Positions 1 through 31,952 of a DNA stretch of 31,952 nucleotides are shown in pieces. The notes below the pieces were generated by a model. The model saw only the letters and a list, made by a program, of their open reading frames with translations. It made no database searches and had not been told where the DNA came from. The DNA comes from a virus, in the IMG/VR virus record IMGVR_UViG_3300037086_000036, positions 1-31,952 of that record. One strand, written 5' to 3'. A program made the translations under genes and the position numbers. How positions within the stretch are numbered: position 1 is the stretch's first letter; every line of letters begins with the position of its first letter.

Positions 1-35
1 GTCCCACAAAACAATACGAGGTGTTATACAATACA

Positions 36-638
36 ATGGTAAGAACTAAAACCCCTACAATACAACGAACACGCTACACCACAGTCGAATACAAACCAAT
101 AGACCCACGCCTTATCCCAATACCCCCGCCCATACGCTTCGGTGCGGGCCGCCCCCCACTATACGAATCAGTAGAACAACTCGAAAAGGACATCCTCACA
201 TACTTCGAGAGCTGCTGGAGTACACGCATAGAAGTCAAAACGGACATCAACAACAATATAACACGTCAAGAGGTACCGTTCCAACGAGAACCCTACATGA
301 TAACAGGGCTCGCCTGCTGGCTGGGCATGAACCGTTGTACACTGTTAGACTACCAGAATAATAATGCAGAATTTACCGCCACGATAAATAAAGCCAAGAG
401 TTATATCGAGCACAACGCCGAGAAGCTTCTGCTAACAGGAAAGGCACCCACAGCAGGCGTCATCTTCAGCATATCCAATAACTTTACACGCTGGAAAGAC
501 GTACGCCGCACAGAACATACCGGCCCAGAAGGAACCCCCCTCACCTCACTACTGGGTACTCCAAACGATGAACGGGCACGAGCAACACGTGAACAGATGT
601 TGAAAGACTACGGTTCCGGGGAAGATACTACACTATGA
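36..638 (+). CDS. terS: Terminase small subunit (gp3-like DNA packaging protein)
   Basis: This is probably the small terminase, which recognises phage DNA and hands it to the large subunit for packaging into the prohead. The middle of the protein has the pattern seen in gp3-type packaging proteins: a GRPPLY motif, a helix starting VEQLEKDI, then a 'TGLACWLGMNRCTLLDY' helix-turn-helix-like segment, followed by the 'GVIFSISNNF' stretch. Length (200 aa) fits the family. I chose ATG at 36 because GAGGTG at 18-23 lies upstream as a ribosome binding site; an in-frame GTG at 21 would add five residues. Its stop overlaps the next ATG (ATGA). Its place ahead of the large terminase gene supports the call. 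Confidence 0.8.
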   Translation: MVRTKTPTIQRTRYTTVEYKPIDPRLIPIPPPIRFGAGRPPLYESVEQLEKDILTYFESCWSTRIEVKTDINNNITRQEVPFQREPYMITGLACWLGMNRCTLLDYQNNNAEFTATINKAKSYIEHNAEKLLLTGKAPTAGVIFSISNNFTRWKDVRRTEHTGPEGTPLTSLLGTPNDERARATREQMLKDYGSGEDTTL

Positions 639-787
639 ACGGGAAGAACGCTACGGGATTTGTTTGTGCCAACACAGGCTGCCACGGGTATAAGGCGGAC
701 GAGCCCAACCATTGTAAACAGTTCTACAATGTAATGTGCTGTCGTATATATGTCGCGCCCCCGGGAGTATACGTTGAGAATAGTTAA
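635..787 (+). CDS. Small Cys/His-rich protein, 50 aa
   Basis: A short open frame starts inside the stop of the small terminase gene (ATGA overlap), so translation is probably coupled. The product has cysteines at residues 11, 16, 27, 35 and 36 and histidines at 17 and 26, which could form a small zinc-binding knuckle. I do not recognise a family. The coupling and the lack of room for any other gene before 812 favour a real gene, but no homology is claimed. Confidence 0.5.
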   Translation: MNGKNATGFVCANTGCHGYKADEPNHCKQFYNVMCCRIYVAPPGVYVENS

Positions 788-811
788 AGAACTTGTGAAC
801 AAGCTCTTCAG

Positions 812-1297
812 ATGAACGAGGCACATATACAGACGTTGCTGTTCAGGTATCTACAAGACAAGGGGCACAGCTTCATCGCCCCCAACTGTTGTGCACTAGG
901 ATATGAAGCCGATCTATTAAGCGTTCCAGACTCGGGGTTTTGTTATGAGTATGAAATTAAGACTACCCGTGCCGATTTCAAGGCCGACGCCGCCAAGCGG
1001 AACAAACACGACAGTTATTCCAATGCGGGAAATATGCGGAGTCTCAGCAGGGCAAGACGAGCTCCGGCACGTTTCTATTATGTCGTACCGGCACACCTCG
1101 TTGAACCAGCCGAAGTTCCTGTTCACTCGGGTTTGATGTTTGTCTTGGAGAACGGGACGATTGAGACAATAAAACAAGCACCGTGGCTACATCACGAAAT
1201 GTTGGGTTTCGACACATATCGCCGCATTGCCAACAGTTTGATGTGGAAAGTATTTAATGGAGTTACTAAACGTCAGGAAATGGTGAGGACACGATAA
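812..1297 (+). CDS. PD-(D/E)xK nuclease-like protein (MmcB/VRR-NUC-like)
   Basis: The N-terminal half resembles restriction-endonuclease-fold proteins of the MmcB/VRR-NUC type: an amphipathic first helix, then 'YEADLLSV' with Asp34, and 'YEYEIKTTRADFKAD', giving the D...ExK arrangement Asp34, Glu48, Lys50. A Lys/Arg-rich helix follows (residues 57-85), then a strand with 'FYYVVPAHLV'. It sits between the two terminase genes, a common position for small nucleases linked to DNA maturation or packaging, but a role in packaging is inference. There is no strong ribosome binding site before ATG 812. The catalytic pattern is clear; the exact family is not. Confidence 0.6.
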   Translation: MNEAHIQTLLFRYLQDKGHSFIAPNCCALGYEADLLSVPDSGFCYEYEIKTTRADFKADAAKRNKHDSYSNAGNMRSLSRARRAPARFYYVVPAHLVEPAEVPVHSGLMFVLENGTIETIKQAPWLHHEMLGFDTYRRIANSLMWKVFNGVTKRQEMVRTR

Positions 1298-1404
1298 GAG
1301 GGGTGGGGCACATAGGTTCTTTCACTTATGACGGTCGCAATATGGCTTCGGTCTATGTTGGGCAAACCATAAGCAGCGTAGTCTTTTTGACCCCTCTTTT
1401 TATT
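1297..1404 (+). ncRNA. Candidate structured RNA with possible pseudoknot and U-rich tail
   Basis: The gap between the nuclease gene and the next gene can fold. AGAGGGG (1297-1303) pairs with CCCCTCT (1391-1397), which runs straight into TTTTTATTATTT, as in an intrinsic terminator. Inside, ACATAGGT (1310-1317) pairs with GTCTATGT (1351-1358, two wobble pairs), and CTTATG (1325-1330) pairs with CATAAG (1368-1373). These two helices cross, forming an H-type pseudoknot. A short UUCG hairpin (1344-1353) would compete with the first helix. No tRNA or riboswitch class that I know matches. It may be a processed RNA, a leader or just a terminator with a long loop. Confidence 0.3.
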
Positions 1405-1420
1405 ATTTAAAGGAATATAC

Positions 1421-1735
1421 ATGAAATACATAATGCTCGACAAACGCTATCCCGTTACGTTCCCGGACATGATATGCCATAGCAGCATACGGAACACGGA
1501 GAAGCGTAAGGTAACTTCGGCGGGCTTCTTCTACATAGGCCCCGGGCCGGAGAACGCAGTGTCCACGTTCGGCGCAGCGGGTTCCCTCGACGGTATGAAA
1601 CCGGCAGTAGAAGACGCAGGGATGCTTACTCTATACTTCAAGGGGCTGCTCGAACCCTTGAGCACGCTTCAGGCATTCCAAGTTGTACATGGGGTGCGTA
1701 CAGTAGACGACTTTGGATTAGGGAGGAAAAAGTAG
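1421..1735 (+). CDS. Hypothetical protein, 104 aa
   Basis: I do not recognise this protein. It is a compact, soluble-looking chain with no signal peptide or membrane segment, rich in Gly and Pro in its middle (residues 39-58), ending in Arg-Lys-Lys. An AAAGGAA ribosome binding site lies just before ATG 1421. Its stop abuts the ATG of the next gene, so the two are probably co-translated ahead of the large terminase gene. Confidence 0.6.
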   Translation: MKYIMLDKRYPVTFPDMICHSSIRNTEKRKVTSAGFFYIGPGPENAVSTFGAAGSLDGMKPAVEDAGMLTLYFKGLLEPLSTLQAFQVVHGVRTVDDFGLGRKK

Positions 1736-2152
1736 ATGGGAAAGGTTAGCAATGGAGGTGTTGTACGTTCCGGGGATTACAAGGGGGTTAAGTGGACGGT
1801 GTCTCATAGTGATAAATCCGATGCTTTTATAGCAGAGTCTAATTTAGACGATGAAACCTTTGAAGGAATGAATGAAAATAGAGTTATTGATGATTTAAAA
1901 TCATGGATTGATGGTCATGTAGGTGGTTCATTCGCAAACGGACGCCGTAAAGCCACAGCCGTAGTGAACGGAAAGCTGGCCGGGCGGTTTGCGGTGATGA
2001 ACGATGGCGGTTGGCACGGTGACGAAATGGATGTGGATAAAGTATCAGAACTGGAGGAGGAGTTGCGAGACGCAATTTCAAGAGGGTATACTGGAAGAGC
2101 AAACAAGATACGTGAGCAGTTAGAAAAACTCGGGATTAAAGAGCATCTATAA
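1736..2152 (+). CDS. Small protein with 'FANGRRKA' motif
   Basis: The function is unknown. The 138-aa protein carries a 'GSFANGRRKATAVVNGKL' segment at residues 64-81 that resembles segments in four other small genes of this window (19938, 21209, 21841, 24790). The first half is acidic and beta-rich; the C-terminus (residues 97-134) is a charged helix, probably a coiled coil. ATG follows the preceding TAG directly, with GGGAGGA as a ribosome binding site. It lies immediately upstream of the large terminase gene, while its relatives lie among the neck and tail genes. Confidence 0.6.
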   Translation: MGKVSNGGVVRSGDYKGVKWTVSHSDKSDAFIAESNLDDETFEGMNENRVIDDLKSWIDGHVGGSFANGRRKATAVVNGKLAGRFAVMNDGGWHGDEMDVDKVSELEEELRDAISRGYTGRANKIREQLEKLGIKEHL

Positions 2153-2153
2153 C

Positions 2154-3650
2154 ATGACTAACCCGGCCCGGCCTAACATACTTCAGTTCTGGAAGATACG
2201 ACGTCTCAATCGGCGCGAGCCCTGCGAGATTCGTCCATTCCACAAACAGATAGGCCGTGCTCTTACAGAACTAGTAATGGGAACCATGAGCCGTCCCAAT
2301 CTAATGATACTTATGCCGCCCCGCTGTGCCAAGACAGATCTGGGCGTACGCACGTTCGTACCGTGGGCGATGAGCAGTTTCCCGGACTCAGAGTTCATAA
2401 CCAGTTCATACGGTGCCGACCTTGCGGTTGATTCAGCCATTGATATACGGAACACGTTGTCGTCAGACTGGTATCGTTCTATGGTTGACAAGACATGGGG
2501 AGCCCACGTAGAGATGCGGGGGGAGAAGGGCGGTGGCCGTCAAGACTACTTCTACACTGAGGAGAAGGGGTCAGTAAAAGCAACAGGTCGTGGTGGCGCA
2601 ATAACAGGATTCGGTGCCGGGAAGCTGAGACCAGAGTTCGGCGGCTGCATCATCATGGACGACATGCTCAAGGCGCAGGAGGCCCGTAGCCCCGCCGCAC
2701 GCAAGGAGGCCGTCGCTTATTATACGGGCACATTGAAAACCCGCCGTAATAGGCTTGAGGCCCCTAAGACTCCGATGGTGCTTATTATGCAGCGGCTCCA
2801 CGTCGAAGACCTCGCCGGTTATATATTACGTGAGGAACGAGACGAATGGCAGGTACTTCAAATCGAAGCACACAACGAAACAGAAACCTGCTGGCCCGGG
2901 CGTATAGGCATGGACGAGATGTTGACCATGCGGGAACAGGCCCCGGACGACTATTGGCCACAATACATGCAAAACCCGAAGGCCTCCGCAGGAATAATGT
3001 TCAAGCGGGAGTACTGGAAATATTGGCAGGACATCAACAAAGTCAACAAACTGATAACGCTCAAGATAATAACAGCGGATACAGCGTTCAAGACAGAGGA
3101 TGCGAACGACTGGAGTGTGTTCCAATGCTGGGGCTTGACCACCTGGGGCATGATATTGATAGATCAGGTGCGTGCCAAGATGGAGTTCCCGGAGTTGGTG
3201 CAAGCGGCCAAAGACTTCTGGGATAAGCATAGCAGGAAGACGTCAATACACATAACCCCGGCCTCAGAGTTCTGGGTGGAAGACAAAGCGTCCGGCCAGA
3301 GTCTGGTACAAGTGCTACGGCGCGAGTCAATACCGGCCCGGGCATGGACCCCGGACGAGAGCATGAAGGCAAACAAGAACAAGAAGTCGGTAGCCATTGG
3401 GGTAATGGCAAGCACGGACAAAGTTGGGCGAGGCAATCAGTGCACCATGCCGCTCTCAGCCGGGCGCATCATTATCCCAGATCCAAAGCTTCCTGATTAC
3501 AAGTGGGTGGAGGGATTTATAGCAGAGCACGAAGCGTTTACAAAAGACGACAGTCATCTACATGACGACCAGGTGGACACCTTTACAGAGGCCTGCATTA
3601 TATGGCAGGCCCGGGGAGGCGGAGCCGGGGTCGTTCCAGCATATAATTGA
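2154..3650 (+). CDS. terL: Terminase large subunit
   Basis: This is the ATP-driven packaging motor and nuclease that fills the prohead through the portal. The ATPase domain shows a Walker A-like 'PPRCAKT' at residues 55-61, with Ala where Gly is usual, and a Walker B-like 'CIIMDD' at 165-170. The RNase H-fold nuclease domain starts near residue 303 with 'IITADTAFK' (Asp309) and ends with 'HLHDDQVDTFTEA' (Asp471/472/475), where the metal-binding acids are expected. The length of 498 aa is normal. The gene starts one base after the preceding stop and its end overlaps an alternative TTG start of the next frame. Best-supported call of the packaging block. Confidence 0.93.
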   Translation: MTNPARPNILQFWKIRRLNRREPCEIRPFHKQIGRALTELVMGTMSRPNLMILMPPRCAKTDLGVRTFVPWAMSSFPDSEFITSSYGADLAVDSAIDIRNTLSSDWYRSMVDKTWGAHVEMRGEKGGGRQDYFYTEEKGSVKATGRGGAITGFGAGKLRPEFGGCIIMDDMLKAQEARSPAARKEAVAYYTGTLKTRRNRLEAPKTPMVLIMQRLHVEDLAGYILREERDEWQVLQIEAHNETETCWPGRIGMDEMLTMREQAPDDYWPQYMQNPKASAGIMFKREYWKYWQDINKVNKLITLKIITADTAFKTEDANDWSVFQCWGLTTWGMILIDQVRAKMEFPELVQAAKDFWDKHSRKTSIHITPASEFWVEDKASGQSLVQVLRRESIPARAWTPDESMKANKNKKSVAIGVMASTDKVGRGNQCTMPLSAGRIIIPDPKLPDYKWVEGFIAEHEAFTKDDSHLHDDQVDTFTEACIIWQARGGGAGVVPAYN

Positions 3651-3673
3651 GAGAGCAGGGGCGGGGGTTGACT

Positions 3674-4504
3674 ATGGATATCTTCGATCGTGCACAGGAG
3701 GGGGCATTAGCGTTAACAGAACAGGCTGTAAACACTTTCTTGAGACGACCACGATTGATGGTGTCACAATTTATATGCAGGGATTGTGGATATGAAATAG
3801 AAGACTCCCGGGTTGAAGCATGCCGGGAGCAGCGGATAAACATTGTACGTTGTATGACGTGTCAAACAAAACATGAGAAGAAAGAGAAGGAGAATAGACT
3901 TATGAAAAAGATATGTAGTTCAGTTTCGAGAGGATTTGTAGTTTTGTTGCTGTCCTTGGTGATGCTTGCCACGGCCCCGGGCCTTGCGCTTGCGGTAGAC
4001 CACGTTGCTGGCACATGCATACAGACGCTAACGCAGTATGGGATTAGCGCAAGCATGTCGGTGGGTAACCCAATCGTCAGTCTCAAGTTTACATGCACAG
4101 CAGACAACGAAGATGGCACTATACCCAATCAGACCGTTACGACGGCCAACATGAATAAGTTGAAAGGTCAGTATTTCCTCTATCTTGTATCAGCTTATCC
4201 AGTAACGGGGGAGAGTGCAGTGGCACCAGACGCAGCGGATGTTCTCATATTAGACGCCGCAGGTTTTGACTTGTTAGGAAGCACCGATGGTTCTACGGCA
4301 GTGAAGGGAGCCGGATTGATAGACGCAACGTTGAAGAAGACGGTAGCACCTTATCTGTCATCGGCTCCTGCATGGTACTTTCCACCTATTATGAGTACGC
4401 TTACGCTCGTGGTGTCAGGACAGGCCACGCACAGCGCAACATACGTAGTTGAATTAACATTCGGGAAGTTTGGCGGGTTTATTCCTGTCAGCCTTCCTCA
4501 ATAA
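3674..4504 (+). CDS. DksA/TraR-type zinc-finger protein, fused in frame to a secreted protein
   Basis: Residues 1-72 from ATG 3674 look like the small DksA/TraR C4 zinc-finger proteins common in phages: 'MDIFDRAQ' start, then Cys35, Cys38, Cys60 and Cys63 (CRDC...CMTC) with the 'CQTKHEKK' ending. Such proteins bind RNA polymerase and alter transcription. Here no stop codon follows; the frame runs straight into a signal-peptide protein beginning at 3902. Full-length translation would give 276 aa with the hydrophobic segment as an internal membrane anchor. ATG 3674 has a G-rich site (GGGGG) upstream; a TTG at 3647 in the same frame is less likely. Confidence 0.7.
   Translation: MDIFDRAQEGALALTEQAVNTFLRRPRLMVSQFICRDCGYEIEDSRVEACREQRINIVRCMTCQTKHEKKEKENRLMKKICSSVSRGFVVLLLSLVMLATAPGLALAVDHVAGTCIQTLTQYGISASMSVGNPIVSLKFTCTADNEDGTIPNQTVTTANMNKLKGQYFLYLVSAYPVTGESAVAPDAADVLILDAAGFDLLGSTDGSTAVKGAGLIDATLKKTVAPYLSSAPAWYFPPIMSTLTLVVSGQATHSATYVVELTFGKFGGFIPVSLPQ
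3902..4504 (+). CDS. Putative secreted phage structural-type protein (internal start)
   Basis: ATG 3902 has a strong AAGGAG site (3887-3892) nine bases upstream, so this 200-aa product is probably made independently of the upstream zinc-finger domain. Residues 1-31 form a classic Sec signal peptide ending ALA before VDH. The mature part has the pattern of a family I associate with phage virion proteins: an initial 'GTCIQTLTQYG', a central 'ADVLILDAAGFDLLG', and a C-terminal beta pair 'LTLVVSGQ...YVVELTFG'. The family resemblance is by eye and moderate. Signal peptides are unusual for virion proteins made in the cytoplasm. Confidence 0.65.
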   Translation: MKKICSSVSRGFVVLLLSLVMLATAPGLALAVDHVAGTCIQTLTQYGISASMSVGNPIVSLKFTCTADNEDGTIPNQTVTTANMNKLKGQYFLYLVSAYPVTGESAVAPDAADVLILDAAGFDLLGSTDGSTAVKGAGLIDATLKKTVAPYLSSAPAWYFPPIMSTLTLVVSGQATHSATYVVELTFGKFGGFIPVSLPQ

Positions 4505-4515
4505 TGAAATAATCG

Positions 4516-4545
4516 AAGGAGTCATCGCATAAGGAGGCATCGCAT
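4516..4545 (+). repeat. Tandem 15-bp duplication of a ribosome binding site
   Basis: AAGGAGTCATCGCAT (4516-4530) is followed at once by AAGGAGGCATCGCAT (4531-4545), one base different. Both copies hold AAGGAG; only the second is placed correctly for ATG 4544, which lies at its end. Confidence 0.85.
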
Positions 4546-6727
4546 GAAGAAGTTATCCGCAATACTTTTATTTATTGTCCTTGCGCTTTCTGGCTGGGTC
4601 GGGTCTGCTCTTGGCACAAGCGTATATTCCTTTACGGCATTGACTGGCGGTGGAGCGGGTGCCCTTGACAGACTAAAGACACCTGCCGGGGTTACGATAG
4701 CACCCGTAACTGGAGATACGGCGATGGGGGTTGTCGGTGGAAAACCGTATTTCTATACCTACAACTCCACGTGCTCAACACCCACCAGTTCTCCAACCAC
4801 CATACGCCCTACGAGTAACATTGGTTGTTGGACTCATGCCTCTGAACTAGAAAACGGAACGGTCAACTACATCACATACTGGACGGGGCTGCATACGCTG
4901 GGTGCGATTCAACTAACCCCGAACAGGGCGTTAGGGACAAACGCAAGCGGCCTGCCTGTTGCAATTACCGGGCAGGCGTTTGGAGATTCCCTTCCGTTGC
5001 TCTACAACGTGTCGGCTCCCACAAAGTTAGGCCAATTTGACTTATCGGCTGTTACCGCAGGAAATACAAGAAAGATGTACTGGAGGGATAAAGACTTCAC
5101 TCCAGTAGACCTCGCAGGCGACACGTTCACCGGAAAGATAACGACAGTTGCGTCTGCTACAGGGGGAGCAGGTTTTAATCTGCCCCACGGCACAGTTCCT
5201 TCCAGTCCCAATGACGGTGATTTGTGGACTACGACATCCGGTTTGTATGCGAGGATTAATGGAAGTACGGTTGGGCCCTTCTCATCGACTCCCACATGTA
5301 CGGCGACAATACCAACGTTTACAGCGGTTACCGGCGCAGGACTTTCCACAGAAGAGACGAGCAATACCGTAACAGTTTCGATAACAAATTGCGCCAACGC
5401 TACGATATCGATTGCAGGGAACTCTGGCCAATACAAAATCAACTCAGGAAGCTATACAGCGTCCCCTGCATTGTTAGCTACTGGAGACTCCGTTACTGTC
5501 AAACAAACAAGCAGCGGATCGTATAGTACGGAGACTACATCCACATTAACGGTTGCCAGTCAAAGTCAGGCATACAACGTTACGACTGGCGGTTGCTCCG
5601 CATCGATACCCACCTTCACAGCGGTCACAGATTCTGCAACAAGTACGGTTAATGAAAGCAATACTGTTACAATGGCTCTTACCGGATGCTCTGCCGGGGC
5701 TCCGATATCCATTGCGGGCAACAGCGGACAGTACAAGATTAATTCGGGTAGCTATACGGCAAGTGCAGGGACGGTAGCAAATGGAGACTCGGTCAAGGTC
5801 AAACAGACATCCAGCGGAAGTGCTGATACCCTTACGACCACGACTCTTACGGTTGCTGGTTCTACGCAGCCTTATAACGTGACTACGGCGGGTTGTTCCG
5901 CATCCATTCCAACATTCACCGCCGTGACGGGGGCTACAACGGCAACTGAGTATACAAGCAATACGGTAACAGTCACCTTGACTAATTGTCCATCAGGAGC
6001 GGCAATATCGATAGCCGGGAACAGCGGATTATACAAAATAAACTCTGGTTCATATACGGCAAGTGCGGGAACAGTAGCGAACGGAGATTCCGTTACGGTC
6101 AAACAAACCTCCAGCGGGAGCGGGGGCACAAAAACAACAACCACCTTAACGGTTGCTGCCGCAACACAGGGGTATGATGTAACAACATCACAATCCGCCA
6201 ACGCAACGTGGAGTGGTGACACAGAACTAGAGCAAATATCACCAGGGTCTTGCCATTATTCTCTAAATCCTATGTTAATAGCTGATATAACAGGTGTGAA
6301 TTATCATATTTTAATAAAAGCAGATGCATCAGCTTGGAGCGGGACAATTAGTTTAGCAAAACTTTATATGTATTGGGTGAATACTGGCTATACGCATACT
6401 GGAGCAGCAGTTCAAGCATGTAAATTAACAAGAGCGTATGTAAATAATGAAGCGACTTGGAATAGTTATTCAACGGGAAACGCATGGACTACTCCTGGCG
6501 GTGATTACGTGTCAAGCAATCCGTCCTGTGGGTCTGCAAATGTAATTTCTAGCGCAGGTTGGATGAATTGGGATGTGACTGCTATCGTTCAGGACGCTAT
6601 TACGAATAACAGCGGTATTGTGAATATACTAATTAAATATACAACAGAGAATGGAGCATCTTATTCAGAATCATTTAATTCTGACAATGCGACATCCAAC
6701 AAACCATATTTAGCTATTACGCAATAA
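4544..6727 (+). CDS. Secreted tail-fibre/adhesin-like protein with three Ig-like repeats and a DNRLRE-like domain
   Basis: This 727-aa protein probably binds a surface ligand. Residues 1-24 are a Sec signal peptide. Residues ~180-247 match a segment typical of phage tail fibres ('LAGDTFTGK', 'ATGGAGFNLPHG', 'GDLWTTTSGLYARI'). Three near-identical ~99-aa beta-rich repeats follow, beginning at Cys252, Cys351 and Cys451. The C-terminus (~552-727) resembles a DNRLRE domain, seen in bacterial surface proteins, with an 'EATWNSY' core and an 'NWDVTAIVQ' motif. A tail-fibre segment together with a signal peptide is unusual: it may be a fibre, or a protein displayed on the infected cell. The DNRLRE part is visibly AT-richer than the repeats. 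Confidence 0.75.
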   Translation: MKKLSAILLFIVLALSGWVGSALGTSVYSFTALTGGGAGALDRLKTPAGVTIAPVTGDTAMGVVGGKPYFYTYNSTCSTPTSSPTTIRPTSNIGCWTHASELENGTVNYITYWTGLHTLGAIQLTPNRALGTNASGLPVAITGQAFGDSLPLLYNVSAPTKLGQFDLSAVTAGNTRKMYWRDKDFTPVDLAGDTFTGKITTVASATGGAGFNLPHGTVPSSPNDGDLWTTTSGLYARINGSTVGPFSSTPTCTATIPTFTAVTGAGLSTEETSNTVTVSITNCANATISIAGNSGQYKINSGSYTASPALLATGDSVTVKQTSSGSYSTETTSTLTVASQSQAYNVTTGGCSASIPTFTAVTDSATSTVNESNTVTMALTGCSAGAPISIAGNSGQYKINSGSYTASAGTVANGDSVKVKQTSSGSADTLTTTTLTVAGSTQPYNVTTAGCSASIPTFTAVTGATTATEYTSNTVTVTLTNCPSGAAISIAGNSGLYKINSGSYTASAGTVANGDSVTVKQTSSGSGGTKTTTTLTVAAATQGYDVTTSQSANATWSGDTELEQISPGSCHYSLNPMLIADITGVNYHILIKADASAWSGTISLAKLYMYWVNTGYTHTGAAVQACKLTRAYVNNEATWNSYSTGNAWTTPGGDYVSSNPSCGSANVISSAGWMNWDVTAIVQDAITNNSGIVNILIKYTTENGASYSESFNSDNATSNKPYLAITQ
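5297..6190 (+). repeat. Three tandem coding repeats of about 297-300 bp
   Basis: Units start at 5297, 5594 and 5894, each opening with a Cys codon followed by 'IPTFTAVT' and ending near 'YNVTT' or 'YDVTT'. All share 'SIAGNSG', 'YKINSGSYTAS' and 'VKQTSSGS'. Synonymous differences between units indicate an old duplication kept at the protein level. Confidence 0.9.
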
Positions 6728-6735
6728 GGAAGAAC

Positions 6736-6786
6736 ATGAAAAAAATAAAAGAACCGATAGACTTTGTTGTAGGAGAGAATAGATGA
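6736..6786 (+). CDS. Possible 16-codon leader peptide
   Basis: A tiny open frame starts at ATG 6736, preceded by AAGGA (6726-6730), and its TGA overlaps the ATG of the SGNH hydrolase gene at 6783 (ATGA). The peptide would be basic at its start and then hydrophobic. It could couple or limit translation of the next gene, or be the remnant of a lost gene. There is no independent support. Confidence 0.3.
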   Translation: MKKIKEPIDFVVGENR

Positions 6787-8228
6787 AGAAAACTCTCCTT
6801 ACTGTTCTGTCTATTTTAATTATTTTATTGCCTTCATATAGTTTTGCCACTGTGGATATTCTCATTGCCGGAGATAGCATAGCAGAGGGCTTATGCGGCT
6901 ATTGCGGCCCGAATGCTCCTAATGATTATGTTTATGTTTATAGTCAAACCTGCACTTCCTGCCCATGTGGAGACACGACATCACAAATAGGATATTGGCT
7001 CACCTATTATTTAGGGGGAAGTCATACTTATTACAATGCCGGAATAGGTGCGACAAACTCTAGTCAGTGGGTTGGTTGGATTGACGCTTTGCTCTCAACA
7101 CATCATCCAACGAGAACGTACTTTCAGATCGGAACAAATGATTTGGGAGGAGGTATAACATGGTCTGCCTTTCAAACAAACTTAAATTCTATTCTGGCAA
7201 AAGTTACGGCCGCGGGTTCTATTTTAATCGTATTTGAACTTCCCCCAAATTCGGATTTGTACCCTTCCGCTGGTGCGCCGACAACTTGGAACTCTAATTT
7301 GCATTCATGGGGAACTACCAATGGTGTACCGATTGTTAGTGTTTATACGACTCTCGTTGACGGTGTAGCCAATGCCTGCCCCACCAAATACTTTTGGTCA
7401 ACGGGAAGTGGTTGCCCCTGCCATCCTAACTCTGATGGGTACAAAGTTATGGGTCAGGCAGCAGCAGAAGCATTACCGTGGGATACAACTCCGCCTGCAG
7501 TCACTATCACTCAATCAAGTCCACAGGCAATCAATTCCGACACGATCACCCTTACAGGTACGACATCGGATGCTGTTGGCGTATCGGGCAATAAAATAAG
7601 AATCGGTTCTCTACCTGACGATACGCATGGGACTGTTTGCACCGGAACGACAACATGGTCATGTACGATTACCGGATTTAGTTCAGGTGCGAATATTGTT
7701 TATATAAGTGGCTACGATGCGGCTGGAAATTATACGCAGACAGCAAATAATATTACGGTGAATTACCCTTACGTTTACCCAACAATCAACGGCGAATGCG
7801 GCCCGGCCAACGGCACATATTCCTATACAACGCCCACGGCAAATCTTTGTTCTATGGGGACAGCCTCTATTGTAACGCTTGCGAACAATCTCTATTCATA
7901 CTCCTGCGTGGGAAGCGGCGGCGGCACCACAGCATCCTGTTCTGTGCATCAATCCGTTGACGGTGTTTGCGGTTCTGCAAATGGTGGCTCGTTTAATAGC
8001 ACGCCAACAACGGGACTGTGCTCTGTGGGCACAGCATCCACGGTATCCTTGATAGACACCGTATATTCTTGGACGTGCTCTCCGGTGGGGCAGGGCGTTG
8101 CGGGGAGCTGTACTGCAACCTTGTTGCCGGAGAACGCTTGCTGCGCCCCGATTGCAATCGGAAGCGGCTACGCTCCGTCAATAACAGGCAGCGGTTATGC
8201 GCCTTCAATCATTACTATATCACCGTAA
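6783..8228 (+). CDS. Secreted SGNH/GDSL hydrolase with Ig-like and Cys-rich repeats
   Basis: A Sec signal peptide (residues 1-22) precedes an SGNH-family catalytic domain: block I 'IAGDSIAEG' with Ser32, block II around Gly87-Gly89, block III 'GTND' (117-120) and block V 'HPNSDGY' with His214. The Asp normally three residues before that His is Cys211 here, so the acid of the triad may be absent or supplied elsewhere. An Ig-like domain (~236-330) and two ~55-aa repeats of the 'GxCG..NG' type with conserved cysteines follow, then a short duplicated 'GSGYAPSI' tail. Likely an esterase acting on acetylated surface sugars, exported or virion-bound; the substrate is unknown. Confidence 0.78.
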   Translation: MKKTLLTVLSILIILLPSYSFATVDILIAGDSIAEGLCGYCGPNAPNDYVYVYSQTCTSCPCGDTTSQIGYWLTYYLGGSHTYYNAGIGATNSSQWVGWIDALLSTHHPTRTYFQIGTNDLGGGITWSAFQTNLNSILAKVTAAGSILIVFELPPNSDLYPSAGAPTTWNSNLHSWGTTNGVPIVSVYTTLVDGVANACPTKYFWSTGSGCPCHPNSDGYKVMGQAAAEALPWDTTPPAVTITQSSPQAINSDTITLTGTTSDAVGVSGNKIRIGSLPDDTHGTVCTGTTTWSCTITGFSSGANIVYISGYDAAGNYTQTANNITVNYPYVYPTINGECGPANGTYSYTTPTANLCSMGTASIVTLANNLYSYSCVGSGGGTTASCSVHQSVDGVCGSANGGSFNSTPTTGLCSVGTASTVSLIDTVYSWTCSPVGQGVAGSCTATLLPENACCAPIAIGSGYAPSITGSGYAPSIITISP

Positions 8229-8243
8229 AGGAGAACGTGGAGA

Positions 8244-8441
8244 ATGGCGAATGCTCTCATAGGTATGATTGGCGGGATTCTTGTTGTTATGTTGAGCCTC
8301 TTGATTTCAATGGTATGGGATTTGAAAAAAGACCTGCGAAGCCAAAAAGATTGCATGAATTTAAAGCAGGATAAACATGAGTGTGATCGCATTATGGACA
8401 AGATGGAAAAGTGGGTTTCTAAGGTAGAGGAAAAAGCATGA
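8244..8441 (+). CDS. Small membrane protein, 65 aa (holin candidate)
   Basis: One N-terminal transmembrane helix (residues 5-24) is followed by a charged, helical cytoplasmic tail with Cys37 and Cys47. A good AAAGGAG site lies before ATG 8244. It begins a run of membrane and cell-wall genes (8244-10676), so a holin or holin-associated role is possible, but one membrane helix with a long tail also fits other small phage membrane proteins. Its stop overlaps the next start (ATGA). Confidence 0.6.
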   Translation: MANALIGMIGGILVVMLSLLISMVWDLKKDLRSQKDCMNLKQDKHECDRIMDKMEKWVSKVEEKA

Positions 8442-9028
8442 AAAACATAAAAGATTATTTTGAACATCGTAGTGAAAGCGTGGATAGAAGAATTGATATG
8501 AATCATGACCTCAACCGGATCACTTACAGGGAGCTTATTTTATGGACTCTTCTTGTTTTCTTTATTTTTGTACTTGTCTATGTGGGTTATCTGACTTGGT
8601 GGCCATACAATCCTATCAGAGTGGACGGCATAAAAGTTTGTCAATCTGAGGTCCGGCGTGGGGAAGTAATATATTTCACCTTTAAAGGCGAAAAGTTTAT
8701 GAATATTACATCTCATATCACAATCGAACTGGTTAACGGTGAACGTATGCTGATTATGTCTTACGACTCAAATACTCCTCCCGGTGAAGCATTTAAGAAA
8801 AGAAGTTTTATCGTTCCTTATCATATTCAGCCCGGTAGATACCAGCTTGTATGGACGGGAGTATACAATATCAATCCCATACGAGACATAATTAAAACAA
8901 CAAAAAGCGATTTCATAACTATAACAGACGAAGAACCATTGAGAGGGCTTCGAGGATTCCGTGGTGAAAAGGGCAAGGACGCGAAGAATAAAAACATTAG
9001 TATTTTTGGAACGCAGAATAACAAGTAG
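8438..9028 (+). CDS. Membrane-anchored protein with short collagen-like segment
   Basis: The 196-aa product has a cytoplasmic N-terminus, one strong transmembrane helix (residues ~34-55), and an outside beta-rich domain (60-165) that I do not recognise. Near the C-terminus are about four collagen-type G-x-y triplets ('GLRGFRGEKGKDA'), which in phages often mark trimeric, stalk-like segments. It is coupled to the gene at 8244. It could be a surface protein of the infected cell or an envelope partner in lysis. Confidence 0.6.
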   Translation: MKNIKDYFEHRSESVDRRIDMNHDLNRITYRELILWTLLVFFIFVLVYVGYLTWWPYNPIRVDGIKVCQSEVRRGEVIYFTFKGEKFMNITSHITIELVNGERMLIMSYDSNTPPGEAFKKRSFIVPYHIQPGRYQLVWTGVYNINPIRDIIKTTKSDFITITDEEPLRGLRGFRGEKGKDAKNKNISIFGTQNNK

Positions 9029-9042
9029 AAGGAAACTAAAGA

Positions 9043-9489
9043 ATGAAATACTTCAAAGCATACGAATTAGTTGATCCCGTAACGTACGCACAAATGGGGG
9101 AGGACGCTCTAACCCTTTTCAACCCTGAATTGCTCACGGCACTTGTGAACGTCAGAGACTTCTTTGGAGTTGCTCTTGTGATTAACAATTGGCATCGTGG
9201 CGGCCCGTTCCGCTGGCGGGGATTGAGAACGGTAGAGCAATGTATAAAGAATGGCGCACCCCACAGCGAGCATCGTTATGAACCTGACCACCTTGTCAAC
9301 GCTGTCGACTTCGATGTTACGGGCGTAACAGCAGAGAGCGCAAGGCAGAAGATTCTCGCTGATATTGACAATCCGTTGTTGAGCTTCATAACACGACTGG
9401 AGGGTGGCGTACGCTGGGTTCACATGGATGGGAAGGTTTTGGTGGAGCCAGATAAGAGAATTCACGTATTTACTGCGAGGAGGAAATAA
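9043..9489 (+). CDS. M15-type peptidase (putative endolysin)
   Basis: This 148-aa protein resembles D-Ala-D-Ala carboxypeptidase/L-Ala-D-Glu peptidase-type phage endolysins, which cut peptidoglycan peptides. Expected zinc ligands are visible: a His in 'HSEHRYEPDH' (His77 or His83), Asp89 in 'NAVDFD', and His127 in 'WVHMD'. The stretch between the first His and the Asp is about five residues longer than in the usual HxxGxAxD pattern. There is no signal peptide, so release would need a holin. The neighbouring small membrane protein and lipoprotein fit a lysis cassette. Confidence 0.78.
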   Translation: MKYFKAYELVDPVTYAQMGEDALTLFNPELLTALVNVRDFFGVALVINNWHRGGPFRWRGLRTVEQCIKNGAPHSEHRYEPDHLVNAVDFDVTGVTAESARQKILADIDNPLLSFITRLEGGVRWVHMDGKVLVEPDKRIHVFTARRK

Positions 9490-9491
9490 GC

Positions 9492-9704
9492 ATGAAGCGA
9501 TTGTTTGTGATAATGGCTCTTTCAGTACTGTTGTTGCAGGGGTGCACGATGTTCTGGGCTTGTCAAGAAGCTAAACAGTTTTATGTAGCAGAAGAGTCCT
9601 GCCCCAGCGGATACTTGACGTTAGGCATTACTGGTCATAGTTCGTATTGTGCAGAAGAGAGGGAAATACAAGATATAAAGAAATATTGTTGGGTTTTCTT
9701 TTAA
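9492..9704 (+). CDS. Small lipoprotein, 70 aa
   Basis: A basic start and hydrophobic helix end in a lipobox 'LQGC' with Cys18, predicting a lipid-anchored envelope protein of about 53 residues. The mature part has four more cysteines (24, 37, 53, 65). It follows the endolysin gene by two bases, where outer-membrane spanins (Rz1 type) often lie, but it is not proline-rich as Rz1 is. Unknown lipoprotein, possible lysis role. Confidence 0.65.
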   Translation: MKRLFVIMALSVLLLQGCTMFWACQEAKQFYVAEESCPSGYLTLGITGHSSYCAEEREIQDIKKYCWVFF

Positions 9705-9715
9705 AGTAGTACACA

Positions 9716-10228
9716 ATGACTAAGATACTTGCTCCACTCGTTGTTCGCTACCTCGATAATGTAAATCATGTGTCCCTGTATACCGAATTCGGGTTTCACT
9801 CGGATGTTCTTGAAAAGTCGGGTTTGCGTAGCGACATATGGGCCGACCCCGGATTTGTCTTTGATTTTGAGAGCATCCCAAACATACTACGAGGCCCAAT
9901 AGGGGAGAACAAACGGGGTGGTGCGGCTCATGATATTGTTTGTAGAAAAGGCGTTTGTCCAGGGATTACGAAGAGCATTGCTGCCGATGTCTATATGGAA
10001 ATAATGACCTACTGTGATTCAATAAACTTGAAATTATTTTTAGAGGCGCACCCCAGTGCTTCTCAGGCGCACATCCTTTGGAAAAGGAAATGGGAGTGGG
10101 AACGTCGTTGGGCGAAGAGCACTGTTGTCAGATATTGCCCAAGCAGCGTGTACTGGAAGAAGTACGAGCTGACAGCTACGGCTGAAGAGATATACGGCAT
10201 AAAAGGTGACCCGTATGTTTGTAGTTAG
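9716..10228 (+). CDS. DUF1353 family protein
   Basis: The 'GFVFDFESIPNIL' motif followed by 'GGAAHDIVC' is the signature of DUF1353, a family of small phage proteins of unknown activity often found near lysis or tail genes. The C-terminal half (residues 85-150) is helical and aromatic-rich. No signal peptide is present. Confidence 0.75.
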   Translation: MTKILAPLVVRYLDNVNHVSLYTEFGFHSDVLEKSGLRSDIWADPGFVFDFESIPNILRGPIGENKRGGAAHDIVCRKGVCPGITKSIAADVYMEIMTYCDSINLKLFLEAHPSASQAHILWKRKWEWERRWAKSTVVRYCPSSVYWKKYELTATAEEIYGIKGDPYVCS

Positions 10229-10274
10229 AATATGAGGGTGGAAAGTTAAACTGATTACTAAAGGAGGTTATATT

Positions 10275-10676
10275 ATGAAGCGTAGAAGTATTTTTTCAGT
10301 TGTTCTTTTAATGGCACTGTTATGCTGTTCATGCGCTGCTATTACGCCGGGCGCGACAAACACAACGGTTCCGAATGTAGGGGTAACGTCGTACGAGGCG
10401 TTAGGGTTGACCTTAACACAGGCGTACAATACAGAGAAGGCATTGTTTAAGGCAGGCAAGATTACGGCAGAGCAGGACAAGGAATTCCAGCTGGGTGTCT
10501 ACACTACGGCCTACAACTGTTATCAAAAGATTGGGCTTTCGCTGAATATCATTTTTGATGTCAAAGAATCGGCCACGAACAAGGAAACCGCTCAACTTGA
10601 CTTCAAGACGCTTAGTTCCCAGTTGCCAACACTGATCGGACAGGTCACTGCATACATTACAGCGGTAAGCAAGTAG
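10275..10676 (+). CDS. Phage lipoprotein, 133 aa
   Basis: The N-terminus (basic, then hydrophobic, ending around 'LLCCSCAA') is a lipoprotein-type signal, with Cys20 the likely modified residue. The mature part is helical, with 'GLTLTQAYNTEKALFKAGKITAEQ' the best-defined stretch. AAAGGAGG precedes ATG. It resembles small lipoproteins seen in other environmental phages, with no assigned function; an outer-membrane spanin or a superinfection-blocking lipoprotein are possibilities only. Confidence 0.65.
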   Translation: MKRRSIFSVVLLMALLCCSCAAITPGATNTTVPNVGVTSYEALGLTLTQAYNTEKALFKAGKITAEQDKEFQLGVYTTAYNCYQKIGLSLNIIFDVKESATNKETAQLDFKTLSSQLPTLIGQVTAYITAVSK

Positions 10677-10718
10677 TTTTAATAGTTGCACTATACAAAT
10701 ACGTCAAAGGAGGACGAC

Positions 10719-10928
10719 ATGGATGCAGTAACAGTAGCTCTTCTTGAGCTTGTATTGAAGATGGTAACGGGTTTGTTCCAGATCATAAACAGCGCAGGGA
10801 CGTCAGCAGACGACACGGCGGCATACAAAGCACGCATCATTGCAGCAATGGATGCAGTGCCCCCACCGTGTGTAGGGAAGGCGTGCGACGACGGTGGATG
10901 TGGTACAGGCGATTGTAACCCTAAATAA
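10719..10928 (+). CDS. Small protein, 69 aa, Cys-rich tail
   Basis: Unknown. The first 26 residues form an amphipathic to hydrophobic helix and the last 20 hold four cysteines with Gly and Asp, a possible metal site. I chose ATG 10719 because AAAGGAGG lies seven bases upstream (10706-10713); a TTG at 10686 in the same frame is less likely. A strong hairpin follows the gene. Confidence 0.55.
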   Translation: MDAVTVALLELVLKMVTGLFQIINSAGTSADDTAAYKARIIAAMDAVPPPCVGKACDDGGCGTGDCNPK

Positions 10929-10943
10929 GTAAAGTAAACTAAC

Positions 10944-10978
10944 TGTAGGGCCGGGGGCGCAAACCCCCGCCCCCTACA
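10944..10978 (+). terminator. Strong GC hairpin after the accessory block
   Basis: TGTAGGG (10944-10950) pairs with CCCTACA (10972-10978), and CGGGGG (10952-10957) with CCCCCG (10964-10969), leaving a six-base loop. No T-run follows, so it is not a standard intrinsic terminator; it may pause transcription or protect RNA ends between the accessory block and the portal gene. Confidence 0.55.
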
Positions 10979-10997
10979 TATCAAAAGGAAATCCAAT

Positions 10998-13900
10998 ATG
11001 GAAAGAACAATTGGACCGCAGCTAACCGTAAATCAGGCACGCATGAGATCTCACAACAGGATGATGAACTCCACGTTCACAGGTTCCGGGGCGCAAGAAG
11101 CCGGGGACAGAGGCGCATGGCAAAGCATCCCGATGTATTCCTCCAACCCATACGACTCCAACGACTACGTATACCGTTGGAGACAATACGTGCACATGTA
11201 CGAGCTCTCATGGGAAGCCCGCAAGATTGTACGCATCCCGGTAGAAGACGCACTCAGAAAACAATGGATTGCAGAGGGCATAGAGGAAGAAATGGCTCAG
11301 GGCATAGAAACCCGGTTGAAGCAGATCAACTTCCTGCACGTGCTGTCCCGTAGTCTCATGCTCGAGCGTCTCCTTGGTGGCTGTCTTACTTTCATGGGAC
11401 TGGAGAGCAGGGAAGACGATACGCTCATTCCCTACAAGCCCTCTGAGGGTTCCCGGCTGCGGTTCTGTAACGCGATTCCCATCAGTAGAATCTCTCGTAT
11501 GACATGGGACACCAACCCGTTGAGCGAGAGTTATATGCGGCCCAACAGGTATCTCGTAAACGGAGTGGGGTTACATACATCTCGTTGTTTGGTATGGGAC
11601 GGAGAACCGTTGTTCGACCCCTATGACTTCGCCCTTACAAACTTCCGTTCAAACCTGGCGGGATTCGGGCCGAGTAAACTCGCTCCTATCTGGGACGACA
11701 TTGAAAAGGCTGTGGGGACTCGTCAAGCGGCATACCAACTCATTCAAACGAACAACGCGATAATAGCTGCCATTACAGGGTTACAAGACCTTGCCGGGGT
11801 AAAGGGCGGGGCAGCGAGTGTGCGCAAACTAAAAGAGCTAGTAAACAGCATTAGCGTGTATCGTGCTGCATTAATAGACGGCGAGCGGGTAAACATAACA
11901 CAGAGCGCAGCTTCTTTTGGCTCTGTCCCGGAACTGATAATCACATTCATTCAGATTCTCTCTGCCGCTTCCGACATCCCGGCCACACGCTTCATTGGTC
12001 AAGCCCCGGGCGGCCTGAACGCCACGGGTCAGAGCGACCTGGAGAACTACTACAATGTGATCGACAGTTTCCAAGTCCAACGTATCGAGCCTGCGCTGCG
12101 CCGCGTATACGACATTCATGGGTACGAAATGTACAAGGATAGGTGGAGAGCCCAGCGTCTCAAACTTACATTCAAATTCCCGCCGCTCTGGAATCTTACA
12201 GAGTTGCAGGAAGGCGAGCGTGCTGCGAAGATGATTGAGAATGTAATGAAGATGCGAGACGCCAATCTGATGACTGATAAACACATCATCGAAGAGCTGA
12301 ATCAGAAAGAAGCCTTTAGTATCAAGTTAGATCAAACGGACTTGAATGTAGTCGATGACACCGATTTGGGGATCGGCACGCCCAACGGCGGCCCCGGGCC
12401 ATTCGGAGCCCCTCAGCCGCCGAAGCCCGGCGCAGGAGAGGAACATGCCGACACAAGCAAAACGACGCCGGGAGATGGCGGCAGCAAAACGGCAGGCAAT
12501 GTGGCAGAGCAGCGAGGTGCTGGTGGCCCCCCGAATCCTCAGGGGCCTTCGAACCCTTCCGGCTCTATTCAACGTCTTCGCAATGTCCATTACATAAAGA
12601 ATGCAGACGCTACGTCCCTCTTGATTGGTGCTGCCGGGGGAGACCCGGAACGCACAGATCGTGAACAGTTTATGAAGGGGCTCGCCATAGAACAAGAACA
12701 CTACGATACTGCTCATGGGGATGAGTTGATATTGGCGAAAATAGTTCTCGATCATCTTTCAGAAGACCTTGAGTATTACATCAAGCTCGAACAATATGTT
12801 GAGAACATGGTTATTGAGAACATGGTTATTGAGAATTTCGTTGAAAAGCGGGGGGACAAGTGGGTTGTTCTTTCTCACGATAAGTCCAAGACACTGGGCG
12901 AATACGATTCAGAGGGAGAGGCCAACAAACGCCTTCGTCAGATAGAGTATTTCAAACACGAAAACTCTTCCTTTACCTCTCACGCAGAAAAGGTGTTTGC
13001 AGATCTCTATCCACAAACGGACGGGGTTTTTAAAGAGTCGTGGTTGTCCGGGTATTGCGGGCATGCGCCGACGGCCCCCAGAGACTCAATCGCCGGACAG
13101 TGGTACGAGAAGGGGAAGGAGTATAAGCTGACGAAAAGTACAATGCCTATTGAGAACGAACTTCCCCTACCAACAGCAGAAAACGTAACAGAGAGGCAAG
13201 CAAAGAATCTCCATGTGGGCGATTTGGTAGTTACTGGTTCTGGAGGGTATACAGAAATTGTTGATATAGTACACCAATCGGACGAAACCGGTGGCTTCTA
13301 TTTGGTTAAAATGGCAGATGGGAATAAGAAAATGCTCACGTCCCCAACAAAAACAATGATTGTGTCTAAGTTAAAGAACTCAATCTACCTTCCTCACCTC
13401 CATCCAGGCCCCACACAACCACAGCGGCACGCAGGGAATTACAAGATGCATCATCTACATCTACATGGACTGGACTTCTCCATAGAGAACCCGTGGGGTT
13501 CTGAACGTTCCGGGGTCGACAAAGATGGGAACTCTTGGAGTTCTATTCTCCCGGCGCACTATGGATACGTACGTAAAACCGTGGGGGCCGACGGACAACA
13601 CGTCGACGCATACATAGGCCCGTTTGAAGATTCAGAACTTGTGTTTGTAGTAGACCAGAACGACGCCGATACCGGTGCCTTCGACGAGCACAAGTGTATA
13701 TTCGGTGCGCTGTCAGTTACCCAAGCCAAAGAGTTGTATCTCAAGGGATTCGGAGACGGGAGGGGTGTTCAGAGGTTGGGCTCGATCACTCCGATGACAG
13801 TCGACGGATTCAAACAATGGCTCAAGGAAGGCGATACTACGAAGCCGTACGCCAACTCCCAAAAATACCGTGTTGCTTTTGATATTGACGGAAAGGTGTA

Positions 13901-14120
13901 TGAAGGAAGGGCCGGGGAAATTCATGCTCAATTACTTGCCCGCCTACCAGAAAATGTTCAAGATAAGTACTATGGTGATTCTGGTCGTCAGGGATTTATG
14001 TCTGGGTTTGTTGATGAACGAGGTGACTTTCAAACTCGAGGAGATATAGAAATGCGAACGGGGAAAGTGCCCAACATAGAGTTCCTCAACTCCGAGAAAG
14101 CAATGGTTCGCACCAAGTAA
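10998..14120 (+). CDS. Portal protein (DUF1073) fused to DUF5661-like and pyrophosphatase-like modules
   Basis: Residues ~15-440 are a DUF1073 portal: the 'NPYDSNDYVYRWRQYV' start, 'ARKIVRIPVEDALR', 'SDIPATRFIGQAPGGLNATG' and 'WNLTELQEGERA' are characteristic. The portal is the ring through which DNA enters the head. A Pro/Gly-rich linker (~450-525) leads to a DUF5661-like segment (~541-600), a 'LGEYDSEGEANKRLRQIEYFKH' module (~633-655), an RMF-like 'SWLSGYCG' stretch (~680-690), then a domain (~821-948) resembling the inorganic-pyrophosphatase-like (InPase) module of phage polyvalent proteins ('SIENPWGSERSGVD', 'HYGYVRKT', 'FDEHKCIFG'). The final ~90 residues are unknown. At 1040 aa it is about twice the usual portal length. 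Its start has AAAGGAAA upstream. Confidence 0.88.
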   Translation: MERTIGPQLTVNQARMRSHNRMMNSTFTGSGAQEAGDRGAWQSIPMYSSNPYDSNDYVYRWRQYVHMYELSWEARKIVRIPVEDALRKQWIAEGIEEEMAQGIETRLKQINFLHVLSRSLMLERLLGGCLTFMGLESREDDTLIPYKPSEGSRLRFCNAIPISRISRMTWDTNPLSESYMRPNRYLVNGVGLHTSRCLVWDGEPLFDPYDFALTNFRSNLAGFGPSKLAPIWDDIEKAVGTRQAAYQLIQTNNAIIAAITGLQDLAGVKGGAASVRKLKELVNSISVYRAALIDGERVNITQSAASFGSVPELIITFIQILSAASDIPATRFIGQAPGGLNATGQSDLENYYNVIDSFQVQRIEPALRRVYDIHGYEMYKDRWRAQRLKLTFKFPPLWNLTELQEGERAAKMIENVMKMRDANLMTDKHIIEELNQKEAFSIKLDQTDLNVVDDTDLGIGTPNGGPGPFGAPQPPKPGAGEEHADTSKTTPGDGGSKTAGNVAEQRGAGGPPNPQGPSNPSGSIQRLRNVHYIKNADATSLLIGAAGGDPERTDREQFMKGLAIEQEHYDTAHGDELILAKIVLDHLSEDLEYYIKLEQYVENMVIENMVIENFVEKRGDKWVVLSHDKSKTLGEYDSEGEANKRLRQIEYFKHENSSFTSHAEKVFADLYPQTDGVFKESWLSGYCGHAPTAPRDSIAGQWYEKGKEYKLTKSTMPIENELPLPTAENVTERQAKNLHVGDLVVTGSGGYTEIVDIVHQSDETGGFYLVKMADGNKKMLTSPTKTMIVSKLKNSIYLPHLHPGPTQPQRHAGNYKMHHLHLHGLDFSIENPWGSERSGVDKDGNSWSSILPAHYGYVRKTVGADGQHVDAYIGPFEDSELVFVVDQNDADTGAFDEHKCIFGALSVTQAKELYLKGFGDGRGVQRLGSITPMTVDGFKQWLKEGDTTKPYANSQKYRVAFDIDGKVYEGRAGEIHAQLLARLPENVQDKYYGDSGRQGFMSGFVDERGDFQTRGDIEMRTGKVPNIEFLNSEKAMVRTK
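12801..12830 (+). repeat. Tandem 15-bp repeat within the portal fusion
   Basis: GAGAACATGGTTATT occurs twice in a row and a third partial copy follows, encoding repeated 'ENMVI' in the linker after the DUF5661-like segment. It is in frame, so it only lengthens the linker. Confidence 0.85.
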
Positions 14121-14433
14121 CGGCTTTCCACGATTGCGTACACGGTGCGTACTACAAAGAAGCAGCATAAACGATAGTGGCTGTTTTCTATAATGGTAAC
14201 GTTAAGTTAAGTGAAATCGAGTAAAATCACGCTATGATTACAAAGGTTGAAGAAATAAACCGACGTAACAAAACGTCGGCGGTTATTCGACGGGGCCAGA
14301 TTTTACAAGCGGAGTTACTTTGGCATAAGAGTTGCAGGGATGCGGAGAATACGCATGAATTGTCGTAGCAAGAGTCGTGCCAAAGAAAGTTTTATGTTTG
14401 GCATGAAAAACATTAGTATGCAAGAGGTAGGCC
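14121..14433 (+). other. 313-bp gap: small possible ORF, hairpin and -10-like box
   Basis: This is the longest stretch without a confident gene. It holds a TATAAT hexamer at 14189-14194 with no convincing -35 box, an open frame of 44 codons at 14234-14368 with a weak ribosome binding site, and, inside that frame, a perfect hairpin CCGACGT/ACGTCGG (14260-14266/14273-14279, loop AACAAA). None of these is decisive. The hairpin lacks a T-run. Confidence 0.4.
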
Positions 14434-15348
14434 ATGCCGATCATTCTTGATGAGAAATCTTTGAGCCGCATGCGCCGGGGCGTCCGTGCGAAACGCCTCA
14501 AAATAGCTCCTCCGAAAACGAAGGCCGAGCGTGAACTTTTCAAACGTATGAATCTTCTCTGGAACGAAGTGCTGTTCCCGGCTACGGAACGTATTCAGAA
14601 GATGGTTGACGAAAATGCCCCGGCAGAGGATGTAGCCGATTTGATAGAAGAGGTGCTGCGGGAGGCACAGGATGCCTACAGAATAGTATCGGATGACATC
14701 ATCTGGCGTTGGCGGGCCTCTATGGACGGGGACACCCGGGCAGCATTCACATCCGGGCTGCGCACTTCCTTAGGAGTAGACATCAGTGCATTCGTGGACA
14801 CCCCGGAAATGCAACTTGTACTACAGGGAGCCACATTAGAAGCTTCTCAACTGATAAAGACAATCCCCGGGGACTACCTAGGTGCGGTAGCAGAAGCGGT
14901 GGCCGATAATTACGTAGGCAAGCCCCTCCCGGAAGGGCGAAGTCTTCTGGACCAAATACAACATCTTGGGGATGTTTCTCAAAACAGGGCGAAGTTGATA
15001 GCACGTGACCAGACAAACAAATTGGTGGGTAGCGTTAATCAAGCCCGGCAGCAGTCCATTGGAATCGAGACGTATCGTTGGCGTACAGTACGCGACCAGC
15101 GTGTCGTGGGCCGCCCCGGGGGTCGCTATCCAGAAGGAAACAAGGTACACGGCAACCACTACAAAATGGAGGGGATGCTCTGCAAGTGGGACGACTCCAC
15201 AAAACTGTCGCGTGACGGCGGAGCTACGTGGGTACGTAGGGATGCGGACATGCCGCAGACGCATCCGGGGCAAGATATTCAATGCCGTTGTCACCCAGAA
15301 CCGGTTATAGACGTTAAAAAGATTCTTAAATTTGCTCAACAGTTATAA
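14434..15348 (+). CDS. Head morphogenesis protein (Mu gpF/SPP1 gp7-like minor head protein)
   Basis: This minor head protein usually sits on or near the portal and helps head assembly or DNA ejection. The C-terminal half has the hallmark pattern: 'AKLIARDQTNKLVGSVNQAR', then 'YRWRTVRDQRV', His residues in 'VHGNHYKMEG', and the closing 'HPGQDIQCRCHPEPVI' Cys/His segment. The N-terminal half is helical. It follows the portal gene, as in other phages. GAGGT lies before ATG 14434. Confidence 0.85.
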   Translation: MPIILDEKSLSRMRRGVRAKRLKIAPPKTKAERELFKRMNLLWNEVLFPATERIQKMVDENAPAEDVADLIEEVLREAQDAYRIVSDDIIWRWRASMDGDTRAAFTSGLRTSLGVDISAFVDTPEMQLVLQGATLEASQLIKTIPGDYLGAVAEAVADNYVGKPLPEGRSLLDQIQHLGDVSQNRAKLIARDQTNKLVGSVNQARQQSIGIETYRWRTVRDQRVVGRPGGRYPEGNKVHGNHYKMEGMLCKWDDSTKLSRDGGATWVRRDADMPQTHPGQDIQCRCHPEPVIDVKKILKFAQQL

Positions 15349-15353
15349 AGAAA

Positions 15354-15395
15354 ATAAACATTATATAATATTTCTCTTGCGTTTGCAATGTTTAT
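15354..15395 (+). promoter_or_regulatory. AT-rich inverted repeat upstream of protease gene
   Basis: ATAAACAT (15354-15361) and ATGTTTAT (15388-15395) form a perfect 8-bp inverted repeat around an AT-rich loop with a TATAAT hexamer (15364-15369); CTTTTATCC follows. It could be a weak terminator or part of a promoter. No good -35 box is seen. Confidence 0.25.
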
Positions 15396-15432
15396 CTTTT
15401 ATCCTTAAAAGAAAAGGAAGTGTGGTTCCTGA

Positions 15433-16650
15433 ATGAAAATAGTAAACCTACAGTCCGCAGATGGACAGCCTGTACACTGGGAAGAAACACCCGAAGGATT
15501 CCTCCGCAGCCGTATGCGTGTTCTTCGTTCTTGCGTCATGCCTTACGACCTCTCTGAGCTGGAAGGTGCCCCGGAAGGGGCACCCAACCCAGTAATGATG
15601 TATGTCAGCATGGACAGTATGACAAGCCCGGAGAGTTTGCGCTCGCTTGAAGGCGTTCCAATAGTAGCATGGGATCACGCTTGGATTACCCTTGAGGGTG
15701 TTAAAGTTGTGTCTAAAGGCAATGTTGCCGGGGCACCACTTGTCGTCGGCCCATTCTTAGAGATAGACTTGTTGGTTACAGACGCTCAAACGATTCAGGA
15801 TATAAAGGATAGAAAGATAGGGGAGGTTTCGGCGGCTTACAATGCGCAGAGCATTTTTGAGTCCGGGGAGCATGACGGAGAACGCTATGATGCGCGACAA
15901 ACACAAATCCGTTACAACCATATAGCAATCATACCAGAGGGACGAGGGCGTGCAGGGTTTGATGTACGCATACTCAACGAAAAATCTAAAGAAGGAGATG
16001 AGTCTATGGCAACAGTTAAGGTAAAACTCCGTAATGGCAAGTATATCAATACGGACGAAGACGGCGCAGCAGTGGTAGCAGATGATACAACGGCTACCGA
16101 AACTAAGGAAGTGGGAAGCGGGAAGCAACTAGAAGACCTCATGGCCCAATGTGAAGATCTCAAGGCTGCCAAAGCGGAGAGCGATGCTCAGTTGGAAGAA
16201 GTCCGGGGCGAATTGAGTGTATACAAAGAGAAGCTCGATCAGTTGCTCTCGGAAGAGACAATCGAGGCCGCCGCCGGTGAGATGAATGCGGAGCAGGGCG
16301 AGGCATCGGAGATTCTCGAAAACAGCACGTTAGTTGACGACAAAGGCAAGGAAGTTACCGAGGACGCCGAGAAGGACAAGATTAAGAACAGCATCAAGGC
16401 TCTTCACGGCCAGAAGCTGCATTCGGCTGTTCTCTCGAGCATCGGCGTGAAATGCGAAAACATGTCCCCGGAAGCTCTGCGTGGTGCGTTCCATGCCCAG
16501 CACCAGGTTCTCAACACCTTAGGCGGGGCCGGGCGCAAAGTGGTGGCGGGCACCAAACTGATGAACAGCACGGTCGCAAAGGACGGTCAGGTCATTACGA
16601 CCACCCAGCGTTCCGGGCACGACCGCTTAGGCATAAAGAAAGCGGTGTAA
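15433..16650 (+). CDS. Prohead protease fused to scaffold (DUF2213-like)
   Basis: Residues ~1-180 resemble DUF2213 prohead proteases, which trim scaffold and capsid proteins during head maturation. His82 in 'AWDHAWIT' and Ser133 in 'GEVSAAYNA' are spaced as the catalytic His and Ser of HK97-type proteases, and 'YNHIAIIPEGRGRAGFDV' (161-178) is the conserved end of the fold. Residues ~225-275 form a charged coiled coil and the rest is acidic and helical, as expected of a scaffold. AAGGAAG precedes the start. The capsid gene lies downstream. A separate scaffold may start within the gene at 16006. Confidence 0.83.
   Translation: MKIVNLQSADGQPVHWEETPEGFLRSRMRVLRSCVMPYDLSELEGAPEGAPNPVMMYVSMDSMTSPESLRSLEGVPIVAWDHAWITLEGVKVVSKGNVAGAPLVVGPFLEIDLLVTDAQTIQDIKDRKIGEVSAAYNAQSIFESGEHDGERYDARQTQIRYNHIAIIPEGRGRAGFDVRILNEKSKEGDESMATVKVKLRNGKYINTDEDGAAVVADDTTATETKEVGSGKQLEDLMAQCEDLKAAKAESDAQLEEVRGELSVYKEKLDQLLSEETIEAAAGEMNAEQGEASEILENSTLVDDKGKEVTEDAEKDKIKNSIKALHGQKLHSAVLSSIGVKCENMSPEALRGAFHAQHQVLNTLGGAGRKVVAGTKLMNSTVAKDGQVITTTQRSGHDRLGIKKAV
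16006..16650 (+). CDS. Nested scaffold protein (internal in-frame start)
   Basis: ATG 16006 (residue 192 of the protease gene) has AAGGAG at 15992-15997, eight bases upstream, as good a site as those of separate genes here. It would yield a 214-aa protein holding only the coiled-coil and acidic tail, the same arrangement as phage lambda C/Nu3, where the scaffold is translated from inside the protease gene. The site lies just after the protease fold ends, which supports it. Confidence 0.55.
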   Translation: MATVKVKLRNGKYINTDEDGAAVVADDTTATETKEVGSGKQLEDLMAQCEDLKAAKAESDAQLEEVRGELSVYKEKLDQLLSEETIEAAAGEMNAEQGEASEILENSTLVDDKGKEVTEDAEKDKIKNSIKALHGQKLHSAVLSSIGVKCENMSPEALRGAFHAQHQVLNTLGGAGRKVVAGTKLMNSTVAKDGQVITTTQRSGHDRLGIKKAV

Positions 16651-16702
16651 GATAAACACAAAACCTAGAAAATAAAAGACAAACTTGTAAAGGAGATAAC
16701 GT

Positions 16703-17293
16703 ATGGGAAAATTTATTAACGGCTACAGAGGCGAAATTGGTGGTGCCGTTCAAACAACGTATTCGGACCAGCCCGGGGTTGCCGTTCCCGGCATGATTGC
16801 GTTTGCGAGCGATCTCAGTAACGTCGATGCGTTGCTGATTTCGGAAACAGATGGTATTGCAGCAGGTAAAGGCGTCAAGGCTGTTGCCATTGATGACGAC
16901 ATCTCGTTACAGCGTCCCAATGTTTCGGTCCTGTTACCCACCACGGGAAACACGGTCGCGGATTTTGTTGGAGTTCTTTGCTTCGACGAGACGATGCAGT
17001 CGGACGAAGACGGAGTTCCGGGATATGCTGCAGGTCGCCTTGGCCGCATTCTCAAGAATGCACGTGCCGGGGGCCGTATATATGTAAAGGCGGTAGAGGC
17101 CATTGACCCCGCAACATCCGTGGTTCACTGGGTTGTTGTTGCAGGTTCCGACGGTCTGTACGAAGCAGGTGAGTTTGCTCCAGCAGCATTGGCGGGTTCG
17201 GCTTCAGCAGGATATTCAACAACTCTGGCCTCCATTGCAAAATGGGTAACCAAAGCAGAAGCAGGCGATGTAGCAATTATCGAGTTCTTCTAA
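16703..17293 (+). CDS. Putative head decoration/cement protein
   Basis: A 196-aa beta-rich protein with conserved 'YRGEIGGAVQTTYSDQPGVAVPGMIAFASD' features of phage structural cement proteins, lying between the scaffold and the major capsid genes. It has no signal peptide. It probably binds the outside of the capsid and stabilises it. AAAGGAG precedes ATG. Assigned from position and overall pattern, so the exact family is uncertain. Confidence 0.65.
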   Translation: MGKFINGYRGEIGGAVQTTYSDQPGVAVPGMIAFASDLSNVDALLISETDGIAAGKGVKAVAIDDDISLQRPNVSVLLPTTGNTVADFVGVLCFDETMQSDEDGVPGYAAGRLGRILKNARAGGRIYVKAVEAIDPATSVVHWVVVAGSDGLYEAGEFAPAALAGSASAGYSTTLASIAKWVTKAEAGDVAIIEFF

Positions 17294-17365
17294 GCTGAAG
17301 AAACGGTACGTAATTAACATAACACAACAAAACATACTAAAACATTGGAAAAGGAGGGCTTATAA

Positions 17366-18319
17366 ATGGCCTATCAATTTGATGCAAAGGGACACTCCCA
17401 GATAAAGGCTACAGAACTTATCGTTGGCGTTTTTGACCAGGTCGAAGCGGCGTTCTACGATGCTCTGTATCCTGAGATCCTGTGGAAAGAGACATTACCC
17501 CCGGAATCGGTGAAGACGGATATCGACCCGGGCGCGATGAATTACATTTATCGTTCACGCGATTACCGTGGGATGGGCCAGTTCGTTAATGGCGACCCGA
17601 AGAATATTCCTCGCGTGGGGCAAGTCGTTGGACAAATCACCGTTCCGATTCTCGACGCAGCCGTCGGTGCAACATTGACCGATGCAGAAGCACGCAGATA
17701 CCAGTTCGGTTATCAAAGTGCGTTGGCGCAGGACTACGGTGAAATCATGAAGAAAGCAGCGGACTACCATGTAGAACGCACGTTCTTCTTCGGCAATGAC
17801 GCCGCGAATTTCGTGCCCTTCCTTGACTACTCAACGGTAGACAAGATTCCCGTCGACGCATGGACCGGTGCTTCTCCTGATGCATGGGTACAGAGCATTA
17901 ACGACGCATTAACCGCCGTATACACCAATAGCAAGACCGTGCACCTCCCAGACACTGTTATCCTCCCCCCGGCCAAGTTCTCCATGTTGACCGGTGCATA
18001 CGTTATCGGAGCCGGTGCTGTTGGCGTGGCTGTAAGCGCACTCGAATATCTGCGGAAGAACAACATATACACCGCCCTCACTCAGAAAGAGCTGAAGATT
18101 AAGACCCTTCGGTATCTCGAAGGTGCTGGCGTTGCCGGAGTTGATCGTGCAATCATCTGCGAATGGAATGCAAGAAACTTTGTATTGCCGTTCCCGCTGG
18201 CCTATCAGTTGGCGCAGCCCGTTCCCATTCCTCTGGGCGTTGAAATGTTTGCCGAATACATATTCGGTTCGTTCAACGTGAGATATCCCGGGTCAATGGC
18301 ATATCTGGATGGTCTGTAA
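17366..18319 (+). CDS. Major capsid protein (DUF2184)
   Basis: The 317-aa protein fits the DUF2184 major capsid family: 'YPEILWKETLPPESVKTDIDPGA' near the start, a central 'YHVERTFFFGND' segment, 'PDTVILPPAKFSML' and a C-terminal 'RAIICEWNARNFVLPFPLAYQ'. Position after protease and decoration genes agrees. A strong AAAAGGAGGG site and an A-rich, unstructured leader (17294-17365) fit high expression. Confidence 0.9.
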   Translation: MAYQFDAKGHSQIKATELIVGVFDQVEAAFYDALYPEILWKETLPPESVKTDIDPGAMNYIYRSRDYRGMGQFVNGDPKNIPRVGQVVGQITVPILDAAVGATLTDAEARRYQFGYQSALAQDYGEIMKKAADYHVERTFFFGNDAANFVPFLDYSTVDKIPVDAWTGASPDAWVQSINDALTAVYTNSKTVHLPDTVILPPAKFSMLTGAYVIGAGAVGVAVSALEYLRKNNIYTALTQKELKIKTLRYLEGAGVAGVDRAIICEWNARNFVLPFPLAYQLAQPVPIPLGVEMFAEYIFGSFNVRYPGSMAYLDGL

Positions 18320-18374
18320 GATTTAGGTTTAACTCGTAAAACAAACACAATGATAGGAAGGAGGCTTTTTTATC

Positions 18375-18791
18375 ATGGCACCAAAACGTACTAAAGTGGT
18401 AGCACCAGTTGCTCCCTCTATACCGAAGCGGACGAAGGGCACAGTATTAATTGCCAATCATCACACGGGGGGTTTCACATTTACCCAACGTTCACCTGAC
18501 GGAAAGATTTTGTTGAAACCGTTGCGCTTGCCCCCGGGCACCACAACTCCAGTGCCCGCAGAGGACTGGTTGAAGTGTAAGGAAATAGAAGTTGTCAAAC
18601 ATTACATGGACAAGGGTTTGATTGCTGAAGTAACGCAGGACAGAGCTGAAGTTCCGGTAAGGGACGCAACTTCTACAAAACTTACACCTCCTGACCACCT
18701 GAAGACAGACCAAGAGTTGTCCAACGAAGCAGGCGGTACGGTTGCAGCGAAAGTTACTCGACAGAATCCGGGCTCGGTGAACCTCAAGTAA
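18375..18791 (+). CDS. Head-associated hypothetical protein, 138 aa
   Basis: The N-terminus is basic and Pro-rich; residues ~22-90 form a small beta domain with 'LRLPPGTTTPVPAEDWLK' and 'VVKHYMDKGLIAEV', a pattern seen in proteins encoded beside phage capsid genes. The function is unknown; a head completion or minor capsid role is inferred from position. AGGAAGGAGG precedes the start. Confidence 0.55.
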   Translation: MAPKRTKVVAPVAPSIPKRTKGTVLIANHHTGGFTFTQRSPDGKILLKPLRLPPGTTTPVPAEDWLKCKEIEVVKHYMDKGLIAEVTQDRAEVPVRDATSTKLTPPDHLKTDQELSNEAGGTVAAKVTRQNPGSVNLK

Positions 18792-18830
18792 CAAGAAGTA
18801 AAATACAAAAGGAAGGAGATATAACATATC

Positions 18831-19904
18831 ATGAAGAAGTTTCTTTTACCTACATTCGTATTGTTCCTGTTGGCAATCGCTGCCGTAGCCTTCTGTTTGG
18901 TATCAACAGATAGTGTTGTTACCATACAGAACGGAAAGGCGGTGCGAGAAACTGTAGCTGCTGTAGGAGCAGCAGCAAGTACTGCAGCCGATCCTCTAAC
19001 AGGAAAATCAGTAACAGCTACCGAAGGTAACATAACAGCAACAGCCAAAACCAATGGTAATAATGCTGGTCTGAAAAATGAGTTTGTAGGTTTGCCAAGA
19101 ATTAAGTTGGTACGTCTTGGAACTGGCACCAATGGTGCAGCTTCTGGAAAGACCCTCATATTAACAGACGACACACCTGATGGTGAATGGGCTGCCGTTG
19201 ATTCGGGCACTACCGTAACTGCCGATACTACATATTTCAAAATCGGTGCAAAGAGCCTGAAGACGCTTTTCAAGACCACCGCAACAGTGGCCTCAGGCGT
19301 CCACGCAACAGAATCCAACATTGACTTTACCGACGACGAATATGTCGGGATGTGGTTGTATTCTACAAAGGTGCTGGCTGCAGGAGACCTCGTATTGAAA
19401 ATCACTGACTCCGTTGCCGGTGTTACAAGCACAAACATACCGGCCGTTGCCACTGCTAACAAATGGACTTGGGTAGAGGTCGATATTTCGGCTGTAGCCA
19501 ATGCCAGCAAGGATGTAATAACGGACGTGAGCATTACACTTAGTGCAGCAGGCGTTGTTAAATCCACTGCAGGAGCATTTTCCGTATACGTCGACGAAAT
19601 GGTAAAATGGGATTCCACAGAAGAGATTACTTTGGGGTCTGCCATTTTACAGGACGGCGTTCTCGGAGTTATGGGCTTGACATACACGACAGGAACTTAC
19701 ATCGCTACAATGACCGTTGTAAATTCGGCGGGAAATGATGTAACAAGCGTAACAAGCACAAACGGGACGGCTCTTGCTACATTAACCGGGGCCTCCTTGG
19801 TTGAGGGTACAGACTATCTGGTGGCCTATCGTACAGGAAACGACGTGCTTGTCTGCATTACCGACCTTTCCAAGACGGTGATGTCAACCTTAATAGCCTA
19901 CTAA
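18831..19904 (+). CDS. Structural-type protein with N-terminal signal sequence
   Basis: Residues 1-22 form a Sec-type signal or anchor helix, odd for a gene in the capsid block. After a low-complexity Ala/Thr stretch (44-75), residues ~95-265 look like a galactose-binding or carbohydrate-binding jelly roll ('WAAVDSGTTVTADTTYFKIG', 'YVGMWLYST', 'AFSVYVDEMVKW'), and the end (~275-357) is another beta domain. It could be a capsid decoration that binds sugars, or an envelope protein. Good AAGGAAGGAG site upstream. Confidence 0.6.
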   Translation: MKKFLLPTFVLFLLAIAAVAFCLVSTDSVVTIQNGKAVRETVAAVGAAASTAADPLTGKSVTATEGNITATAKTNGNNAGLKNEFVGLPRIKLVRLGTGTNGAASGKTLILTDDTPDGEWAAVDSGTTVTADTTYFKIGAKSLKTLFKTTATVASGVHATESNIDFTDDEYVGMWLYSTKVLAAGDLVLKITDSVAGVTSTNIPAVATANKWTWVEVDISAVANASKDVITDVSITLSAAGVVKSTAGAFSVYVDEMVKWDSTEEITLGSAILQDGVLGVMGLTYTTGTYIATMTVVNSAGNDVTSVTSTNGTALATLTGASLVEGTDYLVAYRTGNDVLVCITDLSKTVMSTLIAY

Positions 19905-19937
19905 CCTGTCCTGACGGACGAAAGGAGGGACAGGTAA

Positions 19938-20366
19938 ATGGCGGAGCAGTTAATATTTTCGGAGAAGGGGTACAAGATCTTTAAAACGGATGGAAGGTTC
20001 TTTATTCAGCTCCCCGGTAAGTCTGCATCAAGTGTTGATAGTGGCTTGCGAAAGAATGGTTTCGATACCTTAGATGAGGCACGCACTGTTCTTACTGATC
20101 AAATGAAGAAAGATGGCGTCTACGGTGTCGGCTCCTTCGGTAACGCCTTCTCCAACGGACGTGTCCGTGCGATGAATGCCATTGCAGAGAAGTTGGGCGG
20201 ACGGTATGGGAATGACTTTGGGAGTACCATGAGGGATACAAACTGGAGAGAAGGCAAACGAGCGAAGTCGGACGGGGAGAAAAAAGAAGCCTGTCCGTAT
20301 CCGAAAGACAGTACAGCAGGAAGTTGTTGGCTGGCTGGGTATGAAGGAAGGCCATGTCCCGTATAG
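19938..20366 (+). CDS. Small protein with 'FSNGRVRA' motif and RMF-like C-terminus
   Basis: Residues ~71-90 carry the 'FSNGRVRA...AEKLGGRY' motif shared with four other genes here. The C-terminus (~103-137) has the spacing of ribosome modulation factor and CrpP-type proteins: 'WREGKRA' (103-109), Gly113, 'CPY' (119-121) and 'CWLAGYEG' (130-137). RMF binds and silences 70S ribosomes in starved cells; whether this does so is unknown. The N-terminus (1-50) is beta-rich. Its end overlaps the next gene by 13 bp. The resemblance is by eye. Confidence 0.6.
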   Translation: MAEQLIFSEKGYKIFKTDGRFFIQLPGKSASSVDSGLRKNGFDTLDEARTVLTDQMKKDGVYGVGSFGNAFSNGRVRAMNAIAEKLGGRYGNDFGSTMRDTNWREGKRAKSDGEKKEACPYPKDSTAGSCWLAGYEGRPCPV

Positions 20367-20740
20367 CACCCACATACGCCGAATTCATCGTTCTGTTCCC
20401 GGCATTCGCAGCAGCAGCACTTCAGCCGATAGTGGAGAGTGAACTTTCCCTATCTGCTCGCATGCTGGACGTCGGGGTATGGGACGACTTCTTCAGCGAT
20501 GCTATTGGCCTCGAAGTGGCACACAATCTTGCTATCCGGGCAATCGCCGCAGGCCCCGGGGGACTCGCGCCCACAGGCCAAGTATCAAATGTATCTGGGG
20601 CCGGGATAAGCATAGGGTTTGCTACGCCCTCCGGGAGTGGCAAGTCACGTACCGTCGATTGGTACAACAGAACCAACTACGGACAACAGTTCTTAACACT
20701 ACGGGATCGTGTGGTTCCGATGGGAATGTTGGCTACATGA
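20354..20740 (+). CDS. DUF4054 head-tail connector protein
   Basis: The 128-aa chain fits DUF4054, an adaptor on the portal: an N-terminal 'YAEFIVLFPAFAAA' segment, then 'WDDFFSDAIGLEVAHNLAIRAIAAG', a Gly-rich loop and a C-terminal 'TNYGQQFLTLRDR'. It follows the capsid block and leads the neck genes, as expected. Confidence 0.8.
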   Translation: MSRIAPTYAEFIVLFPAFAAAALQPIVESELSLSARMLDVGVWDDFFSDAIGLEVAHNLAIRAIAAGPGGLAPTGQVSNVSGAGISIGFATPSGSGKSRTVDWYNRTNYGQQFLTLRDRVVPMGMLAT

Positions 20741-20741
20741 A

Positions 20742-21212
20742 ATGTCAGCTACAGTAACCCGTAAGAACCCTAATGCTGTAAAGGCGGTATACGAACGACT
20801 CGGAAAGGCCGCCGAGAAAGAAATAGCAATCGGTTTTCCAAAGGGCAAGGCAAAAGCTTATCCTGACGGAACAAGAGTAATTGATGTAGCAGCAGCTCAC
20901 GTATTCGGAGTTGGGGTTCCACAACGAGACTTCATGGCATTCGCGAAGGAAGGAATCGTAAAGGATTGCTCCCCGATTATCGAATCGTTGGCTGGGCTGG
21001 AAGAGGGCTCGGGGGCGGGCGCAGATGCGTTAAGAGAAGCGGCGGGCATGGTGGGAGCAGAAGCCATAAAGAAGGCCATACTTGACGGGGACTATACACC
21101 TAACGCCCCGGCTACTATAAAGGCAAAACATGGGTCGACTACCCCGTTAATAGACTCGGCCCTCATGCAGAACAGCGTAACTTACGTTGTACGTGAAAGG
21201 ACAAGAAAATGA
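20742..21212 (+). CDS. Neck/tail completion protein (HK97 gp10/Mu gpG-like)
   Basis: The pattern is that of the phage virion morphogenesis/tail completion family: 'EIAIGFPKGKA', 'VPQRDFMAFAKEGI', 'AIKKAILDGDYTPNAPATIKAKHGSTTPLIDSALMQNSVTYVV'. Such proteins close the head-tail joint. I chose ATG 20742, directly after the previous stop, instead of 20709, which lies inside the DUF4054 gene. Its stop overlaps the next ATG (ATGA). Confidence 0.8.
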   Translation: MSATVTRKNPNAVKAVYERLGKAAEKEIAIGFPKGKAKAYPDGTRVIDVAAAHVFGVGVPQRDFMAFAKEGIVKDCSPIIESLAGLEEGSGAGADALREAAGMVGAEAIKKAILDGDYTPNAPATIKAKHGSTTPLIDSALMQNSVTYVVRERTRK

Positions 21213-21436
21213 AGACCCAAACATCTCATTACGAAAACGGAAGGCGCAAGGCACAAGCGGCCCTTTCTAATACAAACCCGGACGGCACGGTAAGTACGGA
21301 CGAAGACAGCCGCATGCAAAGTTTGAAGTCCCGGGCAGAACAGTTTGTGCGGGATTGCAAGAAAGAGTGTTACGACATTGGTGGCAGCTTCCGTGGCCCG
21401 GGCTACTGGGCAGAAGTTTTAAAGATTTTGAGGTGA
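21209..21436 (+). CDS. Small protein with 'YENGRRKA' motif, 75 aa
   Basis: Residues 8-18 carry the shared 'ENGRRKAQAAL' motif. The rest is short and charged, ending 'GYWAEVLKIL', which matches 'EYWDDVLNFG' in the gene at 21841, so the two share both ends of one fold. It is translationally coupled (ATGA) to the tail completion gene. The function is unknown. Confidence 0.55.
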   Translation: MKTQTSHYENGRRKAQAALSNTNPDGTVSTDEDSRMQSLKSRAEQFVRDCKKECYDIGGSFRGPGYWAEVLKILR

Positions 21437-21437
21437 T

Positions 21438-21830
21438 ATGGGCGGCATACTTCCACTATCCGGCTTCGGCCTACTTGCATTGTCTTTCTTCCTCGTCGAC
21501 ACGGTCGTAAACGACGTGCTATACACGAAGGATGAAGTGAATGGAATAGACGTGATAAGCGAGCCAACGCCAAGAACAATACAAGCCGCCGTCGATCCTG
21601 CTAACAAGGAAAAGCTCGAGAACATATTCGGAGGGAACATTGGGGATGGTTCCATAGGCATATATACCCAAGAAGTTCTCTACATGCAAGACCAAGGGGA
21701 CGTGAATCAAAGTTATGTTATCGACGGAGGGAAGGAATACAGAGTAAAAGCGAGAGCAGACTGGACGCTCCAGATGGGCTTCTACGTATATTTAGCTGAA
21801 CGACATATACCACAACCGCAAGGAGTGTAA
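21438..21830 (+). CDS. Putative neck/head-tail joining protein, 130 aa
   Basis: A soluble, mostly beta protein with 'VNGIDVISEPTPRTIQAAVDP' and 'GGKEYRVKARADWTLQMGFYVYLAERHI'. The last part resembles small phage neck or adaptor proteins that sit between the tail completion and tail terminator genes, and the position fits. The first residues are hydrophobic, but this is probably not a signal peptide. Family name not certain. Confidence 0.6.
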   Translation: MGGILPLSGFGLLALSFFLVDTVVNDVLYTKDEVNGIDVISEPTPRTIQAAVDPANKEKLENIFGGNIGDGSIGIYTQEVLYMQDQGDVNQSYVIDGGKEYRVKARADWTLQMGFYVYLAERHIPQPQGV

Positions 21831-21840
21831 GGAGCAGGAA

Positions 21841-22266
21841 ATGGCATTGAAAAGAATCAACGGAGATTTATCAGCTTGGAAGCGGGCACTTCCACGAGAT
21901 ACTTCTGGAATAGATTCCACCCACCCAAAATACTCGTATGCTTACCGCATGGGGAAGAACGGGCGGGAGGATTTTGGTACATATTATCACGAAAGTCAGT
22001 ATGGAGAGTTTGAGGAAAACAAACCGTTTGAGAACGGACGTCTCCGTGCCCAGAATGAAATCAACAACAAGTTGATGAATTTGGGGATTAAAGTACGCAA
22101 TGATAAATCAACTGCAGAGTATTGGGATGATGTTTTGAATTTTGGGGTTAAAATCAGTATTCTTGAGTCCCTGCGACTTTCAAGCCATGTAGATGAATAT
22201 GCAAAATCAGATTTTAAAGACTTACCTTCTGATGTGCAAAGTAAACTAAAACAAAAGTTAGGATAA
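21841..22266 (+). CDS. Small protein with 'FENGRLRA' motif, 141 aa
   Basis: Residues 63-85 hold 'FENGRLRAQNEINNKLMNLG' followed by IKV, strikingly like 'GRQKAENYINARMQNLG' with MKV in the gene at 24790. 'EYWDDVLNFG' follows (93-102), matching the end of the 21209 product. The N-terminus (1-60) is polar and Tyr-rich; the C-terminus is helical. The stop overlaps the next start (TAATG). Function unknown; it lies between two neck genes. Confidence 0.6.
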   Translation: MALKRINGDLSAWKRALPRDTSGIDSTHPKYSYAYRMGKNGREDFGTYYHESQYGEFEENKPFENGRLRAQNEINNKLMNLGIKVRNDKSTAEYWDDVLNFGVKISILESLRLSSHVDEYAKSDFKDLPSDVQSKLKQKLG

Positions 22267-22850
22267 TGCCAAGCCAAGATGACATCTACAACGCACTGGG
22301 TGCAGTTGTTAAATCGACAACGGGCCGGGCATGGTGGCGCAAGGGAGGAATACAAGCACAGCCCACAGGCCCCTACGCTACAGTATTCTTAATCATGGGA
22401 AAAGGAGTAGAGCACGACGTCGTGGACAGAGTTCCAATTACCCCGGTTACAGAAACAAGCGGGGACGCCAAAGAGATACCGTGGGGCACGCGACTAATAG
22501 AATGTCAAATCGAATTTTTTCGTAGTGCTACGAACGACTCGGCTTCGGACGCCGCTACTCGCTTCAAGAACTCGTTGCAGATGCAAGCCCGCTTCTTAGA
22601 CCTCTGGCTCATCATGGGACTAGTCGGCACCGTCGACGTACTCGACATTGCAGCATTGTTCCGGGCGGACACTGAGCCACGAATGAGAGTTACGTTTCAA
22701 GCATACGCAAACATAAACGAACCCTACCCTCTGGACGGGGACAGTTCGACAGATATACAGTTCCAGACTATTGACATTACGCATGTAAAACAAGATGGTG
22801 TGGAGACGGAAATACCAGTAGACGTAGATAACAATCAACCAATAACCTAG
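22266..22850 (+). CDS. Tail terminator/neck protein (LIC_12616-like)
   Basis: The 194-aa protein has the features of phage neck terminator proteins: an N-terminal helix 'DDIYNALGAVVKS', 'GPYATVFLIMG', a strand 'ECQIEFFRSATNDSASDAATRFKN' and a C-terminal beta stretch. Such proteins cap the tail tube. Position directly before the sheath gene is typical. Confidence 0.72.
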   Translation: MPSQDDIYNALGAVVKSTTGRAWWRKGGIQAQPTGPYATVFLIMGKGVEHDVVDRVPITPVTETSGDAKEIPWGTRLIECQIEFFRSATNDSASDAATRFKNSLQMQARFLDLWLIMGLVGTVDVLDIAALFRADTEPRMRVTFQAYANINEPYPLDGDSSTDIQFQTIDITHVKQDGVETEIPVDVDNNQPIT

Positions 22851-22870
22851 TATATAAAGGAGGAATTATA

Positions 22871-24757
22871 ATGTACGTAACAAGTGACAAATCGCTCCCA
22901 ATATCTTTAGATGTACAAATCAGCCTATCAATGGCTGCCGCCGCCGCCCGCAAGAACCTTACAGTTTTATGCGTGGCTGGCGAGAATCTTGGGTTCCTGC
23001 CCAATAGCCAGCGGGTGCGCTTCTACAGCACTCTCGATTCCGTGGTACTGGACTTCGCCACAAATTCAGAAGCATATCAAGCGGCCGCCGCGTTCTTTGC
23101 TCAGGTCAATCCGGGCACCATGGCGATAGGAGAAGTCTTTACAGAAGACCTTCCGGCGCAACTGGTATCCGCTCAGTTGTCCGCTGCACAGCTATTAGCT
23201 ATCAAGAACGTATCTTACGGGAGTATGCAGTTGACGTACAACAATGGTGGAGCAGATACACTGCTCACCTTGTCTGATCTCGACTTCTCCGCCTGTACCA
23301 CGATAGAGGCTGTAGCCGCCGTTATCGATGCTGCCATAGATTATCTTGCAGAGGATGTTGCCTGTAGTGTAAAGACGCTGCCGGGCGGAGCGAAAATTCT
23401 GGTCATTCAAACAGCATTGGCGGGTACTGGAAAGACAATCACGTACCCTCTGGCCGTAGCCCCGGTGGATGCAATAACAAATCTCATTACCGCATGGACA
23501 AACGGATCCGCTCCATTCGATACGTTGACTTCCGTTGCGTCACCAAATATCGCCGCTGCCATAAATACGGCGGGCACCACGGAGACAGCGCATTCCAACG
23601 CTATCACTTTGGAAGAAGGCATTCAGTACAGGATGCTGATCAACCTTACATCAAATTCGGGACAGAAACCTACGCTTACGGGCACGGGCGGATTCCCAAC
23701 AACAACTTTGGTGGCAGGCGAAAACGTTATTGAATTTGTGGCCACAGGCAATCAGTGCGTCATAACAATAACGGATTCAGCCGCAGCGTCTTGGGCGGCG
23801 GCAGCTGTATCCATGACAGCCGTTTCCGTTGGCACTTACATGGGTACTCTTCTGGGCATGACGGCAGCCGCAGGCGGCTTCGCCCTTAATGGCTATACAG
23901 CCGTAGACATCGCAGACGAGCTTTCCAGCATCCAGAGCGCAGCAAGCGCCGCCGGCCAATTCATCTATGGCTGGTGCCTGGGCGCGAGCCTGAGAGATGT
24001 TGAAATTCAGACGGTTGCTGCTACATGGGCGCTGGGACAACGGGCTGCTATGATGACATTGGTTTCCAATGATCTTACGGCGCTTTCTTCCGGCTATACA
24101 GCGGATCTTGGCCCCGTGCTGCTGGCTTCAGGAAATAAGCGCGTGGTGGCCATATATCATGACAATCCGCAGCGATATCCGGACGTATCGATATTGGCAT
24201 ATATGCTCAGCGTTAATTACATGCTGCAAAACAGTACAGTGACGGCGAAGTTCAAAGTTCTACCCGGTATTGAAACAGTTCAGCTTTCGGAAACAGACCT
24301 GCTTGTTCTTCAGGCCAAAGGGTACAATGTATACACGGCGGTCGGCGTTAATGCACGGACTTACAGGGATGGCGTTACAGACCTCCCCGGATGGTACATG
24401 GATACGGTTATCAATATCGACAACTTTGCTGAAGACCTGAGCGTCAACTTTTTTAATGTATTCTTACGCAACAAAAAGGTTCCTTTTTCCGGCCCGGGGC
24501 AACTCTTATTCGTGGACGCTGGTATGGATACCGGTGCTCAATATGTCTACAACGGAGCCTTTGCAGATCGTCAGATTACAGATACGTCAAAGAAGAGCGG
24601 CATATCTATCGTACCGGCGGTACAGGTTATTCCCACTCCGATTAACATGGCCTCAGCAGCCGACCGCGCCGGGCGCATAGGCCCTCCAATTACAATCATC
24701 GTGCAGGATGCGGGCGCAATACACGAGATAGCAATCGGCGTAAGTATTGTCGAGTAG
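22871..24757 (+). CDS. Tail sheath protein (DUF3383) with extra beta insertion
   Basis: This is the contractile sheath, which shortens to drive the tube through the envelope. The start 'LPISLDVQISLSMAAAAARKNLTVLCVAG' and the end ('GPGQLLFVDAGMDTG', 'GRIGPPITIIVQDAGAIHEIAI') are typical of DUF3383. At 628 aa it is longer than usual. Residues ~230-325 look like an inserted beta domain ('ITLEEGIQYRMLINLTSNSG', 'VAGENVIEFVATGNQCVI') probably exposed on the tail surface. AAAGGAGG precedes ATG. Confidence 0.9.
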   Translation: MYVTSDKSLPISLDVQISLSMAAAAARKNLTVLCVAGENLGFLPNSQRVRFYSTLDSVVLDFATNSEAYQAAAAFFAQVNPGTMAIGEVFTEDLPAQLVSAQLSAAQLLAIKNVSYGSMQLTYNNGGADTLLTLSDLDFSACTTIEAVAAVIDAAIDYLAEDVACSVKTLPGGAKILVIQTALAGTGKTITYPLAVAPVDAITNLITAWTNGSAPFDTLTSVASPNIAAAINTAGTTETAHSNAITLEEGIQYRMLINLTSNSGQKPTLTGTGGFPTTTLVAGENVIEFVATGNQCVITITDSAAASWAAAAVSMTAVSVGTYMGTLLGMTAAAGGFALNGYTAVDIADELSSIQSAASAAGQFIYGWCLGASLRDVEIQTVAATWALGQRAAMMTLVSNDLTALSSGYTADLGPVLLASGNKRVVAIYHDNPQRYPDVSILAYMLSVNYMLQNSTVTAKFKVLPGIETVQLSETDLLVLQAKGYNVYTAVGVNARTYRDGVTDLPGWYMDTVINIDNFAEDLSVNFFNVFLRNKKVPFSGPGQLLFVDAGMDTGAQYVYNGAFADRQITDTSKKSGISIVPAVQVIPTPINMASAADRAGRIGPPITIIVQDAGAIHEIAIGVSIVE

Positions 24758-24789
24758 TATTTAACTAAAAAGAAAGGACGGTACAGAAA

Positions 24790-25116
24790 ATGCAGAGAAC
24801 TCGCTTTCAAATAAGAAACGAAGCAATACCGGGTGCGGCGGATGACAAAGCCGCAGAAAGCAAAACGGCCCCGAAAGACATAGGCCGACAAAAGGCGGAG
24901 AACTACATCAATGCTCGGATGCAAAATCTGGGAATGAAAGTAAAGAATGCAGAAACACCAGAAGGTGCTTCGTTCAGAAAAGAATTTCCTAAAATTGCAT
25001 ACGATTCGGGTAAGGAAACAAAGAAAAAAGGTATTGGGCGCGATAGGAATCCGTTCCACCCTACTCGTGGGAAAGACGAATACGATGCGTGGCACAAAGG
25101 ATACGACGAAGGTTAG
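24790..25116 (+). CDS. RMF/CrpP-like small protein with 'GRQKAENYIN' motif
   Basis: Residues 32-51 carry the shared small-protein motif (closest to the 21841 product). Residues ~70-108 match the ribosome modulation factor pattern well: 'AYDSGKETKKKG' (70-81), 'NPF' (87-89) and a closing 'AWHKGYDEG' (100-108). The protein is 108 aa and rich in Lys and Asp. It sits between the sheath and tube genes. Possible roles are binding ribosomes after injection, or a tail part; neither is shown. Confidence 0.65.
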   Translation: MQRTRFQIRNEAIPGAADDKAAESKTAPKDIGRQKAENYINARMQNLGMKVKNAETPEGASFRKEFPKIAYDSGKETKKKGIGRDRNPFHPTRGKDEYDAWHKGYDEG

Positions 25117-25157
25117 TAACTCTAAAATAACATAATACTCGAAAGGAGGAAAATACA

Positions 25158-25595
25158 TTGGAAAATATATATCTGCAAAACAGACACACGCTCGTTATCG
25201 CTGGCATACCTGTATTTGGATTCGCTGAAGGCGATTTCATGTCGGTAAAGCTTGAGGGCGCAGCGGCTGCACGTACGAAGGGTGGGGACGGCCCGGCAAT
25301 GAACATTTCAACAGATCAGGGCGGGCAGATTCGGATATCCTTACTTCCAACGTCCCCGGTACTGGGAGCGATGTACGCGATAAGGGACTCCCAGAAAACT
25401 ATCCCGGCGCTGTTCTCAGTTGTGCTTATGTCGGGAGTGGGAGAATTGATTGTGGCCAGCGGCTGCGGCATGGGCGAGCCCTCAGATGCGAAGTCTGGCG
25501 GGCCTACAATGCAAGCACGTGAATTCGTGTTTGAGGCCCTCAAGATCAAGATGGATACGAGCCCGACAACACCGGTCGCCGGAGCTTTTATATAA
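25158..25595 (+). CDS. Tail tube protein (DUF3277)
   Basis: The 145-aa protein follows the sheath gene and fits DUF3277 tail tube proteins: 'FAEGDFMSVKLEG', 'DQGGQIRISLLPTSPVLGAMY' and a final beta strand 'QAREFVFEALKIKMD'. It forms the inner tube. The start codon is TTG at 25158, chosen because AAAGGAGG lies eight bases upstream and no ATG fits. Confidence 0.85.
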   Translation: MENIYLQNRHTLVIAGIPVFGFAEGDFMSVKLEGAAAARTKGGDGPAMNISTDQGGQIRISLLPTSPVLGAMYAIRDSQKTIPALFSVVLMSGVGELIVASGCGMGEPSDAKSGGPTMQAREFVFEALKIKMDTSPTTPVAGAFI

Positions 25596-25602
25596 CATAA
25601 CG

Positions 25603-25632
25603 AACAACCAACATATTCCATGAAAAGGAGGC
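25603..25632 (+). repeat. Leader direct repeat, copy 1
   Basis: AACAACCAACATATTCC and the next bases (through ATGAAA and AGGAGGC) form the leader of the 69-aa gene at 25642. A near-identical copy lies 251 bp downstream. Confidence 0.9.
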
Positions 25633-25641
25633 TTTTCTGTT

Positions 25642-25851
25642 ATGGTAAACGAAAGACTTTTGTCTTTGTATTTTAAACAAAGAGAAAAAAGAACAATTCC
25701 TCTTCACAGTACTATCCGAAAAATGGTGGGTCCTATGTTCTATGATAGGTGTATGAGTTTAGTAAAAATAAATATTCTCCTTTTCCTTTTTGGCAAAAGA
25801 AGAAGAACGTCCTTGAGGGATTCTCGTACACGTTTAGGACTTAAAAAATAA
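25642..25851 (+). CDS. Small basic protein, 69 aa, between duplicated leaders
   Basis: Unknown. The chain is very basic (many Arg and Lys), with a hydrophobic stretch 'INILLFLFG' (residues 43-51) and an Arg-rich end. Codon use is AT-rich. Its leader is duplicated ahead of the next gene, which suggests it is a small inserted cassette between the tube and chaperone genes. AAAGGAGG precedes ATG 25642. It could be a decayed fragment of a larger gene. Confidence 0.45.
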   Translation: MVNERLLSLYFKQREKRTIPLHSTIRKMVGPMFYDRCMSLVKINILLFLFGKRRRTSLRDSRTRLGLKK

Positions 25852-25853
25852 CA

Positions 25854-25885
25854 AACAACCAACATATTCCATGAAAGAAGGAGGC
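25854..25885 (+). repeat. Leader direct repeat, copy 2
   Basis: The second copy of the leader repeat (23 identical bases, then GAAGGAGGC against AGGAGGC in copy 1) carries the ribosome binding site for the tail chaperone gene at 25893. Confidence 0.9.
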
Positions 25886-25892
25886 GTCGATT

Positions 25893-26357
25893 ATGGAAGT
25901 CAGAAAAACAGTAATCAACGGCAGAGAGTACAGGATGCTCCTGCCGCCAGTAAGACCAGCCATGCTAATAAGTGAAAAAGTTACAACGATGTTCGGTGCA
26001 TTGTACGTAAGTTTTTTCTCTGATTCAAAAGTTCAGCAGGGATGGCCTAAGTTTACACAGGCATTACAGTCTATAGATCCCGACAAAGCCGATTCTTTGA
26101 TGATGGAATCCGCAAATATCTCTAAATTAAGTTTCGGAAATATCCCGATCTTCGAAGGCATAGAATTCGAACGGCACTTCGGCCAATATAGGGAAGATGT
26201 TTTTGAAGCGCTAACTTGGTGTCTTTGGGAGACTGTACGTGATTTTTTTCCCAAACTGGACGCCTTTATCCAGACAGTCAAGAAGGCAATTCAAGAAATA
26301 GAGGAGGGACGGAAGGTATCCCAATCCCCGAAGGATGGGGAACAGACTGGTGGTTAG
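25893..26357 (+). CDS. Tail assembly chaperone, zero-frame product
   Basis: The 154-aa product lies directly before the tape measure gene, where tail assembly chaperones are found. 'REYRMLLPPVRPAMLISEKV' and 'FGNIPIFEGIEFERHFGQYREDVFEALTWCLWE' are its main features; the last 35 residues form a charged helix and tail. These proteins wrap the tape measure during tail assembly and are not in the final virion. A second frame continues past its stop, as in lambda G/GT. GAAGGAGG precedes ATG. Confidence 0.78.
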   Translation: MEVRKTVINGREYRMLLPPVRPAMLISEKVTTMFGALYVSFFSDSKVQQGWPKFTQALQSIDPDKADSLMMESANISKLSFGNIPIFEGIEFERHFGQYREDVFEALTWCLWETVRDFFPKLDAFIQTVKKAIQEIEEGRKVSQSPKDGEQTGG

Positions 26358-26515
26358 GCCGCCCGGTCTGGGCTGGATTATGCACGTGGACTGAATTACT
26401 TGACGGAACCCTCCATTTAAAAGATTTAATGGAGATGCACAAATCCCTAAATTTGAAAGAATGGATCGAGCGAAAGTCCTACGAATTAATAACTGAATCA
26501 ACAAAAGGTAAATAA
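26243..26515 (+). CDS. Tail chaperone -1 frame extension
   Basis: The -1 frame is open from just after TGA 26240 to TAA 26513-26515. It has no start codon before its conserved-looking part ('WGTDWWLGRPVWAGLCTW', then 'LKDLMEMHKSLNLKEWIE'), so it should be reached by frameshifting. A perfect in-phase slippery heptamer T_TTT_TTT lies at 26243-26249, exactly where the frame opens; slipping there would give a 207-aa fusion. Other candidate sites are Gly codons near 26306 and Pro codons near 26327. Frameshifting here is conserved among tailed phages. Confidence 0.7.
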   Translation, partial: FFSQTGRLYPDSQEGNSRNRGGTEGIPIPEGWGTDWWLGRPVWAGLCTWTELLDGTLHLKDLMEMHKSLNLKEWIERKSYELITESTKGK

Positions 26516-26517
26516 GA

Positions 26518-28053
26518 ATGTCAGGGCAAACAGTAATTGATGAATTGATTACAATACTTGGCGTAGATATTAAATCGGGAACTCAGCCCGTTGTTCAACA
26601 TTTCACTTCAATGCTGGATGGTGTAACAAAATCTGCCGGGTTTGCTACCGCTGGACTTATGGCTACCGTAGGCGCTCTTGTCGGTTCCGGTGCGGCTATA
26701 TTTGATTTTTCTCTGAAACAGGCACACACGGCCGCGACCATGGAGAGGATGTCCAAGATAACCGGTATCAATGCGGCGGAATTGCAAAAGTGGAGAAACG
26801 TGGCTGCAAACGCCGGTGCCGATGCGGACACCTTTCTGCAAGATATAAAACATCTTGGCGAAGCCGCTGCGGATTATCTTTTACCGGGACATTACAATGA
26901 AGGATTTTTCCGTTTAGGAATTCAACCCTTTAAAATAGTTGACGGCGTTAAGGTTCCTAAAACGGGGGATGATGTTGTATATGAAGCACTTGAAAAACTT
27001 CACAAGGCCACCACAGCACAAAGAGAAGTAATAATAAAATTATTGGGCGTAACCGATCAAACTCTGTTGATCTCATTAAATACGTTGGATAAAATAAAAG
27101 AATGGCAACAAAAAACTCACCTTATCAGTCAGGAGGATCTTGATAGGGCTGATGAATTTGATAAAAAATGGTCTGCGACGGTAGAAAAATTCCGCAATAT
27201 AAAGATTTCGCTTGGGTTGGATGTTATCCCTGCCGAAAATAATATTGCGGAATTTTGGGATAATGTTTTAAATGGAAAAGAGGGGGAATTTGTTATCAGG
27301 CCAGAGATTTCCAAAGAAGCCTCTAATATATTCAACCAAGAATTGACAAGGATGGAAAATAGATGGAAGTCGTTTAAGGATTATTTCAAGAGAGAAAATC
27401 CTGATCTCGTAGAATCTTTTAAGACTGTATTTGATGTAATAGAAAAGTCATGGAACAAACTGGCGGAATGGGCAGGACGGCAAGCCGGTCTCACACCCAA
27501 GCCTGATAAAAAACCAGTCCCGGGCGCAGTTCCGGTTCCTTCTGTCCCCGGTGCAGCACCAATTCCCAAAACAACCAAGCCTGATAAAAAATCATGGTGG
27601 TTACAGAATAGTTTATGGGAATCTTTCATCGCTGAAATTAACGAACCTATGAAAAAGAAAAAACAGCATGAAAGCACAAGTAGCCCTATGCAGGTGTCAG
27701 CATCTCATCCAGCACCGAAGACAACGAAGAAAATTCCTTCGGCCCAGCCATCGGCGGCACCTGCGCCTGTGGCAAAAGAAGCCCTCCCTGATTATTCAGG
27801 AATGAGAGAACAATGGCTGTTACAGTTGGACCAAGCAGTAAAATCTTTTCCAAAGAATCAAATTAAGCCTCTAGTTGTGCATCCGGTAACTCATCATTCA
27901 GAACAGCATACGATGAATAACAGTCCCGTCATTAATGTGCATCAGCAAATAACAGGCGCAAACGCAAAAGAAATAGCAGATAAAAGCGTCGAAGGCTTTA
28001 CGCAAACGCTCCAGCTCTTATATCCAGGCGGATTGTCGCCCATAATAGGATAA
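26518..28053 (+). CDS. Tail tape measure protein, short
   Basis: The 511-aa protein follows the chaperone gene and has tape measure features: an N-terminal region with a hydrophobic Ala/Gly-rich segment (~39-63), helical stretches, a Pro/Lys-rich linker (~327-425) and a C-terminal 'INVHQQITGANAKEIADKSV' segment. Tape measures set tail length; this one predicts a short tail. 'ATMERMSKITGINAAELQKWRNVAANAGA' (72-100) is conserved-looking. The gene is AT-richer than the head genes. Confidence 0.78.
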   Translation: MSGQTVIDELITILGVDIKSGTQPVVQHFTSMLDGVTKSAGFATAGLMATVGALVGSGAAIFDFSLKQAHTAATMERMSKITGINAAELQKWRNVAANAGADADTFLQDIKHLGEAAADYLLPGHYNEGFFRLGIQPFKIVDGVKVPKTGDDVVYEALEKLHKATTAQREVIIKLLGVTDQTLLISLNTLDKIKEWQQKTHLISQEDLDRADEFDKKWSATVEKFRNIKISLGLDVIPAENNIAEFWDNVLNGKEGEFVIRPEISKEASNIFNQELTRMENRWKSFKDYFKRENPDLVESFKTVFDVIEKSWNKLAEWAGRQAGLTPKPDKKPVPGAVPVPSVPGAAPIPKTTKPDKKSWWLQNSLWESFIAEINEPMKKKKQHESTSSPMQVSASHPAPKTTKKIPSAQPSAAPAPVAKEALPDYSGMREQWLLQLDQAVKSFPKNQIKPLVVHPVTHHSEQHTMNNSPVINVHQQITGANAKEIADKSVEGFTQTLQLLYPGGLSPIIG

Positions 28054-28057
28054 TAAA

Positions 28058-28768
28058 ATGCTTTATCCAATCGGAATGCCAAATCTTAAAAAAATAACTG
28101 ATCCTGTCTCTTTGGGCGGAAATGTTATTGCGATTATGCGGCGTCAATCAAACCTTGCGGCTGCGATATCCCGCGCAGCTTACGATAAGGCAAGATTTTA
28201 CGGAACAGCATACGGAGGTTATGTTGACTTTGTACAAAACCCATCGAATATGGATCTTATAACAGGAATACCGATATCCACGAGATTACAGGAAGCATAT
28301 ACCTATGCAGCGGATGTTCCCGAATTTGCTGTTGAGTCGGGCGTATTTTACCAGGATCATATTATTTTGCATCCGGTTAGAATTGATTTACAATTTGAGG
28401 TAAGTAACTGGGTCAAAACCAACACCAAGAAATCACTAGATGATTTAGAAAATATATACAACAGCCGTGAACCGATTACGTTAATCACCGAACATAAAAA
28501 AATAGACAACATGTTCCTGGTTGCATTGAATGCTGAAAATAATATGCCGGAATGGGGAAAACTATCATATCGGGCATCTTTTCAGAAAATAAATCTCGTC
28601 TTATTAAATAAGACTTCAATGAGTAAAGATCAGGTGACGGCAACATCAAATACTCTAGGTCCCGTCATCACAAAATCGTTGGAGCCTTCAGTGGATTACG
28701 GATTAAAAACCCCATGGACTCCACTTACTAATGATAAGGCGGGAATATTTAACGGGGTTTTAAAATGA
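28058..28768 (+). CDS. Dit-like baseplate protein
   Basis: The central part 'FAVESGVFYQDHIILHPVRIDLQFEVSNW' is typical of Dit-like N-terminal domains of baseplate and tail-tip proteins, followed by 'PITLITEHKKIDNMFL' and a final beta set. It probably joins the tail tube to the baseplate. Its stop overlaps the next start (ATGA). Confidence 0.7.
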   Translation: MLYPIGMPNLKKITDPVSLGGNVIAIMRRQSNLAAAISRAAYDKARFYGTAYGGYVDFVQNPSNMDLITGIPISTRLQEAYTYAADVPEFAVESGVFYQDHIILHPVRIDLQFEVSNWVKTNTKKSLDDLENIYNSREPITLITEHKKIDNMFLVALNAENNMPEWGKLSYRASFQKINLVLLNKTSMSKDQVTATSNTLGPVITKSLEPSVDYGLKTPWTPLTNDKAGIFNGVLK

Positions 28769-29109
28769 TAACTCCGGCATATAAAATTATCGATCTTGCT
28801 CCTGATGGGCAAAGCAATAGGACTGTCAGCATGGGGACTGTCGTTATTCAATTAGTGACTAAATATAATTATTCGGCTTCATGTTGGACGATGGATATTT
28901 TAGATTCTCTGGGGAATTTGATGTTGGCAGGCTTAATGCTGGTCCCGAATGTTGATATTTTAAAACCTTATACAGCGCTTAAGGAATCGTTAGGCTCTCT
29001 TGTTCTTATAGAAGTGAACGCGGGTGATTATCAGTCCCCTGATTTGCTGGGTATAAATACAGTACTGCTTTGGTTTCCATCAGGGACGGAGGTTGAATTA
29101 CCGATATGA
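28765..29109 (+). CDS. Baseplate plug protein (Pam3 gp18-like)
   Basis: A 114-aa protein with the plug-family pattern: 'GTVVIQLVTKYNYSASCWTMDILDSLGNLMLAGLMLVPNVDIL' and a final 'LLGINTVLLWFPSG'. In the cyanophage Pam3 this protein plugs the baseplate hub channel. It is coupled at both ends (ATGA), between the Dit-like and hub genes, as expected. Confidence 0.75.
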   Translation: MITPAYKIIDLAPDGQSNRTVSMGTVVIQLVTKYNYSASCWTMDILDSLGNLMLAGLMLVPNVDILKPYTALKESLGSLVLIEVNAGDYQSPDLLGINTVLLWFPSGTEVELPI

Positions 29110-30032
29110 ATAATGACGGTCCTTTCATTCGTAATGTTCTAGTGAAAATATCTATGCCATTAAATAACGCAGACCTTAGCCGGGGAGGGAAGGAATATAC
29201 GTTTAAAGGTGATGGTTCTGCCGAAAAGCTGCGAATAAAATTTACAGTCCATAAGCATATGGCGAGTACCGGAATTCCGTCACTCATACAGATATATAAT
29301 CTTACAAGAGAATCGAGACAAATATTAAGCGCAACCGCTGACGCAACAATGACATTAAGCGCCGGATGGAAAAATACTCAGGTTGTGCAGATTTTTAAAG
29401 GGGCATTGCTATACGTGACACATCAGAGAGACGGAGCAAATATTGTCACTAATTTGATGTCCATTGAAGGATATTTTGGATCGATTAAACAGGTTATCAA
29501 TGCAACGGCGATTAACGGGAATATGCTTCAAGCCCTTGTTTATCGTTTAGCCTCTGAGATGCCCGATATAGATGTTGATATGAATTTTATTAATGTTCCT
29601 AATATAACTTTCGGAAATCAAGGATTCACTTATGCTGGGACGACTGACATGACCTTGGACAAACTTTCCAGAACATACGGATTCACATGGTGGATTCATA
29701 ATGGGATTTTCTATACAAAGATAGACGGCCAACCGTTCGATTATCCCAGCGTGCTTGTAAATGAAAGTAATGGTTTGATTAGAGCTGACCCCATGTTATT
29801 TTTAGCCGCAGACGCATTAGAAAATCGACAAATGGGAATTACCGTAAATTCATTCTTCAATCCCAATATTAAAGCTGGCGGTAAGATTAAATTGCAAAGC
29901 GTATTAAATGACAGGTTGAACGGAGAGTATGAGGTTCATAATATAACTCATATGGGGGATACACATGGCGATTCATGGACGACGATTGCGGAAAACGCCA
30001 GATTTTTCATTCCAAGTGCATCATTAAGGTAA
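29106..30032 (+). CDS. Baseplate hub protein
   Basis: The 308-aa protein resembles hub proteins of simple contractile phages: beta domains with 'LRIKFTVHKHMASTGIPSLIQIYNLTRESRQIL', a 'TDMTLDKLSRTYGFTWWIHNGIFY' segment (LysM/gp27-like fold region) and a C-terminal 'GGKIKLQSVLNDRLNGEYEVHNITHMGDTHG'. The hub carries the spike. Neighbours are plug and spike genes. Confidence 0.75.
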   Translation: MNNDGPFIRNVLVKISMPLNNADLSRGGKEYTFKGDGSAEKLRIKFTVHKHMASTGIPSLIQIYNLTRESRQILSATADATMTLSAGWKNTQVVQIFKGALLYVTHQRDGANIVTNLMSIEGYFGSIKQVINATAINGNMLQALVYRLASEMPDIDVDMNFINVPNITFGNQGFTYAGTTDMTLDKLSRTYGFTWWIHNGIFYTKIDGQPFDYPSVLVNESNGLIRADPMLFLAADALENRQMGITVNSFFNPNIKAGGKIKLQSVLNDRLNGEYEVHNITHMGDTHGDSWTTIAENARFFIPSASLR

Positions 30033-30034
30033 TT

Positions 30035-30874
30035 ATGGATACTAGGCTTGCAAAAAAGAACGTGCAACTGAGAGAAATCATAGACAGGGCCATGTCTCAT
30101 CTTAATACAGGAATTCCCGGGGAAGTCATATCTTTTGACGCCACTAAAAGGACGTGCGAAGTCCGTCCGGCTATTCAGATGAAAAAAACGCTTGCCGGGG
30201 AAGTGACGTTCGTCGACATGCCCATCATTATCAATGCCCCCGTTGAAATTCCGACGTGCGTTGTAGCGGGGTTTTACATTACGTTGCCTATTCGCGCCGG
30301 GGACTCTTGCTGGATCAAGTTCAGTCAGCGTGCCATCGACCACTGGTTCGAAAATGGCGGAATACAGCCTCCAGGAGACAATGACGCTGTTGGTTGCAGA
30401 CATCATGATTTAACAGATGCTATTGTGTCCTTTGCTCCAGCTACGTTGAACGACGTTCTGGACAATTATGAAGAAGATGGAATCGAGATTCGCAACAAGG
30501 CCAAAACTTCACGCATTACCGTAAAAGACGATGTTGTTGAAATAGCAGTAGGCACTTGCATGTTTACCGTTTCTAACGACGGCACGATAGTTGCCAAAGC
30601 GGGGGACATGGAGTTTACTGTGGCTTCTGATGGGTCTGCGGAGATGACAATAGGCACAAGCTCTTTTCTCGTGTCTTCCGATGGCACCATGACCGCTACA
30701 GGCGATCTTGAAGTAACAGGCGCTCTTTCCTCTCTTACTTCAGTTGCGGACAACATAGGAACGTTGGCGGCCTTACGAACTGCCTTTAATTCACATACTC
30801 ATCAGTATGCACCGGGACCCGGAAGTCCCACACCTACAGGACCACCGGTGCCAACTGATCCGGCAGCACCGTAA
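30035..30874 (+). CDS. Baseplate spike protein (gp138-like)
   Basis: Residues ~10-130 are a Gp138-type N-terminal OB-fold domain ('GEVISFDATKRTCEVRPAIQ', 'GFYITLPIRAGDSCWIKFSQRAIDHW'). Residues ~150-240 are short repeats ('FTVSNDGTI', 'FTVASDGSA', 'FLVSSDGTM') that form a beta-helix needle. Near the end 'FNSHTHQY' supplies the His-x-His iron-binding tip motif, then a Pro-rich tail. The spike pierces the outer membrane. Starting at ATG 30035, just after the hub stop, with AAGGT upstream, fits better than upstream starts that lie within the hub gene. Confidence 0.82.
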   Translation: MDTRLAKKNVQLREIIDRAMSHLNTGIPGEVISFDATKRTCEVRPAIQMKKTLAGEVTFVDMPIIINAPVEIPTCVVAGFYITLPIRAGDSCWIKFSQRAIDHWFENGGIQPPGDNDAVGCRHHDLTDAIVSFAPATLNDVLDNYEEDGIEIRNKAKTSRITVKDDVVEIAVGTCMFTVSNDGTIVAKAGDMEFTVASDGSAEMTIGTSSFLVSSDGTMTATGDLEVTGALSSLTSVADNIGTLAALRTAFNSHTHQYAPGPGSPTPTGPPVPTDPAAP

Positions 30875-30888
30875 TACAGGAGATTGCA

Positions 30889-31275
30889 ATGCCTTTTACA
30901 TGGCTCTTGAGCTCTACTAAACATGACGTAATGATACGCAAGGGCGGATCTATACCGAAAGTGTATGGCGCGGAAGAAGTGCGCCAAAGAATTTTGGTGC
31001 ATCTGCTTCACAAATGGCAGGAATATTTTATGAACGTACCTGCCGGGCTCCCTTGGGATGAAGTGCTGCTGGGGAGTAAAGATTTAAAGCTGATCGAGAC
31101 CTGGGTACGGAAAGAGATATTGGATGTGCTTGGAGTCGTAAGCATAATCAATGTAGATCTTATGTACTCGACAACGATTAAAAGGCAGTTGATCGTAAAT
31201 GCAAATGTTGAGGTATATGGGCTTGCCGGGCCGAGTATCATCACCATAGAAAATCAGGTGTTGGGAGGATTGTAA
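30889..31275 (+). CDS. Baseplate wedge protein (gp25/W-like)
   Basis: The 128-aa protein has the gp25-like pattern 'VYGAEEVRQRILVHLLHKWQEYFMNVPAGLPWDEVLLG', then a helix and a final beta hairpin. Such proteins start sheath assembly on the baseplate. It lies between the spike and J-like genes, as in Mu and P2-type baseplates. A GGAG site lies before ATG 30889. Confidence 0.78.
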   Translation: MPFTWLLSSTKHDVMIRKGGSIPKVYGAEEVRQRILVHLLHKWQEYFMNVPAGLPWDEVLLGSKDLKLIETWVRKEILDVLGVVSIINVDLMYSTTIKRQLIVNANVEVYGLAGPSIITIENQVLGGL

Positions 31276-31276
31276 T

Positions 31277-31952
31277 ATGTCTTTCGGAATAACAGACTCT
31301 GGGTTCGTATTAAAAAGGGCTGCTGATATACAGAGTGATTTAGTTGCCGCTTTATCGACCATTGTAGACCCGGAAACAGGCGAGGCGCTAGCTATAATAC
31401 TATCCGATGAAAACGATCCGATAGCACAAATTGTTAACGCTTCTTCGGCGGAGCTTGCTGAAGCATGGGAACAACTGGAGCTTGCCTATAATCAATTCGA
31501 TCCGCTGAAAGCTACAGGTGCGGGACTCAGGGGCACTGTTCAGCTCAACGGGATAACTGCATTACCTGGCACATATTCAAAAGTCACGTTGTCGCTAGTC
31601 GGATCTCCGAATCTCGCATTTCCTGCAGGCAAACAAGTATCTAAAATGGATAATTCTGTTGTGTTCACTTTACCCGCCGTGCTGTTCGACAATCAAGGGG
31701 CTGCCGTAGTAGAAGGGACGGCAACTGTTAAAGGACCGCTTGAGGCGGAGATAGGAGAAGTTGTAAAAATAGTGACTCCCGTATCTGGCTGGATTTCAGT
31801 CACTAATGCTGCGGCGGCCACCCCGGGAACCCTAGAAGAAACTGACGCACAACTTCGTGCCCGGCAGCAAGTAAGCACTTCTTTGACGGCCCAGTCCATA
31901 GTTGAAAGTATCTACAGCGGTGTGGCTAGCATACCGGGGGTTACTTTTTGTA
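31277..31952 (+). CDS. Baseplate J-like protein (partial, runs off the window)
   Basis: The frame opens at ATG 31277 with GGGAGGA upstream and stays open to the window end (225 codons seen). 'ITDSGFVLKRAADIQSDL', 'PIAQIVNASSAELAEAWEQLELAYNQFDP' and 'EETDAQLRARQQVS' are characteristic of baseplate J/gp47-type wedge proteins. The rest of the gene lies beyond the window. Confidence 0.85.
   Translation, partial: MSFGITDSGFVLKRAADIQSDLVAALSTIVDPETGEALAIILSDENDPIAQIVNASSAELAEAWEQLELAYNQFDPLKATGAGLRGTVQLNGITALPGTYSKVTLSLVGSPNLAFPAGKQVSKMDNSVVFTLPAVLFDNQGAAVVEGTATVKGPLEAEIGEVVKIVTPVSGWISVTNAAAATPGTLEETDAQLRARQQVSTSLTAQSIVESIYSGVASIPGVTFC

Follow-up and report, generated by a model that had tools for sequence, protein, structure and literature searches.

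A short protein tag shared by small basic proteins in the structural operons of a myovirus-like phage clade, and its possible part in loading head cargo

The window, a stretch of 31,952 bases forming a fragment of a virus record, was analysed and found to carry the structural operon of a contractile-tail phage. The operon contains genes for the small and large terminase, the portal, a head morphogenesis (MuF-type) protein, the head maturation protease, the capsid and the neck, and further genes for the sheath, a virion structural (tube-type) protein, the tape measure and the baseplate. Open reading frames were confirmed for five small genes on the plus strand, starting at 1736, 19938, 21209, 21841 and 24790, and Shine-Dalgarno-like purine-rich stretches lie upstream of all five. 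What they have in common is a roughly 20-residue tag, F-x-N-G-R-x-K-A-x-x-E-I-x-N-K, carried on otherwise unrelated small, mostly basic proteins. Protein 1 (138 aa, 1736..2152) occupies the slot between the small and large terminase genes and consists of an N-terminal part, the tag FANGRRKATAVVNGKLAGRF (1931..1990, found by motif and tag profile) and a C-terminal part which looks helical by eye and for which Pfam gave no family at E 0.1. Protein 2 (142 aa, 19938..20366) has an N-terminal beta-alpha part, the tag FSNGRVRAMNAIAEKLGGRY (20148..20207, found by the profile and preceded by FGN/A, the slash marking a candidate cut) and an RMF/CrpP-like C-terminus (residues 102-136, 20241..20345; Pfam RMF E 1.1e-5 and NF041887 E 1.5e-6, both below the curated cut-off), which is the only clear known part among the five proteins. 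The AlphaFold2 model of protein 2, run with five other sequences, had a mean pLDDT of 66.7, and the tag region was one of its least confident stretches; the N-terminal part was rich in strands and included a helix, the tag formed a short low-confidence helix (73-85) and the C-terminus was helical. Fold comparison matched no PDB entry at E 0.001 or better. Protein 3 (75 aa, 21209..21436) carries its tag YENGRRKAQAALSNTNPDGT (21230..21289, motif and profile) near the N-terminus, and its cargo part has a relative encoded at a different slot in contig L015. Protein 4 (141 aa, 21841..22266), recognised by the tag profile, holds the tag FENGRLRAQNEINNKLMNLG (22027..22086, motif and profile). Protein 5 (108 aa, 24790..25116) lies between the sheath and tube genes and combines a divergent tag, KDIGRQKAENYINARMQNLG (24874..24933, found by the profile, with VKN/A directly after it), with a weak RMF-like C-terminus (RMF E 0.11). 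The neighbouring sheath gene (22871-24757) encodes 628 aa against 499-510 aa in most relatives, and so seems to carry an insertion. In the gap between the large terminase and the portal, a 727-aa gene (4544-6727) showed three repeats of about 90 residues (SIAGNSGQYKINSGSYTAS...) in its translation.

The first-pass annotation had proposed that the five genes share a motif. Four of them do contain aromatic-x-NGRxxA, while the fifth (24790) has only a divergent copy, DIGRQKA, with neither the N nor the aromatic residue; this copy scored 27.0 bits with the tag profile, of which 24790 is itself a member, and aligned by blastp with protein 4 over 26 residues at E 5.7e-5. Proteins 1 and 2 aligned over 71 residues at E 3.3e-4. 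Within-protein shuffling, which ignores shared ancestry, placed the motif well above chance: aromatic-x-NGRxxA was found in 4 of the 41 window genes against 0.0105 expected (2000 shuffles), and NGRxxA likewise in 4 of 41 against 0.12. The consensus of 34 members was [FY]-x-N-G-R-x-[KR]-A-x-x-E-I-x-N-K, in which G4 and A8 are invariant (34/34) and N3 (32/34), K/R7 (33/34), R5 (26/34) and I12 (26/34) are strongly kept. Net basic charge was seen for 33 of the 34 tagged proteins against 13 of 36 other window genes. The five tag copies of the window are only 38-64% identical over 45 nt, and the same residue is often written with different codons; the tag is conserved at the protein level and not at the DNA level, and copying of the tag as DNA was rejected on this divergence. 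At E 0.01 no Pfam, NCBIfam or PHROG family covered the tag in the five window proteins, the nearest being phrog_36057 at residues 69-79 of protein 2 (E 0.039), and no description of the tag was found in the open-access literature searched on capsid targeting, prohead protease cleavage and polyvalent proteins. The expectation of a previously unnamed family thus held for the window proteins, and the existence of the tag family is near certain. A portal segment, YEGRAGEI, had also been put forward as a weaker copy; it was rejected as a member, the window portal giving no tag-profile match of 7 bits or more.

The distribution of the tag in related phages was analysed using the 20-column profile, which was searched partly against its own members, the held-out test described below being the only exception. 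Tags were present in 23 of 31 contigs (window included) of one myovirus-like clade, the kind of co-occurrence that had been named as support for a real family. The clade contigs were gathered starting from sheath and portal and from DNA patterns of the tag; 7 of the 31 were first reached by the tag patterns, 3 of these 7 also by the protease scan, and, apart from the window, 26 contigs were reached through structural genes, 18 of which carry the tag by hand count. Several of the eight tagless contigs are short fragments. Two others, L008 and L009, each show 19 structural genes together with Asn sites and no tag there, which indicates that the tags are accessory. Leaving the window aside, the four longest tagged contigs that were covered almost completely (36 to 69 kb) have all of their 12 tags among structural genes. 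Overlapping pieces enter twice into the covered lengths of the clade contigs. For the held-out test the profile was fixed before contigs were fetched by protease-scaffold alignment (8 new clade, 20 outgroup). Tags of at least 14 bits were obtained in 7 of the 8 new clade contigs, two of which (L086, L088) share their tagged protein with L062; none of the 20 outgroup contigs matched, with nothing at 8 bits or above among 2823 ORFs. In the outgroup phages CASP1, AAM22, Vibrio 1.278 and ctfzr933 the tag was likewise not found (best 6.2 bits), and their protease-scaffold proteins are mostly devoid of Asn sites. The tag was absent from close relatives of proteins 2 and 4 in viral contigs and from named-phage relatives of proteins 1, 2, 4 and 5, L083_6235 and L018_8634; the named-phage matches of protein 2 cover only its RMF-like part, and a Caulobacter phage match to protein 1 covers residues 7-93 at E 0.01. 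The tag-pattern scan of genome contigs (22 stretches) gave no convincing member, the best match, L044, being a 46-residue ORF and the others reaching at most 17.5 bits, and hence no host was found; five genomes with tag-pattern matches showed no relative of the window capsid protein. In the first viral pattern scan, 7 of the 12 stretches were family contigs (L019-L024, L026), L025 and L029 were taken as chance, and L030 was removed by hand from the tag profile. A small acidic protein of another phage, the same in L027:2-181 and L028:1239-1487, carries the tag-like DFKNGRAKAFEEIANK, which may be chance or a distant use of the tag; these two doubtful cases were counted in the tag-flank statistic and excluded from the P1 scan and from the consensus and basicity counts.

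The slots occupied by tagged genes were compared across the clade. Tagged genes were found between the small and large terminase (window 1736, L080 299), between the large terminase and portal (L080 2618), between portal and MuF (L015, L083 5045), between MuF and protease (L015, L018, L056, L062, L084, L085, L083 6235), between the capsid region and neck (window 19938, L002, L056 17718), among the neck genes (L018, L062, window 21209, window 21841) and between sheath and tube (window 24790, L003, L004 and twice in L057). This bears out the initial description of a family scattered between packaging, head, neck and tail genes. Related genes that look like glycosyltransferases by eye also lie among the neck genes, at L015:18515-19498 and L062:7290-8297. 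With the tag masked, related cargo was detected in different slots for L003 and L022_307 (E 3.9e-18), L015_13872 and window 21209 (E 1.4e-9), and L017_17718 and L084 (E 6.2e-9). An RMF-like part stands before the tag in L018_2928 and after it in window 24790, the two being related at E 8.5e-4. Since masked cargo parts recur in other slots and on either side of the tag, the tag is portable and its position free; it is internal in most members and near the N-terminus in some. The suggestion that one whole small protein had been copied through the operon was accordingly not sustained, nor was a fold common to the members, as the members have only the tag of about 20 residues in common, the parts joined to it being different and exchanged from slot to slot. 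A DUF7218-like segment starts three tagged proteins, L017:17718-18230, L084:1095-1718 and L085:9849-10007 (L084 at E 3.7e-5, below cut-off). Labels of KOW/SH3-like and UVR-like cargo given by eye were dropped, since in Pfam the SH3-like label had a single match, below threshold (L003, E 0.0043), and the UVR label none.

The head maturation protease of the window (15433..16650, plus strand; PHROG 530 E 5.3e-44), a family which we take to be the one named DUF2213, is followed in the same protein by a scaffold-like C-terminal part with the candidate sites LEN/S, IKN/S, CEN/M, VLN/T and LMN/S. The scaffold part is rich across the clade in hydrophobic-x-Asn followed by Ser, Ala, Met or Thr, and many of these sites fall at conserved columns. 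The T4 head protease cleaves at sites of the form hydrophobic-x-P1, and the clade candidate sites are alike in form. In the herpesvirus assemblin/scaffold system, too, a protease is fused to scaffold and the sites read hydrophobic-x-P1/Ser with Ala at P1; the fusion and the site form resemble those of the clade. All 20 residues were scanned at P1 of [ILVMFYC]-x-P1-[SAMTGC]. Asn led in the clade scaffold parts (85 observed against 14.9 expected, z 19), in the portal ends (30 against 10.7, z 5.7) and in the tagged proteins without their tag (39 against 18.1, z 5.3), while Asp led in the outgroup scaffold parts (55 against 25.4, z 6.6); these z-scores are inflated by shared ancestry among conserved homologues, the value for the tagged proteins being fairer since these are mostly unrelated outside the tag. 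The same scan gave z 7.3 for Asp in the capsid protein and z 5.2 for Ala in the portal core. Among the newly fetched proteases, 50 Asn sites against 8.1 expected were counted in the 8 clade proteins and 14 against 9.1 in the 18 outgroup proteins. A candidate site lies just upstream of the tag in 11 of 29 proteins (null 0.03) and just downstream in 17 of 36 (null 0.11); many tags, for example that of window 21841, have no standard site nearby. Cleavage at the Asn sites by the head protease is considered likely.

The portal of the window (10998..14120, plus strand) bears a C-terminal extension with DUF5661, an InPase domain (residues 809-943, 13422..13826, plus strand) and the candidate sites VEN/M, IEN/M, LKN/S, YAN/S and FLN/S. 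The fusion is evident within one protein, with PF06381 at E 2.2e-50 and PF18823 at E 1.3e-45. In the clade, the portal extensions combine DUF5661 with variable RMF-like, topoisomerase IB and InPase parts: InPase was found in the window, L080, L011-L013 and L085, an RMF-like part in L012 (E 1.3e-3), and topoisomerase IB catalytic domains in L080:3521-6682 and L083:2234-4738 (Pfam Topoisom_I E 2.5e-15 and 3.2e-16). Candidate sites such as VEN/T, IEN/S and LKN/S separate these parts. The tagged protein L083_6235 is laid out like a portal extension, with candidate sites at apparent domain junctions. The portal itself is without a tag, but to judge from its domains and sites its extension holds similar cargo segments between similar sites. 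Against the Pfam RMF model, L021 scored 31.6 bits, above the gathering cut-off, and window protein 2 scored 25.9 bits against a cut-off of 27.9; the matches of L055, L018_2928, protein 5 and the L012 portal were weaker still. No peptidase family, and hence no MPTase domain, was detected in the seven portals scanned. Between candidate sites of the L013 portal (L013:10028-12739), residues 616-665 gave a very weak ADP-ribosyltransferase-type match (E 0.053, below cut-off) which may be due to chance.

The tag family, the clade with its slots, the shuffling of cargo and the site statistics are read directly from the sequences, and from them we infer a course of packaging, cleavage and ejection and a function for the cargo. 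The cargo would be made together with the late structural genes, and the tag would bind either the scaffold or a different protein of the procapsid interior, by which the cargo would become enclosed; targeting to the procapsid is a predicted property of the tag. The head maturation protease would then cut after hydrophobic-x-Asn before Ser, Ala, Met or Thr, in the scaffold part, in the portal ends and beside the tag, setting the cargo free, and the portal extension would release InPase, RMF-like and other segments likewise. The freed cargo may remain in the head and be ejected along with the DNA; acting on the host, RMF-like parts might affect translation, InPase the nucleotide pools and topoisomerase IB the DNA. 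The chances are judged about even that the tag draws cargo into the procapsid, that the head protease frees it at Asn sites and that it is ejected with the DNA. The wider proposal is held somewhat more tentatively: a portable, position-independent loading tag and an Asn-specific head protease may load and release shuffled effectors, either as tagged proteins or as a segmented portal extension, and related phages may have switched P1 between Asn and Asp with the substrates following.

The chief rival takes the tag for a mere maturation-protease linker (F-x-N/G, I-x-N/K, V-x-N/A) which joins shuffled domains and targets nothing, the cargo entering heads otherwise or not at all. The F-x-N-G of the tag resembles a site, so that the tag might be a processing linker only; hydrophobic-x-Asn occurs twice within it, candidate sites flank it and the parts on both sides are exchanged. 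However, the invariant G4 and A8, and R5 (26), K/R7 (33) and I12 (26), are kept beyond what P3-P1' would need, and tags occur near the extreme N-terminus of short proteins, where a linker is unneeded, so this explanation is considered unlikely, though a serious one. A less probable reading makes the tag a helix that binds proteins and serves some purpose in the virion or the host other than packaging, for example by docking cargo on tail, terminase or ribosome, with incidental Asn sites. Such a helix would suit the finding that tagged genes neighbour not only head genes but also terminase, neck and tail genes, and RMF-like parts do suggest ribosomes; the reading is opposed by the enrichment of candidate sites beside the tag, by Asn being the one clearly enriched P1 residue in the tagged proteins outside the tag, and by the RMF-like part that also occurs in a portal extension. 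Selfish or neutral insertions (morons), sharing a conserved segment through recombination between operon slots, would account for the many slots, the variable content and the absence from some relatives, but the tags are dissimilar as DNA (the window identities given above), often internal and kept at the protein level, which renders this explanation very improbable.

Should the loading and release reading prove true, tag and cut sites would allow the injected cargo of a phage to be listed by sequence alone, as signal peptides do for secreted proteins. It would also represent a second, independent capsid-targeting code besides that of T4, a short tag with which the loading of foreign proteins into heads could be tried, and a natural record of a protease and many substrates changing specificity together.

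Among known families, RMF/CrpP (PF04957, NF041887) matches the C-terminus of protein 2 and part of L021; it differs in being one cargo type of several, with most matches below curated cut-offs. The internal proteins of T4 are small and basic; a short element takes them into the procapsid, the head protease sets them free and many of them are then ejected, according to the portion of PMC9026906 drawn on here. The likeness to IPI-III and Alt with their capsid targeting sequence is a short element on different small basic proteins. As given in the same portion of PMC9026906, the T4 element is about 10 residues long and N-terminal with Glu at P1, whereas the clade tag has about 20 residues and is often internal, with Asn predicted at P1. 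The SPN3US protease gp245 recognises a short motif whose last residue is Glu and cleaves behind it, favouring Ser at the following position, as described in the consulted parts of PMC10052503. The cleaved head and ejection proteins of SPN3US/phiKZ resemble the clade in short-motif cleavage with Ser preferred at P1', in propeptides with several sites and in having portal and protease among the substrates; they differ in Glu at P1, and no common tag is described in those parts of PMC10052503. For portals carrying a fused InPase, the section of PMC5512222 on polyvalent proteins used here predicts packaging and injection of the InPase; like the clade, these proteins show the portal joined to InPase and other effector domains. 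The same section of PMC5512222 invokes a fused metallopeptidase for release, whereas the head maturation protease is proposed here, and in the present clade much cargo consists of separate tagged genes. By analogy, the clade appears to fit the logic of T4 and of the polyvalent proteins, from which it departs in its P1 residue and in having a tag that is portable and often internal.

Follow-up and report, generated by a model that had tools for sequence, protein, structure and literature searches.

The window analysed here, an entire IMG/VR record of 31,952 bases, holds an intact 1040-aa reading frame (10998-14120, + strand) in which a phage portal continues for about 600 residues beyond its portal part (tail, residues ~438-1040). 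The initial annotation placed the tail at 12310-14120, which fits these residues, and read the protein as a portal joined to a polyvalent-type InPase, both of which score above their Pfam gathering cut-offs.

Architecture of the portal fusion ORF

The ORF, like all features located below, is on the + strand. It opens with a basic leader (residues 1-24; 10998-11069) ending in the candidate cleavage site RMMN/S, a motif conserved before the portal core across the family. The portal domain (residues 63-416; 11184-12245) matches Phage_portal_3/DUF1073 (PF06381; E 2.2e-50, 171.8 bits against a cut-off of 33.8, profile positions 2-355 of 357) and aligns with the solved portals 8hds, 9b41 and 8fvh; PHROGs give the same verdict (phrog_146, E 1.9e-63), and a related NCBIfam model scores below its cut-off. 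A Pro/Gly-rich linker (residues 453-525; 12354-12572), gapped in relatives, leads to the relaxed candidate site RLRN/V (12573-12587) at the portal-DUF5661 junction, where most relatives carry [KR]L[RKM]N. DUF5661, which had been proposed for this tail, follows at residues 551-599 (12648-12794; PF18905, E 4.4e-9, 37 bits against 27) and is helical in the structural model (pLDDT about 95). Beyond it lie the KW..EYFKH module (residues 621-654; 12858-12959), modelled as three strands and a helix with pLDDT 91-97, a variable slot (residues 655-790; 12960-13367) without a family match above cut-off and differing among relatives, and the strict candidate site KLKN/S (13368-13382; cleavage predicted after residue 794) directly before the InPase domain (residues 809-943; 13422-13826; PF18823, E 1.3e-45, 155 bits against 26.8). 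The last 85 residues (956-1040; 13863-14117), for which no relative was found in the phage collection or in IMG/VR, contain the relaxed candidate site EFLN/S (14079-14093).

Structure prediction of the tail, a check suggested at the outset, yielded a pyrophosphatase fold for InPase and confident models of DUF5661 and the EYFKH module, and the tail model is good for these three parts only; the slot and the C-terminus, which lack alignment depth, are poorly modelled and were barely probed by the structural search. Altogether, the protein combines two or more unrelated domains in a gene beside head and packaging genes, as polyvalent proteins do. The orphan C-terminal segment, the EYFKH module and the putative protease sites were absent from the initial annotation.

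Several smaller features accompany these modules. Directly after DUF5661 (12795-12839) stands a near-perfect short repeat, YVENM-VIENM-VIENF. The EYFKH module, ~35 aa with the pattern KW.VL..KTLGEYDS..A.KRLRQIEYFKH, recurs in unrelated phage proteins (L044:3001-3108; L043:3001-3126; the L051 portal C-terminus), its contexts being a portal tail, the end of a gene annotated as RNA ligase in RB43-like phages and the start of a lysozyme-like ORF.

The RMF-like segment once assigned to the portal protein had to be dropped: RMF (PF04957) gave no Pfam match at E<=1 on the portal or on the tail alone, and the stretch so read falls in the variable slot, where model confidence is mostly low. Weak RMF likeness, in each case short of the curated cut-off, was found only in a separate window ORF (19938-20366; E 1.1e-5) and in the tail insert of the relative L006 (E 1.3e-3). 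The former is one of four small ORFs (1736-2152, 19938-20366, 21841-22266 and 24790-25116) with a common short NGR..A...N.KL-like stretch, two of which end in a weakly RMF-like segment that stays under the cut-off (E 1.1e-5 and 0.11).

The InPase fold was confirmed by structural comparison: inorganic pyrophosphatases fill the first 50 rows from Foldseek and each of the 50 rows from VIA-align (Z up to 6.5). Asp67 of E. coli PPase, which in classical PPases binds metal and probably acts as the general base, and Asp54 of the M. tuberculosis enzyme align with Gln867 of the window protein, a position occupied by Asp in 23 of 28 homologues and by Glu in another four. Because Gln867 stands at this catalytic position, the activity of the window InPase is uncertain, and it may be weak or inactive. 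That the domain is a degenerate, catalytically dead passenger, as the lost Asp would suggest, nevertheless seems somewhat unlikely, given that the reading frame is intact and that the other conserved active-site positions, Glu830, Tyr855, Asp865, Asp870, Asp896 and Lys899, are all kept. With regard to a complete set of acidic metal-binding residues, five of six positions examined are preserved, Gln867 standing in for the Asp67 equivalent.

Downstream of the portal ORF lie a MuF-like head protein (14434-15348) and a DUF2213 head maturation protease, one half of which is scaffold (15433-16650; Pfam E 1.1e-32; PHROG 530, E 5e-44); the scaffold half contains two candidate self-cleavage sites, KIKN/S (16378-16392) and KLMN/S (16555-16569). 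Upstream, in an unusual position between a terminase-like ORF and the portal (3647-8228), are large ORFs with signal-peptide-like stretches, one of which (6783-8228) appears SGNH-hydrolase-like by eye.

Exchangeable tails on related portals

A search based on the tail found eight further viruses with the portal-DUF5661-InPase arrangement, and the portal-InPase fusion was present in 13 distinct relatives. Since the fusion recurs in independent contigs, an assembly error as its source was rejected. A search with the portal only added ten tails not chosen by their content, of which six carry DUF5661, five InPase, one topoisomerase IB only and two none of these. In about 20 IMG/VR viruses of the window's portal clade, tails are swappable (DUF5661, InPase, topoisomerase IB and others); of 24 portals examined from the sister clade, the majority are about 440-550 aa long, in agreement with the expectation that DUF1073 portals end near 450-550. 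The portal tail is thus a site of module exchange between related viruses. A search of genome contigs returned only two distant InPase proteins, and the 769 phage records found by search are not a count of portal-InPase fusions because matches to the EYFKH module are included.

The stretch between DUF5661 and InPase also varies by virus: it is absent in L007 and L015, contains long charged stretches in L054 and appears Zn-ribbon-like by eye in L064. The insert of L003, ART-like by eye, was set aside, as no family reached its cut-off. In the portal ORF of L009/L053 the tail frame is broken between DUF5661 and InPase, by decay or sequencing error.

A type IB topoisomerase domain (PF01028; E 2.5e-15 to 2e-24) is carried by three portals belonging to two portal clades (ORFs of L018 from 1908, L058 from 2234 and L090 from 2), and the TGFRVGGE and SYIDP motifs are readable in the L018 and L058 sequences. 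Literature searches gave no relevant report of a portal-topoisomerase fusion. Tail modules are often opened by a sequence resembling [FW]-x-E-x-x-H-x-R-x-x-D-G-[KR]-F, seen in the portal extensions of L074 and L090 and in the tails of L018, L052 and L058; in L074 it directly follows a strict N/A motif and in L090 a similar motif. This sequence may be a cargo tag.

Tail position and a candidate head-protease motif

The fusion of a portal with InPase is not new, because Iyer et al. (2017) reported it in BcepF1 (PMC5512222). They also proposed that InPase fusions are injected, with pyrophosphate clearance or a nucleotide signal as the target (PMC5512222), so that the central idea of a portal and InPase delivered with DNA is already published. 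The same two Pfam families, portal and InPase, occur in the portal of Bcepfunavirus Maja, and a PDB sequence search matched the Pa193 portal gp19 (9b41, 765 aa), in which the same InPase occupies residues 633-763. E217 gp19 was built for residues 97-528 of 765 (PMC10329688); in Pa193, density was missing for residues 529-765 and LC-MS detected nothing of the first 93 residues (PMC11042391).

By sequence profile, on which the mapping onto solved portals rests, the portal clade of the window matches Pam3 (E 4.9e-39) and, more remotely, Pa193 and E217 (E about 1e-11), and its portal part ends ahead of the barrel, at about Pa193 residue 472; the portal's own AlphaFold model was discarded (mean pLDDT 45.7). 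The C-terminal barrel of the E217 portal reaches into the head and keeps its fold only as long as the capsid is full of DNA (PMC10329688). By homology, therefore, the tail would enter the head lumen, and the cargo should lie there around the portal mouth. Effectors had initially been placed at the DNA exit; their link to the portal stands, whereas the exact place is better given as the lumen, given that the E217 barrel points into the head (PMC10329688, PMC11042391).

A tail in the lumen could simply stay tethered, with InPase and DUF5661 serving as structural or packaging aids in the head and not as injected effectors. The InPase of E217 and Pa193 belongs to the C-terminus unseen in cryo-EM, and a flexible tethered domain would look identical; in addition, distantly related portals carry InPase, which points to a role tied to the portal. 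Permanent tethering is nonetheless considered unlikely, since InPase and DUF5661 can be missing or exchanged among members of the clade, unlike a packaging component, and a protease-type motif stands at module boundaries.

This motif, [KR]-hydrophobic-x-N/[AS], is 9-12 times as frequent as expected in three places: ahead of the portal core, at the borders of tail modules and in the DUF2213 scaffold half. It was spotted by eye, first in tail linkers and then in the protease scaffold half, and, being post hoc, was therefore tested unchanged on new sequences. Across the first nine viruses, 8 strict motifs were counted in tails and another 8 ahead of the portal core, against expectations of 0.53 and 0.14; unrelated InPase polyvalent proteins were at background (5 vs 4.8 expected). 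In held-out sequences, without refitting, the motif was found 6 times in portal N-termini (0.25 expected), 6 times in tails (0.57 expected) and 30 times in the scaffold halves of 40 proteases (3.0 expected), with a small excess in the first 180 residues of the held-out proteases (6 vs 1.3). MuF proteins, the control family of the downstream neighbour, showed no clear enrichment (2 observed vs 3.6 expected), nor did capsid (3 vs 1.8) and terminase (3 vs 3.2) proteins. As related sequences inflate such counts and shuffles ignore relatedness, an effect addressed only by the held-out sets and a P1 control, Asn was also replaced by every other residue in turn, which preserves relatedness. In this control set (tails, 12 vs 0.97 expected; scaffold halves, 31 vs 3.4), Asn was the most enriched of the 20 P1 residues in tails, the next reaching 3.8-fold, and it alone reached 9-12-fold in all three contexts, where the next residue reached 3.4-3.9-fold.

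The five held-out tail motifs outside topoisomerase are all at module edges. In the window, the strict sites outside the portal core are N24 and N794 only, and the portal-DUF5661 and DUF5661-insert boundaries carry the relaxed motif only. A relaxed form ([LIVFMY]xN[SATVMG]) was rejected as a criterion, as it does not discriminate between linkers and domains (1.41 vs 1.07 per 100 aa); the stricter motif alone does. The strict motif is also present in the folded portal core (8 vs 1.0-1.3 expected), including one conserved RF[CF]NA site, and two tail motifs fall within topoisomerase domains, so that sequence alone does not decide cutting; KLGN/[AS] in L018 and L058, part of the topoisomerase fold, was set aside as a cleavage site.

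These occurrences in folded domains, together with the failure of the relaxed form, would also suit a motif that reflects the structure or composition of linkers and of coiled segments in the scaffold, on a fusion that extends the portal in an ordinary way and serves no special purpose. Such an explanation appears improbable: the strict form is Asn-specific at P1, there is no excess in MuF, capsid, terminase or unrelated polyvalent proteins, and the tail contains a conserved enzyme fold. By computation, the motif is common to the portal and to the protease's own scaffold region, as would be expected of a head-protease substrate, and the putative cleavage of the portal tail gains computational support. 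Literature searches for an Asn-specific head protease gave nothing relevant.

Proposed mechanism and comparison with known systems

The preferred reading, to which a probability of roughly 0.55 is assigned, is that the portal tail is head-lumen cargo clipped by the DUF2213 protease, the freed modules staying in the head and leaving with the DNA. The portal C-terminus would serve as the carrier and, because the enzymes are translated as part of the portal, about 12 copies would enter each head, a number taken from portal biology. DUF5661, the variable insert and the InPase-like enzyme would lie on the lumen side of the portal, as homology with E217 and Pa193 suggests. During head maturation, the co-encoded protease probably cuts at [KR]-hydrophobic-x-Asn/[Ala,Ser]; as predicted from the motif, it would trim the portal N-terminus, destroy its own scaffold half and clip the tail into free modules. 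These would remain in the head, exit with the DNA and, at an early stage of infection, act on pyrophosphate or on a nucleotide signal, as hypothesized in print for such domains. Precedents for the proposed trimming and ejection are found in giant-phage portals, which lose long N-terminal propeptides to the head protease (PMC5694885), and in P1 DarA, which is trimmed by the head protease and ejected from the head with DNA (PMC12810830). The further proposal that the portal C-terminus acts as a dedicated cargo bay with exchangeable contents, supplying ~12 enzyme copies per head that are released by DUF2213 at the motif and ejected with the DNA, is tentative and given less than even odds.

If true, this mechanism would be a simple rule by which a phage head is loaded with a fixed number of effector copies that need no targeting signal of their own; it could account for the unseen InPase part of the E217 and Pa193 portals and would offer, for DUF2213 head proteases, a cleavage motif open to testing. 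Among uncultured phages, the swapped tails, portal-topoisomerase IB fusions included, are a place to look for early-infection effectors. As far as checked, what is new is the exchangeable tail and the candidate protease sites common to portal and protease; this kind of fusion is known.

The closest counterparts are the portals of Pbunavirus and Bcepfunavirus (E217 and Pa193 gp19, BcepF1.124 and Maja), which likewise join a DUF1073-family portal to a C-terminal PF18823 InPase, although their portal domains are remote in sequence from that of the window, and neither DUF5661 nor slot modules were seen on the Maja portal, whose linkers also contain no strict N/[AS] site. The polyvalent proteins of Iyer et al. 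(2017), in which a portal or MuF is combined with PBECR, 2H or InPase, similarly unite several unrelated domains in a head/packaging gene setting. Unlike them, the window protein has a complete portal as carrier and a short tail in which no embedded peptidase was seen; the enzyme that likely processes it is a head protease encoded separately. The predicted cleavage resembles that of the phiKZ and SPN3US portals, T4 Alt and IPs, and P1 DarA, in which a short motif is paired with a co-encoded head protease. However, the known cuts in T4, phiKZ and SPN3US fall after Glu and remove N-terminal propeptides, whereas the window motif ends in Asn and is predicted to release C-terminal modules as well.
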